Below are positions 1 to 64,000 of a stretch of 64,000 bases of DNA, piece after piece. Numbering within the stretch: the stretch's first letter is position 1; each line of letters starts with the position of its first letter. The stretch is from Niastella vici (GTDB lineage Bacteria; Bacteroidota; Bacteroidia; Chitinophagales; Chitinophagaceae): contig NZ_LVYD01000058.1 of assembly GCF_002077945.1 (NCBI RefSeq), positions 620,001-684,000 on the forward strand. Direction: 5' to 3'. Position numbers and translations under genes: made by a program. Under the pieces are notes generated by a model. The model was not told where the DNA came from, searched no databases, and was given only the letters and a program-made list of their open reading frames with translations.

Positions 1-1
1 G

Positions 2-1249
2 CATATTATTACCAAAACCGGTGATGCCAGCTATGCAGCGCAGCTGCTCAACAAGGCCATCGATCGCGATAAAAAGGACCCCGCCCTGTATACCCTGCTG
101 GGCGATGCACAACGCAAACTGGGTAACGGGTCAGAAGCCTATAAACAGTATACAGCGGCGTTGGATAAGGATAACAGGAATGCCGCTGCATTGTACCGCA
201 TGGGAAAAATATTTGTTTCGCAGAAGAATCCCGAAATGTACCTGAAATATTTTAACCAGGTGCTGGAAGCCGATAGCAACTATGCGCCCGCTTTGTTTGA
301 ATTGTATTATCATTACTATTTTACTGAGCCCCGGAAAGCATTGCAGTATTTTCAGCAATACGCCGCAAAAAGCGATTATGACAAGCAAAACGATGTGCTG
401 TATACCGATCTGCTGTATTTGAACAAACAATATAAAGAGGCCGTAGCCAAAGCGCAACAACTGCTGAATGAACATCAAGGCGACTCAATGCCCCGCCTGT
501 ACAAATTAATGGCCTATAGTTATATGGGCCTCAGCGACTCGGCCAGTGCCCTCAGCAATATGAGCCAGTATTTTTCGAAAGAGGTGGATACCAATATGGT
601 GGCGAAGGATTTTGAGCTCATGGCCGATCTGTATGCTGCAGTACCAGGAAAAGAAGATTCTGCCATCGTGTATTATGTGAAAACGGTGGATAAGGCCAAA
701 GACAATCCCGACAGATTTCACTTCTACAAAAAATTGTCAGATCTGTATAAGAACCAGAAAGACTATTTGAACCAGGCTAAATGGCTGGGTATGTTTTACC
801 AGGATAATGCAAAGGCAACAAACATTGATCTGTTCAACTGGGGTATTGCCAACTATAAAGCAGAAGCGTATGTACAGGCTGATACGGTATTTGGTACATA
901 TATTCAGAAGTATTCCGAACAGGCATTTGGTTATTACTGGCGTGCCCGTATTAATTCATCAATGGATTCAACCATGGAAAAAGGCGCTGCCATTCCCTGG
1001 TACACCCAATTGATCACGATGATTGAAAAAGACCCAACCAATAAAACCAATAAGAAATGGCTGATTGAAGCCTATGGTTACCTGGCTGCTTATGAAACCA
1101 ACCAGGCAAAGGATTATAAAACCGCGGCGGAGAACCTGAAGAAGATACTGGCCATAGATCCGGAAAATAAAGATGCTCAACAATATATATCCATATTGGA
1201 GAAGAAGATATCGACTGGTAATACCACCAGTGCGGATAACAATAAATAA
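2..1249 (+). CDS. TPR-repeat protein, 5' end outside the window
   Basis: The frame is open from base 2 with no start in view, so about 415 C-terminal residues are present. The sequence is a run of tetratricopeptide-type helical pairs: Ala/Leu/Tyr at regular spacing, with segments such as DPALYTLLGDAQRKLG, NAAALYRMGKIFVSQ and DYKTAAENLKKILAIDPENKDA. The tail is short and polar. TPR arrays are protein-binding scaffolds; nothing here fixes the partner. The uncut protein probably has an N-terminal signal peptide, as many Bacteroidota TPR proteins do, but that part is not visible. It is followed by a weak terminator-like hairpin and a long gene-free stretch, so it appears to be the last gene of its transcript. 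An internal ATG at 161 would give 362 residues but would cut through a repeat. Confidence 0.8.
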   Translation, partial: HIITKTGDASYAAQLLNKAIDRDKKDPALYTLLGDAQRKLGNGSEAYKQYTAALDKDNRNAAALYRMGKIFVSQKNPEMYLKYFNQVLEADSNYAPALFELYYHYYFTEPRKALQYFQQYAAKSDYDKQNDVLYTDLLYLNKQYKEAVAKAQQLLNEHQGDSMPRLYKLMAYSYMGLSDSASALSNMSQYFSKEVDTNMVAKDFELMADLYAAVPGKEDSAIVYYVKTVDKAKDNPDRFHFYKKLSDLYKNQKDYLNQAKWLGMFYQDNAKATNIDLFNWGIANYKAEAYVQADTVFGTYIQKYSEQAFGYYWRARINSSMDSTMEKGAAIPWYTQLITMIEKDPTNKTNKKWLIEAYGYLAAYETNQAKDYKTAAENLKKILAIDPENKDAQQYISILEKKISTGNTTSADNNK

Positions 1250-1299
1250 AATGGAGGTGTAGCAACTCCCATTACAGTGCTCTTTTTCTACAGGTCATA

Positions 1300-1337
1300 G
1301 GTGGGCTGCTCATTTTGGGGTGGCTCACCGTTTTTTT
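1300..1337 (+). terminator. probable intrinsic terminator after the TPR gene
   Basis: GGTGGGC (1300-1306) can pair with GCTCACC (1323-1329), including one G-T wobble, and is followed by seven T (1331-1337). The loop is long, so this is a moderate call. Confidence 0.45.
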
Positions 1338-1840
1338 ATATCCTGGTTGCCGGGCCTGCTTGTTGCGCAATTGTCGCATTTATACATAACTTGACCGGAG
1401 TTATTTTTTGGGTTTGAAAAATTGTTATCGCTCATGTGCAATAACAATTTTATTGAGCAAAAACAATGTGTATCTAAAATCATTTCATAAAAACATGTAA
1501 TTTTATTTAGATATTGGCAGTCAAAAATTTTTTATTCAAAGAAATATTTTATTTTTGGCTACCCAAAAACATTAGGTCTTCCATTTGCTCTGTTGTTGAC
1601 TAAACCTGCGTTCCTACCAGTATTAACGACCATTCAATACTATACAGATTCCCGCGACAACATTTTTGATCATTTAGTAAGCACCCCTCACCCTAATTCG
1701 TATATCCTGTACGTTTATTGGGCTGCAATCATTATTGCGGCAAGTACCTTGTCTGCCAATACAATTATCCATTTATCATTGCTGTAAACCCGATCCTTAG
1801 AGGGCATGGTATGCGTGTAACGAATTGTTATATACATAAA

Positions 1841-1848
1841 TACATTTG
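1841..1848 (+). promoter_or_regulatory. Bacteroidota-type -7 box, TACATTTG
   Basis: Exact match to the TAnnTTTG -7 consensus of the Bacteroidota primary sigma factor. A TTG at 1825-1827 is closer than the usual -33 spacing, so the upstream element is weak. Transcription from here would start near 1855 and run into the terminator at 2058 without crossing a convincing ORF. Confidence 0.4.
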
Positions 1849-1854
1849 AAAAAC

Positions 1855-2058
1855 CCATGATAACGCCTATATAGTAGCATGTGCATCCTGTACTGGTTAA
1901 GGTCAGCTTTTGTTCTGGTTAGTTTACAATTTTGATTGCGATGGTAAATAATCCTTATCTGTAGCCATCTTAATTAAATATGGCTACTTATAAAACCATA
2001 AGCTGAACTTATTACTATGAAAAACCAAACCCCCGACGTCAGCGTTGGGGGTTTTTTT
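1855..2058 (+). ncRNA. candidate structured small RNA of about 200 nt
   Basis: A nested fold is visible between the -7 box and a strong terminator. AAGGTCAGCTT (1899-1909) pairs with AAGCTGAACTT (2000-2010) with one mismatch. Inside it TGGTT (1916-1920) pairs with AACCA (1994-1998). At the tip GTAGCCAT (1961-1968) pairs perfectly with ATGGCTAC (1980-1987). No ORF of credible composition lies inside, and the next gene starts more than 430 bp downstream, so this is more likely a free RNA than a leader. I cannot assign a family; the 6S-RNA family of Bacteroidota would be one to test. The 5' end is inferred from the -7 box only. Confidence 0.4.
2027..2058 (+). terminator. strong intrinsic terminator not attached to a protein gene
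   Basis: An 11-bp stem (2028-2038 with 2043-2053, one G-T wobble) has a TCAG loop and runs into a seven-T tract (2052-2058). It lies about 780 bp beyond the TPR stop codon, so it should terminate a separate transcript, the RNA proposed at 1855-2058. Confidence 0.75.
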
Positions 2059-2123
2059 ATGATAGTGATGGAACAGAGAAATATGTTTTATCGTTGAATG
2101 ATCTATTGTTACCAAAATTGGTA

Positions 2124-2276
2124 CAGCCAGTTTGCTAAGCAAAATTCAACACTATGCGCTGGCACAACTTTGTTTTTTGGTAATGTTCACTTCAACGAAC
2201 AATACCTCGCTAACACAGCATTGTCTTTTGGTCATACCCACTGCAACGAACAGTCTCCTAAAGCTACCCTCCCGCT
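2124..2276. repeat. degenerate tandem repeat, period about 51 bp
   Basis: Units beginning near 2124, 2175 and 2226 share TTTTGG and (C/T)(T/G)CAACGAACA blocks at the same offset. The two later copies align clearly (TTTTGGTAATG... and TTTTGGTCATA..., both with CAACGAACA 16 bases further on); the first is diverged. A 64-codon reading frame (2098-2292) runs through it, but its peptide just mirrors the DNA repeat (FGNVHFNEQ / FGHTHCNEQ), so I treat it as a repeat rather than a gene. Confidence 0.45.
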
Positions 2277-2390
2277 AGTAATGCGTATATGATACGCGCA
2301 TTCCCTTTATTTACCAGGATGGTTCTTTTTACATTCTTGTTGAGATCATCTGTATAACATTCTATTTTCATTGATTCTCCATTCATCCTC

Positions 2391-2424
2391 CATTCATCCT
2401 CCATTATATAATGGAGGATGAATG
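2391..2424. promoter_or_regulatory. 34-bp perfect palindrome upstream of the nucleotidyltransferase gene
   Basis: CATTCATCCTCCAT (2391-2404) is followed by TATATA and then by its exact reverse complement (2411-2424). An 11-bp direct repeat TCCATTCATCC sits twice in tandem at 2378-2399 and overlaps the left arm. It ends 67 bp before the ATG at 2492. It could be an operator for autoregulation or an RNA hairpin in the leader; there is no T tract after it, so it is not a simple terminator. Confidence 0.5.
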
Positions 2425-2491
2425 AAAAAATGATGGGCCTTTGATGAACACATGATGAATATTACTTATATTCATGTAAAATCTATCATGT

Positions 2492-3127
2492 ATGATCGTA
2501 ACAGGAAACCCTTTACTAACCGGCGTGTCTGGTAAAATGAAGAACATTGTTGTAAAGCAGTACAAGGATAAAACTGTGATAACTGCTGTGCCTGATATGT
2601 CGCGGCGAAAGCTTTCCCAAAAACAAAAGGACGCCAATGAACAAATGCAATCGGCCATTACTTGCGCCAGGGCGATCACAGCCGAGCCCCGGTTAAAACA
2701 GCGGGCATGCGAACTGCTACAGGTTCCGCCCAATAAAGTGTTCCGGGCAATTGTAAAACAATTCCTGCTTACAAATGGGGAAGGGCCGGTATTTGAAGAA
2801 ACCGAACAGGAAGTGCGTGATAAAGAAACATTGACTACGTTAAAAACAACAATAACCACGGAGATCCCTGATGCAGCAATAATGCTCTTCGGCAATCGCA
2901 CAAAAGGCGCCTACGACGCAAAAAGCGATTGGGACATACTGGTACTTACGGGCAAAGATCATCCCAAAACACGCAAATGGGAGCTGCAGGAAAAACTATT
3001 TGCCGTTACCATACAGCAAGGCACCCGGGTAAATCTTTTGCTGGTACAAAAAGCCAAATGGTACACCGACAAAGAATTTGAAACTATCCGGGAACGGATA
3101 GAAAAAGAGTTGGTGCCGGTGAGTTGA
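2492..3127 (+). CDS. nucleotidyltransferase-fold protein with an N-terminal helical extension
   Basis: 211 residues. The C-terminal half (about 105-205) carries a Pol-beta/MNT nucleotidyltransferase signature: LFGNRTKGAYDAKSDWDILVL, with the glycine turn and the two metal-binding aspartates of the DxD (DWD) motif. The usual GSR is GNR here. A strand equivalent to the later part of the fold (TRVNLLLVQKAKW) follows, with no third acidic residue evident. The N-terminal 90 residues are basic and helical and I do not recognise them. Proteins of this type transfer AMP or another nucleotide to a protein or small molecule; stand-alone members often act as antitoxins or regulators. It is convergent with the SEFIR/TIR gene, stops only 6 bp apart, and has a 34-bp palindrome upstream. 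Confidence 0.75.
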   Translation: MIVTGNPLLTGVSGKMKNIVVKQYKDKTVITAVPDMSRRKLSQKQKDANEQMQSAITCARAITAEPRLKQRACELLQVPPNKVFRAIVKQFLLTNGEGPVFEETEQEVRDKETLTTLKTTITTEIPDAAIMLFGNRTKGAYDAKSDWDILVLTGKDHPKTRKWELQEKLFAVTIQQGTRVNLLLVQKAKWYTDKEFETIRERIEKELVPVS

Positions 3128-3133
3128 TCTCAG

Positions 3134-6100
3134 TTAAAAATAGCTTGTTGAGCCGCCTTTTTTGGGTTTTAATGAGTTGTGCAATTCATTATAATAGGGA
3201 TGATCAAAGCTAAGTTTGTATAAACGCCATAATAAGCTGAACAAGTTAGAGAAATAATATTCTTCATCTAGAAAAGCCACATACACAACATCCTGTAAAA
3301 ATGGAGTGAAAGATGTATGAGGTTTCCCATCCAATAGAATTGGAATTACACTGTCTGCCCCATATTTCGTAGGCTGCCTTAGGCGGGTATTAACAAGCTT
3401 TTGCTCCGCTGTTACAACTGCATCAGTCGTTTTGCTTTCATACTTTTTCTTTAATAGCGGGGTACCCACAACAATGGCAAAATCAGAATCAAGGATGCGA
3501 TCAACAAATTGAGAAATGCTTGAACCGGGTATATTATGCCATCTATCAAATAGGACATCAATACCTGCATTTCTTAGATCGACGGCCATGCGATTTACCC
3601 ATTGCTCCTGCATCGGTTCGCCCCAGGCATAACTTATGAAGCAGGTTGGGCCTGAAGATTTACTGCTCTTATCTCTCAGGATCCCTTTTATTCTTACAAG
3701 GGCGGCTTCAAAAGCAGTTCTGCGTAAGGCAATAGCCTCCTGCTCATCCAGTTTTTCTTCTGCATTTTGAAAACCACGATACAGATCTTCAATATCGGGT
3801 AAAATAATTTTACTTCCACATTCATTGCAGAAACTAAAACTTTTGCCCTTTTCCAATTGCTGCATAACAACCGTTCTGGCTAAACGCTCATTACAATCCG
3901 GACAGTTAACAGGTTGATAGCGGTAAACTTTTAAATCTTTGCGACTTAAAAAGCGCTCAAAAAGACCCTGGAAAAGCGATTTCACATGTTCAGGAATATT
4001 GGGGACATAATATAGAATAAGTTCAATTTCTCCTTCACGATTGGCAATCTGTTTAAATCCGCATATTTCCCCTTCACCTAATTGATATTGCGCCTGGTTC
4101 TGCCATTGGTTGTTGCGAATAAAAGTATTTGTATAGCCTAATAAAACAACCAAAGACGCAAATACATTTTCTACGGGTCCATTTACGCGGTAGTAAACAT
4201 CGTCAATAACAGGAATGTCTTCAATAATTGGCCGCTTCTCATTAATTAGTGAGGGAAATACCAGGAACCCCTGGTCGTTAAAAGGTTCTCTAAAACATAG
4301 TGTACGTTGTAGAAACAGGACCGTTGCCACATCAAGCAAGGTTTCTTTTTCTTTTTTTGTCAGGCTCGTTAGCTCGGCAAACTTATAATTGCCTTTTAGC
4401 AACCTGTCTTCTTCCAATACACCTAAGCCCCTGGGATTTCGACGGGCTTCCAAAACGAATGAGGAAGCAAGATTTGATAGCAGCTCTGGTACCAGTAAGA
4501 TATATTTATCGCCAGTTGAACTTTGCAGAATACTTACATATCCATGATTAGCTAAATGCTGAACTGCGGTCATCATTTCATCTCCGGTAAACTGCCATTT
4601 TTTATCTGATTTTTTTAGCGCGCTTTTTAGTAGGGCAGGCGTAATTAGGACATTTTTTCTTTCTATGCTTTCTTTCAGTGATAGAATATACCCTTTAATT
4701 TTTTTGAAGGTTGCTGTGGTTATGGTCGCCTTTAATGAATCCCAGGGTATCAGATCTTTTATTCTATCTATTAACGCTTGCAAACCTTCACCGGTTTTGG
4801 CGCTTGTGGCAATAAACCCACCATTGATTTCTTGTTGCTTGCAAAACTCTTCTAATTCTTTTGTTGTAAGCGTAGGCATACCTCTATCGGCCCGGGAACC
4901 GATCAAAACGATGGCGCAATTGCTTTTATGGTTCTTTTGCAATTGTTTCAGCCAAAAGAGTGGACCACTGAGCGGTTCCTGCCGGGTGGTTGGGTCAAAC
5001 AATAAAAGCCCCAAATCAACATTGTCGAGGAAGAGCGAATGAACCAACCGATAATCGGGCTGACCAGCCAGGTCCCATAAAACAGCTTCGCAAACTGTTC
5101 CATCTTTTCGGGTAATTCCTAATTCGTTAACAACCCAGAATTGCTGACCATGAGTTGATTCGTGTTCTTTATAGGCATTATGCGCTAATCGCCAGCCGAG
5201 CCCTGTTTTTCCCACGCCGGAATCACCAACCAATATTAATTTGGCTGTGGTGTAACGGATAGAATTCTCTTTGGGGGATTGGTTAAGTAGGGTTAGTAAG
5301 TCAATTTTCCAAATGCGTAAAGCTGTTTCCTTTTTCCCCCGGGTAGCTAAATATGGAAATTTTGGATTAAAGCTTATTTTTATTCCGATATGGTCTGTCA
5401 AAGAACTTTCAGTCAAAGTGGCTACTTCTTGCCAGTTATCACAACGCCAAATTTTAATTGTTTGATCATGGGATTTAGACACCAATAAATTTCCGTCTTG
5501 ACTAAAGTCAAAACTAGTAATAAGAGCTGTGTGGCCTTCCAAAGTTATTTCTAACTTTTTTGTTTCAATATTCCATATATGAATACTACTTTCTATGCAA
5601 AAGCCAAGATATTTACCACTTAAGGCTATGTTTTCAAATCCATAACTTGATAATATTCTATCATCTATTACTACTTCTGATTTCCAATTCAAAGTATCAA
5701 ATACGACAACCCTTTGCTCATCATCAATTAGAACATATAGATTAGTTCCATCGTTTGACCAAAGAAAATAACCGGCTACGCTTTTAAAGGGGCCTAAAAT
5801 GATCTTTTCCTTTTCTTGGGCAGTATCCCATATTATTATACTAAAATGAAAAGGAGCTGAAGACCGGGAAGTTGGAGAAGGGGACGTTGAAAAGGCCAGC
5901 ATTGATCCATCCGGAGAAAATTCCAACAAATGAATTCCAGTTTTTTTACGAGGGTGCAATATTTTTAATGTTTCCATGCCCTCTGCATTCATAATTAGAA
6001 TTTCTGTATCTAAACTGATTGCGAGTTGTTTACTATCTGGCGACCATGAAACATCATAAGTGGCAGTTGCGCTTGGATTATTTAATATCTTTTTACTTTC

Positions 6101-6352
6101 ACCTGTTGTAATATTATATATGCACAATGCATCCTCTGATGACGAGGCCAGCAAATTGCCATCAGGTGACCAATTGGCGAACCATACTGGATCTGTATGT
6201 GTTCTTAAGACGTTATTTAAAGTAATACCAGCAACTGGTGATTCTCCAAGTTCAAGAACTTCAATTTTTGATGCCCTGGTTGTATTATTATGGGGTTTTA
6301 TTCTTTTGGTCTTTTTTTGTTTACTCATAGCATGGTTTTGATTAGTCGGCAT
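3134..6352 (-). CDS. WD40 - Roc GTPase - COR-like - zinc ribbon - SEFIR/TIR multidomain protein
   Basis: 1072 residues, no signal peptide or membrane segment, so cytoplasmic. Domains in order: WD40 beta-propeller repeats (about 40-355: WSPDGNLLASSSEDALCIYN, FSQDGNLLVSKSHDQTIKIW); Ras-like Roc GTPase (about 368-545) with P-loop GDSGVGKT 376-383, DLAGQPD 427-433 and SRAD 486-489 in place of NKxD; a COR/winged-helix-like region (about 555-800); a four-cysteine zinc ribbon (C817, C820, C842, C845); a charged helix; and a C-terminal SEFIR/TIR domain from about 903 (CFISYAWGE, AGIDVLFDRWHNIPGSS). E983, in the helix after the VVGTP strand, is a candidate catalytic Glu if this is an NADase. The order sensor - GTPase switch - effector is that of NLR-like immune proteins. 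I infer an abortive-infection or stress-death role; no named system is recognised. ATG at 6352 is used; M9 (6328) is an alternative start. Confidence 0.85.
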   Translation of the reverse strand: MPTNQNHAMSKQKKTKRIKPHNNTTRASKIEVLELGESPVAGITLNNVLRTHTDPVWFANWSPDGNLLASSSEDALCIYNITTGESKKILNNPSATATYDVSWSPDSKQLAISLDTEILIMNAEGMETLKILHPRKKTGIHLLEFSPDGSMLAFSTSPSPTSRSSAPFHFSIIIWDTAQEKEKIILGPFKSVAGYFLWSNDGTNLYVLIDDEQRVVVFDTLNWKSEVVIDDRILSSYGFENIALSGKYLGFCIESSIHIWNIETKKLEITLEGHTALITSFDFSQDGNLLVSKSHDQTIKIWRCDNWQEVATLTESSLTDHIGIKISFNPKFPYLATRGKKETALRIWKIDLLTLLNQSPKENSIRYTTAKLILVGDSGVGKTGLGWRLAHNAYKEHESTHGQQFWVVNELGITRKDGTVCEAVLWDLAGQPDYRLVHSLFLDNVDLGLLLFDPTTRQEPLSGPLFWLKQLQKNHKSNCAIVLIGSRADRGMPTLTTKELEEFCKQQEINGGFIATSAKTGEGLQALIDRIKDLIPWDSLKATITTATFKKIKGYILSLKESIERKNVLITPALLKSALKKSDKKWQFTGDEMMTAVQHLANHGYVSILQSSTGDKYILLVPELLSNLASSFVLEARRNPRGLGVLEEDRLLKGNYKFAELTSLTKKEKETLLDVATVLFLQRTLCFREPFNDQGFLVFPSLINEKRPIIEDIPVIDDVYYRVNGPVENVFASLVVLLGYTNTFIRNNQWQNQAQYQLGEGEICGFKQIANREGEIELILYYVPNIPEHVKSLFQGLFERFLSRKDLKVYRYQPVNCPDCNERLARTVVMQQLEKGKSFSFCNECGSKIILPDIEDLYRGFQNAEEKLDEQEAIALRRTAFEAALVRIKGILRDKSSKSSGPTCFISYAWGEPMQEQWVNRMAVDLRNAGIDVLFDRWHNIPGSSISQFVDRILDSDFAIVVGTPLLKKKYESKTTDAVVTAEQKLVNTRLRQPTKYGADSVIPILLDGKPHTSFTPFLQDVVYVAFLDEEYYFSNLFSLLWRLYKLSFDHPYYNELHNSLKPKKGGSTSYF

Positions 6353-6595
6353 ACTAAGGATGTCATGTATGTCGTATCTGCTATTTGAAGATAATTTATC
6401 AGAAGTTCAAAGAGAAAGAAATTTAAAAAAATTGACTATTAGTCCTGCCGTTGATCCTGCCTTTGAGAAATTGAATTATTAGGTCCTCGAACTTGCATCC
6501 TCCCAACCGCTCACATTTCAACCAGAAATCCTGGAATGAGCATTTGCCCGGTTTGCCCCTTGTGCACAAGAATCCAGCTTAATAAGCGTACATAT

Positions 6596-6608
6596 TGCAA
6601 AATTTGCA
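6596..6608. promoter_or_regulatory. TGCAAA-A-TTTGCA palindrome (upstream copy)
   Basis: A 13-bp perfect palindrome with a single central base. It uses the same TGCAAA half-site as the 25-bp palindrome 64 bp downstream. Probably an auxiliary operator for the RidA/SelA-like operon. Confidence 0.5.
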
Positions 6609-6671
6609 TGTTTATGCGGCCGGAAATGGATTTTCTCCCCAAATAAGCTAGATTTAGCCTCTTTATTTATC

Positions 6672-6696
6672 TTAATTGCAAATAATTTGCAATTAA
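6672..6696. promoter_or_regulatory. 25-bp perfect palindrome, candidate operator of the exported RidA operon
   Basis: Twelve bases (6672-6683) and their exact reverse complement (6685-6696) flank one central A; the core is TTGCAAATAATTTGCAA. The first 20 bases are identical to 36646-36665 upstream of the DeoR-linked SusC gene. A further half-site, TTTTGCAG, follows at 6697-6704. It lies 90 bp before the RidA ATG, where an operator would overlap or flank the promoter. Confidence 0.65.
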
Positions 6697-6785
6697 TTTT
6701 GCAGATTTCGAGAATGGGCTTAAATTAGTGAAGTCGATTTGAATGGGTCTTTCGCCATCACTAACACTTAAAAAGAAAATTTCGC

Positions 6786-7253
6786 ATGATAACCCAACGA
6801 AGAAATGCGCTTAAAAAATTGTTCGCTTCTGTTGCCGGAACAATGGGCTTAGGATTATTTGCAAAGGCTGAAACCGCTACCGCCGCACCCAACGAAAAAG
6901 AAGTATTCAATGTAGTATATGACCAGGATATTCCCCTGTTCTCCAGCGTTACCAAATTCAATGGAATGGTATTTATAGCAGGAAAAGGCGCTCATTTTGC
7001 GGGCGACGTAAAGTCCCATACCGATCACGTACTCAAAGAGCTGGAAAAAGAACTGCTGGCTGCCGGCTCTTCCATGGAAAAAGTACTGAAGGTGAATGTA
7101 TACCTCGACGATATCAAAGATTGGAGCGCCATGAATGAAGTATTTAAAGGCCGCTTTGGTAAAAATCCACCGGTACGTACAACCGTAGCTGTGGCCAAAG
7201 GCGGTGTGCCGGGCGATTCCCTGGTTGAAATGGATTGTATCGCCTACGTATAG
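6786..7253 (+). CDS. RidA/YjgF-family protein with a Tat signal peptide
   Basis: 155 residues. Residues 1-35 are a twin-arginine signal (TQRRNALKKLF, a hydrophobic stretch, then AETATAA), so the protein should be exported folded. The mature part is a Rid domain: R131 in PPVRTTVAV and E148 in LVEMDCIAYV match the conserved substrate-binding Arg and the Glu of RidA. RidA enzymes hydrolyse reactive enamine/imine intermediates released by PLP-dependent eliminases. It is the first gene of an operon whose second gene is just such a PLP enzyme, also Tat-exported, which gives RidA an obvious partner. Export of a RidA is unusual; the well-studied ones are cytosolic. Confidence 0.88.
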   Translation: MITQRRNALKKLFASVAGTMGLGLFAKAETATAAPNEKEVFNVVYDQDIPLFSSVTKFNGMVFIAGKGAHFAGDVKSHTDHVLKELEKELLAAGSSMEKVLKVNVYLDDIKDWSAMNEVFKGRFGKNPPVRTTVAVAKGGVPGDSLVEMDCIAYV

Positions 7254-7437
7254 TGTGTACTTTTTTCCGGTTAAGGTTCGATTATTTTACCGCAGCGTCG
7301 CAGGTCTTATTCTCTTATCACTGTGTCTCTGCGGTTCTCAACATGCTCATTACAAATGGGCAACCCGTTTTTAATCAGTACCTCCTTATATAATTGTGAT
7401 CCAACCAAACGGGTTCGCCACCTAAAAAACTAACTGT

Positions 7438-8655
7438 ATGCAACGGAGAGAACTGCTGAAATTTTTTTCGCTGGTCCCCATGGCCGGAAGCGCTGCCCTT
7501 ATTCCCTGGGCGGCTGCAAATGCCGCACCGCCACCTTCTGTAAAACGCGACTACTTTAAAGAACTGGGTGTTCGCACCTTTATCAATGCCGCAGGTACCT
7601 ACACCATGATGACGGGTTCCCTGATGCACGATTATGTGCTGGATGCTATTCAATATGGCGCTACCGAGTTTTGTATGCTCGATGAATTGCAGGATAAAGT
7701 AGGCGAGAAGATAGCCGCACTCGTTCATTCCGAAGCTGCTGTAGTTACTTCCGGCGCCTTCTCGGGTATGACGCTGGGACTGGCCGGTATTTTAACCGGG
7801 GTTGACCAACGTAAAGTAGAACAGCTGCCACACCTCGATGGCACTGGCATGAAGTCGGAAGTGATCATTCAAAAAGCGCACGACATAGTATACAACCATG
7901 CGTTGAAAAATACGGGTTGCAAGCTCATTTATGTTGAAACGGCCGCTGAAGTGGAACAAGCCATAAACGACAAAACCGCCTTGTTACACTTTTTAAATAT
8001 CGAGGCCGATAAAGGCAAAATACAGCACGAAGAATGGGTAGCCCTGGGCCGCAAGTATAATATTCCTACCTCTATTGATATTGCCGCCGATGTTCCACCC
8101 GTATCGAACCTGTGGAAGTTCAATGATATGGGATTCAGTTTCGTCGTGATCTCAGGCGGCAAAGCCATACGCGGTCCGCAAAGCGCGGGATTGCTCATGG
8201 GTAAAAAGGAGATCATCACCGCTGCCCGCCTGCATATGCCTCCCCGCGGTTTTAATATTGGCCGGGGATTTAAAGTAAATAAAGAAGAGATCCTGGGCAT
8301 GTACGTAGCCCTTGAAAAATATATTCAACAGGACCATGACAAAGAATGGAAAGCGTGGGAAGCTACCACTGCGCAAATAGACAATGCAGCCAAAACCGTG
8401 AACGGGGTAACTACCAGTATCACCGTACCGGCGCTGGGTAATGTAACCCCAACCTTACAAATTACCTGGGATGCGTCGAAAGTAAAATTAACCGGTAAGG
8501 AACTGCAGGAAAAATTACGCAGTGGTATTCCATCTATCGAGATCGGCGGTGTAAAGGATAACAGCATTACCGTTACCGTATGGATGCTGAAACCCGGACA
8601 GTCAACAATTGTAGCCGCTCGTATTAAGGAAGAATTGGCAAAAGCGACCGCTTAA
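7438..8655 (+). CDS. SelA/DgaE-like PLP-dependent lyase with a Tat signal peptide
   Basis: 405 residues. The N-terminus MQRRELLKFF followed by a hydrophobic stretch to about 30 is a Tat signal. Export by Tat suits an enzyme that must bind PLP in the cytoplasm first. The body is a type I PLP fold close to the selenocysteine synthase (SelA) and D-glucosaminate-6-phosphate ammonia-lyase (DgaE) group: GVRTFINAAGTYTMM near the start, SEAAVVTSGAFSGMTLGLAG, SIDIAADVPPVSNLW, and K242 in VISGGKAIRGPQSAG as the Schiff-base lysine. It is not a true SelA, since no selenium genes are near. I infer alpha,beta-elimination of ammonia from an amino acid or amino sugar acid, yielding an enamine for RidA. A 46-bp hairpin follows the gene. 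Confidence 0.8.
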   Translation: MQRRELLKFFSLVPMAGSAALIPWAAANAAPPPSVKRDYFKELGVRTFINAAGTYTMMTGSLMHDYVLDAIQYGATEFCMLDELQDKVGEKIAALVHSEAAVVTSGAFSGMTLGLAGILTGVDQRKVEQLPHLDGTGMKSEVIIQKAHDIVYNHALKNTGCKLIYVETAAEVEQAINDKTALLHFLNIEADKGKIQHEEWVALGRKYNIPTSIDIAADVPPVSNLWKFNDMGFSFVVISGGKAIRGPQSAGLLMGKKEIITAARLHMPPRGFNIGRGFKVNKEEILGMYVALEKYIQQDHDKEWKAWEATTAQIDNAAKTVNGVTTSITVPALGNVTPTLQITWDASKVKLTGKELQEKLRSGIPSIEIGGVKDNSITVTVWMLKPGQSTIVAARIKEELAKATA

Positions 8656-8687
8656 AAAATAACAGGAAAAGGCGATGAACCCGTGAG

Positions 8688-8733
8688 CCCCGGCAATCAC
8701 TGCCTGCTTTTCCCTGGCAGGCAGTGACCGGGG
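8688..8733. other. large GC-rich hairpin between SelA-like and amidohydrolase genes
   Basis: CCCCGG (8688-8693) pairs with CCGGGG (8728-8733). Inside it CACTGCCTGC (8698-8707) pairs perfectly with GCAGGCAGTG (8717-8726). There is no T tract after it, so it looks like an mRNA-stabilising or processing structure, or a partial terminator, within the operon. Confidence 0.55.
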
Positions 8734-8744
8734 ATGGTTAATGT

Positions 8745-8775
8745 GCTATTTTGCTAATGTGATAATTTGATAATG
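8745..8775. repeat. intergenic short repeat of the GTGATAATTTGATAATG type
   Basis: AATGTGATAATTTGATAATG occurs here; related copies lie at 11047-11074 and, inverted, at 11115-11139. It is followed by AT-rich heptamer-like text (8794-8826, CTTACTTCCTGCTTCTTACC) that is the reverse complement of the GAAGTA repeat at 47314. These blocks are intergenic and make the first 28 codons of the long frame here unreliable. Confidence 0.5.
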
Positions 8776-8850
8776 AAAGCGAATTCCAAAATTCTTACTT
8801 CCTGCTTCTTACCTCTTACTTCGGACCCCGGGTTCACTATTAATTCAATT

Positions 8851-10107
8851 ATGTTCAAAATATATACCTTACTCTCTCTGGTTGCAATTGCATGGCAAAC
8901 ATCAACAGCACAGTCGTACAATTTGGTAATAAAAGGCGGTCATGTTATTGATGCCAAAAACAATCTTGATGAGGTTATAGACATTGCCGTTAGTGATGGC
9001 AAAATTGCCCGGATTGCCAAAAATATTGATGAGTCAAAAGCTACACAGGTAATTAATGCCAAAGGATTGTACGTAACGCCCGGCCTTATTGATGCACATG
9101 TACATGTTTTTTATGGAACCGATGCCGACCGCACTTACAGCAACGGCCCGCTGGCGGTTATCCCCGATGTCTTTACCTTCAAAACGGGTGTTACCACGGT
9201 AGTGGATGCCGGCAGCTCGGGCTGGCGCAATTTTCCCCTCTTTAAAAAACAGGTGATCGATCTGTCACAAACAAGAGTGCTTGCTTTTTTAAATATAGTG
9301 GGTGAAGGCATGCGGGGTGGTGTATACGAACAGGATACCAAAGACATGGATGGTAAACTCACCGGCATGACGGCCAGGCGCTACCACGATTATGTTGTTG
9401 GTATTAAAGTGGCGCATTATGTTGGCGCCGAATGGACGCCCGTTGATGAAGCCGTGAAAGCCGGCACCCTGGCCAATACACCGGTGATGATCGATTTTGG
9501 CAGTAGCAGTCCACCATTATCTATTGAAGAATTGTTTATGCGTCATTTGCGACCAGGCGATATTTTTACGCATTGCTTTGGCCAGTTGCGCGACCGCGAG
9601 CCCATTGTGGATATCAATACCAAAAAAGTAAAATCCTTTATTTGGGACGCGCAGAAAAAAGGAATTGCATTCGATGTTGGTTATGGTTCCATCAGTTTTG
9701 CCTTCTCCCAGGCCATCCCCGCATTTAAAAATGGGTTCTACCCCAATTCCATCAGCACCGATATTCATGCACATAGTATGAACGCTTCCATGAAAGACAT
9801 GCTGAATGTAATGTCGAAGCTCATGAGCATTGGCATGAGCCTGCAGGGTGTTGTACAGGCTGCCACCTGGAACCCCGCCCGCGAGATCAAACATGAAGAG
9901 TTAGGTAATTTGTCGGAAGGCGCAATTGCCGACATCGCCATACTGAATGTGCGCACAGGAAAATTCGGGTTTTTCGATTATACTGGCTATAAAGTAGAAG
10001 GCACCCAAAAGCTGGAATGTGAAATGACCATTAAAGATGGAAAGATCGTTTACGACCTCAATGGCCTGGCAACACCCCTGCCTGCAAACAAAATGGACGA
10101 TCATTAA
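8851..10107 (+). CDS. exported amidohydrolase / deacetylase-type metallohydrolase
   Basis: 418 residues from ATG 8851, which begins a clear Sec signal peptide (MFKIYTLLSLVAIAWQTSTAQ). Longer frames from 8767 or 8773 only translate an intergenic repeat. Amidohydrolase-superfamily features: the N-terminal composite strand YNLVIKGGHVIDAKN, HVH at 83-85, a probable carboxylated lysine K186 (GIKVAHY), H241 (FTHCFG), D304 (STDIHAHS) and the C-terminal GAIADIAIL strand. Where related amidohydrolases have a metal-2 His after the lysine (VMVHIG), this protein reads VMIDFG, with Asp. The family, next to DgaE-like enzymes in other phyla, is thought to remove acyl groups from amino compounds. I infer de-acylation of the substrate used by the preceding PLP enzyme, in the periplasm. 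Confidence 0.82.
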   Translation: MFKIYTLLSLVAIAWQTSTAQSYNLVIKGGHVIDAKNNLDEVIDIAVSDGKIARIAKNIDESKATQVINAKGLYVTPGLIDAHVHVFYGTDADRTYSNGPLAVIPDVFTFKTGVTTVVDAGSSGWRNFPLFKKQVIDLSQTRVLAFLNIVGEGMRGGVYEQDTKDMDGKLTGMTARRYHDYVVGIKVAHYVGAEWTPVDEAVKAGTLANTPVMIDFGSSSPPLSIEELFMRHLRPGDIFTHCFGQLRDREPIVDINTKKVKSFIWDAQKKGIAFDVGYGSISFAFSQAIPAFKNGFYPNSISTDIHAHSMNASMKDMLNVMSKLMSIGMSLQGVVQAATWNPAREIKHEELGNLSEGAIADIAILNVRTGKFGFFDYTGYKVEGTQKLECEMTIKDGKIVYDLNGLATPLPANKMDDH

Positions 10108-10119
10108 ACTCACCAGATC

Positions 10120-11043
10120 ATGAAACGGATCATTATAATACTTGTAGCTTTTTTATATACCATTACCGGAGCCCTGCAGGCGCAAACCATTGCGCGCGAT
10201 GAACTGGTATTCCTTACCTCGGAATGGAAGGGAGAACGTTTCCCGGATGGACGGCCGAAGATCCCGGATGAGCTTATTCGCCGCGCCCGCAATATTGCCA
10301 TGGAAGATGCCTGGACGATCCTCAGCAATGAAGGGTATACCTGTCAGTATGAAGGCAACTGGAAAACGGTGAATAATGATACCCCGGTGGTGGGCCGGGC
10401 ATTGACCGCCTGTTTTATGCCCTCGCGCCCCGACGTGGAAAAGAATATAAAAGAACGCGGTAAAAAAGAAGGACGCGTGGGTAATACCAACGCCTGGCCC
10501 ATTGATATGTTAACGAAAGGCGATGTGTATGTGGCTGACGGCTTTGGGAAAATATCGGGGGGAACGCTTATAGGCAGTAACCTCGGCAACGCTATTTTCA
10601 GTAAAACGGGTACGGGTGTCGTTTTTGACGCCGCGGCCCGAGACCTGGAAGGTCTCGCAGAAATAAAGGGCTTTAACGCGTATGTACGTGACTGGCACCC
10701 ATCGTACCTGAAAGAGGAAGTGCTGATGGGGTTGAACGCGCCCATCCGCATTGGGCATGCGATGGTAATGCCCGGTGACCTGGTGATCGCCAAAAAAGGC
10801 GGCGTACTATTCATTCCTGCCCATATGGCCGAAAATGTGATCGTGACTGCGGAGTTTATCATATTAAAGGATAAATTTGGGATAAGCATGCTGAAGGCCG
10901 GCCGGTATACACCCGGACAGATCGACAACCAATGGACCGATAAAATAAAACAGGATTTTCTCGATTGGTTGCAGAAAAACCCGAACGAGATACCCATGAC
11001 CCGCGCGCAGCTTGATGAGTATATGAAAAAGAGAACGTGGTAG
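10120..11043 (+). CDS. RraA-family (HMG aldolase-like) protein with a signal peptide
   Basis: 307 residues. A Sec signal peptide (MKRIIIILVAFLYTITGALQAQ) precedes an RraA/4-hydroxy-4-methyl-2-oxoglutarate aldolase fold: the loop GGTLIGSNLGNAIFSKTGTG and the strand VVFDAAARDLEGL, whose R-D pair and preceding Asp match the Mg/pyruvate site of class II RraA-type aldolases. The family cleaves or decarboxylates 2-oxo acids, although RraA itself is an RNase E inhibitor without catalysis. The protein is longer than a bare RraA (about 160-230 residues), with an extra N-terminal helical part and a C-terminal extension. Starting 12 bp after the amidohydrolase stop, it is clearly co-transcribed. I infer aldol cleavage of a 2-oxo acid made by the preceding enzymes. 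Confidence 0.82.
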   Translation: MKRIIIILVAFLYTITGALQAQTIARDELVFLTSEWKGERFPDGRPKIPDELIRRARNIAMEDAWTILSNEGYTCQYEGNWKTVNNDTPVVGRALTACFMPSRPDVEKNIKERGKKEGRVGNTNAWPIDMLTKGDVYVADGFGKISGGTLIGSNLGNAIFSKTGTGVVFDAAARDLEGLAEIKGFNAYVRDWHPSYLKEEVLMGLNAPIRIGHAMVMPGDLVIAKKGGVLFIPAHMAENVIVTAEFIILKDKFGISMLKAGRYTPGQIDNQWTDKIKQDFLDWLQKNPNEIPMTRAQLDEYMKKRTW

Positions 11044-11046
11044 GGC

Positions 11047-11139
11047 AATGTGATAATTGGATAATTCGATAATGCTTTAAATTCGTGAAGGCCGAAAAAT
11101 AACTGGCTCTCCGCATAATGCATTATCACATTATCAAAT
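11047..11139. repeat. inverted pair of GTGATAAT intergenic repeats
   Basis: ATGTGATAAT (11048-11057) and its exact reverse complement ATTATCACAT (11122-11131) flank about 64 bp. Both belong to the same short repeat family seen at 8745-8775. In RNA they would form a long-loop hairpin between the RraA-like and BASS genes. Confidence 0.5.
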
Positions 11140-11194
11140 TGGCTCTATAATTCACCAAACTCCCAATCAATCACAATAGATTATTAATAAAGAA

Positions 11195-12325
11195 ATGACT
11201 ATCTCAAAGATTGCCCTGCCTGTTGCTGCTGTTTGTTTGCTGGGATTTATCGTCTTCAATATTGTTGGCAGTGCTGCCTTTGCGGGGCCCTGGCTGATCG
11301 CTTTTTTTATTAGTCTGTCCATTGGCTTCAGAGCCTATGCCGCATTGAAAGGTTTTGCTTTCACCATGCTCATCTTTGCCGCAGTGACAACTGCTTTATA
11401 TTATCCGCACTACTTTGTAAGCTGGGGCGGCGTAAAGCTCGCCACCTTTTTTACGCCGCTGTTACAGATCATCATGTTTGGGATGGGAACCGAAATGGGG
11501 ATTAAAGATTTTGCCGGGGTTATAAAAATGCCCAAAGCAGTGTTGATCGGGTTGTTTGGTCATTTCACTTTTATGCCGCTGGCGGGTTATACGCTGGCGC
11601 GTGTATTTAATTTCCCACCAGAGATCGCGGCAGGCGTTGTACTCATTGGCAGTATGCCTTGCGGAATGGCCTCGAATGTGATGTCGTATCTGGCCAATGC
11701 CAATTTAGCCCTGTCGGTTACATTAACAGCAGTGGCTACCATGTTATCGCCTTTTTTAACGCCATTGTGGATGAAAATACTGGGCGGACAATTCATTGAA
11801 GTGAATGCAAAGGCCATGATGTGGGAAATCATCAAGATTGTGGTGCTGCCGATATGTGCCGGCTTGCTGTTCAACCGGTTCTTTAAAGGCAAACTTACCT
11901 GGCTCGATAAAATAATGCCGCTGATCTCGATGTTCGGCATTGCATTTATCATTGTGATCATTGTGGCGGCCGGGCGCGATAACCTCATTGTAATAGGGCC
12001 CGCATTGATAGTATGCGCACTAATTCATAATACAACCGGTTATTTGTTTGGTTACTATATTGGCAAATTGTTCAGGTTGCCTGAGCGGGATGCACGTACC
12101 ATCGCTATTGAAGTTGGAATGCAAAATGGTGGACTGGCATCGGGGCTGGCGCGCGAAATGGGAAAAGCAGCTACGCTTGGTTTGGCGCCTGCTATTTTTG
12201 GTCCGCTCATGAATATCACCGGATCGGTTCTTGCATCTTACTGGCATAGGAAACCGGTGAAGGAGTCAACGATTTCAGAAAAACAAAAAATGGAAGAGGC
12301 AGGCGAATCAGTAGAAGTGGGATGA
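11195..12325 (+). CDS. BASS-family (bile acid:sodium symporter type) transporter
   Basis: 376 residues, about ten hydrophobic helices. The two crossing motifs of the BASS fold are present: GSMPCGMASNVMSYLANAN in the first half and EVGMQNGGLASGLA in the second. Despite the family name, bacterial and plastid members carry 2-oxo acids such as pyruvate or ketopantoate with Na+. At the end of a cassette of exported enzymes, it most likely imports their keto-acid product. A charged tail of about 25 residues follows the last helix. The gap before it (151 bp) holds inverted repeats, so its level may differ from the upstream genes. Confidence 0.88.
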   Translation: MTISKIALPVAAVCLLGFIVFNIVGSAAFAGPWLIAFFISLSIGFRAYAALKGFAFTMLIFAAVTTALYYPHYFVSWGGVKLATFFTPLLQIIMFGMGTEMGIKDFAGVIKMPKAVLIGLFGHFTFMPLAGYTLARVFNFPPEIAAGVVLIGSMPCGMASNVMSYLANANLALSVTLTAVATMLSPFLTPLWMKILGGQFIEVNAKAMMWEIIKIVVLPICAGLLFNRFFKGKLTWLDKIMPLISMFGIAFIIVIIVAAGRDNLIVIGPALIVCALIHNTTGYLFGYYIGKLFRLPERDARTIAIEVGMQNGGLASGLAREMGKAATLGLAPAIFGPLMNITGSVLASYWHRKPVKESTISEKQKMEEAGESVEVG

Positions 12326-12414
12326 GGTTGTTAAATTGAAATACATGCGAAGGACGCGGTTAGTTAGTCGCAATCATTCATAAAAGGGTGGTTGAAGTAA
12401 TAGAACGTGTGTAA

Positions 12415-12792
12415 TTAACCAGCTTTATTCTGCGCATACTTCGCCCGGTTCTTTAATATACACTCCATATGCTGTTCGGCCCAGCCAGCCAGCTGCTCAA
12501 TATGCGGCAATAAACTTCTGCCGAGGTCGGTTAACTCATATTCTACCCGCGGCGGAATTTCTGGATACAATTTACGCGATACCAATCCATCGGCCTCCAG
12601 TGAACGCAAAGTAACCGTCAACATCTTCTGCGAAATATCGCCTATCTGCCCGTTCAACTCATTGAACCGCTGCTTTCCCACATGTCCTAATATGGAAATG
12701 ATCAAAATACTCCACTTGTCGCCAAAGCGGTCGAGTATATGCCTGATAGAACAGTTAGGGTGCGGGGAATTATTTTCATTATTATTTTTCAT
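12415..12792 (-). CDS. HxlR-family transcriptional regulator
   Basis: 125 residues, a single winged-helix domain with the HxlR pattern: CSIRHILDRFGDKWSILIISIL, FNELNGQIGDISQKMLTVTLRSLEADGLVSR, PRVEYELTDLGRSLLP. The N-terminal cysteine (C14) is the position used for thiol sensing in HypR/YodB-type members. It is transcribed away from the QorB-like oxidoreductase and FrnE-like gene, the usual arrangement for an HxlR repressor controlling quinone/electrophile detoxification. The shared 248-bp region carries palindromes, including TTACCT-GG-AGGTAA at 12819-12832. Confidence 0.88.
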   Translation of the reverse strand: MKNNNENNSPHPNCSIRHILDRFGDKWSILIISILGHVGKQRFNELNGQIGDISQKMLTVTLRSLEADGLVSRKLYPEIPPRVEYELTDLGRSLLPHIEQLAGWAEQHMECILKNRAKYAQNKAG

Positions 12793-12818
12793 GTCTAAAC
12801 ATTGATAATCAACATTAC

Positions 12819-12832
12819 TTACCTGGAGGTAA
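12819..12832. promoter_or_regulatory. palindrome in the HxlR/oxidoreductase divergent region
   Basis: TTACCT-GG-AGGTAA is a perfect inverted repeat 27 bp upstream of the HxlR start. TACTTAC-like blocks recur at 12816 and around 12868-12876, and ACTCTC-caaaa-GAGAGT lies at 12887-12903. These are candidate operators for HxlR autoregulation and control of the divergent gene. Confidence 0.4.
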
Positions 12833-13040
12833 CCTGCTATCAGTAAAGTAACTTCTTTGTTGGTATTTACTTACTTCTTAGCTTTGACTCTCCAAAAGAG
12901 AGTAAGACTCTAATAGGATGCAAGGTAAAACAAAAAAATAAGTCACACAAGTTCATCGCAAATTTGGGCCCTGAAAACTACATAAAGTGCACAGAATGAG
13001 TTATCTGTGGCATTTGTGCTGAACACAAAAAGTTGAACAT

Positions 13041-13904
13041 ATGATATTGGTAACAACCGCAACCGGACACCTGGGAACTGCCACCATTGAAGCCTTATTA
13101 AAGAAAAGCGTACCCGCCAGCCAGATCGCCGGCCTCGTTCGTGACGAGCAAAAAGCCGCCACTTTAGCCGCCAAAGGCATTACCCTGCGCAAGGGCGATT
13201 ACCATAATACCGCTTCCCTGGAGCAGGCTTTTAAAGGCATCGATACCCTGGTATTTATTTCTTCGGGCTCTATGGAAGACCGGGTAGGCCAGCACCGGAA
13301 TGTCGTAAATGCCGCCAAAACAAGTGGCGTAAAACACATTATTTATACCAGCGTGCTGAAGGCTTCGGGAACCCTGAAATTTACCGCCGGTATTGATCAC
13401 TACCATACCGAAAATCTTTTGAAAGAGAGCGGCATTCCCTACACCATTTTCCGCAATACCTTTTATATAGAAGTACTGCCCATGTTGTTTGGCCCCGCCC
13501 TGCAATCAGGCCAATGGTACTATGCAGCCGGTAATGCAAAAGTGAACCTGGCGGCCCGCACCGATATGGCAGAAGGTATTGCCAATGTAGCCATTGCTCC
13601 CGCATCACATGCCAATAAAATATATGAGATCGCAGGCAACCAGTCGTATACATTTGCCGAAATCGCCGGAGTAGTAAGCAAGGCTGTTGGAAAAAAAGTC
13701 GACTACATTCCCGTTCCCGTTGAAGCTTTGACAGAAGGGATGAAACAGGCAGGTGTGCCCGAAGCTTATATTCCCATGTTGGCCAGCATTGCAAACGCCA
13801 TCAGCCACGGCGAGCTGGATTCGGATGACAATTCGCTGGAAAAATTATTACAAAGAAAACCGGTTGGCCTCGATGAATATCTGCCAAAATTGTTAACTGC
13901 GTAA
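13041..13904 (+). CDS. NmrA/QorB-like NAD(P)H:quinone oxidoreductase (SDR family)
   Basis: 287 residues. An N-terminal Rossmann fold opens with MILVTTATGHLGTATIEALL, the atypical-SDR glycine pattern TGxLG. It continues through GDYHNTASLEQAFKGIDTLVFISS and HIIYTSVLKASG to a substrate part with FRNTFYIEVLPMLFG. This matches the NmrA/QorB (YtfG) class, which reduces quinones with NADPH or senses the NADP ratio. Divergence from an HxlR regulator supports a redox/electrophile-response role. It runs 25 bp ahead of the FrnE-like gene, so the two are probably one transcript. Confidence 0.85.
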   Translation: MILVTTATGHLGTATIEALLKKSVPASQIAGLVRDEQKAATLAAKGITLRKGDYHNTASLEQAFKGIDTLVFISSGSMEDRVGQHRNVVNAAKTSGVKHIIYTSVLKASGTLKFTAGIDHYHTENLLKESGIPYTIFRNTFYIEVLPMLFGPALQSGQWYYAAGNAKVNLAARTDMAEGIANVAIAPASHANKIYEIAGNQSYTFAEIAGVVSKAVGKKVDYIPVPVEALTEGMKQAGVPEAYIPMLASIANAISHGELDSDDNSLEKLLQRKPVGLDEYLPKLLTA

Positions 13905-13929
13905 AGGGAAAGAAAGAAAACAAATTATT

Positions 13930-14631
13930 ATGAAAGTAGAGATCTGGTCAGATGTGATGTGCCCGTTCTGCTATATCGGCAAACGGCGCTTTGAAAATGC
14001 CTTACAGCAATTACCTTTCAAAGATAGTGTTGAAGTGGAATGGAAAAGTTTTCAGCTGGACCCAACCGTTCGGCATGAGCCCGGTAAAACCATACACCAA
14101 TACCTTGCTGAACGCAAAGGTTTCTCTGAACAAAAAGCCAAAGAGCTCAACGATCACGTAACCGGAATGGCCGCAGCCGAAGGGTTACAATATAATTTTG
14201 ATAAGGCCGTTGTGGCCAATTCATTTGATGCACACCGCTTTTCGCACCTGGCCACCCGGCATGGCAAAGGAGATGCCGCGGAGGAAAGTTTGTTTAAAGC
14301 CTATTTTACCGAAGGGAAGAACATTGCCGATAAGGAAACTTTAACTCAATTAGGCACAGATATTGGGCTTGATGCAGCCGAAGTGAAAAAGGTACTGGAT
14401 GAAAATGCCTATGCGCAGAACGTGCAGCAGGATATTGCTGAAGCAGAAGCGCTGGGCATCCGCGGGGTTCCGTTTTTTGTGATCGACCGCAAATATGCGG
14501 TTTCAGGTGCACAGGCAGCAGAAGTATTTCACCAGGCATTGGAAACAGCTTATACTGAATGGAAAAAAGAGAATAATAATTTCACAACCATTCAGGGGGA
14601 AGTTTGTTCTACTGACGGTGATTGCAAATAA
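13930..14631 (+). CDS. FrnE-like DsbA-family oxidoreductase
   Basis: 233 residues, no signal peptide. A thioredoxin fold with CPFC at residues 11-14 (WSDVMCPFCYIGK), a helical insertion and the cis-proline strand GIRGVPFFVIDRKYAVSGAQ near residue 180. This is the cytosolic FrnE/2-hydroxychromene isomerase-like branch of DsbA, linked to disulphide handling under oxidative stress. Two additional cysteines near the C-terminus (EVCSTDGDCK) are a known type of second redox pair in FrnE. It is co-oriented with the QorB-like gene under the HxlR region. Confidence 0.88.
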   Translation: MKVEIWSDVMCPFCYIGKRRFENALQQLPFKDSVEVEWKSFQLDPTVRHEPGKTIHQYLAERKGFSEQKAKELNDHVTGMAAAEGLQYNFDKAVVANSFDAHRFSHLATRHGKGDAAEESLFKAYFTEGKNIADKETLTQLGTDIGLDAAEVKKVLDENAYAQNVQQDIAEAEALGIRGVPFFVIDRKYAVSGAQAAEVFHQALETAYTEWKKENNNFTTIQGEVCSTDGDCK

Positions 14632-14654
14632 GATCAATTAAAGATATATATTTG
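14622..14654 (+). promoter_or_regulatory. promoter for the YceI operon
   Basis: TATATTTG (14647-14654) matches the TAnnTTTG -7 box, with TTG at 14622-14624, 22 bases upstream. The predicted start near 14661 gives a leader of about 120 nt before the YceI ATG at 14783. The -33 part overlaps the end of the FrnE gene. Confidence 0.5.
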
Positions 14655-14711
14655 CGCCCCCCTAAACGCGTACCATAAACGATTGCACATTTTGGTATTG
14701 TTATATGAATT

Positions 14712-14734
14712 TTTCCAATTGGCAAAATTGGAAA
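14712..14734. promoter_or_regulatory. inverted repeat TTTCCAATT / AATTGGAAA in the YceI leader
   Basis: Nine-bp perfect arms (14712-14720 and 14726-14734) flank GGCAA, 48 bp before the first YceI start. It could be an operator or a leader hairpin. Confidence 0.4.
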
Positions 14735-14782
14735 GGTTAAGTTCTTATTATCTCTATACATTAATACTCAAACAATAGAAAC

Positions 14783-15355
14783 ATGAAAAAAGCAACTATC
14801 ATCGCAGCATTATTGATCGCATCAGCAGCAACAACATTTGCACAAACCTGGACGGCCGACAAAGCGCACTCCAGAGTAGGTTTTAACGTTACGCACCTGT
14901 CAGTAACTGAACTGGGTGGTACCTTCAACAGCATCGACGCCAAGCTCACTTCAGCAAAGCCTGATTTTACCGATGCAGTGGTTGAGTTTTCAGCCGATGT
15001 TAACAGCATCAATACCGACAACGAGCAACGCGACACACACCTGAAAAGTCCCGATTTCTTTGACGCAGCAAAATTTCCGACCCTTACTTTCAAAAGCACA
15101 TCTTTTAAGAAAGTAAGCGATAAGAAATATAAAGTAAGCGGTAACCTTACCCTGAAAGGTGTTACTAAACCCGTTGTACTGGATGTAGTATTGGGCGGTA
15201 CCTCAACCAACCCCATGAGCAAAAAAGAAGTGGTGGGTTTCAAGATCACTGGTACCATCAAACGTTCTGATTTTGGTGTAGCTACCGGTATGCCTACGGC
15301 CATGTTGAGCGACGAAGTGACGCTGAATGCAGGCACTGAATTTACAAAAGACTAA
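14783..15355 (+). CDS. YceI-family periplasmic lipid-binding protein
   Basis: 190 residues with a Sec signal (MKKATIIAALLIASAATTFAQ). The mature part is a YceI lipocalin-like barrel: TWTADKAHSRVGFNVTHLSV, the hallmark DTHLKSPDFFDAAKFPTLTFKST and NLTLKGVTKPV. YceI proteins bind isoprenoids or similar lipids in the periplasm and are often induced by acid, osmotic or redox stress. A second YceI gene follows 12 bp downstream, forming a tandem pair with a small membrane protein. Confidence 0.92.
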   Translation: MKKATIIAALLIASAATTFAQTWTADKAHSRVGFNVTHLSVTELGGTFNSIDAKLTSAKPDFTDAVVEFSADVNSINTDNEQRDTHLKSPDFFDAAKFPTLTFKSTSFKKVSDKKYKVSGNLTLKGVTKPVVLDVVLGGTSTNPMSKKEVVGFKITGTIKRSDFGVATGMPTAMLSDEVTLNAGTEFTKD

Positions 15356-15367
15356 TAAGATTTGATT

Positions 15368-15901
15368 ATGAAGAAGCTGATCATTTCAATGGCAACACTG
15401 CTGGCTTTTACAGCAGTGTTTGCCTTCACCGTAGCTCAAAACTGGACTATCACCGACAAGTATAGTATCAAGTTTTCGAGCAATGACGTAGCAGGAATAT
15501 TCAAAACATTTAAAGGCAGCATTGCTTTTGACGAAGCCAACCCGGTTGCCTCTAAATTTGATGTAACGATCGATGTAGCCTCTATAAATACCGGTAACGG
15601 GTTGCAGAACAAACACGCCAAAGGCGAAGAGTGGTTCGATGCTGCCAAATACCCGGTTATCAAATACACCAGCAAAAAGTTTGCAAAAACAGCCACTGGT
15701 TATGCGGTAACAGGCGATCTGCAGATCAAAGGGGTAACCAAAGAGTTCACCATTCCCTTCACCTTTAAAAAAGCCGGCGCCGGGGCTACCTTCAATGGCA
15801 GCTTTACCGTGAACCGTTCAGATTTCAAGATCGGTAAACCGGGTGGCGATGTAGCTGAACAGATAAAGATCGATGTAGCTGTTCCGGTTACAAAAGGCTA
15901 A
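15368..15901 (+). CDS. second YceI-family protein
   Basis: 177 residues from ATG 15368 (the TTG at 15362 adds two residues). Signal peptide MKKLIISMATLLAFTAVFAF, then the YceI barrel: NWTITDKYSIKFSSNDVAG, KHAKGEEWFDAAKYPVIKYTSKKF and DLQIKGVTKEF. It is a diverged paralogue of the gene just upstream. The paired arrangement suggests related but not identical ligands. Confidence 0.92.
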   Translation: MKKLIISMATLLAFTAVFAFTVAQNWTITDKYSIKFSSNDVAGIFKTFKGSIAFDEANPVASKFDVTIDVASINTGNGLQNKHAKGEEWFDAAKYPVIKYTSKKFAKTATGYAVTGDLQIKGVTKEFTIPFTFKKAGAGATFNGSFTVNRSDFKIGKPGGDVAEQIKIDVAVPVTKG

Positions 15902-15915
15902 TAAACCAACAAAGT

Positions 15916-16305
15916 ATGTTTAAAAAATTATTACTGCTGGGTTTGGTATCGGGGGTGCTGGCAGGTGTGGCGGCTCTTATTTATCAAAAGGTATATTTTA
16001 AAGCCAATGAAGCCGATTTCTCGGCCGTTGTAAAGCCGGTGAACGTTATGATCGTTTGCACGTTGGCCGGTTTGCTGGCCTCGGTGGGTTATGGCCTGTT
16101 AACGAAATGGCTGCCCAGATACGGTGAGATCATTTTCAATTTCGTATTCGTTATTCTAACGTTTGCGAGTATTGTAGGGCCCATTGGTTTTCGATTACCG
16201 CTCGAATATGAGCAACCCGAATTGTTCCCGGGGTTAACCGTGCCCATGCACTTCTTTCCGGCATTGGCCTGGTTTACATTAAAACCCCTGTTTGTAAAGA
16301 AATAA
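15916..16305 (+). CDS. small four-helix membrane protein, unknown function
   Basis: 129 residues. About four hydrophobic helices (roughly 4-22, 43-63, 73-93 and 108-124) and little soluble sequence. It starts 14 bp after the second YceI gene, so it is the last gene of that operon. I do not recognise the family; co-transcription suggests a job in the same envelope or redox stress response. Confidence 0.7.
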   Translation: MFKKLLLLGLVSGVLAGVAALIYQKVYFKANEADFSAVVKPVNVMIVCTLAGLLASVGYGLLTKWLPRYGEIIFNFVFVILTFASIVGPIGFRLPLEYEQPELFPGLTVPMHFFPALAWFTLKPLFVKK

Positions 16306-16333
16306 GCAACAGCCTTACGAACCCTGGATGGCT

Positions 16334-16414
16334 CGCCCTGAGCGAGGTCGAAGGGGCGAAGGCCGGGGATTCGGATCCTGAGTACCTGTATGCCTGTTGG
16401 CGGAAAGTCGAAGG
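16334..16414. repeat. two copies of a CCTGAGCG...GTCGAAGG palindromic element
   Basis: Copy one (16334-16358) is the simple form CCCTGAGCGAGGTCGAAGGG. Copy two (16377-16414) is a longer form in which about 20 bases ending in GGCGGAA separate CCTGAG from AGTCGAAGG. A loose GGGTCGAAGGG follows at 16421. Further copies in this window lie at 27092, 33731, 58879, 62128 and 62163, all between genes. It resembles a REP-type extragenic element. Confidence 0.65.
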
Positions 16415-16574
16415 ATTGAAGGGTCGAAGGGCTGTTGATGTTCAGGGCCGGAAGTAGTTTTTAGAAGAAGTACAGTAACAGGATGGATGTATAAAACGGA
16501 TGATAGATGATAGTTGTACGCTTCCGGCCATTTTTTCCCCTTGCGGGAATAATCAATATAGTGAAACTCCCCTG

Positions 16575-16608
16575 GTATGCCGCGGTTTCCCCGCGGCATA
16601 CTTTTTTT
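16575..16608 (+). terminator. intrinsic terminator after the YceI operon
   Basis: Perfect 11-bp arms GTATGCCGCGG (16575-16585) and CCGCGGCATAC (16591-16601), a five-base loop, then seven T. Confidence 0.85.
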
Positions 16609-16716
16609 GATAATACCCTGCCAGTTGATTTTTTATGAGCGCCGATTCATAAATGAACCTACCTTTGGGCTATACAGACATAATTCTCAATAGCTGTACG
16701 AATAATTTTACCTGAT

Positions 16717-16724
16717 TATATTTG
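16717..16724 (+). promoter_or_regulatory. -7 box TATATTTG of the HD-Pycsar/ppk1 operon
   Basis: Exact TAnnTTTG match 34 bp before the HD-protein ATG. No good -33 element is visible at the normal distance. Confidence 0.45.
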
Positions 16725-16758
16725 TTCTATACTTGTAGACAGTAAAAGAATTCCATAT

Positions 16759-18000
16759 ATGAATTACTATACGTTGTTGGATGAGATAAAGCAATACGTA
16801 ACAAATTTCTTTCACACGCATACCAATGATAAATTAGTTTATCATAACCAGGTACACACCGAAAATGTAGTGACTGCTGCTATTGAGATCGCCAATCATT
16901 ACCGCCTGAACGACCTTGATTATTTTATTGTGGTAACAGCTGCCTGGTTCCATGATATAGGTTATTTTACCGATCCCGGCCGGCACGAAGAAAGAGGCGC
17001 AGAAGAAGCTGCCATGTTCTTAAAAAGGAAAGGGGTGGAAGAATCAACCATTCAAACCGTAGCCAATTGCATTCGCGCTACCCGCATGCCGCAAACGCCG
17101 GAAACCACGCTCGAAAAAATTGTGGCCGATGCCGATCTGTATCATTTGGGCACTTCAAAATTCAACGAATTAAATAAAGTAATACGCAAGGAGTTTATAG
17201 CCCTGCACCATATTGATATCAGTAAGGAAGAATGGCGTAACAAAACCATTCGCCTGCTCGAAACACACCAGTACCATACCGACTATTGCCGGTTATTGCT
17301 GAACGATACCAAAGCAAAACACCTCGAAAAGTTGAAGGCAAAAGCGGCGGAAAAGAATCCTGCTATAAAAAATTCCGTTCCCATTGCCGTGCCCGTACCA
17401 GCGCCAGTCGCCAAGCCAAAAGTAAAACCCCTGTTTCCGGAAGATGCTATAGAAAAAGCAAAACGCAAAAACCGGCCCGAACGCGGCATCGAGACCATGT
17501 TCCGCATCACCTCAGGCAATCACCAGCGCCTGAGCGATATGGCCGATAGTAAGGCGCATATTATGATCTCGGTAAATTCGATCATTATCTCTGTGCTGCT
17601 CAGCGTGCTGTTAAAGAACCTGGAGCAGTTCCCGCAATACACCTTCCCTGCAATGACCCTGCTCACCGTTAGCCTGGTGACCATTGTATTTGCCATACTG
17701 GCTACCCGACCCAAGATCCCCAGCGGTACGTTCACTGAAACCGACATTAACGAAAAAAAGGTGAACCTGCTATTCTTCGGTAACTTTTTTAAAATGAGCA
17801 TGGATGACTATACCACCGGAATGTTGCAGATGATGGAAGACCGCGACTTCTTATACCGCAGCCTTATAAAGGATGTGTATTCGCAAGGTGTGGTGCTGGG
17901 ATCAAAATACCAACGCTTACGTATTTCCTATAACGTATTCATGTATGGGTTGATCGTTTCTGTGATCGCCTTTGCCATTGCAGCCATAGTTACTACCTGA
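16759..18000 (+). CDS. HD-domain phosphohydrolase fused to a Pycsar-effector-type membrane domain
   Basis: 413 residues. The N-terminal HD domain (about 1-190) has the full metal set: H33 in YHNQVHTE, H65-D66 in AWFHDIGY and D124/D126 in VADADLYHLG. A Pro/Ala/Lys-rich linker (about 205-240) leads to a C-terminal domain whose GNHQRLSDMADSKAHIMISVNS segment and three hydrophobic helices (about 270-290, 296-313, 391-411) match the Pycsar-system effector family (DUF5706). Such membrane parts respond to a cyclic nucleotide by damaging the inner membrane; HD enzymes hydrolyse phosphoesters. No nucleotide cyclase lies beside it. The next gene, 13 bp downstream, is ppk1, so this may be a housekeeping nucleotide-controlled membrane switch rather than a phage-defence pair. 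Confidence 0.85.
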   Translation: MNYYTLLDEIKQYVTNFFHTHTNDKLVYHNQVHTENVVTAAIEIANHYRLNDLDYFIVVTAAWFHDIGYFTDPGRHEERGAEEAAMFLKRKGVEESTIQTVANCIRATRMPQTPETTLEKIVADADLYHLGTSKFNELNKVIRKEFIALHHIDISKEEWRNKTIRLLETHQYHTDYCRLLLNDTKAKHLEKLKAKAAEKNPAIKNSVPIAVPVPAPVAKPKVKPLFPEDAIEKAKRKNRPERGIETMFRITSGNHQRLSDMADSKAHIMISVNSIIISVLLSVLLKNLEQFPQYTFPAMTLLTVSLVTIVFAILATRPKIPSGTFTETDINEKKVNLLFFGNFFKMSMDDYTTGMLQMMEDRDFLYRSLIKDVYSQGVVLGSKYQRLRISYNVFMYGLIVSVIAFAIAAIVTT

Positions 18001-18013
18001 AATTATCAACAGC

Positions 18014-20065
18014 ATGCATTCTGAATCTTTTTTCGATAGAGACCTTAGCTGGTTGTCTTTTAATGGGCGGGTACTGGAAGAAGCAGGAAGTAGCAGCGTT
18101 CCTTTGCTGGAACGTATAAAATTCCTGTCTATCTTTTCTTCCAACCTCGACGAGTTTTACCGGGTTCGCATGCCAGCTGTAATGGCCCTGGAAAAAATAC
18201 GTCAGTCGAAGGGGGAGCAAAAAAAAGAGCAGGCCATAACAGCCGTTTTACTACAGATCATAAAAATAATAAACGAGCAACAGGACCGCTTCGGCACAAT
18301 ATTCACTACCGAAATTCTGCCGCTGCTGCGCGAAAAGAATATTCATTTATTATACAATGAACCCATTCCCGCCAGCATAAAAGAAGAGGTGCGTGACTAT
18401 TTCTATACCCAGCTAATGGCTTTTCTGCAACCGGTATACCTGTCGATAGCCGGCTCAAAATTCTTTCCCGAAAATAACAAGCTGTACCTGCTTACCGTCA
18501 TTGAAGGCGATCGCGGTTTCGATGAGCTGGTAATTATCAATATCCCTTCCGATAACCTGCCGCGGTTTTATACCGTGCAGCGGGGTAATGAGCAATTCGT
18601 TGTTTTCATCGATGATATCATAAAAGACAATCTGGCCGCTATTTTCAAACATACCGTCGTTAAAGGATGCTATAGTTTTAAAATAACCCGCGACGCCGAG
18701 CTGGAAGTGGAAGATGATTATGAAGGCGACCTGGCCCGGAAGATCGAAGAACAGTTATCGAAACGCGATTTTGGTTTGGCCACGCGATTGTTACATGAAC
18801 CCGGTATTGAAGAGGGGCACCTGCAGTTATTGTTAACTCCATTAAGGCTGCAACATGCCATGGTCGTAAAAGGTGGTAATTACCACAATCTGAAAGACCT
18901 CGGTTCCTTCCCTGTAAATGATGCGTCGATGAGCTATGAAAAATGGCCCGCTGTCAATGTGAAAGCAGAAGATGAATCCCTGTCATTGTTTGAGGAGGTG
19001 GAGAAGAAGGACATTATGCTGCATCCGCCATACCAGTCATACGATATGGTGCTGCGGTTCTTTAATGAAGCGGCAGTTGATCCCGATGTAACAGAGATCT
19101 ATGTAACCCTGTATCGAATAGCCAGTGATTCAAGAATAGGCAATGCGCTGGTAAGCGCGGCAAAGAATGGGAAGAAGGTATCGGTGCTGGTAGAATTGAA
19201 GGCGCGCTTCGATGAAGCCAATAATATTCGCTGGGCAAAAAAGATGAAGACCGCCGGAGTAAAGATAATTTACAGCGCTCCCTCGCTGAAAGTGCATGCA
19301 AAAATTGCCCTGGTAAAACGAAAGAAAGAGAAACGGATCTCGTACGTGGGGTTGCTCGCAACGGGGAACATGAACGAAAGCACCGCCCGTTTTTATACCG
19401 ATCATATCCTTTTCACCGCGCATCCCGAAATATTACGGGAAATGGAATTGCTGTTCATCTTTTTGGGACACCGCAAAAAGGCCGGAAATCCCGGATTGAT
19501 TGAGTTCAACCAGATACTGGTAGCCCAGTTCAACCTGCAGCAACGGTTCCTGCAACTGATTGACCGGGAAATAAACAATGCCCGGGCGGGCAAAGAAGCG
19601 GCTATCATCATCAAGATGAACAACCTGGAAGAAAAGGTGCTCATCAATAAATTATATGAAGCATCCCAGGCTGGTGTAAAGGTGCGCATGATCGTGCGCA
19701 GTATCTGCTGTTTGAAACCCGGTGTGCCCGGCATCAGCGAGAACATTTCCGTTACCCGCATAGTTGACCGGTACCTGGAGCATGGACGCATATTTGTTTT
19801 TCACAATAATGGTTCCTCTGAATTGTATATGGGGTCGGCCGACTGGATGAACCGGAACATATACCGGCGGATAGAAGTTTGTTTCCCCATATATGACGAA
19901 GGCATTAAAAAGCAGGTGCTGGAAATAGTACAATTGCAGTTGAACGATAACGGGCAGGCCGTAGCCATTGATCAGCAACTGAACAATGTACCCTTGCCAA
20001 AGGAGGGAGCAGGCTTGTGTTCGCAAAAAGCTATTTATAATTTATTGGCCGCTGGACATAATTAA
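18014..20065 (+). CDS. ppk1: polyphosphate kinase 1
   Basis: 683 residues, full length for PPK1. The N-terminal FFDRDLSWLSFNGRVLEEA, the RIASDSRIGNALVSAAKNGKKVSVLVELKARFDE region, H428 in SLKVHAKIALV (the autophosphorylated histidine) and H590 in EHGRIFVFHNNG (second HKD half) are all present. It reversibly transfers the ATP gamma-phosphate to inorganic polyphosphate. It starts 13 bp after the HD-Pycsar gene and is followed 12 bp later by the SdiA-regulated-like lipoprotein gene, so polyphosphate synthesis is in one transcript with envelope proteins. Confidence 0.96.
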   Translation: MHSESFFDRDLSWLSFNGRVLEEAGSSSVPLLERIKFLSIFSSNLDEFYRVRMPAVMALEKIRQSKGEQKKEQAITAVLLQIIKIINEQQDRFGTIFTTEILPLLREKNIHLLYNEPIPASIKEEVRDYFYTQLMAFLQPVYLSIAGSKFFPENNKLYLLTVIEGDRGFDELVIINIPSDNLPRFYTVQRGNEQFVVFIDDIIKDNLAAIFKHTVVKGCYSFKITRDAELEVEDDYEGDLARKIEEQLSKRDFGLATRLLHEPGIEEGHLQLLLTPLRLQHAMVVKGGNYHNLKDLGSFPVNDASMSYEKWPAVNVKAEDESLSLFEEVEKKDIMLHPPYQSYDMVLRFFNEAAVDPDVTEIYVTLYRIASDSRIGNALVSAAKNGKKVSVLVELKARFDEANNIRWAKKMKTAGVKIIYSAPSLKVHAKIALVKRKKEKRISYVGLLATGNMNESTARFYTDHILFTAHPEILREMELLFIFLGHRKKAGNPGLIEFNQILVAQFNLQQRFLQLIDREINNARAGKEAAIIIKMNNLEEKVLINKLYEASQAGVKVRMIVRSICCLKPGVPGISENISVTRIVDRYLEHGRIFVFHNNGSSELYMGSADWMNRNIYRRIEVCFPIYDEGIKKQVLEIVQLQLNDNGQAVAIDQQLNNVPLPKEGAGLCSQKAIYNLLAAGHN

Positions 20066-20077
20066 TAAATAACGATT

Positions 20078-20950
20078 ATGTATAGTTTAAAATTAATGCC
20101 GGGTTGGATGATCATATTGATCTTTATAATGATCTCCACTGCCTGCTCGCAGAAACGGAATTTTGAGAACCCGAAAGGATACAATATCAATAATCCGCAG
20201 AAGTTCGTAATGCCCGTAAGCTTGCATGAGATCTCGGGCATTGCTTTTTATAAAGGCGACCCCGATACGGTGTATGCCGAGGAAGATGAAAATGGTAAAC
20301 TGTATTACCTGCAGCCCGGCGATAAAAAAGCTTCCTATTACAAATTCGGCAAGCATGGCGATTATGAAGATGTAGCTATTTGCAATAATACAGTGATCAT
20401 GCTGCGCAGTAATGGCACTCTGTTCAGTTTTCCCATATCCGTTATACATCAGCCCGAAGCCGAAGAAAATGATGTTACTGAATGGAAAGACCTGTTGCCT
20501 AAGGGGGAATTTGAAAGCATGTACGCCGATGAAATGAGCAAGCGTATTTATATTCTATGCAAGAATTGCCAGGATGAAAAAGATACCAAAATGGCAAATG
20601 GTTATATCTTTGAACTCAGTAATGATGGAAAGATCAGCCAGATTGGTACCTTTGCAATAGATGTAAAGGAAATTGAAGCCCTGACCGGTGAGAAGAAAAT
20701 TAAATTTCATCCATCTGCCCTTGCCTGGAACCCCCGTACCAATGAATGGTACATTATATCATCGGTAAACAAATTACTGGTGGTCACCGATAGCAACTGG
20801 AAAGTGACCGCCACTTACAGATTAAATCCAGCCCTGTATATTCAACCCGAGGGGATCGCTTTTGATAGAAATGGCAATCTGTATATATCCAATGAAGGCG
20901 GAGACCTGCATTCCGGAAATATCTTAAAAACGCCATTTAAGGGCAAATAA
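20078..20950 (+). CDS. SdiA-regulated-like beta-propeller lipoprotein
   Basis: 290 residues. An SPII signal with a lipobox ending at the cysteine of MISTACSQ. The rest has beta-propeller-type blades: LHEISGIAFYKGDPDTVYAEEDENGKLYYL, HGDYEDVAICNNTVIML, HPSALAWNPRTNEWYIISSVNKLLVV and IQPEGIAFDRNGNLYISNEGG. This matches the SdiA-regulated/phytase-like family. Many are called esterase- or phytase-like but most have no shown activity. Lying between ppk1 and a kinase-like outer-membrane protein, a phosphate-related ligand is plausible, though unproven. Confidence 0.8.
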   Translation: MYSLKLMPGWMIILIFIMISTACSQKRNFENPKGYNINNPQKFVMPVSLHEISGIAFYKGDPDTVYAEEDENGKLYYLQPGDKKASYYKFGKHGDYEDVAICNNTVIMLRSNGTLFSFPISVIHQPEAEENDVTEWKDLLPKGEFESMYADEMSKRIYILCKNCQDEKDTKMANGYIFELSNDGKISQIGTFAIDVKEIEALTGEKKIKFHPSALAWNPRTNEWYIISSVNKLLVVTDSNWKVTATYRLNPALYIQPEGIAFDRNGNLYISNEGGDLHSGNILKTPFKGK

Positions 20951-20963
20951 ACCAGGTAGGCCT

Positions 20964-23501
20964 ATGCCAAAAAAATATTTACACCTTGTATTACTTATTG
21001 TATTTACTGCGCCCATTGCAAAAGCACAAACCGACAGTGCCGCAGTAAAAGCACATCCCACATACGATAGTGTGACCCCCATGCACCGGCGACTGTTTGG
21101 TGAAAATTTCCGCAAGGAATGGGCGGTCCCGGTAAAACTGCCGGTGATCAGGTTATCAGAAAAAGGGCTTATTCCTTTGCAGTTGGGGGGCGGGCATCAA
21201 ACCCATTCCTTACGCATGAAAGATGCCCATGGAAAAGAATGGGTATTGCGAAGCATTGAAAAATATCCCGAAATAATATTGCCCGAAGCCCTCCGCGAAA
21301 CTTTCGCCGCCGATTGGGTGCGCGATGCCATGAGTGCACAGCATCCATATGCGCCGTTGGTAGTGCCCGTGTTATCTGAGCAGGTGCAAGTGCCGCATTC
21401 AAACCCGGTAATAGGGTGGGTGACGCCCGATAAAAACCTGGGTCAGTATGAAAAGGAATTTGCCAATACCTTGTGCCTGCTCGAAGAAAGAGAGCCGTAT
21501 GGCAATTCAGACAACACCGGTAAAATGTTGGAGCGCCTGAATGAAGACAATGATAATTCAATTGATACCGTTGAATTTTTCAGGGCCCGTTTGCTCGACC
21601 TGTTCCTGGGCGATTGGGACCGGCACGCAGACCAGTGGCGCTGGGTTGATGAAAAGAAAGGAAGCAGCAGAAAATACCTGGCCATTCCCCGCGACCGCGA
21701 CCAGGCATTGTACCGCAATGAAGGGGTGATCCCCAAAATGGCAAGCCGCAAATGGATCGCGCCCTTTTTAACAGGGTTTAGGTCTGAAATTAAACGTGGC
21801 AATCAGTTCTTCTTAAATGGCCGTCAACTCAACTCCCGGTTCTTTATACAGTTTGATCATGACCGTTGGATGCAAATAACCAACGATTTTGTAGCCCGGC
21901 TCACCGATGATGTACTGGAAGAGGCGCTTAAAAGATTGCCCAATGAAATATATGTAATAAAACACGATGAGCTGTTGCTTAAAATGAAACAGCGCCGGGC
22001 TAATTTGCCGAAGGCCATGGACAGCTATTACTATTTTTTGAGCCGGAAAGTCGACATCCAGGTTTCCGACAAAAACGAACTGGTTGAAATAACCAATGGC
22101 CCCGATAAAGGGTTATCGGTGGTCATTCATAAATTATCAAAAAAAGGAAACCCCGGCGATCAACTGTTTAACCGCACATTTCTTGGTTCAGAAACCAAAG
22201 AGATCCGCTTGTTCATTGGCAAGGGCGACGATAGGGTAGTATTGAACAACACCAATAAGAAAATAAAAGTGCGGATTGTGGGTGGCGAAGGGCAGAAACT
22301 GTATAATGTAGAACAGTCTGGTAAAAAAGTATGCGTGTATGAAAACGAATCCGGCGCCACTTTCACCGGCAAAACGAGCCGGTTGCGAAAGCATTTGTCG
22401 AACGATACGGCCAATACCGCCTTTGTGCCCACTAATCCCTATGGCATTGTTCAGCCGCTGGTTACTGCCGGCTTTAATCTGGATGATGGCTTCTTACTGG
22501 GTGGGGGCGTCAAAATAACGCAACGGGGTTTTAGAAAACTGCCTTATGCCAGTGTGCAACAGATCGATGTTACCCATTCTTTTTCAACAAGCGCTTTTCG
22601 TGTACGTTATAAAGGCGAATGGTTGCAGGCGGTAGGCAAGGCAGATATAACCTTGCAGGCTAATATTTTAGCACCCAGCAATACCCGCAACTTTTTTGGC
22701 CGGGGCAACGAAACGGAATTTATCAAGGTGGGTAATTATAAAAGATTCTATCGCTCCCGGTATAATGTGTACCAGGCTAGTCCCGCCCTCCGCTGGCATA
22801 TAGGCAAGGGGACAACGATCAGCGCCGGCCCGTCTATTCAATTTTATCATTCAGACAGTCTTGAAAATAAAGGCCGGTTCATTAACAATGAAGCCTATAT
22901 CAATTCATACGACAGCAACACGATCTATCGCGATAAAGTGCATGCCGGTGTAATAATCAGCCTGGTGCGCGACAAGCGTAACAGCATCATATTACCCTCG
23001 GCCGGGCATTATATTAGTATTCAGGCACAGGCGTATGGCGGGTTGAATAAGGAATCAAAATCATATATGATGCTGATCCCCGAGCTTGCCTTTTATAAGA
23101 ACCTGAGCAAAAGATCGTTGGTGGTGATCGCTGAACGGTTAGGCGGCGCTGTTACTGCCGGTAAATCAGCTTTTTATCAATCAGCTTTTTTGGGTGGTCA
23201 CGAAAACCTGCTGGGCTTCCGTCAGTACCGGTTTGCGGGGGAACATATGTTGTACAACAACCTTGAATTTCGTATAAAGCTGGGTAACTTTGTAAATTAT
23301 ATACTGCCCGGTCAGGTGGGATTGACCAGCTTTTATGATGTGGGCCGGGTATGGGAAAAAGATGAATCGTCGAAGGTGTGGCACCAGGGCGTTGGGGGAG
23401 GATTTTACTTTGCGCCTGCTCAAATGGCAGTAATTCAGGTACAGGCCGGCTACTCCAAAGAAGGCTGGTATCCCTACGTATTTATGGGTTTCAGGTTTTA
23501 A
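20964..23501 (+). CDS. outer-membrane protein: kinase-like domain fused to an Omp85/BamA-type barrel
   Basis: 845 residues with a Sec signal (to about 22, IAKAQ). Residues 60-350 contain motifs of an atypical kinase: SLRMKDAHGKEWVLRSIEK, a catalytic-loop-like LFLGDWDRHADQWRW (D217, D219, H221) and a metal-site-like IPRDRDQAL (D244, D246). These resemble CotH, Fam20 or PI4K/HipA-type signatures; I cannot tell which. From about 490 to the end is a surface-antigen/Omp85 barrel, with GGHENLLGFRQYRFAGEHML corresponding to the conserved RGF-type loop and a terminal F (FMGFRF). The kinase-like part would lie in the periplasm. Position in the ppk1 operon suggests a phosphate-donor link. An inverted repeat follows the gene. 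Confidence 0.75.
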   Translation: MPKKYLHLVLLIVFTAPIAKAQTDSAAVKAHPTYDSVTPMHRRLFGENFRKEWAVPVKLPVIRLSEKGLIPLQLGGGHQTHSLRMKDAHGKEWVLRSIEKYPEIILPEALRETFAADWVRDAMSAQHPYAPLVVPVLSEQVQVPHSNPVIGWVTPDKNLGQYEKEFANTLCLLEEREPYGNSDNTGKMLERLNEDNDNSIDTVEFFRARLLDLFLGDWDRHADQWRWVDEKKGSSRKYLAIPRDRDQALYRNEGVIPKMASRKWIAPFLTGFRSEIKRGNQFFLNGRQLNSRFFIQFDHDRWMQITNDFVARLTDDVLEEALKRLPNEIYVIKHDELLLKMKQRRANLPKAMDSYYYFLSRKVDIQVSDKNELVEITNGPDKGLSVVIHKLSKKGNPGDQLFNRTFLGSETKEIRLFIGKGDDRVVLNNTNKKIKVRIVGGEGQKLYNVEQSGKKVCVYENESGATFTGKTSRLRKHLSNDTANTAFVPTNPYGIVQPLVTAGFNLDDGFLLGGGVKITQRGFRKLPYASVQQIDVTHSFSTSAFRVRYKGEWLQAVGKADITLQANILAPSNTRNFFGRGNETEFIKVGNYKRFYRSRYNVYQASPALRWHIGKGTTISAGPSIQFYHSDSLENKGRFINNEAYINSYDSNTIYRDKVHAGVIISLVRDKRNSIILPSAGHYISIQAQAYGGLNKESKSYMMLIPELAFYKNLSKRSLVVIAERLGGAVTAGKSAFYQSAFLGGHENLLGFRQYRFAGEHMLYNNLEFRIKLGNFVNYILPGQVGLTSFYDVGRVWEKDESSKVWHQGVGGGFYFAPAQMAVIQVQAGYSKEGWYPYVFMGFRF

Positions 23502-23601
23502 GGAATGCGCTTTCATAGGATATAGTTGACGGAATTACTGGTAGCACAGTGACATTCCTGCTGGTTTTCAGTTGTGGCATTCTATTGGAGTAAAAAAGGG
23601 G

Positions 23602-23628
23602 ACTGGTCACCAAACCGGACTGACCAGT
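23602..23628. other. inverted repeat ACTGGTCA / TGACCAGT
   Basis: Eight-bp perfect arms (23602-23609, 23621-23628) lie between the kinase/Omp85 gene and the GAF gene, without a T tract. It may be a weak terminator or an operator. Confidence 0.4.
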
Positions 23629-23680
23629 TATATGTTGTTAAAAAAGTATTGCGCCTTTTGCTTTAAAAAAGGCCCTGTGT

Positions 23681-26044
23681 ATGCAAACGATGTCGATCAA
23701 TATTAATGAGAAGTTTACTTTAGCTGAACTGGATACGGCCTTTTCACTGCGTCCATTTATTAAATATTTAAAAGCAAGCCTTAAGAACGATTCTTCTTTA
23801 AAAGATAAACTCACCGCATTTTTACTGGAGAAGCTGGAACAGTTTCCTGAACTGGAAGGCGACGTTCCTCTCGAAAACATCGAGAAATACCGCGAAATAC
23901 TGGAGCTCATCTTTGTAAGCATGACGAATGTCACCGAAGATGAAACCCGTTTGCCCTGGGCGCTGGGTATGCCGTTGCGCCCTCAATTCATCTATGGCAC
24001 CAGTGCTTTTTATACCCTCATGATAGATGCCCGGGAACAAAAGCTTAAGAAAGCGGTGACCCAGGGAGATGAAAAAATGATGCGAATGCGTAGCATGCGC
24101 ATAGCTTATTCTTTTATTCTGGAACGCCTGTATAATTTTTCTCCTTTTCATAAAAATGAGATCATTCATACATTTATTGATGAAGAAACCGGGTTGTTGC
24201 GGCATTTAAGAATAAACATCGATACCCGTTTTATAGATGTTACACCTGTTGGTGAATTACCCGATCTCAACGGCCTTACCAGCCCCAACAAGCTCGATGA
24301 GGAGCAGGGTTTTGAGCACCTGGCAAAGGTGTTGCCGATAAACCTTTTCAAATTCCGTGGCATGTCGGTAGTGACCATCACCGATGAAACTGTGAAATAT
24401 GCCGTGGAAACCATTAAGAATACGATTGTTGCGCACAACCGGCATAGTGAGGACGAATGTTACAAGGATGTTACCAAAGCGTTGAAAACTTTGGTGCAGA
24501 ACAACGCCATTGATTTTAACATTACGCCCTTGTTCCGCATAAACGAAAAACTGGTGATACCGGAATTAACCGATATCAAAAGCGTTTTGATGGGTGACGA
24601 TTGCAACAACGGCACCGCGCGCAGCGCCTACCAGGCGTTTGCAGAAGAGTACATGCGTAATCCGCGCCCGCTTATTTACAAAACGATCTCTTCAAAAGAA
24701 GCTAAATTATATCCCTTTCTGTCAACCTGTACCAGAACGGGCATTCAGTCCTTTATTGTATTACCGCTTTTCTCGAATAATAAAATGGCGGGCATACTCG
24801 AGATCTTTGCCAGAGAACCGGGACTGTTGGATGAAAAGGTGCTGGCTATGCTTGAACCAGCCTATCCGGTGCTGGCGCAGCTGGTGCAGATCTCTATTGA
24901 TGATGTCAATTCATCAATTGACCGGGTAATAAAGGAAAAGTTTACCTCTTTACAACCGGCCGTGCAATGGAAATTCAACGATGCCGCGTGGAATTATCTG
25001 CAGGAAGTGGAAAACCATGGAAAGGGCAAAATAGAAACGATCGGGTTCGAGAGTGTGTATCCCCTCTATGGCGCTATCGATATCCGCAACTCAACCATTG
25101 AACGCAATAAAGCACAACTCAGCGACCTGCAGCACCAGTTCTCCCTGCTGCTCGAAACCCTGCAACAGGTTAAAAAGCATTACAGCCTGGCATTGACCGA
25201 TGAAATGATCTACAAATGCCGGAAATGGAAAAATACGTTGGATGAATCAATGACGCCGCACAGCGAAGTAAAGCTGACCGATTTTCTGGAGAAGGAAGCC
25301 GTTTCATTCCTGAAACATTTCAAGCTTACCCATCCGGGATCAGCCGGTATTGTTGAGAAGTATTTTGCTGCTATCGAGGAAACAAAAGGTATTGCCTGGA
25401 CGAACCGCCGGCAGTTGGAAGAGTCGATGCAAACGATAAATACGGCGGTGAACAATTACCTCGATATGATGAAGGATGAATTGCAGCAATCGTATCCCTG
25501 TTATTTTGAACGCTTCAGGACCGATGGGGTAGAATATGATATTTACATTGGGCAGTCCATTGCGCCCGATAAGCCGTTCGACATTTTATATTTAAAGAAT
25601 TTGCGGCTTTGGCAATTGTCATCCATGGCAGCGATCGCCCGCATCACCCATGAAATGTTGCCCAACCTGTCGAAACCATTACAAACCACACAGTTAATAT
25701 TCATTCACAGCAGTACGATCGATATTAGTTTCCGCAACGATGAGCGCCGGTTCGATGCCGAAGGCGGATATAATATTCGCTACCAGGTAATAAAAAAGCG
25801 GATCGATAAAGTACATGTGGCCGATACCAATGAACGATTAACGCAGCCCGGGAAGATTGCGCTGGTGTATTTTAACCGCCGTGATGCTGAAGAATACATT
25901 TCGCACATCCAGTACCTGCAGGAGCAGGGAATTTTATTGAACGATTTGGAGTATCTTGACCTGGAAGAGTTACAGGGCGTGGCCGGTTTAAAGGCTTTGC
26001 GTGTTGGTATTAATATGGAATACGACCACTCGGTGGTTTCCTGA
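23681..26044 (+). CDS. large GAF-domain protein of unknown function
   Basis: 787 residues, no signal peptide. A helical N-terminal part is followed by a GAF-like region (about 290-420: ISSKEAKLYPFLSTCTRTGIQSFIVLPLFSNNKMAGILEIFARE). At 467-472 the sequence YGAIDIRNSTIERN resembles the first metal-binding strand of class III nucleotidyl cyclases (F-x-D-I-R-x-S-T), but I do not find the second Asp strand or the transition-state residues, so catalysis is doubtful. The C-terminal 300 residues are alpha-helical then mixed (IRYQVIKKRIDKVHVADTNERLTQPGKIALVY). It lies in the ppk1 neighbourhood and 7 bp before the LpxR-like gene. A sensory or signalling role is inferred. Confidence 0.7.
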   Translation: MQTMSININEKFTLAELDTAFSLRPFIKYLKASLKNDSSLKDKLTAFLLEKLEQFPELEGDVPLENIEKYREILELIFVSMTNVTEDETRLPWALGMPLRPQFIYGTSAFYTLMIDAREQKLKKAVTQGDEKMMRMRSMRIAYSFILERLYNFSPFHKNEIIHTFIDEETGLLRHLRINIDTRFIDVTPVGELPDLNGLTSPNKLDEEQGFEHLAKVLPINLFKFRGMSVVTITDETVKYAVETIKNTIVAHNRHSEDECYKDVTKALKTLVQNNAIDFNITPLFRINEKLVIPELTDIKSVLMGDDCNNGTARSAYQAFAEEYMRNPRPLIYKTISSKEAKLYPFLSTCTRTGIQSFIVLPLFSNNKMAGILEIFAREPGLLDEKVLAMLEPAYPVLAQLVQISIDDVNSSIDRVIKEKFTSLQPAVQWKFNDAAWNYLQEVENHGKGKIETIGFESVYPLYGAIDIRNSTIERNKAQLSDLQHQFSLLLETLQQVKKHYSLALTDEMIYKCRKWKNTLDESMTPHSEVKLTDFLEKEAVSFLKHFKLTHPGSAGIVEKYFAAIEETKGIAWTNRRQLEESMQTINTAVNNYLDMMKDELQQSYPCYFERFRTDGVEYDIYIGQSIAPDKPFDILYLKNLRLWQLSSMAAIARITHEMLPNLSKPLQTTQLIFIHSSTIDISFRNDERRFDAEGGYNIRYQVIKKRIDKVHVADTNERLTQPGKIALVYFNRRDAEEYISHIQYLQEQGILLNDLEYLDLEELQGVAGLKALRVGINMEYDHSVVS

Positions 26045-26051
26045 CAGGCAA

Positions 26052-27089
26052 ATGATATCTATGCAATGGGGACGTTTCATTACCGGTTGTTTGATTGGGT
26101 GCTGCGTAACAGGAACAGCCTGGGCACAGCAGCCGAAGGCCTATCGGCACCTGCTTCGGGTGTATGAAGACAATGATAATATTAATATCAGGGGAGTAGG
26201 CACCGACCAGGGGTATACCAATGGTTCCCGCATCGACTATTTCTTTATAAAGGACAAACCTTCCCGTTTTTTTCTGGATCGCATTATGCCAAAAGCCGGC
26301 GACAGCAGCCTCAATACCTGGGGCTGGGGCCTTATGCAGGTAATAATGACGCCCAAGAACATAATTAAAAGAATACCCGATAAAAACGACTTTCCCTATG
26401 CGGGCGCTTTGTTTGCAACCCACACCCTGCATTCAACCAATTCAATAAAGAAATATAATATTCAAACCGAATTTATGTTCGGTGTTATGGGGCCGCCCTC
26501 ACTGGCAAAGCAAACGCAGCGCACAGCCCATCGCATTGTTCGTATTGTACAACCCGGCGGCTGGGATTACCAGCTAAAGACCGATCCGCTGCTGAATATG
26601 AGTGTGGCGGGGGAAAAAGAGCTGGTGCATATTAATAATAGTATTGAATTCATTGGCGGCGCGCAGGGTTTTGCCGGAACCGCCCTGAATGGCGCCTCGC
26701 TTTACTCGCTCATCCGCATTGGCAGAATGACGCCTTATTTTGATGGCTATGGATCACAGTTTGCAACCCCGAAAGGGACCAGGCAGCGCAAACAGTTCTA
26801 TTTTATCCTTCGCCCCTCTGTGGAGTGGGTACTGTACAATGCGCTGATCGATGGGGGTGTTTTCAACCATAGCCACGAACCCGTTCCGGGGCAGCCCAAT
26901 GATCCAAATAATGATGAACCGAAAAAGGACCCAATGGTACGAAAGCGATTTGTTGCCAAACTCGATTATGGCATGGCGCTTTCCCTGGGACGCGTGTGCC
27001 TTTCATTTACCCAAACCACCATGACGCCCATGGTTAAAGGAACCGATATACAGGAAGTTGGTAATGTATCGGTATTTCTTGCCTGGTAA
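26052..27089 (+). CDS. LpxR-family lipid A deacylase-like outer-membrane protein
   Basis: 345 residues from ATG 26052, just past the previous stop. The frame extends upstream into the GAF gene but the signal peptide (WGRFITGCLIGCCVTGTAWAQ) begins here. The family signature is clear: VYEDNDNINIRGVGTDQGYTNGSRIDYFF near the N-terminus, with the catalytic-type Asn/Asp and Thr, and FPYAGALFATHTLH, with a candidate catalytic His. LpxR removes the 3'-acyloxyacyl group of lipid A in Salmonella. Substrate in Bacteroidota is not known. Co-location with ppk1 and an Omp85 protein points to outer-membrane remodelling. Confidence 0.8.
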   Translation: MISMQWGRFITGCLIGCCVTGTAWAQQPKAYRHLLRVYEDNDNINIRGVGTDQGYTNGSRIDYFFIKDKPSRFFLDRIMPKAGDSSLNTWGWGLMQVIMTPKNIIKRIPDKNDFPYAGALFATHTLHSTNSIKKYNIQTEFMFGVMGPPSLAKQTQRTAHRIVRIVQPGGWDYQLKTDPLLNMSVAGEKELVHINNSIEFIGGAQGFAGTALNGASLYSLIRIGRMTPYFDGYGSQFATPKGTRQRKQFYFILRPSVEWVLYNALIDGGVFNHSHEPVPGQPNDPNNDEPKKDPMVRKRFVAKLDYGMALSLGRVCLSFTQTTMTPMVKGTDIQEVGNVSVFLAW

Positions 27090-27091
27090 TC

Positions 27092-27109
27092 GGGAGCGCA
27101 GTCGAAGGG
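27092..27109. repeat. GGGAGCGCAGTCGAAGGG element
   Basis: Diverged copy of the CCTGAGCG-AGTCGAAGGG extragenic repeat, two bases after the LpxR-like stop codon. A GAGCGAAGTTC remnant follows at 27126. Confidence 0.5.
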
Positions 27110-27159
27110 TTGGAGAATATATGTAGAGCGAAGTTCAAACGTATTAAATAAACTACCCC

Positions 27160-27192
27160 AAGCCACCCCACGTAAGCGGGGTGGCTTTTTTT
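27160..27192 (+). terminator. intrinsic terminator closing the ppk1/LpxR gene group
   Basis: AAGCCACCCC (27160-27169) pairs perfectly with GGGGTGGCTT (27178-27187) and runs into a T tract to 27192. Confidence 0.9.
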
Positions 27193-27355
27193 AGTCCCTT
27201 TTAGCAGGAATTAGCTCCAAAAACGGGTCCCACCTTTTCTTGGACCATGATTAATTGAAGAAAATTATAATTTGATTTTCAATAAGGTAGCAGGAGTAAT
27301 AGAAAAAATTTAAGAAGTTTATTAAAAAAGTTAAAAAGTTATTTTAACTTAACAT

Positions 27356-27363
27356 TATATTTG
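27356..27363 (+). promoter_or_regulatory. -7 box TATATTTG before the ROK gene
   Basis: Exact TAnnTTTG match 25 bp before the ROK ATG. The region upstream is very AT-rich and no TTTG -33 box is distinct. Confidence 0.5.
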
Positions 27364-27388
27364 AAAAAAGAACCTGCTAACGTCGCGC

Positions 27389-28612
27389 ATGGAAAAAAAC
27401 TTATTGTATAAAAGGAGGATCGTTAAACATCTCTATTTTGGCAATATGTTGTCCTGTGCCGACCTGAGCGATAAGATCCACAAGAGCATTCCGCTTACCA
27501 CCAAAATGTTGGGTAAGCTTATGGAGGAAGGAATGGTTACGGAAACAGGTTATGCCGCTTCAACCGGTGGCCGCCGCCCGGTGATGTACTCATTGAAACA
27601 GGATGTAATGTATGTGGTGTCGGTGGCAATGGACCAGTTGGTTACCCAGATAGCCATCCTCGATATGCAAAACAGGAACGTGGCCGAAATTGAACTGTTT
27701 GAACTTCCGCTTACCAAAAATCCGAATGCGCCAACTGCACTAGCAGAAAAAATTAATGAAATAATCAGCCGGTCAGGAATTCCAAAGAACAAGATTGCCG
27801 GAATAGGAATTGGGATGCCTGGTTTTGTAAATGCTGTAAAAGGTATCAATTATACCTTTTTAGAACCAGAGGGTGGCAACATCAGCCAGTATATTTCAGC
27901 CAAAGTAAAATTACCTGTATTCATTGATAACGACTCGCGTTTGATCGCATTGGCCGAATTGAAATTCGGCGCAGCGCGTGATAAGAAGAATGCGTTGGTG
28001 ATCAACGTAGGTTGGGGCGTGGGGCTGGGAATGATCCTGGAAGGAGAGCTGTTCAGGGGGCATGATGGCTTTGCAGGCGAGTTCAGCCATATACCGCTTT
28101 TTCTGAACAACAAATTATGCAGTTGCGGTAAAAGCGGTTGTCTGGAAACAGAGACCTCGCTATTAGTAGTGATCGAAAAAGCAGGCAAGGGTTTGAAAAG
28201 CGGAAAGCTATCTATGATAAAGGAGAAAGAGCTGTCGGCAAATCATCCTGACACAGCCTTTCAGAATATAGTAGCCGCCGCCGGTAAGGGCGACAAGTTT
28301 GCGGTAGAGATCTTATCCGAAGCTGGCTACAACATTGGAAGAGGGGTTGCCATCCTGATCCATTTACTAAACCCGGAGGCAGTGATATTGAGCGGACGCG
28401 GATCATCGGCCGGTAAAATATGGCAGGCACCCATACAGCAGGCGCTGAACGAACATTGTATCCCCCGGTTATCGGTGAATACGGAGATCGAGATCTCGGC
28501 ACTGGGATTCAAAGCCGAGCTCACAGGCGCTGCTGCCCTCGTTATGGAGAACTATGAACGCGAGGATTCAAAGAACCTTATTTATGAAAATAAACCGGAT
28601 GTGTTCATTTAA
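27389..28612 (+). CDS. ROK-family transcriptional regulator (NagC/Mlc type)
   Basis: 407 residues. The N-terminal winged helix (about 8-75) is followed by a ROK sugar-kinase fold: IGIGMPGFVNAVKG, FIDNDSRLIALAELKFGAAR, GFAGEFSHIPL and a zinc-binding CSCGKSGCLE (C244, C246, C251). The DNA-binding part makes it a repressor or activator rather than a plain glucokinase; the ROK part binds a sugar or sugar phosphate. It is directly upstream of, and in line with, the first SusC/SusD pair, whose promoter region contains a 7-bp inverted repeat, so local control of that pair is likely. Confidence 0.9.
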   Translation: MEKNLLYKRRIVKHLYFGNMLSCADLSDKIHKSIPLTTKMLGKLMEEGMVTETGYAASTGGRRPVMYSLKQDVMYVVSVAMDQLVTQIAILDMQNRNVAEIELFELPLTKNPNAPTALAEKINEIISRSGIPKNKIAGIGIGMPGFVNAVKGINYTFLEPEGGNISQYISAKVKLPVFIDNDSRLIALAELKFGAARDKKNALVINVGWGVGLGMILEGELFRGHDGFAGEFSHIPLFLNNKLCSCGKSGCLETETSLLVVIEKAGKGLKSGKLSMIKEKELSANHPDTAFQNIVAAAGKGDKFAVEILSEAGYNIGRGVAILIHLLNPEAVILSGRGSSAGKIWQAPIQQALNEHCIPRLSVNTEIEISALGFKAELTGAAALVMENYEREDSKNLIYENKPDVFI

Positions 28613-28673
28613 TCCGGTGCTCACCTTTCCTATTATTTACCCTGGATAGAAGACTGTTGGTGTAAGACCAGAA

Positions 28674-28694
28674 AGTATTGTAGGGAGCAATACT
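28674..28694. promoter_or_regulatory. inverted repeat AGTATTG / CAATACT before SusC
   Basis: Perfect 7-bp arms separated by TAGGGAG, 57 bp upstream of the SusC ATG and downstream of the ROK stop. It is a candidate ROK operator. Confidence 0.45.
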
Positions 28695-28750
28695 GCCAAT
28701 ATCTGTTATTATAAAGTATCAATTTTTTTTTGACAATCAAACAAACTGCT

Positions 28751-31700
28751 ATGACGAAAGCAACCATCCGATTACTACTGATCGTGCTGGCTGGTATCTG
28801 GAGCCTGACAGGTACTGCACAGGAAAAAAAGATGATCACAGGAGTGGTAAAGGATAGCGCTGGTAATGCATTGCCAGGTGTGTCCATCCTTGAAAAAGGA
28901 ACTACCACTGCCACTATTTCTGACATGAACGGTGCGTTCAGGATCCCGGTTTCAACTGCAAAACCGGTACTTGTATTTTCTTCTGTTGGGTTCGACAGAA
29001 AAGAGGTTACTGTAGGTAGCCAAACCAACCTCAGTGTTTCCCTGGCCGGTGAAACAACCAGCCTCGAAGGTGTTGTGGTAACTGCGTTGGGCATTAAAAA
29101 AGAACAACGCAAGTTAGGTTATGCCACTACGCAGGTCTTGCAAAAAGACATCATTCAATCGTCGCCTACCAACTTTGCATCCGCATTGTATGGTAAAGCT
29201 CCGGGCGTTACGATCACTACCAATCCTGGCGGTGCTACCAGTGCGGTAGGTATCCAGATCAGGGGTATCAACTCTATTAGTGGTCAGCGGCAACCGTTGT
29301 TAGTGGTAGATGGTGTTATTATCCGGAATGGCGATGCCAACGGCGAAGGATACTGGGGCGGTAACCAGCGCCTGAACGGCAATGGGTTGCTCGATATCAA
29401 TCCTGAGAATATTGAAAGCATCAACATCCTGAAAGGTGCAGCTGCTTCTGCCCTGTATGGTTCTGATGCCAACTTTGGTGTTATTGTGGTTACTACTAAA
29501 AACGGTAAAGGCCATAAAGGATTAGGCGTTGATGTTAACCTGAGCGCCAATGCCGAAAAAGTAGCAGTATTGCCCGATCTGCAGGAAGAATACGGTCCCG
29601 GTTATGACCGCGGAACCAATATGTCGGCCTTTGGTTCTGATGACCAGGGTTGGATCACACAGACTGTAAATGGTCAAACTGTTAAACGTCCCATTTTCAG
29701 AGCGTATGGACAGTTTGGTCCTAAAGTAGATGGCAGCCAGGTGTATTGGTGGGATGGACAGATGCGTCCATATGTATCACACGGTAACCCCTGGAAAAAG
29801 TTTTACCGCACCGGTCATAGCGAAATCGCCAATATCGCTGTAAATAATGCTACCGAAAAAATGAACTATCGTCTTTCGTATACCCGTAATGATTATAAGG
29901 GTATCCAAATTGGCGGTAAGCAGGAGAAGAATACATTCAATTTCAATTCTTCTTATAAGGTTACGCCTAAATTAACGGTAGACCTGGTGGGTCAGTACAT
30001 AAACGAAAAAGTACACAACAGACCCCGTCAGATCTATTACGTTACCAACAACTTTGGCGGTTTCTTCAGTCCTATTGATGATATGGACATCTATTTCAAC
30101 AAGTATAGAACTACCAAAGGATATAAATGGGTTGACTGGAACTCGAATTTAGATGTTAGTGAAAGACTGGCCTATAATATTCGCGGAAAGGACTTCCTTG
30201 ACTTTTTATGGAACCAGTTGGCAAATAATTTCGATGAAACCACCAACCGCCTGCTTGCATCAGCAACCGTCAATTGGAATATTGCAAAAGGGCTGAATTT
30301 CCGTGGCCGTTATGGAACTGACTATACAGGCTATTTTGCTGAAACGCAGAACCGTTCAACCCAACCGCTTTCATTTGGGGCATCTGGTGCTTATGGTACC
30401 AATACCAACCGGTACCTGATCAATTATGGCGACCTGTTGTTGTCGTATGAGCACCAGGTAATACCTGATCTGAAGGCAACTGTATCGGTAGGTTACCAGG
30501 CCCGCAAGGAAGATTACCGCTATAACAGTGCTTTCACCAAAGATGGGTTAACCCAGGAGAACTGGTTTAACTTAAACGCTTCTAAAAACAACGCCACCGG
30601 TACAGCCAGAACCCAGGCATTGGTAAAGGATGGGGCGTTCGGTATCCTTAATCTGGAATACAAGGACTTCCTGTTTATAGAAGGAACATTGAGAAGAGAG
30701 GTGAGCTCATCACTGGCTCCCGGCAACAATACCTTTTATTATCCTGGTGTAAGCGCTGCCTTTGAATTGAGCAGGGCGCTCCAGATGCCGGAATTTGTTA
30801 ACTACAGCAAACTGCGTGCTTCATATGGTGTGGTAGGTAATCCGCCCGATGCTTATGTAGGCAACGTATTATATAATTCAAACCCTCCCGGTAATATTGA
30901 AGGTATTCCCATTCTGTATCCGCAAACTTCAAACTTTGGCAATAAAGAGCTGAGAAATGAAAAGAAACAAGAGTTTGAGGTTGGTTTGGAAAACAAATTC
31001 CTGAATAACCGTTTAGGATTTGACCTTACTTATTATAATGACAAAATTGTTGACCAGATTCTGCCCCTTTCTACACCGGCCACCATTGGTGCTACCAGTG
31101 TTTACGTGAACGTAGGTGATCTGCGCAATTATGGAGTTGAATTGGGTTTGTATGGCACACCTGTTAAAACAAAGGATTACGCATGGGATACCCGGTTGAA
31201 TATTGCTTTTAACCGTAACAAGCTGGTTGCTTTGAGAGCCGGTCTGGAACAATTAGTTGCAAACAATCTGGATAATGGCTCCCTGGTAGTAGTTTCCAAG
31301 CCTGGCCGCCCGGTTGGTGACCTTATGGGTTACAAAAGAAGGGTAGATGACAAGGGGAATTATATTATCAATTCCGATGGTTACTACGACATCAACTTCG
31401 ATCAGCAGGCCCGCCTGGGTAATCTGCAACCCAAAGCAACCGGTGGTTTCATCAACAGCTTTACCTACAAAAACTTCAATCTGAATGTAGTGGTTGATTT
31501 CCGTTTTGGCGGTCAGGTTGTATCACAGGCTTTGTTGTATGGAACCGGCGCTGGTTTATACAAGAACTCTTTGTTTGGCCGCGATGCTGATCATGGTGGT
31601 TTATCTTATTACACTGCCGGTGGAAAGAATATTCAGGTTGCTAAAGGAACTGCTACAGGCCCCGGTGGTCAAAAAGTATACAATGATGGTATGGTCCTGA

Positions 31701-32080
31701 AGGGCGTAACCGCTGATGGGAAAGAAAATACCACCGTAATTGATGCGCCTAACTATTATCTGAACACATTTGGCTGGGGCTCATGGCCTGGTTCTGGCTC
31801 CAACATCAGCTATAACGATGCGGTATTCAATAACGACTACATCAAAATGCGTGAAGTAACCCTGTCGTATATGCTGCCTAAAAAAGTAGCCGGTTTCATT
31901 AAAGCGCAAAACCTGACTTTCAGTGTGTATGGTAGAAACCTGTTTTATTTCAAAAAGACGCTGCCTTACCTCGATCCTGAAGAGGGTGTTGGTACCAACT
32001 ATGCTGCTCAGGGTACTTCGCTCGGACAAGGTAATGCCGCTACCCGTTCAATCGGTGGCAGCCTCAGGGTTTCATTCTAA
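28751..32080 (+). CDS. SusC/RagA-family TonB-dependent outer-membrane transporter (locus 1)
   Basis: 1109 residues from ATG 28751 (the frame runs on to a TTG at 28730). Signal peptide to about 24. A carboxypeptidase-regulatory-like domain follows (MITGVVKDSAGNALPGVSILEKGTTTATISD), then the SusC hallmark VVVTALGIKKEQRKLGYATTQV, a plug domain (QIRGINSISGQRQPLLVVDGV, INILKGAAASALYG) and a 22-strand barrel ending RVSF. It imports oligosaccharides or glycopeptides with its SusD partner. It lacks the N-terminal STN domain found in its paralogue at 53406, so it is not an anti-sigma signalling transporter. Confidence 0.95.
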   Translation: MTKATIRLLLIVLAGIWSLTGTAQEKKMITGVVKDSAGNALPGVSILEKGTTTATISDMNGAFRIPVSTAKPVLVFSSVGFDRKEVTVGSQTNLSVSLAGETTSLEGVVVTALGIKKEQRKLGYATTQVLQKDIIQSSPTNFASALYGKAPGVTITTNPGGATSAVGIQIRGINSISGQRQPLLVVDGVIIRNGDANGEGYWGGNQRLNGNGLLDINPENIESINILKGAAASALYGSDANFGVIVVTTKNGKGHKGLGVDVNLSANAEKVAVLPDLQEEYGPGYDRGTNMSAFGSDDQGWITQTVNGQTVKRPIFRAYGQFGPKVDGSQVYWWDGQMRPYVSHGNPWKKFYRTGHSEIANIAVNNATEKMNYRLSYTRNDYKGIQIGGKQEKNTFNFNSSYKVTPKLTVDLVGQYINEKVHNRPRQIYYVTNNFGGFFSPIDDMDIYFNKYRTTKGYKWVDWNSNLDVSERLAYNIRGKDFLDFLWNQLANNFDETTNRLLASATVNWNIAKGLNFRGRYGTDYTGYFAETQNRSTQPLSFGASGAYGTNTNRYLINYGDLLLSYEHQVIPDLKATVSVGYQARKEDYRYNSAFTKDGLTQENWFNLNASKNNATGTARTQALVKDGAFGILNLEYKDFLFIEGTLRREVSSSLAPGNNTFYYPGVSAAFELSRALQMPEFVNYSKLRASYGVVGNPPDAYVGNVLYNSNPPGNIEGIPILYPQTSNFGNKELRNEKKQEFEVGLENKFLNNRLGFDLTYYNDKIVDQILPLSTPATIGATSVYVNVGDLRNYGVELGLYGTPVKTKDYAWDTRLNIAFNRNKLVALRAGLEQLVANNLDNGSLVVVSKPGRPVGDLMGYKRRVDDKGNYIINSDGYYDINFDQQARLGNLQPKATGGFINSFTYKNFNLNVVVDFRFGGQVVSQALLYGTGAGLYKNSLFGRDADHGGLSYYTAGGKNIQVAKGTATGPGGQKVYNDGMVLKGVTADGKENTTVIDAPNYYLNTFGWGSWPGSGSNISYNDAVFNNDYIKMREVTLSYMLPKKVAGFIKAQNLTFSVYGRNLFYFKKTLPYLDPEEGVGTNYAAQGTSLGQGNAATRSIGGSLRVSF

Positions 32081-32105
32081 ACACATCAGCTAAACAATGA
32101 CAATT

Positions 32106-33659
32106 ATGAAAAAACTTATTATAACAATTCCGCTTTTAATAATAGCAGCCGGCATGCTGGTGACGGGTTGCAAAAAATCTGATTTTCAAAACAATTATAC
32201 TGATCCCAACGCATCAGTTGCTGCAACTGTCCCCAGCTTGTATTCAGGATTGCTTTATAATGAAAGGGTATTGCCACGGTATTGGGGACTGTACACCTTA
32301 CAGATCCCAACCATGGGCACATACAGCCAAACGGCTGGGTACACCCAGGGTAATAAAATATATGAACAACCGGTAAACTACACAGGAGACCGTTGGAATT
32401 ATTATTATACCACTACCCTTGCCCGGTTCCGTGAAATTGAGAAGGCTTATAACAAGCTCACTACCGATGCCGATAAAACCGGTTACCTGTTGTTCCTGGA
32501 AACAGCCCGCATTTTTTTCTATGATCAAACGGCGCAAATGGTAGATCTGTGGGGCGATATTCCCTTCTCAACTGCCGGTTCACTGAATACATCAGGAACT
32601 ATTGTACTGCCTTCATACGACAAAGGCGCTGATATTTATACGAATATCCTGACCGATCTGAAAAGGATCTCTGACTATTTGTCTACCGTATCGGCCGATC
32701 CATTTTATACCACGCAGTTGACTTCTTATGATTATGTGAATAAGGGTTCTCTTACTGCATGGCGTAAGTATGCAAATTCACTGATGTTGCGTTTGGCAAT
32801 GCGCATCTCCTATAAGGATGAAACAACTGCCAAATCACTGATACAAACGATTCTCGGTAACTCAACCAAGTATCCGACTATCGATGCCGCCAGCGAAAGC
32901 ATAAAAATTCAACCGTCAAGCACCAGCAGTTCGCTTGTTTCAATGAATGATATCAGAAATGGTTTTGGCGTAGATCCGTTCGCGCCCGGTAAAATGGTTG
33001 ATTCAATCATGTGGCCTGCCAGTGATCCACGTTTACCCATTTACTTTACCGCTAATAAGAAAGGCGAGTATCATGGCGTTCCCAATACCTGGAATTCAAG
33101 CCGGGTGAGCGATTCTACAACCGCTAACTATTTCTCCCGCTGGGATTCAACCACTTTCACTGAAAACAACCTGTTCCCCGGTATCATTTTTACCGCTGCG
33201 GAAGTAAGTTTCCTGAAAGCTGAAGCGTATGAAAGATGGGGTGGTGGAACTGCTAAAACTGCTTATGAAACCGGTGTTAAGCAATCCATCCAGTTTTATT
33301 TAAGCATTAATAATAACAGCGATTATGGCGGTACCAAGGAAACAATGCCTTCCGATGCAACCATTGCTACCTATCTGTTAAATCCTATTGTGGCTTATGG
33401 CACCAATAACCTGGAAAAGATCGCCACGCAAAAATGGATCGATTTCGGGGTAATACAGGCAAACCAGGCATGGGCCGAATGGCGCCGTACCAAATTACCA
33501 AAATTGACATTCCCAACTGATAATTCATCCGTATTATCACCCACGCCGCCTAACAGGTTCTTATATCCTTCTTCTGAAGCGACGTATAATGCAACCAACT
33601 ATGCAGCGGTTAAATCAAGTGATGTGATCACCACCAAGGTGTTCTGGGATGTAAAATAA
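32106..33659 (+). CDS. SusD/RagB-like surface glycan-binding lipoprotein (SusD-like_2 type, locus 1)
   Basis: 517 residues from ATG 32106; ATG 32097 is also possible. The lipobox is LVTGCKKS. SusD-like_2 family features: YTDPNASVAATVPSLYSGLLYN, VDLWGDIPFSTAGSLN, YKPAYDKGA-like text (SYDKGADIYTNILTDLKRIS), FLKAEAYERWGGGTAKTAYETGVKQSI and AEWRRTKLP. It caps the adjacent SusC barrel and captures substrate. No glycoside hydrolase follows, so the pair is an orphan transporter with a terminator directly after it. Confidence 0.94.
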   Translation: MKKLIITIPLLIIAAGMLVTGCKKSDFQNNYTDPNASVAATVPSLYSGLLYNERVLPRYWGLYTLQIPTMGTYSQTAGYTQGNKIYEQPVNYTGDRWNYYYTTTLARFREIEKAYNKLTTDADKTGYLLFLETARIFFYDQTAQMVDLWGDIPFSTAGSLNTSGTIVLPSYDKGADIYTNILTDLKRISDYLSTVSADPFYTTQLTSYDYVNKGSLTAWRKYANSLMLRLAMRISYKDETTAKSLIQTILGNSTKYPTIDAASESIKIQPSSTSSSLVSMNDIRNGFGVDPFAPGKMVDSIMWPASDPRLPIYFTANKKGEYHGVPNTWNSSRVSDSTTANYFSRWDSTTFTENNLFPGIIFTAAEVSFLKAEAYERWGGGTAKTAYETGVKQSIQFYLSINNNSDYGGTKETMPSDATIATYLLNPIVAYGTNNLEKIATQKWIDFGVIQANQAWAEWRRTKLPKLTFPTDNSSVLSPTPPNRFLYPSSEATYNATNYAAVKSSDVITTKVFWDVK

Positions 33660-33698
33660 GTTACATTAAGTTTTACATTTTAAGTGTTGAGAGTTACG

Positions 33699-33726
33699 GC
33701 CCCGATAATCATATCGGGGCTTTTTT
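33699..33726 (+). terminator. intrinsic terminator after the first SusC/SusD pair
   Basis: GCCCCGATA (33699-33707) and TATCGGGGC (33712-33720) flank a four-base ATCA loop, then six T. Confidence 0.9.
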
Positions 33727-33730
33727 ATTT

Positions 33731-33747
33731 CTGAGCGGAGTCGAAGA
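33731..33747. repeat. CTGAGCGGAGTCGAAGA element
   Basis: Half-decayed copy of the dispersed CCTGAGCG-AGTCGAAGG repeat, directly after the terminator. Confidence 0.5.
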
Positions 33748-33809
33748 ATCTCTGCCCAATTCCTTAAATTGATAGTTATTTGCCGTATTTGCTCATCAAT
33801 ACCATTAAC

Positions 33810-35177
33810 ATGGAAACTATTTTAATCGTGCTGCTGGCCATTTTGTTGTTGGTAAGCATCATTACCCTCGTATTTGCCTGGAAAGCCTTCACCGCCAGGA
33901 ACAATACCGACTACATGGCCTTAAAATACAAAATGGATAATGTGCTGGCCGAAATTGCACGCATTGAAACAGCCGTGAAACAGGAAATGGTGACCAACCG
34001 GCAGGAAACGGGCGATAACTCCCAACGCATCCGTGCCGAACTGGCTGCTTCGTTAAAAAGTTTTGGTGAGCTTATTACCCAAACTATGACCAATGCGAAT
34101 ACGGTGCAAAAAGATAATTTCTTTGCCTTATTGAATAAACAAAGTGAGCAGAACAACGCTACCTCTTTGCGGCTCGATCAAATGCGCGAAACGCTGGAAA
34201 AGAAAATGGCCGACATGCAAACCGGTAACGAACGCAAGCTCGATGAAATGCGGGCTACGGTAGACGAAAAATTACAGAAAACACTGGAGGCCCGCCTCGG
34301 CGAATCGTTTAAGCTGGTGAGCGAGCGGTTAGAGGCGGTGCATAAAGGATTGGGCGATATGCAGCAACTGGCAACGGGTGTGGGCGATCTCAAACGGGTG
34401 CTCAGCAACGTGAAAACAAGAGGCGTGCTCGGTGAATACCAGTTGGAAAGTATTCTTGAACAAATACTCACAATTGATCAATATGGCAAGAACGTAAAAA
34501 CAAAAGAAGGTTCCAATGCGTTGGTCGAATTTGCTATTAAACTTCCAGGCCGCGGCGATAAGGACAAACCAACCTGGCTGCCCATTGATTCAAAATTCCC
34601 CAAAGAAGATTTTGAAGCGCTGCTCGATGCATACGACCAGGCCCTGCCCGACCTGGTAGAGGAATGCCGGAAAAGTTTTGTGAAAGGAATCCGGAAATGT
34701 GCCCTCGATATCAGTGGCAAATATGTTGACCCGCCCAATACAACTGATTTTGCCATCCTGTTCCTGCCATTTGAAAGCCTGTATGCAGAAGTGTTGCGTA
34801 CACCCGGTTTGTTCGAAAGTATTCAGCGTGAGTATAAGATCATTATCACGGGGCCAACTACGTTATCGGCCTTGCTCAACAGTCTACAAATGGGTTTCAG
34901 AACGCTGGCCATTGAAAAAAGATCGGGTGAGGTATGGCAATTACTGGGCGCAGTAAAAACAGATTTCAGCAACTTTGGTGTTATTCTGGATAAAACGAAA
35001 AAGAAGTTACAGGAAGCCAGCAATGTTATTGAGCAGGCAGGTACGCGCACAAGAGTGATCGAAAGAAGATTGCGCGACGTTCAGGAATTACCAAAAGAAG
35101 ATGCCGTTGCCCTGATCGGGAAATCGAACACGTTTAACGTGGATGAAGAGGATGATAATAATACGATTAAGGAGTAA
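33810..35177 (+). CDS. rmuC: RmuC-family DNA recombination protein
   Basis: 455 residues from ATG 33810; the frame extends to a TTG at 33780. An N-terminal membrane helix (ILIVLLAILLLVSIITLVFAW) is followed by a long coiled coil (about 40-200), then the RmuC nuclease-like core: VKTRGVLGEYQLESILEQIL, LPIDSKFPKEDFEALLDAYD, DFAILFLPFESLYAEVLR and LQMGFRTLAIEKRSGEVWQLL. RmuC limits inversions and rearrangements at short repeats and has a PD-(D/E)xK-type fold. It stands alone between two carbohydrate loci with its own terminator on the left. Confidence 0.95.
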   Translation: METILIVLLAILLLVSIITLVFAWKAFTARNNTDYMALKYKMDNVLAEIARIETAVKQEMVTNRQETGDNSQRIRAELAASLKSFGELITQTMTNANTVQKDNFFALLNKQSEQNNATSLRLDQMRETLEKKMADMQTGNERKLDEMRATVDEKLQKTLEARLGESFKLVSERLEAVHKGLGDMQQLATGVGDLKRVLSNVKTRGVLGEYQLESILEQILTIDQYGKNVKTKEGSNALVEFAIKLPGRGDKDKPTWLPIDSKFPKEDFEALLDAYDQALPDLVEECRKSFVKGIRKCALDISGKYVDPPNTTDFAILFLPFESLYAEVLRTPGLFESIQREYKIIITGPTTLSALLNSLQMGFRTLAIEKRSGEVWQLLGAVKTDFSNFGVILDKTKKKLQEASNVIEQAGTRTRVIERRLRDVQELPKEDAVALIGKSNTFNVDEEDDNNTIKE

Positions 35178-35214
35178 TAAGGATATTACTGCGGTTCCTG
35201 AATAAGGGAGAATT

Positions 35215-35249
35215 CGTAAAGCCGGATGTTATGCGGGTCCGGCCTTACG
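35215..35249. terminator. hairpin after rmuC
   Basis: CGTAA/TTACG and GCCGGA/TCCGGC form a stem (35215-35226 with 35238-35249) with one internal A-C mismatch. There is no T tract, so terminator function is uncertain. The rest of the 35178-35519 gap shows only AT-rich sequence. Confidence 0.35.
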
Positions 35250-35519
35250 GTTTGGGAAAAGTTAATCCTAACAACTGTTGTATGCTGATAAAAAAGTGTA
35301 ATGTGTACACTAAATTATTAACAGTGTGCAATATACGCTAAAAGAGTATTCAGGTATCAATTACCGGTAGTAACCAGGGGGAAATAGTTATCCACTTTTT
35401 GGCTGAGGGAAACCAATAATTATTTTGGATAACCTGTATGGTAAAGTCTGGTCTGTTACCTGGTGAAGGTAGCTCACTGTTTGATGTTGGCAAATAACAG
35501 ACCAATGTGTGGCGGGTAA

Positions 35520-36302
35520 TTAAAGAAGCGTAAGATTTTTAGCTTTATAAGCCTGTAATTCATTGCTCTCAGGCGAAAGTTCTGTGATTAAATAATGGAT
35601 CTCATTCACATCGGCAATTTTCATTTGCATCACCGAATTGAGTTTTTCGGAAATGGTGAGCACGGCCACTTTATCTGCAGCGTTGATCATGGCTTTTTTA
35701 ACCTGAATGGTTTCCCAGTCAGAATCGGTTAAGCCGCTATTTGAATCAATGGCATTGATACCCAGGATGCACAGGTCGGCCTTGATATTGCTGAGGTACT
35801 GAAAAACTTCACCGCTAACAGTCATCTGGCTGTAGGTTGAAATTTGTCCGCCGATCATAATGGTTTTGATCATTGGTTTATCGAGCAATTCAACGGCGGT
35901 AAGCACGTTTACGGTAATAAAGGTGGCGCGCAGGGTGGCAGGGATCTTTTTGATGAACTCCCTGATGGTAGTACCACCGCCGATGAGCACGATCATATCG
36001 TCTTTCAGTAATTGCACGGTTTTATCGGCAATGATCCCCTTATTTTGCTGTGAATACGTCTGTGATTCATGGCCAATATGATAGGCCGCCGACATAACCC
36101 CGCCTTTAATGCGGATCACCTGTCCTTCCTCGGCCAGTTCGTTCACATCACGCCTGATGGTATCTTCCGACACATCGATCAGTTTAACCAGGTCGGTAAA
36201 CATTAAACGGGTATGGATGTTCACCTGTTTGATGATCAGCTTCTTCCTTTCCTTTTTTTGCAAGGCTACCGGGGCTGATGAATTTGAATTATTGTTTGCC
36301 AT
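35520..36302 (-). CDS. DeoR-family transcriptional regulator
   Basis: 260 residues from ATG 36302; the frame extends 18 codons upstream (36356), but those lack DeoR similarity. The N-terminal helix-turn-helix is typical (RKKLIIKQVNIHTRLMFTDLVKLIDVSEDTIRRDVNELAEEGQVIRIKGGV). The effector-binding DeoRC domain follows (VLIGGGTTIREFIKKIP, KTIMIGGQISTYSQMTVSGE, ADLCILGINAIDSNSGLTDSDWE). Such proteins sense phosphorylated sugars. It is transcribed away from the second SusC/SusD locus. The 437-bp divergent region, and the region before the exported RidA operon 30 kb away, share a TTGCAAAT palindrome that is the best candidate for its operator. Confidence 0.9.
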   Translation of the reverse strand: MANNNSNSSAPVALQKKERKKLIIKQVNIHTRLMFTDLVKLIDVSEDTIRRDVNELAEEGQVIRIKGGVMSAAYHIGHESQTYSQQNKGIIADKTVQLLKDDMIVLIGGGTTIREFIKKIPATLRATFITVNVLTAVELLDKPMIKTIMIGGQISTYSQMTVSGEVFQYLSNIKADLCILGINAIDSNSGLTDSDWETIQVKKAMINAADKVAVLTISEKLNSVMQMKIADVNEIHYLITELSPESNELQAYKAKNLTLL

Positions 36303-36454
36303 ATATCTGTTGAAACGTTGTTTGGATGAGGTCCTTCTCCAATTGACAAAATTCAATATTATCCTCGAAATAAAATGGCTTCTTCAAGGTTGCCGGCTAA
36401 TATTTTTCAAATAAACAGGGCAACAGGCAACACTTTGTATACCTTCTATTTCTC

Positions 36455-36467
36455 TGCAATCTTTGCA
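36455..36467. promoter_or_regulatory. degenerate TGCAA-N3-TTGCA site
   Basis: TGCAATCTTTGCA is an imperfect copy of the TGCAAA palindrome, lying between the DeoR start and the stronger site at 36480. Confidence 0.35.
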
Positions 36468-36479
36468 ATAATACAATAA

Positions 36480-36496
36480 TTGCAAATATTTTGCAA
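36480..36496. promoter_or_regulatory. TTGCAAAT-A-TTTTGCAA palindrome (DeoR side)
   Basis: A 17-bp near-perfect palindrome (one mismatch) of the same core as 6672-6696 and 36651-36665. It lies 178 bp upstream of the DeoR start, positioned for autoregulation. Confidence 0.55.
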
Positions 36497-36645
36497 GTCC
36501 ATTTCTGCCGACCGGCAAATCTGTCTGAATTTGATGGGCATTCTAAATTAAACTGAATATCAAACAGTTATAAAGTATTGCCCGCTTCCGGCCTAAACCG
36601 CCATTAGGAATTACCTATATGTAACAATTTGCAGCAATTATTATT

Positions 36646-36666
36646 TTAATTGCAAATAATTTGCAG
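36646..36666. promoter_or_regulatory. candidate operator of the DeoR-linked SusC locus
   Basis: TGCAAATAATTTGCA (36651-36665) is a perfect 15-bp palindrome. Twenty consecutive bases (36646-36665) are identical to 6672-6691. Extra half-sites ATTTGCAG (36628-36635) and ATTTGCAA (36699-36706) flank it. It lies 75 bp before the SusC ATG. Confidence 0.65.
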
Positions 36667-36739
36667 ATATTGCTTTTTTGTTATTAAATTGAGACAGAAT
36701 TTGCAACCGTAACTAACTTTTCTACTCAACACAACGCTT

Positions 36740-39700
36740 ATGAAACGAGTCAAACTAATTGCTTCGGGCAGCTTGCTGCTATGTTTCCATTTGCTTTTTG
36801 CCTTCTCAGGTCTGGCGCAGTCTGCCCAATTAAAGGGGGTAGTAAAAAATGAAACCGACCAAACTCCCATTCCCAATGTTACCGTAACCCTGGTCTCCAA
36901 TAGCAGTGAGGCCTCTACCACTACCGATACCAAAGGGCGTTTTACGCTGACCATACCCGCCAGCGCCAATTCTTCTTCCATTCAATTAGTTGTTTCTTCG
37001 GTAGGCTACGAAAAAAAGCAGCTTACAATTGATCCCAGTCAGGGCTTCCTCACCATTTCGTTAAAACAGGGCGGCGCCGATATGCTCGATAATGTGGTGG
37101 TAACGGCATTGGGTATAAAGAAAGATCGCAAAGCGGTTTCCTATGCAGTGTCTGAAGCAAAGGGCAGTGAATTTACGCAGGCTCGTGAAAACAATGTTGC
37201 CAATGCCCTTTCCGGAAAAATTGCCGGAGTGAACGCAGCCGGTTTATCAACCGGTCCGGGCGGTTCAAGCCGGGTTACCATTCGTGGTAATAGTTCCATG
37301 ATCGGTGATAACCAGCCTTTATATGTAATAAATGGTATGCCTATCGATAATACTGTTCCGGGCGGCGCACCTACTGCGAATGGTATTACCAGCAACATTG
37401 ATAAAGGTGATGGAATTGCAGGCATTAACCCCGATGATATTGAAACCATCACCGTATTAAAAGGCGGTACGGCCGCCGCCCTGTATGGCTCGCGCGCCAG
37501 TAACGGGGTTATAATGATCACAACCAAAAAAGGCCGGGCGCAAAAAGGTATAGGCGTTGAGTACAACTCAACCTATACTATGGAGAATGTTGCGGTGATC
37601 CCCGATTTTCAATATGAATATGGTCAGGGATTGAACGGCGATATGCCACTTACGCTTGCTGACGGACAGCAATCGGGCCGAAAATCATGGGGTGCGCCTA
37701 TCGACCCTTCCAAACAATTTATGGGTGCTGATGGAAAAATGCATCCTTACGCAGCCCAGAAAAAAAATATTCAGAATTATTATCAAACCGGTACTACGTT
37801 CACCAACAGCCTGGCATTTTCAGGTGGTAACGAGGCCATACAATACCGGTTCTCTTTAGCCGACCTCAACAGCAAAGGTATTCTGCCCAACACTACCTAT
37901 AAGCGTAAAACCTTCAACCTGTCGGTGAATGGCAAGATCAACGATAAATTAAGCTTTGAAGCATTGGCGCAATACAACCTGGAACAGGGACACAACCGTA
38001 CCGGCGCCGGGGATGCGTTGGGTAACCCCAACTGGACGCCATTGGAAATATCCACCACGGCTGATATCCGCTGGTTTAAACCCGGTTACGACTCTGCCGG
38101 TAATGAACTGTTATGGAACGATGCCGCCATTGCTTCGAACGGATATTTTGTACAGAATAAATGGAAAGAAGACGATACCAAGAACCGGTTTATTGGTCAG
38201 GCTTCTATCTCCTATGAATTGGTGAAGAACCTGGTGTTTAAAGGAACGGTGAGCCGCGACTTTTATAATTACAACTATGTAAATATATTACCAACCGGTA
38301 CCCTGTATACGCCATTGGGCGAATATGTTGGGTTGAAGTCGGATCTGTCTGAAACAAACGGCATGATCACTGCCAGCTATAAAACGAAATTTGCACAGGA
38401 TTTTGGGGTAAGCGCCATGGTGGGCGCCAACAACCGCAAATTCGAGAACAAGGAATTGAATTTAAGCGGTAAGCAATACATTGTGCCTTACTTTTATAGT
38501 TTTTCGAACCTCGCTGCTTCAACAACCAGGCCCTATACCTCCCATTTTACTGTTAATTCGGTATTTGGTTCGGTTGACCTCGATTATAAAGGATTGTTTT
38601 ATTTAACGTTTACAGGTCGTGAAGACTGGTTCTCTACGTTAAGTCCTACAAACAATCACATTTTTTACCCGAGTGTAGGCGGTAGCTTTATACTGTCCGA
38701 TGCAGTCGAGTTGCCCAAATTTATAAACATGGCCAAAGTAAGGGCCTCCTGGGCAGGCGTAGGTGGTGGTGCGCCCCAGCCATACCAGATCAATTTAACA
38801 TACAGCAATGTACCCAGCTCGGGGCAGCCATTGATGAACGTTACACAGGACGCCTCAGGGCAGAATTCAATTTCAAATATTGGTCTCAAACCCTATTCAA
38901 CCCATACCTATGAAGGCGGACTTGAATTACAGGCGCTGAATAACCGGTTAGGTCTCGATGTTGCCTATTACGAGCGCCAAACGACCCAGGATATTGTACA
39001 AACAACCATCTCCGGCACTTCGGGCTATAATTCGGTTATCTTAAACGTTGGTGAATTAAGAAACAAAGGAGTCGAATTATTATTAACGGGAAAACCTGTA
39101 CGAACAGCTGATTTTGGCTGGAACGTAAGCTATAATATGGCCTATAATGAAAGTAAAGTGGTGGAGCTGGCCCCGGGATTGAACTCCGTGCAAATAGCCA
39201 GTGCCGTGAATGGATGGGCAACCCTGCAACACATTAAAGGAATGCCATATGGTACAATTGTAGGTACCCACATGGTGCGCGATGCAAATAATAATGTAGT
39301 ATTCAACAGGGGCAGCCACCTGCCGGTTATGAGCGATCCCGCGCCATTGGGTAACAGCGTAGCGCCTTATACCATGGGCCTCTCCAATGAATTCAGGTAT
39401 AAAAACTTTTCACTGAATGTTTTGCTCGACGGAAAATTCGGCAATAAAATATTCTCCATCTTCGAACTGTATGCCACCCGTATGGGTAAGTTAAAAAGCA
39501 CCCTGCCGGGCCGCGATAAAGGATTGGAGCTGAAAGGCGTTGACCAAACCGGTGCGGTGTACGATACAACCATTACCCAGGCTGGCGGTGTATTGCGCAC
39601 CTATTACGACAACTACAAAGTATATTCAGACAAGTTCTTACACGATGGCAGCTTCATAAAACTGCGCCAGGTTATTTTATCATATAATATTCCGGTAAGT

Positions 39701-39889
39701 AAGATCAAATTGGCAAAGATCCAATCGGCCAATATTTCGTTTGTGGCGCGTAATCTTTTCATTCTGTACCGCCAAACCAAAAACTTCGATCCTGAACAAA
39801 GCTTTACCAATAGTAATGCGCAGGGATTTGAATCAATCGGTTTGCCGCGTACGCGCTCATATGGTTTGAACCTTACCCTTAAATTATAA
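36740..39889 (+). CDS. SusC/RagA-family TonB-dependent transporter (locus 2)
   Basis: 1049 residues, signal peptide to about 28 (FSGLAQS). A carboxypeptidase-regulatory-like domain (LKGVVKNETDQTPIPNVTVTL), then VVVTALGIKKDRKAVSYAVSEA, a plug domain with TIRGNSSMIGDNQPLYVING and ITVLKGGTAAALYGSRASNGVI, and a barrel ending LTLKL. It belongs to a different SusC subgroup from loci 1 and 3, which resemble each other. No STN domain. It is paired with the SusD at 39912 and probably controlled by the divergent DeoR regulator. Confidence 0.95.
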   Translation: MKRVKLIASGSLLLCFHLLFAFSGLAQSAQLKGVVKNETDQTPIPNVTVTLVSNSSEASTTTDTKGRFTLTIPASANSSSIQLVVSSVGYEKKQLTIDPSQGFLTISLKQGGADMLDNVVVTALGIKKDRKAVSYAVSEAKGSEFTQARENNVANALSGKIAGVNAAGLSTGPGGSSRVTIRGNSSMIGDNQPLYVINGMPIDNTVPGGAPTANGITSNIDKGDGIAGINPDDIETITVLKGGTAAALYGSRASNGVIMITTKKGRAQKGIGVEYNSTYTMENVAVIPDFQYEYGQGLNGDMPLTLADGQQSGRKSWGAPIDPSKQFMGADGKMHPYAAQKKNIQNYYQTGTTFTNSLAFSGGNEAIQYRFSLADLNSKGILPNTTYKRKTFNLSVNGKINDKLSFEALAQYNLEQGHNRTGAGDALGNPNWTPLEISTTADIRWFKPGYDSAGNELLWNDAAIASNGYFVQNKWKEDDTKNRFIGQASISYELVKNLVFKGTVSRDFYNYNYVNILPTGTLYTPLGEYVGLKSDLSETNGMITASYKTKFAQDFGVSAMVGANNRKFENKELNLSGKQYIVPYFYSFSNLAASTTRPYTSHFTVNSVFGSVDLDYKGLFYLTFTGREDWFSTLSPTNNHIFYPSVGGSFILSDAVELPKFINMAKVRASWAGVGGGAPQPYQINLTYSNVPSSGQPLMNVTQDASGQNSISNIGLKPYSTHTYEGGLELQALNNRLGLDVAYYERQTTQDIVQTTISGTSGYNSVILNVGELRNKGVELLLTGKPVRTADFGWNVSYNMAYNESKVVELAPGLNSVQIASAVNGWATLQHIKGMPYGTIVGTHMVRDANNNVVFNRGSHLPVMSDPAPLGNSVAPYTMGLSNEFRYKNFSLNVLLDGKFGNKIFSIFELYATRMGKLKSTLPGRDKGLELKGVDQTGAVYDTTITQAGGVLRTYYDNYKVYSDKFLHDGSFIKLRQVILSYNIPVSKIKLAKIQSANISFVARNLFILYRQTKNFDPEQSFTNSNAQGFESIGLPRTRSYGLNLTLKL

Positions 39890-39911
39890 TACTTAAAAAG
39901 AATTGAACAAT

Positions 39912-41444
39912 ATGAAAAATATTATAAAATATACTGGTGGTTGTATGGCTGTGCTGGGAGGGCTTTTGTTGCAGTCGTGCGATAAGGATTTTGCGGATAC
40001 AAACACCAATCCTGATGCCGTATCAAAACCAATTCCACAATACGTATTTACCAAGGCTTTGTACGATGGCACCGCCAACACGGCGTATTTTTTACTGGGT
40101 ACTATGCAGTATACCACCAGCTTTAATGATGTGGCGGGCTTTGGTTCAAAATATAATGCAGCCCAAACCTTACAAACCTTTGCAAATTTTAATAACGCCT
40201 ATCCAAAAGAGATCAACGAATTAGGCATCGTGATCAAGGCGGTAAAAAATGATCCTTCGTTGGTGAACTGGCTCGCAGAGGCCAGAATATGGCGGGCGTT
40301 TTGTTTTAGCCGGTTAACCGATCTGTATGGTGATATCCCTTATTCACAGGCGGGGTTAGGATATGATTCTGCGGTGTACAAGCCAGCTTACGATGCACAG
40401 AAAGATATCTACACCAACATATTGGCTGAGCTCGATGATGCCGCAAAAAGCCTCGATGCCAGTAAGTCAACTTATGGTGTGGCCGACCTTATCTATGGCG
40501 GCGCTACTGATAAGTGGAAGAAATTCGCTTATTCTTTGATGTTGCGTTGCGCCATGCGTATGACCAAGGTAGATGCAGCTGCCGCTCAAAGCTGGGCAAC
40601 AAAAGCGATAGCGGGTGGGGTTATTACAGCAGATGCAGATATGGCTAAAACACCATATTTAAGTTCGGGCCAGGATATTAATAAAAATCCATTGGTATTG
40701 CAATTGTGGAACTCTGATTATATTGCCCAGGACGGATTGAAGAATACAGAAGGCGGAAAATACCAGGATGTATTCATTAACTATCTTAAGAACAGTAATG
40801 ACCCGCGCCTGCCGGTAATTTCAGTGGTTTGGAAAAATGGAGTGCCTGATACTACCTCAACAATTCAACAGGGCATGCCTTCCAATTTGGTTTCGCGGCC
40901 AAATAATTTTGGCAACCTTTCTGAACCCAATCCCAAAACCGTGCTGTTAATGGGTTCGCCATATTTGTTGTTTACACCTGCCGAATCTTATTTCCTGCTT
41001 ACCGAAGCAGCATTAAGAGGCTGGTACACGGGCGCCACGGCCGGTTCATTATACCAGAACGGTATCAGGGCTGCCATGCGGCAATGGGCTGTTATTGCCG
41101 GAAGCGCCGGCACTATTGCACAAACAGCCATCGATAATTATGTAACGGCTGCAGCCACCTCGTTCAGCAGCGCTGCAACCTTCGATGCACAAATGAATGT
41201 ACTGTACACCCAATTCTGGGTAAGCATATTCCCCGAGGCACAGGAAGTATATGCCAGTTATCGCCGTACCGGTTATCCGGCCCTGGTTCCAAACAATTAT
41301 CCCGGCAACGCTACCGGTGGTAAAATTTTCAGACGGTTCCTGTACCCGATAACCGAAGCAACCCTCAATGCCGATTCTTATAGTGCTGCAATAAGCCGGC
41401 AGGGTGCAAACGATCTGTTAACCCGTTTTTGGTGGGATAAATAA
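39912..41444 (+). CDS. SusD/RagB-like surface lipoprotein (locus 2)
   Basis: 510 residues from ATG 39912 (TTG 39903 extends by three). Lipobox LLLQSCDKD. SusD-like_2 features: TNTNPDAVSKPIPQYVFTKALYDG, RLTDLYGDIPYSQAGLG, YKPAYDAQKDIYTNILAELDDAAKSL, YLLFTPAESYFLLTEAALRGW and YASYRRTGYPALVPNN. It forms the substrate-capturing lid on the SusC just upstream. A strong terminator follows at 41494. Confidence 0.95.
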   Translation: MKNIIKYTGGCMAVLGGLLLQSCDKDFADTNTNPDAVSKPIPQYVFTKALYDGTANTAYFLLGTMQYTTSFNDVAGFGSKYNAAQTLQTFANFNNAYPKEINELGIVIKAVKNDPSLVNWLAEARIWRAFCFSRLTDLYGDIPYSQAGLGYDSAVYKPAYDAQKDIYTNILAELDDAAKSLDASKSTYGVADLIYGGATDKWKKFAYSLMLRCAMRMTKVDAAAAQSWATKAIAGGVITADADMAKTPYLSSGQDINKNPLVLQLWNSDYIAQDGLKNTEGGKYQDVFINYLKNSNDPRLPVISVVWKNGVPDTTSTIQQGMPSNLVSRPNNFGNLSEPNPKTVLLMGSPYLLFTPAESYFLLTEAALRGWYTGATAGSLYQNGIRAAMRQWAVIAGSAGTIAQTAIDNYVTAAATSFSSAATFDAQMNVLYTQFWVSIFPEAQEVYASYRRTGYPALVPNNYPGNATGGKIFRRFLYPITEATLNADSYSAAISRQGANDLLTRFWWDK

Positions 41445-41493
41445 TTCGAAAAAAGTTCTCGTACACATTACAAGTAGGTTTTAAGTGTAACAG

Positions 41494-41518
41494 GAGGGCA
41501 TGTCTATGCCCTCTTTTT
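41494..41518 (+). terminator. terminator between SusD and the fucosidase gene
   Basis: GAGGGCAT (41494-41501), a GTCT loop and ATGCCCTC (41506-41513) are followed by five T. It separates the transporter pair from the enzymes 20 bp downstream, so either read-through or a separate promoter must serve the enzymes. Confidence 0.85.
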
Positions 41519-41538
41519 AAATAAACCACTTTAAAGAA

Positions 41539-43191
41539 ATGATTGGCATGATAGTAAAAGGTTGGTTAGTTGTTCTTATTTGCATGATACAAAGCACAAT
41601 TTCTTATGGTCAGCATGATGTGGTGAAAGATGGCGAGGCCAGTGATTATAATTTGAATAAACCCGAGCGGGAGGAATGGTTACGCAATGCGCCTGCCGGA
41701 TTATTTATCCATTTCAGTGTGGATGCGCAACTGGGGATCGTGATCAGCCATTCACTGGTGGGTGCATCGGCTGATTACGTGAACCGGTATTTTAACGAGC
41801 TGCCAAAAACATTTAACCCGGCCCGCTTTGATCCGGTGGAAATAGCTACCCTGGCAAAACTGGCAGGCATGAAATATATAATGTTCACTACAAAACACCA
41901 CTCGGGCTTTTGTATGTGGGATACGAAAACCACCGGTTTCAATATCATGAATACGCCTTACCATAAAGACCTGTTGAAAAATTTTGTAGAGGCTACCCGC
42001 AACGCAGGGCTGCAGGTTGGTTTTTATTTTTCACCCGAAGATTTTCATTTTCTGCATACCCATAATATGCTCATCAGCCGCGACAACGTTGTAATGAGCG
42101 GGGAGGTGAAAAAAGAATTCGATCAATTTACCCGTACCCAATGCGAAGAATTAATGACGAATTATGGAAAGATCGACCTGCTGTTCATCGATGGCGAGCC
42201 AAAGGAAGTGGTGAAAGCCACCTGTTGGAAGTTACAGCCCGACCTGCTGATAACCAGGGGCGCGTTAAAAACCACCGAACAAATGTTACCGGGTGTAACC
42301 ATTCAAAAACCCTGGCTTTCCTGTATCACCATTGGCACGGCCTGGCAATTTCAACCAACGAACGAGCGATATAAATCGGGAACTAATTTGATTGAATTGC
42401 TGATAGAGGCCCGGAGCAAAGGCGGATCGCTTTTGTTGAATACAGGCCCACAACCCAATGGCACCCTGGTAGCCGAACAGGAAGACAGGTTGCGTGAGCT
42501 GGCGGCCTGGTATTTCATCAATAAAGAATCGGTAGACAGTGTGCAACCCTGGGTTATTAGCCGGGAAAAAAATATCTGGTTCACGGCAATGAACAACAAG
42601 CAAACGCTGTTTGCGATCGTTACCGGTTTACCCGATTGGATAGAAGGCGATCAAAAAAGCTTTGTGCTGCACTCAGTAAAGGCAACCGCTAACACCACCA
42701 TCAGTGTACTGGGACAGAATGGCATTATCCAGGAATACAAACCTGGCAAAAATGTAAGCCCGTCATTTCGTCAAACAGATTCCGGACTGGTAGTATCGGT
42801 ATTTCGTACCCAACGCATTTATGATGATCATAAGTGGCCCAACCCAATAGTTATAAAGCTCGAAAATGTACAACCGGCTATTGACCCCGTACAGGTGGTA
42901 ACGTTAGATGCCCGTTCATCCGGAACAAGCCTGCTGCTATCAGGAAAAGTTCTAAACTTTAAACCCGGAACAGCTATGAAGGCCCGTTTTTATTATCGTC
43001 CCTATCATGGGCAAATAGAAGACCTGTATACTGGTCCATGGATAAGATCGGCAACCATATTCATTGATAACAATGGCAATTTCAAGACAACTATCAGCGG
43101 TTTGAAAAAAGGACAGCAATACGAATATAAGGCGACAGCTGCCTGCAGCGGCATAGAACTGGAAGGCGATAAAAAATTGTGGCAGCAGTAG
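41539..43191 (+). CDS. GH29 alpha-L-fucosidase (locus 2)
   Basis: 550 residues with a signal peptide (to about 24, ISYGQ). GH29 catalytic domain: PAGLFIHFSVDAQLG, AGMKYIMFTTKHHSGFCMWDTK, GLQVGFYFSPEDFHF and IDLLFIDGEPKE, where D218 aligns with the catalytic nucleophile. SKGGSLLLNTGPQPNGTL follows. The C-terminal 200 residues form beta-rich accessory domains. It releases L-fucose from glycan ends. Four bp ahead of a GH20 gene, it suggests fucosylated GlcNAc-containing substrates such as N-glycan or Lewis-type structures. Confidence 0.93.
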   Translation: MIGMIVKGWLVVLICMIQSTISYGQHDVVKDGEASDYNLNKPEREEWLRNAPAGLFIHFSVDAQLGIVISHSLVGASADYVNRYFNELPKTFNPARFDPVEIATLAKLAGMKYIMFTTKHHSGFCMWDTKTTGFNIMNTPYHKDLLKNFVEATRNAGLQVGFYFSPEDFHFLHTHNMLISRDNVVMSGEVKKEFDQFTRTQCEELMTNYGKIDLLFIDGEPKEVVKATCWKLQPDLLITRGALKTTEQMLPGVTIQKPWLSCITIGTAWQFQPTNERYKSGTNLIELLIEARSKGGSLLLNTGPQPNGTLVAEQEDRLRELAAWYFINKESVDSVQPWVISREKNIWFTAMNNKQTLFAIVTGLPDWIEGDQKSFVLHSVKATANTTISVLGQNGIIQEYKPGKNVSPSFRQTDSGLVVSVFRTQRIYDDHKWPNPIVIKLENVQPAIDPVQVVTLDARSSGTSLLLSGKVLNFKPGTAMKARFYYRPYHGQIEDLYTGPWIRSATIFIDNNGNFKTTISGLKKGQQYEYKATAACSGIELEGDKKLWQQ

Positions 43192-43194
43192 ATT

Positions 43195-45489
43195 ATGAAG
43201 CGTAACCGTACATACCTGGAGGCAATATTGCTTTTATTAATGCCGTATGCCGTTCTGGCGCAGGCAGGCACCCAAACGTTGCCGGCCCTGATACCATTGC
43301 CGGTTGACGTAAAACAATCCACTGGTTTTTTTAATATCAATCCAGCTACAAAAATTGTAATTGGTAACAGCGGGTTAAGCGGCTTGGCCGGTTTGCTAAA
43401 CGGCTATCTTGCATGCTGCAACGGAATGCAGGTAAGTGTGGCTACTAAAACAACTGGCAGTGATTTTATTTCACTTGAAATTGATTCGGCTGTGGTTACT
43501 CATAAAGAGGGGTACCAGCTGCGAATTGATAAAAATGCCATTCGCTGTATTGGCCACGATGCGGGTGGTGTTTTGTATGCCTTGCAAACATTGCGGCAAT
43601 TATGGAGTGTGGGAAAAAACAAGCTGAAAGTACCGGCCTATATTATCAACGATCATCCACGATTTGCATACCGGGGCATGGGGCTCGATGTGAGCCGACA
43701 TTTTTTTCCGGTGGCATTTATTAAAAAATATATTGACTGCCTGGCCCTGTACAAATTTAACACCTTTCACTGGCACCTTACCGATGACCAGGGCTGGCGT
43801 ATAGAAATAAAAAAATATCCAGGATTGCAATCGGTAGCTGCCTGGCGCAACGAAACCCTGATAGGCCATAAAAAGGAATTACCCCATCGCTTTGATGGCA
43901 AAAGGTATGGCGGCTATTATACGCAACAGCAAATAAAAGAAGTGGTTCAATATGCGGCCGCGCGGCATATAACCATTATACCTGAAATAGAAATGCCCGG
44001 GCACGCGTCGGCAGCGCTGGCGGCGTACCCTACATTGGGTTGCACGGGCGGGCCTTATAAAACGGCCACCTTCTGGGGCGTGTTTGATGAGGTGTATTGC
44101 GCCGGTAACGACAGTACATTCACCTTTCTGCAAAATGTGCTCGATGAAGTGATCAATCTTTTTCCTTCCACCTATATCCATATTGGCGGTGATGAGTGTC
44201 CCAAAACAAGTTGGAAAGCCTGTGCAAAATGCCAGCAACGGATGAAAGCAATGGGCCTGGCCGATGAACATGCCTTACAGAGCTATTTCATTCAGCGCAT
44301 GGAGAAATACCTGAACAGTAAGGGACGGCATATCATTGGCTGGGATGAAATACTGGAAGGCGGCCTGGCCCCGAACGCAACCGTCATGAGCTGGCGGGGC
44401 GAAGAGGGTGGAAAGGCTGCCATTGCACAACAACACCGCGTAATTATGACGCCCGAGAGTCATTGTTATTTTGATTATTACCAATCGCTGTATGCCGGGG
44501 AAACACTGGCGGCAGGCGGATTTACCCCATTGCAAAAAGTATATGGGTATGAACCGCTCGCAGGAAGTGCAGAGAACATGAACCCAGACTTGCTGGCAGG
44601 AGTGGAGGGACAGGCCTGGAGCGAATATTATACCAGTGAAGCAAAGGCTTTGTATATGATCTTTCCCCGTGCCCTTGCCCTGGCCGAATTGGGCTGGACG
44701 CCCGCATCGCAACGCAATTACGATCAATTTCTGCAACGGTTGCGCGCGCAAAGATCATTGATGCAGCAGGCCGGATTACCCAATTCATCACAATATGATG
44801 ATATAACGGGTACGGTTGCACCTTCCCAAAACAAAGCGGTGCAGGTGACCCTGCAAACCTCGCTCCCCGGCAGTACCATCAGGTATACCACTAACAACAC
44901 ATTGCCCGGCAAACAAAGTGCTTTATACACCGGGCCCATAACGATTTCCCAAACCGGTACGTTAAAAGCCAGGCTTTTGAATGGTAACGGGCAACCTACC
45001 GGCCGTTTATTTCAACAATCATTTCGACTACATAAAGCAGTGGGGTCACCTGTGGTGCTGCAACATAAACCGGTTGAACGGTTCAACCCGGGCGCGGGCG
45101 TGCTGGTTAATGGCGTTTTTGGCAGCAACCGGTATAACGACGGTCAATGGACAGGCTTTAGTGGAACCGATCTGCAGGCCGTAATTGACCTGGGCGCTGT
45201 ACAGGAAATTCGCCGGCTGGGGGCGCATGTGTTGAATTACCATTGGCAGCGGATGTGGGCGCCTGTTTCCCTGCAGTTCCTGGCATCAACAGATGGGGAA
45301 CAGTATAGCGAATTGTACAAACAGGATTCATTTCCAGTGAATGGTATTAATATATTGGATGTGCCGGTAAAACCGGTGCAGGCGAGATATATAAAAGTAG
45401 CAGGCATCAATAAAGGAACAATACCTGCAGGTGAATATGGCGCGGGCGGCAATGCGTTGTTGCTGATCGATGAAATAGTAGTGGAATAA
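43195..45489 (+). CDS. GH20 beta-N-acetylhexosaminidase
   Basis: 764 residues, signal peptide to about 23. An N-terminal GH20b domain (LIPLPVDVKQSTGFFNI), then the catalytic barrel: RGMGLDVSRHFFPVAFIKKYID, FHWHLTDDQGWRIEIKKYPGL, IIPEIEMPGHASAALAAYP and IHIGGDECPKTSW, with the D333-E334 catalytic pair. A chitobiase C-terminal domain (TLQTSLPGSTIRYTTNN) and a discoidin/F5-8-type C-terminal module follow. It removes terminal GlcNAc or GalNAc by substrate-assisted catalysis. Placed three bases after the fucosidase stop codon, they are clearly one operon. Confidence 0.95.
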   Translation: MKRNRTYLEAILLLLMPYAVLAQAGTQTLPALIPLPVDVKQSTGFFNINPATKIVIGNSGLSGLAGLLNGYLACCNGMQVSVATKTTGSDFISLEIDSAVVTHKEGYQLRIDKNAIRCIGHDAGGVLYALQTLRQLWSVGKNKLKVPAYIINDHPRFAYRGMGLDVSRHFFPVAFIKKYIDCLALYKFNTFHWHLTDDQGWRIEIKKYPGLQSVAAWRNETLIGHKKELPHRFDGKRYGGYYTQQQIKEVVQYAAARHITIIPEIEMPGHASAALAAYPTLGCTGGPYKTATFWGVFDEVYCAGNDSTFTFLQNVLDEVINLFPSTYIHIGGDECPKTSWKACAKCQQRMKAMGLADEHALQSYFIQRMEKYLNSKGRHIIGWDEILEGGLAPNATVMSWRGEEGGKAAIAQQHRVIMTPESHCYFDYYQSLYAGETLAAGGFTPLQKVYGYEPLAGSAENMNPDLLAGVEGQAWSEYYTSEAKALYMIFPRALALAELGWTPASQRNYDQFLQRLRAQRSLMQQAGLPNSSQYDDITGTVAPSQNKAVQVTLQTSLPGSTIRYTTNNTLPGKQSALYTGPITISQTGTLKARLLNGNGQPTGRLFQQSFRLHKAVGSPVVLQHKPVERFNPGAGVLVNGVFGSNRYNDGQWTGFSGTDLQAVIDLGAVQEIRRLGAHVLNYHWQRMWAPVSLQFLASTDGEQYSELYKQDSFPVNGINILDVPVKPVQARYIKVAGINKGTIPAGEYGAGGNALLLIDEIVVE

Positions 45490-45516
45490 AGAATATAAAA
45501 TATTTAAAAGCGCAGC

Positions 45517-46836
45517 ATGTCAATTGCGATAGTATTAATATGTATTGTAGTACTGATCCTGCTTATTACCTGGGGTAAGCTGAATGCTTTCCTGGCGTTT
45601 TTGGCGGTATCGGTATTGGCGGGATTGTTACTACAGCTTCCGGCACAAAAGATCATGGCTGCGGTGCAACATGGCATGGGCGATACGCTTGGTTCGCTGG
45701 TAAGCATTATTTGCCTTGGCGCCATGTTGGGTAAGCTGGTGGCTGAAAGCGGGGCTGCTCAAAAGATAGCGGCTGTATTGATGAACGCATTTGGCGTTCG
45801 TTATATGCAATGGGCGCTCATGATCACCGGGTTTATTATTGGCATTCCGTTGTTTTATGGGGTAGGATTTGTGTTGATGGTGCCCCTGATCTTTTCTGTA
45901 GTATACCAATATAAATTACCGGCTGTATATATAGGATTGCCCATGCTGGCAGCCTTATCTGTTACGCATGGCTTTTTACCACCGCATCCTTCCCCAACGG
46001 CATTGGTAACGCAGTTCGGGGCCAATATGGGCGTCACTTTGTTATATGGATTACTGATTGCCATTCCCGCTATCATTATTGCCGGTCCGCTTTTTTCAAG
46101 GAGTATAAAAAATATTGGTGCCGAACCATTGGAAATGTTCAGACCAACCGCCATTGACAAAACAAAACTGCCGGGCGCGGCCAATAGTTTTATTACCTCC
46201 TTGTTGCCGGTTTTCCTGCTCACGGCCACAACAATATTAAGCTATATCTCCGGCGATGATAGATCTATAAAAGGAGTGTTGACCCTGGTAAGCGAACCGG
46301 GCCTCATCATGCTGGTTTCGGTTTTAGTAGCCGCTTTTACCCTGGGTATTGCCTGTGGTAAAACTATGAAGGCGGTAATGGCGATATATACAGATGCGGT
46401 TAGGGATGTTGGTATGATATTGCTGATCATTGCAGGTTCCGGAGCATTGAAACAGGTATTGACCGATAGTGGGGTAAGCGGGCAAATAGCAGCTGCCCTG
46501 CAAACCTGGCCGGTGCATCCGTTGATCCTCGGTTGGTGTATGGCCGGCATCATACGCATATGTGTGGGCTCGGCTACGGTAGCCGGATTAACAACGGCTG
46601 GCATCATAGCGCCGTTGTTAGCCAGCTCATCGGTAAACCCTAACCTGATGGTATTATCAGTGGGCGCGGGCAGCTTATTGTTTTCGCATGTAAACGATGC
46701 CGGCTTCTGGATGTTTAAAGAGTATTTTAACCTGAGCATAAAAGACACGTTAAGGACCTGGTCGGTAATGGAAACCATTGTAGCCGTGACCGGACTGGCC
46801 GGGGTAATGATCCTTGACCGGATAATAAGTTTATAA
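45517..46836 (+). CDS. GntP-family gluconate-type:H+ symporter
   Basis: 439 residues, twelve or more hydrophobic segments. GntP-family features: GKLNAFLAFLAVSVLAGLLLQLP, HGMGDTLGSLVSIICLGAMLGKLVAESGAAQKIA, LPMLAALSVTHGFLPPHPSPTALV and SVGAGSLLFSHVNDAGFWMFKEYF. Known members import gluconate and other sugar or hydroxy acids with protons. In this locus it is followed by RidA and a 2-keto-3-deoxygluconate-type kinase, which suggests uptake of a sugar acid or keto sugar acid rather than a neutral sugar. Confidence 0.93.
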   Translation: MSIAIVLICIVVLILLITWGKLNAFLAFLAVSVLAGLLLQLPAQKIMAAVQHGMGDTLGSLVSIICLGAMLGKLVAESGAAQKIAAVLMNAFGVRYMQWALMITGFIIGIPLFYGVGFVLMVPLIFSVVYQYKLPAVYIGLPMLAALSVTHGFLPPHPSPTALVTQFGANMGVTLLYGLLIAIPAIIIAGPLFSRSIKNIGAEPLEMFRPTAIDKTKLPGAANSFITSLLPVFLLTATTILSYISGDDRSIKGVLTLVSEPGLIMLVSVLVAAFTLGIACGKTMKAVMAIYTDAVRDVGMILLIIAGSGALKQVLTDSGVSGQIAAALQTWPVHPLILGWCMAGIIRICVGSATVAGLTTAGIIAPLLASSSVNPNLMVLSVGAGSLLFSHVNDAGFWMFKEYFNLSIKDTLRTWSVMETIVAVTGLAGVMILDRIISL

Positions 46837-46853
46837 TATTTCAATCATAGAAC

Positions 46854-47315
46854 ATGAACGCAGAAGAAAGATTCAACAAACTGGGACTGAGACTACCGCC
46901 TGCCCCCACACCTTTGGGAGTGTACAAACCTTATGTGATCGATGGAAAATATCTTTATTTATCGGGCCATGGACCGGTGCGGGAAGATAAAACATTGATC
47001 ATTGGCCGTATAGGCAGCGAGTTAGATGTAGAGGAAGGAAAACTGGCTGCAAGGCAGGTAGGCTTAACCATGTTGTCAACGATCCATACCCATATCGGTA
47101 GCCTCGATAAAATAAAACGGGTGATCAAAGTGCTGGGGATGGTTAACTGTACTCCTGATTTTGAACGGCATCCTTATGTAATAAACGGGTGCAGCGAATT
47201 GTTTGCCGCAGTATGGGGCGAAGAGAATGGCATCGGCGTTCGCAGCGCTGTAGGCTTTGGTTCCCTCCCCGACAATATACCCGTTGAAATTGAAGCGCTG
47301 TTTGAGCTGTATTGA
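46854..47315 (+). CDS. RidA/YjgF-family protein (cytoplasmic)
   Basis: 153 residues, no signal peptide. A YjgF-like domain of the slightly longer chorismate-mutase-like branch: YVIDGKYLYLSGHGPVRED, GLTMLSTIHTHIGSLDKIKRVIKVLGMVNCTPDFERHPYVINGCSELF, then VRSAVGFGSLPDNIPVEIEALFEL, with the conserved Arg and Glu. It would deal with enamine or imine by-products. It is the intracellular counterpart of the Tat-exported RidA at 6786. Confidence 0.92.
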   Translation: MNAEERFNKLGLRLPPAPTPLGVYKPYVIDGKYLYLSGHGPVREDKTLIIGRIGSELDVEEGKLAARQVGLTMLSTIHTHIGSLDKIKRVIKVLGMVNCTPDFERHPYVINGCSELFAAVWGEENGIGVRSAVGFGSLPDNIPVEIEALFELY

Positions 47316-47345
47316 AGTAAGAAGTATGAAGTACGAAGTAAGAAA
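47314..47345. repeat. tandem GAAGTAN heptamers
   Basis: Four consecutive copies of a 7-bp unit GAAGTA(A/T/C) overlap the RidA stop codon. The reverse complement of the same repeat lies at 8794-8826. A CCATTAACCATTGACCATT run follows at 47405. This is a heptanucleotide repeat of the type common between genes in some bacterial genomes. Confidence 0.6.
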
Positions 47346-47457
47346 AGGTTGCGATTTGAGGTTAATGGAGGTGTCGGAAAGCTCGAAATTCGGGAATCAT
47401 TTCACCATTAACCATTGACCATTCACGAATATGGGTTATAATTGTTAAAAGCCTTCA

Positions 47458-48495
47458 ATGATGATGACACCCGTTTACGGTCCTGTTCAATTAACCGCAT
47501 TTGGTGAATTCATGATGCGGTTGCACAGCGCCGGATCGCAACGATTTTTACAAACCCGCGAATACGAGGTCTGGTATGCCGGGGCCGAAGCCAATGCCTG
47601 TGTGTTATTGTCGCGCCTCGGTATGCCAACCAGGTATGTTACCCGTGTTCCGGATAACGATATTGCTTTAGCTGGTTTACAACAATTGCAAAGTCATGGC
47701 GTGGCCACCGATCACGTATTGTATGGTGGCGAAAAGCTGGGTCTTTATTTTACAGAACCAGGCAATCAGATGCGCGCAACCCGGGTTATTTATGATAGAA
47801 CCGGTTCTTCTTATGCAGAACTGCAACCCGGCATGATCGACTGGAAAAAAGCCCTGCGCGATACCCGGTATTTTCATTGGTCGGGTGTGGCAGCGGCGGT
47901 ATCGCAAAGCGCCGCCGATGTATGCGCCGAAGCCCTGGCAGTGGCAAAGGAGAACGGCGTCATCATTTCGGCCGATTTCAACTATCGCAGCACATTATGG
48001 AAGTATGGTAAAAAAGCGGCCGACATTATGCCGGCCCTGTTGCAACCGGCCGAAGTGGTAGTGGCCGATCTGGATTCTGCCGCTGTTTATTTCGGCATCA
48101 CTACCAATACGAATGCTTCTTTGGAAGACAGGTTCAAACAATGTTGCGAAGCATTGGTAAAAAAGCTGCCTTCGCTGAAAACGCTGGGCATGAGCTTTCG
48201 AAAAACTGATGGATTGATGCACGAATATTCAGGAGCGCTCCTGCACCAGGGGCAGTATTATTTTTCAACTGGTTACCGGTTGCCTTTTATTACCGATCAA
48301 ATAGGCAGTGGCGATGCCTTTACCGCCGGCATCTTGTATGGGTTAATGAATGGGTTTGAACCGCCAGCCATGCTGGAGTTTGCGATCGCCTGTGGCGCCA
48401 TCAAGCAAAGCATACATGGTGACTGGGCCATCGTAACGAAGCAGGAGGTGGAGCAGTTTATGCAAACCGGGTCTTCTGGAAGGATAATACGTTGA
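47458..48495 (+). CDS. PfkB-family sugar kinase, probably 2-keto-3-deoxygluconate kinase
   Basis: 345 residues. Ribokinase-fold features: LTAFGEFMMRLHS at the N-terminus, YAGAEANACVLLSRLGMPTRYVTRVPDND, SADFNYRSTLWKYG and the catalytic anion-hole motif IGSGDAFTAGILYGL with D286 as base. The pattern is closest to 2-dehydro-3-deoxygluconokinases. It would phosphorylate a keto sugar acid with ATP. Position after GntP and RidA is consistent. The first ATG (47458) is followed by two more in the next codons; the exact start is uncertain by one or two residues. Confidence 0.85.
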   Translation: MMMTPVYGPVQLTAFGEFMMRLHSAGSQRFLQTREYEVWYAGAEANACVLLSRLGMPTRYVTRVPDNDIALAGLQQLQSHGVATDHVLYGGEKLGLYFTEPGNQMRATRVIYDRTGSSYAELQPGMIDWKKALRDTRYFHWSGVAAAVSQSAADVCAEALAVAKENGVIISADFNYRSTLWKYGKKAADIMPALLQPAEVVVADLDSAAVYFGITTNTNASLEDRFKQCCEALVKKLPSLKTLGMSFRKTDGLMHEYSGALLHQGQYYFSTGYRLPFITDQIGSGDAFTAGILYGLMNGFEPPAMLEFAIACGAIKQSIHGDWAIVTKQEVEQFMQTGSSGRIIR

Positions 48496-48552
48496 TTGAT
48501 CTTGAATTGTGAAACTGCAAACAAATTATTATTAATCTAAAAAATTAAATAA

Positions 48553-48575
48553 GCCCCCTTTAGGGGGTTGGGGGT
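48553..48575 (+). promoter_or_regulatory. G/C-rich hairpin touching the dipeptidase start codon
   Basis: GCCCCC-TTTA-GGGGG, then a second GGGGG run ending one base before the ATG at 48576. The C run can pair with either G run. It is either an extragenic repeat or a translation-limiting structure; no normal ribosome-binding sequence is visible. Confidence 0.45.
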
Positions 48576-49646
48576 ATGTTTACTATAGATGCACATCTTG
48601 ATCTCAGCATGAACGCTATGGAATGGAACCGCGATCTGCGGCAGCCGGTTATGGCTATTCGTAAACGCGAAGCCGGCCTCACCGACAAACCCGACCGGGC
48701 CAAAGGGACCGTAGCACTGCCCGAATTGCGGCAGGGAAATATTGGCCTGGTAGTAGCCACCCAAATTGGCCGCTACGTGGCGCCTGATAATCCATTGACC
48801 GGCTGGCACTCACCCGAACAGGCCTGGGCCCAAACCCAGGCGCAGCTGAGCTGGTACAAAGCGATGGAAGCTGCCGGTGAAATGGTGATGATAAAAGACA
48901 AAACTGGTCTGGAGCAACACCTTTCGCTATGGCTGAATGGGGAACCAAACGATAATAAACCCATCGGTTACATACTAAGCCTTGAGGGCGCTGATTCCCT
49001 CGTTTCGGTAAAGCACCTTGAAACAGCATATGCCTATGGATTGCGGGCTGTGGGCCCGGCCCACTATGGTCCCGGCCGCTATGCCAATGGTACCGATGCA
49101 ACAGGCGGTTTACAGGCTATGGGCAGGGAGTTGTTAAAAGAAATGGAACGTTTGAGCATTATTCTCGATGCCACGCATTTATGTGATGACGCCTTTTGGG
49201 ATGCCCTGCATATTTTCAACGGGCCGGTATGGGCCAGCCACAACAATTGCCGGGCCCTGGTAAATCATAACCGCCAGTTCAGTGACGACATGATCAAAGC
49301 ACTTATTGAAAGGGGCGCCGTGATTGGCGGGGCGCTTGATGCCTGGATGATGGTGCCGGGCTGGGTGCGGCAGCAATCAACACCTGAAGGAATGCAGTGC
49401 AACCTCGAAAAAATGCTCGATCACCTCGATCATATCTGTCAGCTTGCCGGCAATACCCTGCATGTTGGTATTGGCACCGACCTCGATGGCGCTTTTGGCA
49501 AGGAACAAACTCCTTATGACCTGGAAACCATTGCCGATCTGCAAAAGATCCCAACCCTGCTGATCAAACGGGGATATACACACGCAGATATAGAGAATGT
49601 CATGCATGGCAACTGGTTGCGTTTTTTGCGGCGGGTTTGGAGCTGA
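48576..49646 (+). CDS. membrane dipeptidase-like metallohydrolase (peptidase M19)
   Basis: 356 residues, no signal peptide. M19 (renal dipeptidase) fold: TIDAHLDL (H7, D9), ILSLEGADSL with the bridging Glu, LRAVGPAHYGPGRYA, ILDATHLCDDAFW, WASHNNCRAL and HVGIGTDLDGAFG. Family members split dipeptides, often with a C-terminal D-residue, or related amides. In this locus, with GntP, RidA and a sugar kinase, the substrate could be a peptide or amide linked to the sugar acid. It is the last gene before a 508-bp gap. Confidence 0.92.
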   Translation: MFTIDAHLDLSMNAMEWNRDLRQPVMAIRKREAGLTDKPDRAKGTVALPELRQGNIGLVVATQIGRYVAPDNPLTGWHSPEQAWAQTQAQLSWYKAMEAAGEMVMIKDKTGLEQHLSLWLNGEPNDNKPIGYILSLEGADSLVSVKHLETAYAYGLRAVGPAHYGPGRYANGTDATGGLQAMGRELLKEMERLSIILDATHLCDDAFWDALHIFNGPVWASHNNCRALVNHNRQFSDDMIKALIERGAVIGGALDAWMMVPGWVRQQSTPEGMQCNLEKMLDHLDHICQLAGNTLHVGIGTDLDGAFGKEQTPYDLETIADLQKIPTLLIKRGYTHADIENVMHGNWLRFLRRVWS

Positions 49647-50155
49647 TAGGAATGTTTAATGATATTTTAATTGTAAAGAAAGTTCATTAAACAGTTGTGG
49701 AATGAGAAGCTAAAACTGATCTTCTTTATACTGCCAAAATGGGGCCCCAACGGGGCTTCAATCTATTTTTCAGAGAAATGTATATCCACAATTAAAATAA
49801 TAACTACCTAAATATAAAGGGATTATTACTTTTTTTTTGGACACTTCCCCTTTTAAGGAACGTTTTAAGAACAAGCGGCACAATAATAGCTGCTAGCTGC
49901 ATGACTGCCATTGCTGCGGTTATTAAGCGAACATCGTTACCCTCCCCTTATTCAGGGCATTGAAAACCTGAAAGCCGGTCTGTAGTAGCTTCCATGTTTT
50001 ATAATTACCTGCAGTGCATGCATTAAGATATTATGCTATGCACCGTAAAATTTTTTTTGCACCCAACGATGTGTGGGTTGCAGTCGTACTATTAACTTAA
50101 CATGACCATGAACAAATTATACTATACTGATTTTTATTGATATTATAGAACACAT
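49647..50155. other. gene-free stretch between the second locus and the GT4 gene
   Basis: A short GCCCC-AAC-GGGGC hairpin lies at 49744-49756, followed by a T-rich tract some bases later; it may end the dipeptidase transcript. No ORF, tRNA or clear promoter is visible. A TGCAGTGCATGCA block lies at about 50011-50023. Confidence 0.4.
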
Positions 50156-51250
50156 ATGAAGATCGTACATGTAGTAGAACCTTTTGCTTCTGGTATAGCG
50201 GTGTTTGTTCAATCGATCGTACAGAATCTGCGGGATGATTATCATATAATCATTCATGGTGAGCGGGAATATGTGATGCGTTCAACAGAAATTATAAAGT
50301 ATTTTCCGGAAGATAATGTTCAGTTCATCAGGTGGCGCTCGGCGCAACGTAGTATAAGTTTGGTAAAAGATACCGCTGCATTGGTAGAACTATGCCAGTT
50401 GCTGAAAAAGCTGAAAGCAAAAAAAATGGTTGATGCTGTTCATCTGCATTCATCCAAAAGCGGTTTTCTTGGGCGGCTGGCCTGCAGGCTCATGAATATT
50501 ACCAATGTGATCTATACGCCCAATGGCGCCCCGTTCCTGTTGAGCAATATCAATGCTGTTAATTTGTTCTATAAGTTTTTTGAAAAGCTGGGTTCTTCTT
50601 TTGGCGGAAAGGTTGTTTGCAGTTCCCAGTCTGAACGCGATGCCTATCGTAAGCTGGGCATTAAAGCGATGAGCATTAACAACGGCATTGCAGTGAATAC
50701 AAACCGCAAACCTGCTGAAGAAACACCTGCCGGCACTACAAAATTCCGCATTGTTACCTGTGCCCGGATCGTGCAACAAAAAGATCCGGCGCTTTTTAAC
50801 GCCATTGCTACCTGCTTTAAAGATTTTGATCAGTTTGAATTTTTGTGGGTGGGCGAAGGAGAAGAAAGACACCGCCTTACTTCGCCCAATATTACCATAA
50901 CCGGCTGGTTGCCTCCGGCCGAAGTGCTGCAGCTGATCAACAGTGCCCATTTATACATATCTACATCACAATACGAAGGCTTGTCATTTTCTGTGCTCGA
51001 AGCATTGTCGTTACGCAAAACAGTATTATTAAAAGATTGTATTGGTAACCGGGATATTGTAAAAAAAGGATTGAACGGCGATCTGTTCACCAGCAAACAG
51101 GAAGCTATTGTAAAGATCTTACAGTATTATAATAACCCCGCCATGTTGCAGGTAATGGGCGAATACTCACGCTGGCTTTGCCATAACGAGTTTAATGTAG
51201 ATGCAACCTGCCTGCTGTACCGCAACCTGTATGTTAATAAATATAAATAA
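50156..51250 (+). CDS. GT4-family glycosyltransferase
   Basis: 364 residues, GT-B fold. The N-terminal acceptor half begins MKIVHVVEPFASGIAVFVQSIVQNL; DAVHLHSSKSGFLGRLACRLM and VICSSQSERDAYRKLG-like text follow. The C-terminal donor half has FRIVTCARIVQQKDP and the EX7E motif in SQYEGLSFSVLEALSLRKTVLL. It transfers a sugar from a nucleotide-sugar donor, probably in polysaccharide or O-antigen assembly. It stands with only a coiled-coil gene, 5 bp downstream, not inside a full polysaccharide cluster. Confidence 0.92.
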   Translation: MKIVHVVEPFASGIAVFVQSIVQNLRDDYHIIIHGEREYVMRSTEIIKYFPEDNVQFIRWRSAQRSISLVKDTAALVELCQLLKKLKAKKMVDAVHLHSSKSGFLGRLACRLMNITNVIYTPNGAPFLLSNINAVNLFYKFFEKLGSSFGGKVVCSSQSERDAYRKLGIKAMSINNGIAVNTNRKPAEETPAGTTKFRIVTCARIVQQKDPALFNAIATCFKDFDQFEFLWVGEGEERHRLTSPNITITGWLPPAEVLQLINSAHLYISTSQYEGLSFSVLEALSLRKTVLLKDCIGNRDIVKKGLNGDLFTSKQEAIVKILQYYNNPAMLQVMGEYSRWLCHNEFNVDATCLLYRNLYVNKYK

Positions 51251-51255
51251 TTTCT

Positions 51256-51660
51256 ATGGATATCTCTATAAACCGGTTGAAAGAAAGGAGCGAAGTAATA
51301 AAGCATGGGACTAACGGTTACGCCAATTCTGATCAGGCGTATAAGCACATCAATGAGCAGTTGGAGCAAATTACCCGGTACCTGATGCAGGAGATGGAGT
51401 ATAAACAACGCATCATTGAAGAGCAGCGCCAGGAAATGGTGCAGTTGAAAAAAGATATTGATCAACGGTCAGGGGTAATAGCGGGCCTTGAGCAACAGTT
51501 GAACCATTGCGCCCGGCATACCGAAGGCCATCGCCAGCTCATCAATAAATTATTAAATGATATTGAGCATTTTCAAAATGATATTGACTGGTATAAAAGA
51601 ACCTATGAACGCCGAAGCATCTGGGGCGTATTGAAATCAAAGCTTACAAAAAAGAAATAG
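51256..51660 (+). CDS. coiled-coil protein, partner of the GT4 gene
   Basis: 134 residues, almost entirely helical and heptad-like (HINEQLEQITRYLMQEMEYKQRIIEEQRQEMVQLKKDID), rich in Gln, Glu and Lys. The C-terminal DWYKRTYERRSIWGVLKSKL resembles tails found on or beside glycosyltransferases and polysaccharide proteins in Bacteroidota. No catalytic motif. It starts 5 bp after the GT4 stop, so it is probably a scaffold or chain-length partner for that enzyme. Its stop codon is one base from that of the convergent sigma-factor gene. Confidence 0.75.
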   Translation: MDISINRLKERSEVIKHGTNGYANSDQAYKHINEQLEQITRYLMQEMEYKQRIIEEQRQEMVQLKKDIDQRSGVIAGLEQQLNHCARHTEGHRQLINKLLNDIEHFQNDIDWYKRTYERRSIWGVLKSKLTKKK

Positions 51661-51661
51661 C

Positions 51662-52228
51662 TCAAAAAAAGATATAGAGGAACGTTAAGGCCGTCAACAG
51701 CTTTTTCAAAGATTTAATTGATTGATACAACAGATTGCGGGCCGCCTGGTAATTGATATTCATGATCTCGCTCACTTCTTCATAATTCAGCTCCTGGTAA
51801 AATTTCAGGTAAATGATCTCCTTCTGGCGGTTCGATAACTGGCCAAGCGCCTGCACCACCCGGGCCGTTTTTTCAGCATCCAGCTCCCGGCTTACTATCA
51901 GGGTCTCGTGGCTAAGCTCAAACAATACATCGCTGTGATTTTCATTAAAAGGACCGGCCGTTTTGCGTTGATGGGCCCGGTACAGCTTGTATTTGAGCGA
52001 TTTAAACAGGTAGGCCTTTACCGATTGAACCTGGGTCTGGCTTTTGTTCTGCCATAGTTCGGTGAACAGTTCCTGGATGCAATCTTCCAGTATATCGTTA
52101 TTGCTGGTGAGTTTACTGCCATATTGAACCAGGGGCTCATAATAGCGCCGGAACAGTAACGCAAACGAATCGTGATCGCCTTTTTGGTAGGCCTCCCATA
52201 ATGTAATATCAGACTGGTTGGATATCAA
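51662..52228 (-). CDS. ECF-type RNA polymerase sigma factor
   Basis: 188 residues. Region 2 (about 20-90: DSFALLFRRYYEPLVQYGSKLTSNNDILEDCIQELFTELWQ) and region 4 (about 128-180: LSNRQKEIIYLKFYQELNYEEVSEIMNINYQAARNLLYQSIKSLKK) are clear. The only plausible start is TTG at 52228, since no in-frame ATG precedes the conserved part and a stop lies eight codons upstream. Partner of the FecR anti-sigma at 52378, which here is divergent rather than co-directional. It would transcribe the third SusC/SusD locus once released. Confidence 0.92.
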   Translation of the reverse strand: MISNQSDITLWEAYQKGDHDSFALLFRRYYEPLVQYGSKLTSNNDILEDCIQELFTELWQNKSQTQVQSVKAYLFKSLKYKLYRAHQRKTAGPFNENHSDVLFELSHETLIVSRELDAEKTARVVQALGQLSNRQKEIIYLKFYQELNYEEVSEIMNINYQAARNLLYQSIKSLKKLLTALTFLYIFF

Positions 52229-52377
52229 TTTGTTATAAGCTAAGCTAGTTTAGTGAGTCCTAATCCGAAACAGATGTGAATTTAGGATATGTTTTATTTG
52301 AAAATCATAAAAAAGCATAAAAATATGATTACAAAAATTGATTTTGCAGTACTAAATTTAGAAGTGAAACCTACTAT

Positions 52378-53373
52378 ATGGAATTATCGATCAATTCTAT
52401 TGAAGAACTATTAAGTGATGAGAGCTTTTTGTCATGGTATTTTAAAACGGATCCCCAGGCTGAACAAGCCTGGAACAATCGTATAGCCCGGGATCCTGTG
52501 CAAAAGAAATTGGTTGATGAGGCCGTTCAATTGCTTCAAAATGTTGTTGTTAAAGAACAGCCTGTGGATGAGCAGCGGAAAAAGCTGGCTGAAACCAGGT
52601 TGATACATACTATAGGTTCTACTGACGACGGTCAGCCTGCTGCGAAAGTGATCACTATGAGATCGCGTTCTGTAAAATGGTGGGCTGCAGCTGCAATAAT
52701 TTTCTTATCTTCATTAGGCATTTGGCAATATAGCCGTACTACAAATATACTCTCAACACACACCGCCTTTGGGGAAACCCGGCAGCAGGTATTACCCGAT
52801 GGATCATTGGTAATGCTTAATGCCAACACCACCCTCGACTACCGGAACTGGAAAGAAGGATCCGACCGGGAAGTATGGGTGAAAGGTGAAGCCTTTTTCC
52901 ATGTAAAGAAAACAGCTCGAAAAACAAAGTTCATTGTACACACCGGTCATTTTGACGTGGTTGTTACAGGAACCCAGTTCAATGTCATTAACCGCAATAA
53001 CAGGAACAATGTGTTATTGACGGAGGGTAGTGTTACTATCAGGGGTAATGAACAGGAAGTTCATATGAAGCCGGGTGAATATGTTGAGTTCAATAACAAG
53101 GTTATCCAAAAGAAAGAGATCAACAAAACACCGGTGCTGGCCTGGATGGAACACAAATTTTATTTTGAGAAAACACCAATGAAAGAAGCTGCCGCTTTGA
53201 TAACTGAGGTGTTTGGAACAAAAGTAACCCTGGCCGGCGAAGCAGTAGCTGCTGACTCTATCTCTTGCATCATGCCCACTGACAACCTGGATATTCTTGT
53301 ACAATCACTCCAAGCCTTATCTAAATATGATGTTGAAAGAACGGACAAAGAGATCCTGATCAGAAAAAAGTAA
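52378..53373 (+). CDS. FecR-family anti-sigma factor
   Basis: 331 residues. The N-terminal cytoplasmic part binds the sigma factor, a membrane helix follows (VKWWAAAAIIFLSSLGIWQY, about 97-115), and the periplasmic FecR domain has TAFGETRQQVLPDGSLVMLNANTTLDY, GEAFFHVKKTARKTKFIVHTGHFDVVVTGTQFNV, LTEGSVTIRG and a C-terminal STN-like DUF4974 part. It holds the ECF sigma inactive until the STN domain of the following SusC contacts it. Thirty-two bp separate it from that SusC gene. Confidence 0.95.
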   Translation: MELSINSIEELLSDESFLSWYFKTDPQAEQAWNNRIARDPVQKKLVDEAVQLLQNVVVKEQPVDEQRKKLAETRLIHTIGSTDDGQPAAKVITMRSRSVKWWAAAAIIFLSSLGIWQYSRTTNILSTHTAFGETRQQVLPDGSLVMLNANTTLDYRNWKEGSDREVWVKGEAFFHVKKTARKTKFIVHTGHFDVVVTGTQFNVINRNNRNNVLLTEGSVTIRGNEQEVHMKPGEYVEFNNKVIQKKEINKTPVLAWMEHKFYFEKTPMKEAAALITEVFGTKVTLAGEAVAADSISCIMPTDNLDILVQSLQALSKYDVERTDKEILIRKK

Positions 53374-53405
53374 CAACAGGCAGGTTTCTGTTTTAAAATC
53401 TGCGT

Positions 53406-56400
53406 ATGAGGAAAAAAGGCTCGGAAAGATTTTTCCGGAGTTGCTTTTTCACGGTTTTATTATTTCTCATTAGCAATGCCTATGCGCAGAATGCGATATC
53501 ACTAAACCGGAAAAAGCCGCCCCGGCAAACTTTACATTCAGGTACATCAACCCCGGCAACAGATACTGCTATTGCCCGTCAACCTCTTTTTTCCATTCTC
53601 AAACAACTCAATCAATCAAAAGGCATTTTCTTTCTTTTCTCCGATAAATCGTTTGGCGAAATAAGGGTGAAACCGGTATTGGATATTAGCCGGCCTGTTG
53701 AAAAAATACTCGAAGAACTGCTGCAGTTCACCGGGCTTAAGTTTAAAAAGATAAATGAGAAAACATTTGTCATCATGCCTGCGCCTGCGCCCGAAGCCAA
53801 ACCACCCGCCACGCCTGAAAGTGTTCAAAAAAATACTGCAACCGAAAGGAAGGTTCAATTGGTAAAAGGCCGGGTAACCAGTACAGAAGGAAAGCCTGTG
53901 GCCAATGTGAGCGTATGGGTAAAAGGCACCAACCGGGGCACAACTACCAATGCCGAAGGAGAGTTTGAGGTAGAAGGCGCCAAAGGTGAAGTGCTGGAAC
54001 TCACAAGTGTGGGGTACGAAAAGAAGGTGATACTCCTGAATCACTCCGGTTCCATCATTTATCTCAATGCCCAGCTCGATGTGGTGGAGAATATGATGAA
54101 TGAAGTGGTGGTCACCGCATTGGGCGTAAATAAATCGTCCCGTTCGTTAGGTTATTCGTTAAGCACCGTAAGTGCCGAGGAACTTACCTCGGCCGGTAAT
54201 ACCAACCTGGCTTCGGCTTTATATGGCCGCTCGCCCGGGGTGTTGATCAACACGGCGCCGGGCGGCGCCACCAGTGCCGTTCAGGTACAAATACGCGGCG
54301 TTAACTCGCTTAATTTTAACGCGCAGCCCCTGTATGTGGTAGATGGCATCATCATTCGAAATACCAACGAAAAAGGAATTGCCGGCATCAACAATGGCGG
54401 TTACTGGGCCGATCCACGCATTCGCGGCAATGGCATTCTCGATATCAATGCCGCCGATATTGATAACCTTACCATTTTAAAAGGAGCCAGCGCCACAGCA
54501 TTGTATGGTTCCGAAGCGGCGGCCGGCGTGGTAGTGATCACTACCAAAAAGGGCACGCCCAAAAAGCGGCTGGGCGTTTCTGTGAACTATACCAATACAA
54601 TAGAACAGGCCGCCTTTCTGCCCAAATACCAGCAGGAGTACGGTCCGGGGGCCGACAGGGCCACCAACCTGTCTGAAGGCGCCACCGAAGAAGGCTGGAT
54701 CCCCGTTGACCTCGATGGCGACGGCGTTAATGACCACCTGCGGCCAAACTTTACCGCCTATGCGCAGTTTGGACCCAAATTCGACGGGCGCGAAGTTCCC
54801 TGGTGGGATGGCGAAATGCGCCCTTACGTAGCACATGAAAATAACTACAAACAATTATACCGCACCGGATTTAATTCCATTTTTAATACATCGGTGGCCA
54901 ACCAAACCGATAAATTCAGTTACCGGTTATCCTATACCCGCAACGATTATAAAGGCATACAGCAGGGCGGCGATCTGCAACGGAATACTTTTCACCTGAA
55001 CAGTAATTTCAGGATCAGCGATAAGTTAAATGTAGATGTGATCTCCAGTACATTTACCAGCAAAGTACATAACCGCCCCTTTCAGTTAACCCGCATCATT
55101 GCAGCCTATGCAGGTTTTTATAGCCGCGCCGAAGATATGTCGGTGGTATTTAATAAATACCAAACCAGTGAAGGGTACAAATGGGTTCCCTGGAACCAGT
55201 CGCAACGAAACCCCGCAGAAGCGCTTCACTATAATGTAAAGACCGAAATGCTTGATTTTTTATGGAACCAGTTAAAGAACAGTGAAGATGAATACCAGGA
55301 CCGCTTGCTGAACAGTATCACCCTGAATTATGAAATGAACAAACACCTGAAGTTCAGGGGGCGGTTCGGCAATGATTTTACCAGCCTTAAAACAGAAACC
55401 CGCAATTACAGTGAATACCCGGTAATTTTCAACCCTACCACCAATGCCAGTACGGGGATGTTCAGGATTGCCAATGGCCGGTATTCCATTTTATACGGCG
55501 ATGGATTGGTTACCTACACAAACAAACTGAACAAGAACTGGAATCTTTCGTTGACCGGTGGTTTTCAGTCGCGCAAAGAGAATTATAATGATCAGTCGTC
55601 CCAAACAACCGATGGGTTGCTACAGGAAAACTGGTTCAGCCTCGAGAATTCCTTTCACCCGGTTACTACGGTCACTGATAGAAGTGCGGTATTGAAATAT
55701 GCCTTGCTGGGCTATTTCAATCTGGCGTACAAAAATCTGTTGTTCTTTGAAGGAACTGCCCGGCAGGAATACTCGTCTACCTTACCACCGGGGAAGAACA
55801 GTTATTTCTATCCTTCGTTGAATACCGGTTTTATTTTCAGCGAATTGATAGATGCCCCGGCCTGGTTTTCGTACGGAAAGCTGCGTTCCTCGTTTGGTAT
55901 TGTTGGTAACGCGCCACCGGCCTATACCTCGCCGGTAACATATACCCAAACAACGCTTGCTGCGCCCTCGGGTTCCGTAGCTGCCCTGAATGCACAAACA
56001 AATGCCGGCAACAATAACATCAGGCCTGAGAATAAATATGAGTTGGAACTGGGGCTCGAGACTATGTTGTTCAGGAACCGGGTGGGTTTTGATATCACGT
56101 GGTTCAACAGTCGCACGGTAGATCAGATCATTCAGTTAAGCATTCCGGCCAGTTCTGGCGCCATGACCAAACTGGTAAATGCCGGTGAGCTGCAAAGCAA
56201 TGGGTTGGAAATGCGGGTGCACGCCCTTCCGCTGGTGACAGATAAATTTAAATGGACAAGCCAGCTGAATTTCTCCCTGTCGCGGTCGAAGGTCAGTAAG
56301 CTGGCTTCTGGGGTTAAGAACATTGTATTTTATGAAGCCGAGCAAAATGCCCTGCGCATTGTGGCAGAAGAAGGTGAAACCGTAGGTAATATTTATGTAT

Positions 56401-57131
56401 ACCCGCGAATGAAAGATGATGCCGGCAATTATGTCATTGGTTCAAACGGATTGTATGTAATTGATAACAGCCGGTATGAAAAAGTAGGCAATGTAATGCC
56501 CCGGGTAACCGGTGGCTTTTTTAATACCATCAGCTGGAAAAAAATTACACTCGATTGTGCGGTAGACTACCGCATTGGCGGTAAAATGGTTTCACCGCCA
56601 TTGAAGTATAATACCGGCGCAGGTATGTATGAAAGCACCTTGCAGTATCGCGATGCCGAACATGGCGGCTTACCTTATTATATTAACAGCGCAGGCGATA
56701 AAATTTTACTGCCCGATCACCAGGCGCAGGCACCCAATGGTGGTAAAGTTTACCACGATGGGGTTATACTGCCCGGTGTAACGGTAGCAGGTAAAGAGAA
56801 CACCCAGATCGTTGATGCTGCCTATTACTATATGAACACATTTAACTGGGGCGCTTCGGCTATAAATGAAAGTGCTGTTGTAGATAACAGTTATATAAAA
56901 TTGCGCGAAGTCGTACTGGGATATTCCTTGCCGGCCAAACTAACCGGCAAGTTGCATTTTAATACGATCCGTGTTTCGCTCATCGGCAGAAATCTGTTGT
57001 ATTTCTACCGTACGTTGAAGTACATTGACCCCGAAGCTACCATTGGTTCTAACTGGATCAGGCAAAGTGTTGATGAAGGTTCCATGGCAGCTACCCGGAG
57101 TTTTGGGTTCTCGGTGAATTTTGAATTTTGA
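53406..57131 (+). CDS. SusC/RagA-family signalling TonB-dependent transporter with STN domain (locus 3)
   Basis: 1241 residues. Signal peptide to about 27 (ISNAYAQ). A secretin/TonB N-terminal STN domain follows (about 60-115: LFSILKQLNQSKGIFFLFSDKSFGEIRVKPVLD), typical of transporters that signal to FecR. Next come a carboxypeptidase-regulatory-like domain (VKGRVTSTEGKPVANVSVWVKG), VVVTALGVNKSSRSLGYSLSTV, a plug domain and a barrel ending NFEF. The barrel is closely related to the locus 1 SusC (shared NDYKGIQ, LDFLWNQL and IVGN/VVGN stretches), indicating duplication. Confidence 0.96.
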   Translation: MRKKGSERFFRSCFFTVLLFLISNAYAQNAISLNRKKPPRQTLHSGTSTPATDTAIARQPLFSILKQLNQSKGIFFLFSDKSFGEIRVKPVLDISRPVEKILEELLQFTGLKFKKINEKTFVIMPAPAPEAKPPATPESVQKNTATERKVQLVKGRVTSTEGKPVANVSVWVKGTNRGTTTNAEGEFEVEGAKGEVLELTSVGYEKKVILLNHSGSIIYLNAQLDVVENMMNEVVVTALGVNKSSRSLGYSLSTVSAEELTSAGNTNLASALYGRSPGVLINTAPGGATSAVQVQIRGVNSLNFNAQPLYVVDGIIIRNTNEKGIAGINNGGYWADPRIRGNGILDINAADIDNLTILKGASATALYGSEAAAGVVVITTKKGTPKKRLGVSVNYTNTIEQAAFLPKYQQEYGPGADRATNLSEGATEEGWIPVDLDGDGVNDHLRPNFTAYAQFGPKFDGREVPWWDGEMRPYVAHENNYKQLYRTGFNSIFNTSVANQTDKFSYRLSYTRNDYKGIQQGGDLQRNTFHLNSNFRISDKLNVDVISSTFTSKVHNRPFQLTRIIAAYAGFYSRAEDMSVVFNKYQTSEGYKWVPWNQSQRNPAEALHYNVKTEMLDFLWNQLKNSEDEYQDRLLNSITLNYEMNKHLKFRGRFGNDFTSLKTETRNYSEYPVIFNPTTNASTGMFRIANGRYSILYGDGLVTYTNKLNKNWNLSLTGGFQSRKENYNDQSSQTTDGLLQENWFSLENSFHPVTTVTDRSAVLKYALLGYFNLAYKNLLFFEGTARQEYSSTLPPGKNSYFYPSLNTGFIFSELIDAPAWFSYGKLRSSFGIVGNAPPAYTSPVTYTQTTLAAPSGSVAALNAQTNAGNNNIRPENKYELELGLETMLFRNRVGFDITWFNSRTVDQIIQLSIPASSGAMTKLVNAGELQSNGLEMRVHALPLVTDKFKWTSQLNFSLSRSKVSKLASGVKNIVFYEAEQNALRIVAEEGETVGNIYVYPRMKDDAGNYVIGSNGLYVIDNSRYEKVGNVMPRVTGGFFNTISWKKITLDCAVDYRIGGKMVSPPLKYNTGAGMYESTLQYRDAEHGGLPYYINSAGDKILLPDHQAQAPNGGKVYHDGVILPGVTVAGKENTQIVDAAYYYMNTFNWGASAINESAVVDNSYIKLREVVLGYSLPAKLTGKLHFNTIRVSLIGRNLLYFYRTLKYIDPEATIGSNWIRQSVDEGSMAATRSFGFSVNFEF

Positions 57132-57183
57132 CAATCTGGTCCCGGTAACTACCGGGATATAACTAAACGTTTGCTTACAAAAT

Positions 57184-58797
57184 ATGACCAAACAGGTTGT
57201 ATACATAATTTCTATTGTGTTACTGTTGTCGGTAATGACAGGTGGCTGCCGCAAAAAGCTGGACGACCTGTATTACGACCCCGATCAAACCGTACAACCT
57301 TCCATTGAAAAGTTCTTCACCGAAATGCTGAACAACGACCGGGTACGGCCTTCCTATTGGAACATCCGCACCTTTGTGGCGATGCATACCGGTATCTATA
57401 CGCAATCATTAGGCTATTTGAACACCACCACTGCCTACCAGCAGAATGCCGGCTATTGCCAGGACAGGTGGAATGATTTTTATCGCCCGGGTGCTGCAGC
57501 TAACGGTGGCAATGGCGGCATTATGGCCCATTACCGGTTGATAGAATCGTTGTATGAATCGCTGAAAGACGAACAGCAAAAGCTCAATGCCGGTGTGTTC
57601 CTCATGGCGGCCAAAGTAGTGCTGTACGATCAGGCATCACAAATAGTTGACCTGTGGGGCGATATACCCTTCAGCCAGGCAGGTACCGTAAGCACCTCGG
57701 GCGATATTGTGTATGCGGCATTTGATAATGCTTCCAACATATACGATGTTATGCTCGACGGATTGAAAAATGCCGCACTGTATTTTTCCAGTGCCCAACT
57801 GTCTACGGCAGTACATGCTTCGTTCGGCAAGCAGGATATCTTGTTGAATGGCCAGTTCGACAAATGGCAGCGGTACGCCAATTCAATTCGCCTGCGTTTG
57901 CTGATGCGGTTATCATTTGTGAATGAAGAGAAGGCAAAAGCAGAAGCGTTGAACATTATAAATAATCCGGGGTTGTACCCGCTCATTGATGGGGCCTCAG
58001 GATATGTGCCGGCTTCAACCGATGTGTTGTTACAACCGCTTTCCAATTATGTCGATGACCTGCACAATGCCCTTTCAGAAGTATTCAATTATTCGGCGCC
58101 CGATTATATGTTGAATACGGTTATGAAACCAGCGAACGACCCGCGCATTCCGGTGCTATTCGATAAATACGGCCGCACCGATGGCGATCAGTTCATCCCC
58201 AATACCGATTACAACGGTTTGCCGGTAAGTTTCAATGCCGAACAACAACAAGTGAACCTGGGCCGGTACGCTATTCTTGATTCGGCCACCTTTTTATTTA
58301 ACAGTAAATTGCCTGGTATTGTGATCACTGCTCCCGAAGTGAATTTTTTAAAAGCAGAGGCCTGGGAACGATGGGGTGGGGGCGATGCCCAGGCTGCCTA
58401 TGAAACAGCCGTTCGACAATCGATTGCATTCTATTTTTATTTAAACAACATAAGTTCTTCAACCCGTACACCCGTATCTTCACCGGCAACAGCTGCCATA
58501 GATAGCTTTTTACAAAACGATCAAATGAAATATACAGGTACGGTTAATCAGAAGCTGGCGAAGATCTGGATCCAGAAATGGTTGCATTTCGGGTTTTTAC
58601 AATCGGTGCAGGGTTGGGCCGAATACCGGCGCACCAAATATCCGGTGCTGCAGTTCTACCCCTCCACCTTGCCCGGTTATGAATTGCCCCCTTCCCGGCT
58701 GGTATACCCTTCCAGCGAAACCTCATATAACACTAACTATGCAACCGTAAAAGACCGGGATGTGCGAACCGGCAGGATCTTTTGGGATGTTAAATAA
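57184..58797 (+). CDS. SusD/RagB-like surface lipoprotein (SusD-like_2 type, locus 3)
   Basis: 537 residues, lipobox MTGGCRKK. It resembles the locus 1 SusD in layout: YYDPDQTVQPSIEKFFTEMLNNDRVRPSYW, IVDLWGDIPFSQAGTVSTSG, FLKAEAWERWGGGDAQAAYETAVRQSI, WAEYRRTKYPVL and the terminal VRTGRIFWDVK (compare ITTKVFWDVK). It binds glycan at the cell surface for the SusC just upstream. Confidence 0.95.
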   Translation: MTKQVVYIISIVLLLSVMTGGCRKKLDDLYYDPDQTVQPSIEKFFTEMLNNDRVRPSYWNIRTFVAMHTGIYTQSLGYLNTTTAYQQNAGYCQDRWNDFYRPGAAANGGNGGIMAHYRLIESLYESLKDEQQKLNAGVFLMAAKVVLYDQASQIVDLWGDIPFSQAGTVSTSGDIVYAAFDNASNIYDVMLDGLKNAALYFSSAQLSTAVHASFGKQDILLNGQFDKWQRYANSIRLRLLMRLSFVNEEKAKAEALNIINNPGLYPLIDGASGYVPASTDVLLQPLSNYVDDLHNALSEVFNYSAPDYMLNTVMKPANDPRIPVLFDKYGRTDGDQFIPNTDYNGLPVSFNAEQQQVNLGRYAILDSATFLFNSKLPGIVITAPEVNFLKAEAWERWGGGDAQAAYETAVRQSIAFYFYLNNISSSTRTPVSSPATAAIDSFLQNDQMKYTGTVNQKLAKIWIQKWLHFGFLQSVQGWAEYRRTKYPVLQFYPSTLPGYELPPSRLVYPSSETSYNTNYATVKDRDVRTGRIFWDVK

Positions 58798-58878
58798 AGT
58801 CTAAGGTTTGGGAACTTTTTAAAATCCGGCATGTATCGTTGAAATTTCTTTGCCAGTACTTAGTTTTGGCCTCCCATG

Positions 58879-58920
58879 ACCCTGAGCGCGTGTCCGCCCT
58901 GCGGCGGAAAGTCGAAGGGT
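58879..58920. repeat. long form of the CCTGAGCG...AGTCGAAGGG element
   Basis: ACCCTGAGCG is separated from AGTCGAAGGGT by about 21 bases containing CCGC-CCT-GCGG and ending in CGGAA. The outer arms and the inner arms each pair, giving a nested hairpin. Same form as 16377-16414. Confidence 0.65.
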
Positions 58921-58979
58921 AATTCAATATCCGCCATTATCAACCTATATTTTTTGTGCTGCCATCGTAATAGATAACG

Positions 58980-59003
58980 CTGCCGTCTTGAATAGGACGG
59001 CAG
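58980..59003. other. hairpin CTGCCGTC / GACGGCAG before the fucosidase gene
   Basis: Perfect 8-bp arms with an 8-base loop, 30 bp upstream of the ATG at 59033. No T tract follows, so it is more likely a leader or processing hairpin than a terminator. Confidence 0.45.
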
Positions 59004-59032
59004 ATTATTAAATTAAAACCAGCTTCACGATT

Positions 59033-60517
59033 ATGATCATTAGCAGTTTCCCGGTTTCCCGGCTGGCAAAACAGTTCGTTTCATTGTCAGGCCTTTCCCT
59101 CCTTGTGTTCCTTACTATAACAACTGCAAAGGCACAGGAGCAACAAATTCATCCCCAATCAACCCAATACGAGTGGCCTGCCGATCCGGCTGTAAAAGAA
59201 AAGCTGGAACACTGGCGCGATCAGAAATTCGGTATGATCATTCACTGGGGACTGTACGCCGTGCCTGGTATGATTGAGTCCTGGGCGCTGTGTTCTGAAG
59301 ATTGGATCACCCGCGACAGCACCAGCAATTATGATGATTTTAAAAAATGGTATTGGGGACTGAACAAGGATTTTAATCCCGTAAAGTTCAACCCCGACCA
59401 ATGGGCGCAGGCAGCAAAAGATGCCGGCATGCGTTACCTGGTATTCACCACCAAGCACCACGATGGCTTTTGTATGTTCGATACAAAAGAAACAGATTTC
59501 AAGATCACCAATGGGCCTTTTGCCAGTAATCCCAAAGCCAATGTTGCCAAATACGTATTCGATGCGTTTCGCCGGCAGGGATTCATGATCGGCGCCTATT
59601 TTTCAAAACCCGACTGGCATTGCCCCTATTATTGGTGGCCTATGTATGCCACGCCCGATCGTAACAATAATTACGACATTCGCAAACATCCCTGGCGTTG
59701 GAACAAGTTTAAGGAATATACGTATAACCAGATCAGTGAGCTGATGCATGATTACGGTTCTATGGACATCCTGTGGCTCGACGGCGGCTGGGTGCGGCCA
59801 TTGGAAACAGTAACCGAGGAAGTAAAGAACTGGGGCGCCAATATACCCGCCTGGAGCCAGGATATCAATATACCTTCCATCGCCAAAATGGCCCGCGAGG
59901 CGCAACCCGGTCTGTTGATCGTTGACCGCACCGTGCATGGCCCGTATGAAAATTACCAAACACCCGAACAACGGGTGCCCGATAAACAACTCGATCATCC
60001 CTGGGAAAGCTGCATTACCCTTGGCGACAGTTGGGGATATGTGCCCTCCGATAAATTAAAAACACCGGCAAAAGTCATTCATCAATTAATTGAAGTGGTA
60101 GCCAAAGGCGGCAGCCTGTTGTTAGGCGTTGGTCCCAAACCCGATGGTACCATCGATTCGCCGGTGGTGCAACGCCTGGCCGAGATCGGCAGCTGGTTAA
60201 AAGCAAACGGCGCGGCCATTTATAACACGCGTCCAATTCAGGGCTATCAAAGCGGCAACGTGTATTTCACGCAATCAAATAAAGGAAAGGAAGTGTATGC
60301 ATTGGCTTTGTTAGCCGAGAACAGTCCCGTGCCGGCAACCGTTGAATGGTCGATCAATACACCGCCCAAAGGAGCAAAGATGAAATTGCTGTCGACCGGC
60401 GCCAATGTAAAGTATGTGGTTAAGGGAGAGAAAGTAATAGTGACAATACCGCCCGCCGTGCAGAAATTAAAAGGCTATCCGGCGCTGGCATTTGAATTTA
60501 TAGTAGCCGCCGATTAA
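59033..60517 (+). CDS. GH29 alpha-L-fucosidase (subfamily A-like)
   Basis: 494 residues, signal peptide to about 34 (TTAKAQ). GH29 domain: KFGMIIHWGLYAVPGMIESWALCSEDW, AGMRYLVFTTKHHDGFCMFDTKETDFKI, MIGAYFSKPDWHCPYYWWP and MDILWLDGGWVRPL, with D250 as nucleophile. VDRTVHGPYENYQTPEQ and GGSLLLGVGPKPDGTI follow, then a small C-terminal beta domain. The layout is that of GH29A enzymes with broad alpha-fucoside specificity. First enzyme of locus 3, 235 bp after SusD. Confidence 0.93.
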   Translation: MIISSFPVSRLAKQFVSLSGLSLLVFLTITTAKAQEQQIHPQSTQYEWPADPAVKEKLEHWRDQKFGMIIHWGLYAVPGMIESWALCSEDWITRDSTSNYDDFKKWYWGLNKDFNPVKFNPDQWAQAAKDAGMRYLVFTTKHHDGFCMFDTKETDFKITNGPFASNPKANVAKYVFDAFRRQGFMIGAYFSKPDWHCPYYWWPMYATPDRNNNYDIRKHPWRWNKFKEYTYNQISELMHDYGSMDILWLDGGWVRPLETVTEEVKNWGANIPAWSQDINIPSIAKMAREAQPGLLIVDRTVHGPYENYQTPEQRVPDKQLDHPWESCITLGDSWGYVPSDKLKTPAKVIHQLIEVVAKGGSLLLGVGPKPDGTIDSPVVQRLAEIGSWLKANGAAIYNTRPIQGYQSGNVYFTQSNKGKEVYALALLAENSPVPATVEWSINTPPKGAKMKLLSTGANVKYVVKGEKVIVTIPPAVQKLKGYPALAFEFIVAAD

Positions 60518-60550
60518 AGCACTTAATAAATATACGATCAGCAGCGAATA

Positions 60551-60619
60551 TGAAATGCCCGTGACAAAATCTTCATTATTATCCCCTGGGTTATGAAAAT
60601 TTTGTCATGGGGTATTTCA
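60551..60619. other. long imperfect inverted repeat between two fucosidase genes
   Basis: TGAAATGCCCGTGACAAAAT (60551-60570) is almost fully complementary to the sequence at 60599-60619. The 28-base loop has its own TTCAT/ATGAA pairing. It fills most of the gap and would form a stable stem in the transcript, likely for processing or protection, or a partial stop. Confidence 0.6.
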
Positions 60620-60650
60620 TCTGGCCAAAAAATAAAATAAATAATCTCAG

Positions 60651-62114
60651 ATGAATATTAGAAATGGGTTTAGTAAAATAGTAATGGGATCGCTTGTTAT
60701 TATTGGTTATTTGCCGGTTTCAGGCCAAAAGGTAGAACCGCCTGCGCCCGTTGGGCCGGTGCCATCGCCTGCACAGCTGGCCTGGCAGCAGATGGAGACC
60801 AATGCATTTGTTCATTTTACCGTTAATACATTTACCGACCGCGAATGGGGCATGGGCAGTGAGAGTGAGCAATTGTTTAATCCCCAGGGCGCCGATGCCA
60901 TGCAATGGGCGCGCGTGTTGAAAGAGACCGGTTTCAAACAAATGATCCTCACCTGTAAGCACCACGATGGATTTTGTTTGTGGCCAACGAAATACACTGA
61001 ACATTCTATAAAGAACAGTCCGTATAAAAATGGCAAAGGCGATCTTGTAAAAGAAGCTTCCGATGCCTGTAAAAAATATGGGTTGAAGTTTGGCGTATAC
61101 CTTTCGCCGTGGGACCGCAACCGCGCCGATTATGGAACACCTGAGTACATTACTTATTACAGAAATCAGTTAAAGGAGCTGTTCACTAATTACGGACCGG
61201 TTACCGAAATGTGGTTCGATGGCGCCAATGGTGGTGATGGCTATTATGGCGGTGCAAACGAGAAAAGGAAAATTGATGGCAGAACCTATTACGATTGGCC
61301 CACTACGCTCGATATGGTAAGGCAAATGCAACCCAATGTTATATTCTTCAGCGATGCCGGGCCCGGTGTACGCTGGGTAGGTAATGAAAGAGGTATGGCC
61401 GGTGAAACCAACTGGAACACCATATCGCCAGATACCCTCTATGCCGGAAAAGCAGGCATTGAAGAACTCCTGAACCAGGGTTCAGAAGATGGAACAAAAT
61501 GGATCCCCGCAGAAGTAGATGTATCTATCAGGCCCGGTTGGTTCTATCATAAAAAAGAAGATTCACTGGTGAAAACGCCCCAGCAGTTGTTTGATATTTA
61601 CCTTACTTCTGTTGGCCGTGGTTCCGTATTGTTATTAAATGTACCACCCGACCGGCGCGGTCTTTTTCACGAGAACGACATCAAGTCGCTGTATGGGTTT
61701 CGCGCCCTGCTGAACCGCGAGCTTGGTAAGAACAAGGCGCAGGGAGCAAGCGTAACAGCCAGCAATTACCGCGGTAAGGCAGCTTCCTATGCCGGGGGCA
61801 ATGTTACCGATAACAGCAACGAAACCTATTGGGCAACCGATGATAATGTACCAACAGGTTCGGTTGAAATAAACCTCGGCAAAATGCAAACCATCAAGTA
61901 TGTGATGCTGCAGGAATATATTAAGCTGGGCCAGCGCGTAAAAACATTTACGGTAGAAGTATGGAATAATGAAGGCTGGCAACAGGTGGCCGCAGGTACT
62001 ACCATCGGGTATAAACGCATTTTGAAACTGGCGCCCGTAAAGGCAGGTAAGGTGCGCATCAATATCACCGCTTCCAAAGCCTGTCCGGTAATTTCAAATA
62101 TCGCAGTGTATTAA
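60651..62114 (+). CDS. GH29 alpha-L-fucosidase (subfamily B-like) with a C-terminal F5/8-type domain
   Basis: 487 residues, signal peptide to about 25. GH29 with the distinct B-type spacing: NAFVHFTVNTFTDREWGMGSE, FKQMILTCKHHDGFCLWPTKYTEHSI, GLKFGVYLSPWDRNRADYGTPEY and VTEMWFDGANGGDGYYGG, with D190 as nucleophile. Residues about 365-487 form a discoidin/CBM32-like module (YAGGNVTDNSNETYWATDDNVPTGSVEINLG). B-type enzymes usually prefer alpha-1,3/1,4-fucose on branched Lewis-type structures, so it complements the preceding fucosidase. Confidence 0.93.
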   Translation: MNIRNGFSKIVMGSLVIIGYLPVSGQKVEPPAPVGPVPSPAQLAWQQMETNAFVHFTVNTFTDREWGMGSESEQLFNPQGADAMQWARVLKETGFKQMILTCKHHDGFCLWPTKYTEHSIKNSPYKNGKGDLVKEASDACKKYGLKFGVYLSPWDRNRADYGTPEYITYYRNQLKELFTNYGPVTEMWFDGANGGDGYYGGANEKRKIDGRTYYDWPTTLDMVRQMQPNVIFFSDAGPGVRWVGNERGMAGETNWNTISPDTLYAGKAGIEELLNQGSEDGTKWIPAEVDVSIRPGWFYHKKEDSLVKTPQQLFDIYLTSVGRGSVLLLNVPPDRRGLFHENDIKSLYGFRALLNRELGKNKAQGASVTASNYRGKAASYAGGNVTDNSNETYWATDDNVPTGSVEINLGKMQTIKYVMLQEYIKLGQRVKTFTVEVWNNEGWQQVAAGTTIGYKRILKLAPVKAGKVRINITASKACPVISNIAVY

Positions 62115-62127
62115 TAAGGTTTAAAGA

Positions 62128-62177
62128 CCCTGAGCGAAGTCGAAGGGGCCAGCCATAAAGCGTTGAGCGAAGTCGAA
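62128..62177. repeat. two copies of the CCTGAGCGAAGTCGAAGGG element
   Basis: A full simple copy (62128-62148, CCCTGAGCGAAGTCGAAGGGG) and a partial one (62163-62177, TTGAGCGAAGTCGAA) lie between the GH29 and GH35 genes. Confidence 0.65.
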
Positions 62178-62226
62178 ATACGAACTTATCTAATGACATT
62201 GAAAATAAAAATCGTAGTTGAATATT

Positions 62227-64000
62227 ATGAGATTATTTTGGCGTCGTGGCCCGGTTAACTGGAAAAGAATTTTATTACTTTGTTTAGCAGGTGCGTTGCT
62301 GGCCGGCACTACCATGGCGCAAACCGCGCATACATTTGAAGTAAAGGGCTCACAATTTTTATACGATAATAAACCCGTACAGATCCATTCGGGTGAAATG
62401 CATTATGCCCGTATACCGGCGCCATACTGGCGGCACCGGTTAAAAATGATGAAGGCAATGGGCCTGAACACGGTGGCCACCTATGTGTTCTGGAATTTTC
62501 ACAACCCGGCGCCGGGCGTATGGGACTTCAGTACCGGTAGCCACAACCTGGCCGAATTTCTTCGCATCGCCAAAGAGGAAGAGCTGTTCGTGATCCTGCG
62601 CCCCGGTCCGTATGCATGTGCCGAATGGGAATTTGGAGGCTATCCCTGGTGGTTATTAAAAGATAGCAACCTTGTCATCAGGGCGTACAACCAACCATTT
62701 TTAGATTCCTGCAAAGTATACATCAACAAACTGGCTGAGCAAACAAAGAATTTCCTGGTGAGTAAGGGCGGGCCCATCATTATGGTGCAGGTGGAAAATG
62801 AATTTGGTTCCTACGTTTCCCAACGTAAGGATATTCCACTGACCGAACACCGGAAATACAATGAAGCCATACACCAGTTATTGATCAATTCCGGTTTAAC
62901 CGGTCCGTTCTTTACGTCAGATGGAAGCTGGTTGTTCGAAGGCGGCTCATTGCCCGGCATCTTGCCTGCGGCCAATGGGGAAGACAATGTGGAGAACCTG
63001 AAAAAACTGGTCGACAAATACCATAACAATGAAGGTCCTTACATGGTGGCGGAATATTATCCCGGCTGGTTATCACATTGGGGGGAACCCTTTCCCAATA
63101 TTTCAACGCAACAGGTTACCCAGCAGGTAGAGAAATACCTGAAGAACGGCGTTCACTTTAATTTCTACATGGTGCATGGCGGCACCAATTTCGGCTTTAC
63201 TTCCGGCGCCAATTACAACAAGGAACACGATATACAACCCGACCTTACCAGTTACGATTACGATGCGCCCATTACCGAAGCAGGCTGGGCATCGCCCAAA
63301 TACCTGGCCGTGCGCGAGCTCATGAAGCAATATGTAAAATACCCGGTACCCGAAATACCCGCAAAGATGCCGGTGATCACCATGCCGCCCATTCAATTAA
63401 ACAAGTCGATGGACCTGTTTGATTTGAAAAAGACAATACAGCCCGTGGTGGCCGACACACCACTGTCATTTGAAGCATTGAACCAGGGCCATGGGTATGT
63501 GCTGTACAGCAAACACTTCACCCAGCCCATACAGGGCACTTTACAAGTAAAGGGGTTGCGCGATTATGCAGTGGTATATGTTGATGGAAAGAAAGTAGCA
63601 ATATTGAACCGGATGAATAAACAATATACGGCTACGATCGACATCCCTTTTAACAGCACGCTCGATATACTGGTTGAGAACATGGGCCGCATTAATTATG
63701 GCAGTGAAATTGTGAATAATACCAAGGGCATTATTTCACCCGTGCTCATCGATGAAAAAGAGATCACCGGAGGCTGGAATATGTATAAACTGCCATTTGA
63801 TAAAATGCCGGTGGTGAAAACCGGTAAGGGAAAAGAAGGCCGGGCTGCGATTTACAGTGGCACATTTATGACACCAAAAACCGGCGATATGTTCCTCGAT
63901 ATGCGCAGCTGGGACAAAGGCATTGTATTTGTAAATGGTTACAACCTTGGCCGCTACTGGCAGGCGGGGCCGCAACAAACCCTGTATGTGCCCGGTTGCT
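62227..64000 (+). CDS. GH35 beta-galactosidase, 3' end outside the window
   Basis: 591 codons are present from ATG 62227, open to the window end. Signal peptide to about 35 (LLAGTTMAQT). GH35 catalytic domain: PVQIHSGEMHYARIPAPYWRHRLKMMKAMGLNTVATYVFWNFH, ILRPGPYACAEWEFGGYPWWLL with acid/base E133, VQVENEFGSY and MVAEYYPGWLSHWGEPF with nucleophile E276. Beta-sandwich domains follow (PLSFEALNQGHGYVLYSKHF, VFVNGYNLGRYWQAGPQQTLYVPG), as in full-length bacterial GH35. It removes terminal beta-galactose, acting after the two fucosidases uncover it. Confidence 0.94.
   Translation, partial: MRLFWRRGPVNWKRILLLCLAGALLAGTTMAQTAHTFEVKGSQFLYDNKPVQIHSGEMHYARIPAPYWRHRLKMMKAMGLNTVATYVFWNFHNPAPGVWDFSTGSHNLAEFLRIAKEEELFVILRPGPYACAEWEFGGYPWWLLKDSNLVIRAYNQPFLDSCKVYINKLAEQTKNFLVSKGGPIIMVQVENEFGSYVSQRKDIPLTEHRKYNEAIHQLLINSGLTGPFFTSDGSWLFEGGSLPGILPAANGEDNVENLKKLVDKYHNNEGPYMVAEYYPGWLSHWGEPFPNISTQQVTQQVEKYLKNGVHFNFYMVHGGTNFGFTSGANYNKEHDIQPDLTSYDYDAPITEAGWASPKYLAVRELMKQYVKYPVPEIPAKMPVITMPPIQLNKSMDLFDLKKTIQPVVADTPLSFEALNQGHGYVLYSKHFTQPIQGTLQVKGLRDYAVVYVDGKKVAILNRMNKQYTATIDIPFNSTLDILVENMGRINYGSEIVNNTKGIISPVLIDEKEITGGWNMYKLPFDKMPVVKTGKGKEGRAAIYSGTFMTPKTGDMFLDMRSWDKGIVFVNGYNLGRYWQAGPQQTLYVPGC

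Follow-up and report, generated by a model that had tools for sequence, protein, structure and literature searches.

The window (the whole 64,000-nucleotide stretch of DNA that was analysed, from the soil bacterium Niastella vici) carries two operons 30 kb apart that are preceded by the same sequence, positions 6672-6691 being identical over 20 bases to 36646-36665 (Table 1). This identity and the perfect 25-bp palindrome at 6672-6696 (arms 12+1+12), both pointed out in an earlier note on this DNA, are confirmed; its placing of the sites 75-90 bp upstream of the first genes is off, as the 20-mers stop 94 bp short of the start codon at locus 1 and 74 bp short of it at locus 2.

Table 1. Genes and predicted regulatory features of the two loci and the deoR gene.
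Feature	Position	Strand	Evidence and remarks
Auxiliary 13-bp element TGCAAAATTTGCA	6596..6608	none	TGCAA-N3-TTGCR type; lies upstream of O1, 82 bp centre to centre
Putative operator O1	6672..6696	none	Perfect palindrome of 25 bp; the core TGCAAATAATTTGCA (6677-6691) is conserved
Predicted ridA1 promoter	6698..6728	+	TTTG (6698-6701), 19-bp spacer, TAAATTAG (6721-6728)
ridA1, RidA-family	6786..7253	+	PF01042 3.8e-20; twin-arginine-type signal peptide QRRNALKK
dgaE-like PLP lyase, SelA/DgaE superfamily	7438..8655	+	TIGR01437 4e-51, below cut-off; twin-arginine-type signal peptide MQRRELLKF
Amidohydrolase/deacetylase-family metallohydrolase	8842..10107	+	NF006689 448 bits, cut-off 371 (ORF from 8767); likely signal peptide
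RraA-like protein	10120..11043	+	PF03737 2.5e-15; likely signal peptide
SBF/BASS-family transporter, PanS-like (sbf)	11195..12325	+	PF01758 1.2e-41; TIGR00841 4.9e-69, below cut-off
deoR, DeoR-family regulator, proposed binder	35520..36302	-	PF08220 4.1e-13; PF00455 6.6e-34
Second 13-bp element TGCAATCTTTGCA	36455..36467	none	TGCAA-N3-TTGCA; deoR side; in 9/10 genomes of the genus, missing in G071
Putative operator O2a, deoR-proximal, TTGCAAATATTTTGCAA	36480..36496	none	Full site
Putative operator O2b, susC-proximal, TTGCAAATAATTTGCAG	36650..36666	none	Its stretch equals O1 over 20 bp
Predicted susC promoter	36660..36691	+	TTTG (36660-36663, within O2b), 21-bp spacer, TAAATTG (36685-36691)
susC-type TonB-dependent transporter	36740..39889	+	Plug domain PF07715 6e-18
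susD-type lipoprotein	39903..41444	+	PF12771 2.8e-76
Alpha-L-fucosidase-family (GH29) protein	41539..43191	+	PF01120 2.2e-62
GH20 beta-N-acetylhexosaminidase	43195..45489	+	PF00728 9.1e-120
GntP-family gluconate-type permease	45517..46836	+	PF02447 1.7e-141; TIGR00791 482 bits, cut-off 292.75
ridA2, RidA/YjgF-type	46854..47315	+	PF14588 1e-15; no signal peptide seen by eye
PfkB kinase, probably 2-keto-3-deoxygluconate (KDG) kinase	47458..48495	+	Best solved relative 2afb, KDG kinase, 1.7e-61
Peptidase M19, membrane-dipeptidase family	48576..49646	+	PF01244 8.8e-53

In locus 1, the Ribonuc_L-PSP domain of RidA1 scores above its gathering threshold (72.5 bits, cut-off 27.3), and the protein falls below the TIGR00004 subfamily cut-off (66.6 of 106.25). 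The DgaE-like lyase is far below the cut-off of DgaE (134 of 600 bits) and also below that of the subfamily TIGR01437 (174 of 385); its lysine 242 is aligned to lysine 213 of 7lc0, which we take to be the PLP lysine. An RR motif before a hydrophobic stretch was read by eye at both N-termini in the window, in 8/8 RidA1 and in 9/9 DgaE-like relatives, and suggests that the two products are Tat-exported. For the metallohydrolase (best solved relatives 8je0 and 2ogj) we infer a start at 8842, the open reading frame list giving 8767. The PfkB kinase of locus 2 is below the NCBIfam KDG kinase equivalog cut-off (NF041332, 181 of 440) and also below that of a KDPG aldolase/sugar kinase fusion model (1.3e-97).

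Both domains of the DeoR protein are above their gathering scores (PF08220 49.3, cut-off 21; PF00455 117.6, cut-off 31.8), and the protein is 88-94% identical in nine other genomes of the genus. Its start may be 36302 rather than 36356, since relatives from outside the genus mostly align only from residue 18 or later, although several alignments begin earlier. No NCBIfam equivalog comes near its cut-off (GlpR_Halo scores highest, 134 of 300; AgaR, 94 of 260), and sequence comparison gave a single solved relative, 7l6l, the Deoxyribose operon repressor (E 1.1e-5).

Upstream regions of the two loci

Conservation of the site upstream of both loci, which the reading of the earlier note requires, is seen across the genomes of the genus. 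O1 is present at ≤1 mismatch to the 17-mer TTGCAAATNATTTGCAA in all nine that have the operon (2 mismatches in G243, from another genus), and its core is the best-conserved block in a nine-genome alignment of the ridA1 upstream region. The secondary copy claimed at 6596-6608 has its arms TGCAA and TTGCA separated by 3 bp and not 5; an element of this type occupies the matching place in 9/9 genomes of the genus with the operon, with a varying sequence (TGCAAAATTTGCA exactly only in the own genome and G148, TTGCG at the end in most others, more altered in G147) and with a distance to the O1 centre of 72 bp in two genomes and 82-84 bp in seven. The promoter pattern TTTG-N19/20-TAAATTAG, which resembles the Bacteroidota -33/-7 promoter, is found in 9/9 genomes of the genus and not in G243. 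O1 ends 1 bp before its predicted -33 TTTG.

Between deoR and the divergent genes, two sites at ≤2 mismatches lie in 10/10 genomes of the genus; 36480-36496, which had been described as a secondary copy, is a full site. Of the two half-sites claimed here, that near 36628 (ATTTGC) is invariant in the ten-genome alignment, while that near 36699 is mostly CGCA elsewhere. O2b and the predicted -33 box of susC overlap; the promoter pattern of this gene is found in 9/10 genomes of the genus; G071, which lacks susC, also lacks the pattern.

Occurrence of the site across genomes

In the window, TTGCAAATNATTTGCAA matches without mismatch at 6676 and with one mismatch at 36480 and 36650. The three matches at ≤3 mismatches (1.29 expected) are not a significant number, since 15/100 shuffles reach as many; the weight of the window evidence rests on the low mismatch counts, because the own genome (10.06 Mb) has only three sites at ≤1 mismatch, all inside the window. 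Many unrelated copies, which would have spoken against the reading of the earlier note, were thus not seen in this genome; at ≤2 mismatches there are 13 sites against 6 for a reversed-pattern control. With a scoring matrix of 36 training sites upstream of deoR in other genera, which is not wholly independent because these were chosen by motif likeness, the three window sites score 27.7, 27.7 and 25.2 bits (next best 11.5), and the locus-1 sites are recovered in 10/10 cases at 24.8-27.7 bits, with nine control operons at ≤6.5.

The site lies upstream of 35/49 deoR orthologues at ≤2 mismatches, compared with 3/1,462 control tiles (one of which is the site before ridA1 in L173, a Niastella genome) and 4/980 shuffles, and TGCAAA-N3-TTTGCA is the commonest exact 6+6 palindrome there (40/49). 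The 14 orthologue upstream regions without a site at this threshold include the most distant ones, from Dyadobacter and Emticicia. Among 13 deoR-susC regions from outside the genus, 4 have it at ≤2 mismatches, 10 at ≤3 and 3 not at all; the deoR site of G243 has 3 mismatches. None of the 20 deoR paralogue loci examined (from 42 paralogue matches) reaches ≤3 mismatches, whereas 10/10 orthologue loci reach ≤2. One site-less paralogue has an identical recognition-helix region, VSEDTIRRD, so the specificity of the DeoR protein must sit elsewhere in the protein.

A site precedes ridA-dgaE in 10/10 genomes with close orthologues of both deoR and dgaE, one of them from another genus with the two loci on different contigs. 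Counting all dgaE loci in DeoR-bearing genomes, 10/11 have the site (the exception, G102, has dgaE at only 47%), and it is absent from all 24 dgaE loci scanned (23 genomes) without this DeoR. The tracking of the orthologue over many genera, the lack of the site at the paralogues examined and the 10/10 against 0/24 at ridA-dgaE support in silico both proposals of the earlier note: the DeoR protein as the binder, and a single regulon covering the two loci.

At ≤1 mismatch, 29 genomes from other genera have 66 sites (8 in the reversed control). By coordinates, 25 are at deoR; of the remaining 41, every one of which was retrieved, 9 precede ridA1 or dgaE homologues, and 32 were not found before homologues of either locus, at least 12 of these being inside open reading frames. 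Such scans place the site before ridA/amidohydrolase operons and diverged dgaE genes. In 147 genomes of the family there are 72 sites at ≤1 mismatch, most of them counted and not read, in 45 genomes (11 sites in the reversed control), and only 4 of these 45 genomes carry the orthologue of this DeoR; the motif alone is therefore not diagnostic.

Proposed regulation and metabolic role

Taken together, these data argue for an autoregulating DeoR repressor that controls both operons through a shared operator, an overall reading that we consider quite probable. Best founded is the binding step, in which the DeoR protein encoded at 35520-36302 very probably recognizes the palindrome TGCAAAWWWTTTGCA as its operator. 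A DeoR multimer on O2a and O2b would control deoR itself and the susC operon, and DeoR on O1 the ridA1-dgaE operon. Repression is the likely outcome, since O2b overlaps the -33 box of susC and O1 abuts that of ridA1, where bound DeoR should block RNA polymerase.

It is unlikely that DeoR instead activates these operons, or mainly regulates itself while locus 1 is under other control. O1 does lie upstream of, and not on, the predicted -33 box (about 10 bp farther in G149), and of the 18 Chitinophaga genomes scanned, 16 have an exact site nowhere but between deoR and susC and two have none, which indicates that autoregulation is the widespread role; against this stand the conservation of the O1 core, the sites before homologues of ridA1 or dgaE in several further genera, and the fact that DeoR-family proteins are mostly repressors. 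Binding by a different transcription factor, such as the HxlR encoded next to locus 1 or the ROK protein encoded between the two loci, is more improbable still. The hxlR gene adjoins sbf in all eight locus-1 regions of the genus apart from that of G147 (the window and seven more), a ROK gene lies beyond rmuC in six loci of the genus, and the sites in family genomes without this DeoR mean that other proteins may bind similar palindromes; yet outside the genus the site still accompanies deoR, although the stretches concerned yielded no rok and a single weak hxlR homologue, G147 keeps the site with no hxlR between sbf and deoR, and dgaE loci without this DeoR also lack the site. That the shared 20-mer is due to chance or to a recent functionless DNA copy has a negligible probability: the window count at 3 mismatches is not unusual, but this reading is already refuted by conservation, the copies being kept in nine genomes of the genus while the flanks diverge, and also in a second genus, where the loci sit on separate contigs.

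The metabolic side of the DeoR regulon, as family resemblance suggests, would begin with uptake of a glycan, probably bearing N-acetylhexosamine, by SusCD, GH20 and GH29, and would include breakdown of a 2-amino-2-deoxy sugar acid, for example D-glucosaminate, a substrate class to which we give an even chance. The exported DgaE-like lyase would remove ammonia, assisted by the exported RidA acting on the enamine/imine; SBF or GntP would bring the acid in, and the KDG kinase would feed central metabolism. DeoR would be released by a phosphorylated sugar intermediate, for which 2-keto-3-deoxy-6-phosphogluconate from the locus-2 PfkB kinase is the foremost, if tentative, candidate. Equally tentative is the full picture, in which the lyase and its RidA partner are Tat-exported in folded form and, outside the cytoplasm, turn glucosaminate-like acids into 2-keto-3-deoxy acids by deamination, co-switched with the distant SusCD locus by one DeoR repressor whose in-phase main and auxiliary operators may loop. 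No match to the PQQ dehydrogenase seen beside a dgaE elsewhere was found in the own genome, in a search without a positive control.

The proposed regulon is new, and belongs to a known type of regulation. With the GlpR/AgaR/DeoR sugar repressors it shares the PF08220 plus PF00455 architecture, a regulator gene divergent from sugar genes and palindromes near promoters, but it differs from them in operator sequence and in gene set. SusCD and glycoside hydrolases are common to Bacteroidota polysaccharide utilisation loci, from which it differs by the divergent DeoR-family gene and by a second, unlinked operon of amino-acid-type chemistry with the same operator. In the known DgaE-type system the lyase belongs to the same superfamily, and its lysine aligns; in contrast, the lyase here carries an export signal, and its substrate is therefore presumably unphosphorylated. 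The Salmonella counterpart is under a sigma54 system, in place of which a DeoR protein is found here. RutC, considered below, is a protein of the RidA family. A further difference from the DgaE-type system is that there are no PTS genes among the annotated window genes; the reference list of PMC3844500 has an entry on a mannose-family PTS route. Chitin clusters of Natrarchaeobius carry DGA, glucose dehydrogenase and RutC (PMC12343721), and are similar in combining a DgaE-like lyase with RutC in predicted chitin/GlcNAc breakdown; they differ in being archaeal and in having an IclR regulator, and export is not mentioned in the passages on them.

The analysis puts forward a specific candidate operator and regulator for a group of glycan loci in the Chitinophagaceae, and brings together two operons that annotation would leave apart. 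Export signals on both the lyase and RidA1 point to an unusual setting for amino-sugar-acid chemistry, outside the cytoplasm, and the operator common to both loci tells when the cell would use it. An autoregulator that was at first local may have gained a further operon in this way, as most Chitinophaga genomes have the deoR-susC site as their only exact one, while those of Niastella, G243, Puia and Flavitalea have additional sites at homologues of ridA1 or dgaE. The ridA1 operon of G147 comes to within about 60 bp of deoR at its end, and that of G006 stands after a susC/susD pair with 56%/47% identity to the locus-2 pair.

Recurrence of the proposed operator in the window and its genome

Sequence comparison confirmed what the earlier note had described, namely that the 20-mers upstream of the two operons are identical and that the first site is a perfect 25-bp palindrome. 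Three sites in the window lie within one mismatch of TTGCAAATNATTTGCAA, and there are none elsewhere in the 10.06-Mb genome; a count of three in 10 Mb rules out a global regulator or a common repeat. When two mismatches were allowed, the whole-genome scan returned 13 sites versus six for the reversed control, so the weaker matches are largely noise. The ten own-genome sites with two mismatches (six within ORFs, four intergenic) were not counted in as additional regulon members. One of the intergenic sites, TTTCAAATTCTTTGCAA at the fetched locus L005, is found upstream of a LacI-family gene and may be that regulator's own site; its 17 bases are also present in at least three other genus genomes (G152, G148 and G071).

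Conservation of the proposed operator with deoR

Our genus sample comprised ten genomes, the own genome included; among named organisms, species of Niastella and Longitalea are the closest to it. The deoR gene is present in all ten, and the interval between it and the divergent genes carries two sites with no more than two mismatches in every case; in one of these genomes (G071), susC is gone from the divergent genes. Locus 1 is present in nine genomes (own included), each with a site of zero or one mismatch that starts 108–171 bp before ridA1. In an alignment of this region, the core is invariant at 14 of its 15 positions and the flanks are mostly unalignable. The two loci are adjacent in G147, and the ridA1 operon comes after a related susCD in G006.

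Downstream of the ridA1 operator, a promoter-like TTTG-N19/20-TAAATTAG is found in all nine genus genomes with locus 1, and the TTTG of the predicted susC promoter falls within the operator; a Flavobacterium paper gives TAnnTTTG as a promoter consensus (PMC9723704). A 13-bp TGCAA-N3-TTGCR element is also present beside both loci. By hand computation, the main-to-auxiliary distances at ridA1 (82, 72, 84, 83, 84, 84, 83, 82 and 72 bp) and the O2a–O2b distances (170, 168, 158, 168, 168, 169, 169, 168 and 170 bp) are near whole 10.5-bp turns, the exception being G071, where the O2a–O2b distance of 132 bp is off whole turns. Since the related genomes are not independent, this phasing is only suggestive, and such spacing might reflect DNA looping.

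DeoR relatives were sought in one genome per species across 84,980 species, giving 49 loci in Niastella, Longitalea, Puia, Chitinophaga, Paraflavitalea, Pseudoflavitalea, Pseudobacter, Flavitalea, Filimonas, Foetidibacter, Dyadobacter, Emticicia and unnamed bins. In the 600 bp upstream of each deoR relative, the best match to the operator had zero (n=5), one (n=24), two (n=6), three (n=9), four (n=3) or five (n=2) mismatches, with two or fewer in 3 of 1,462 control tiles taken from these loci and in 4 of 980 dinucleotide shuffles. A motif-blind count likewise returned TGCAAA-N3-TTTGCA as the commonest exact 6+6 palindrome (40 of the 49 upstream regions). The signal was weaker in a smaller, overlapping set of 13 non-genus regions, of which four had a site with at most two mismatches, ten with at most three, and three had none. 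L215, a locus of Chitinophaga sp. E66, has an intact operator-like site, but its matches to deoR, susC and gh20 are all broken into several pieces, which suggests frameshifts or sequencing errors.

Specificity for the two sets of genes

A scan of 29 genomes from other genera gave 66 sites within one mismatch of YTGCAAATNATTTGCAR, versus eight for the reversed control. By coordinate comparison 25 of these are the deoR site, and the remaining 41 were all fetched. Six of them, in five genomes, precede ridA1 homologues with the amidohydrolase next (dgaE intervenes in one, G243), and three precede dgaE homologues of 44–45% identity. None of the other 32 was found before a homologue of a locus-1 or locus-2 gene; of these, at least 12 are inside ORFs and seven are a variant, TTGCAAACAATTTGCAA. 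This variant recurs in many Chitinophagaceae genomes (loci L015, L016, L018, L027, L039, L042, L235, L239, L246, L250–L252 and L254), with two copies 11 bp apart in G116 and G123, and is perhaps the site of another regulator.

One result speaks against specificity: among 147 family genomes, 45 hold sites within one mismatch, 72 in all versus 11 for the reversed control, a minority of them read in context, and by hand count only four of those 45 genomes have the DeoR orthologue. Because such sites are mostly in genomes lacking the orthologue, the motif alone is not diagnostic; the diagnostic feature is its position before these genes. We scanned 35 loci from 48 dgaE matches, the other 13 all being extra copies (second or third) in genomes that lack the DeoR; some of these fall inside nine longer scanned regions, where the best sites have 4–5 mismatches. 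In raw counts over related genomes, the site is present at 10 of 11 dgaE loci in genomes with a DeoR orthologue, the exception (G102) having a dgaE homologue of only 47%. The 23 genomes lacking the orthologue contributed 24 loci, and none has the site (best, four mismatches); lacking here means no match at 1e-72, and both searches apparently covered the same 294 genomes. The scan of paralogues, which covered 2.8–3.8 kb at each of 20 loci out of 42 matches within the genus (DeoR 42–46% identical), gave no site with fewer than four mismatches and no clear common palindrome.

Taken together, orthologue tracking and site conservation support in silico the earlier proposal that the DeoR protein is the binder and that the two loci form one regulon. 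The two operons would make up a new regulon of a familiar type, in which the enzyme pair bearing export signals is unusual. Among the matches listed in the open-licence PMC literature, no paper deals with this DeoR protein or operator.

Predicted substrate and neighbouring genes

The substrates of RidA-type proteins are enamines and imines, which are made by DgaE-type lyases. Twin-arginine-type signals are present in all relatives read (ridA1 8/8, dgaE 9/9), and the best solved relative of the pfkB kinase is a KDG kinase. The kinase's place between ridA2 and m19 is taken in some relatives by a PLP enzyme resembling D-serine dehydratase (D-TA type); the own-genome copy is elsewhere, beside a second gntP, in a fetched locus without the site. 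The kinase relative, this enzyme, the RidA chemistry and the export signals point to 2-amino-sugar acids, a substrate class that is proved by no scored family model and to which we give an even chance. A search of the own genome, run without a positive control, gave no match to a PQQ dehydrogenase. Elsewhere, the gene after one site-preceded dgaE homologue encodes a glucose/quinate-type PQQ dehydrogenase that carries a cytochrome c domain, an arrangement consistent with an amino sugar being oxidised to its acid.

Features of the two loci, their surroundings and one related locus
Feature	Position	Strand	Content
Locus 1			ridA1, DgaE/SelA-like PLP protein, amidohydrolase, RraA-like protein, SBF transporter
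Auxiliary element	6596-6608		near O1
O1	6672-6696		operator of locus 1
Locus 2			deoR, divergent from susC, susD, GH29, GH20, gntP, ridA2, pfkB, M19 peptidase
deoR	35520-36302	-	
Auxiliary element	36455-36467		deoR side
O2a	36480-36496		operator of locus 2
O2b	36650-36666		operator of locus 2
1,072-aa protein	3134-6352	-	WD40 propeller, Ras/Roc GTPase and TIR/SEFIR domains; beside locus 1; resembles a protein of signalling or defence
HD-domain protein	16759-18000	+	C-terminal Pycsar-effector-like membrane domain (PycTM); adjoins polyphosphate kinase
Genes between the loci	27389-35177	+	ROK regulator, SusCD pair, rmuC
Downstream genes	52378-62114	+	FecR-type gene, SusCD pair, two GH29 fucosidase genes; second fucose-type glycan locus
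Fetched locus L225	L225:3691-12173		susC-susD-dgaE-PQQ dehydrogenase/cytochrome c; operator-like site between susD and dgaE

Beyond deoR, several genus relatives have rmuC, susC/susD-like genes and a ROK gene in unchanged order.
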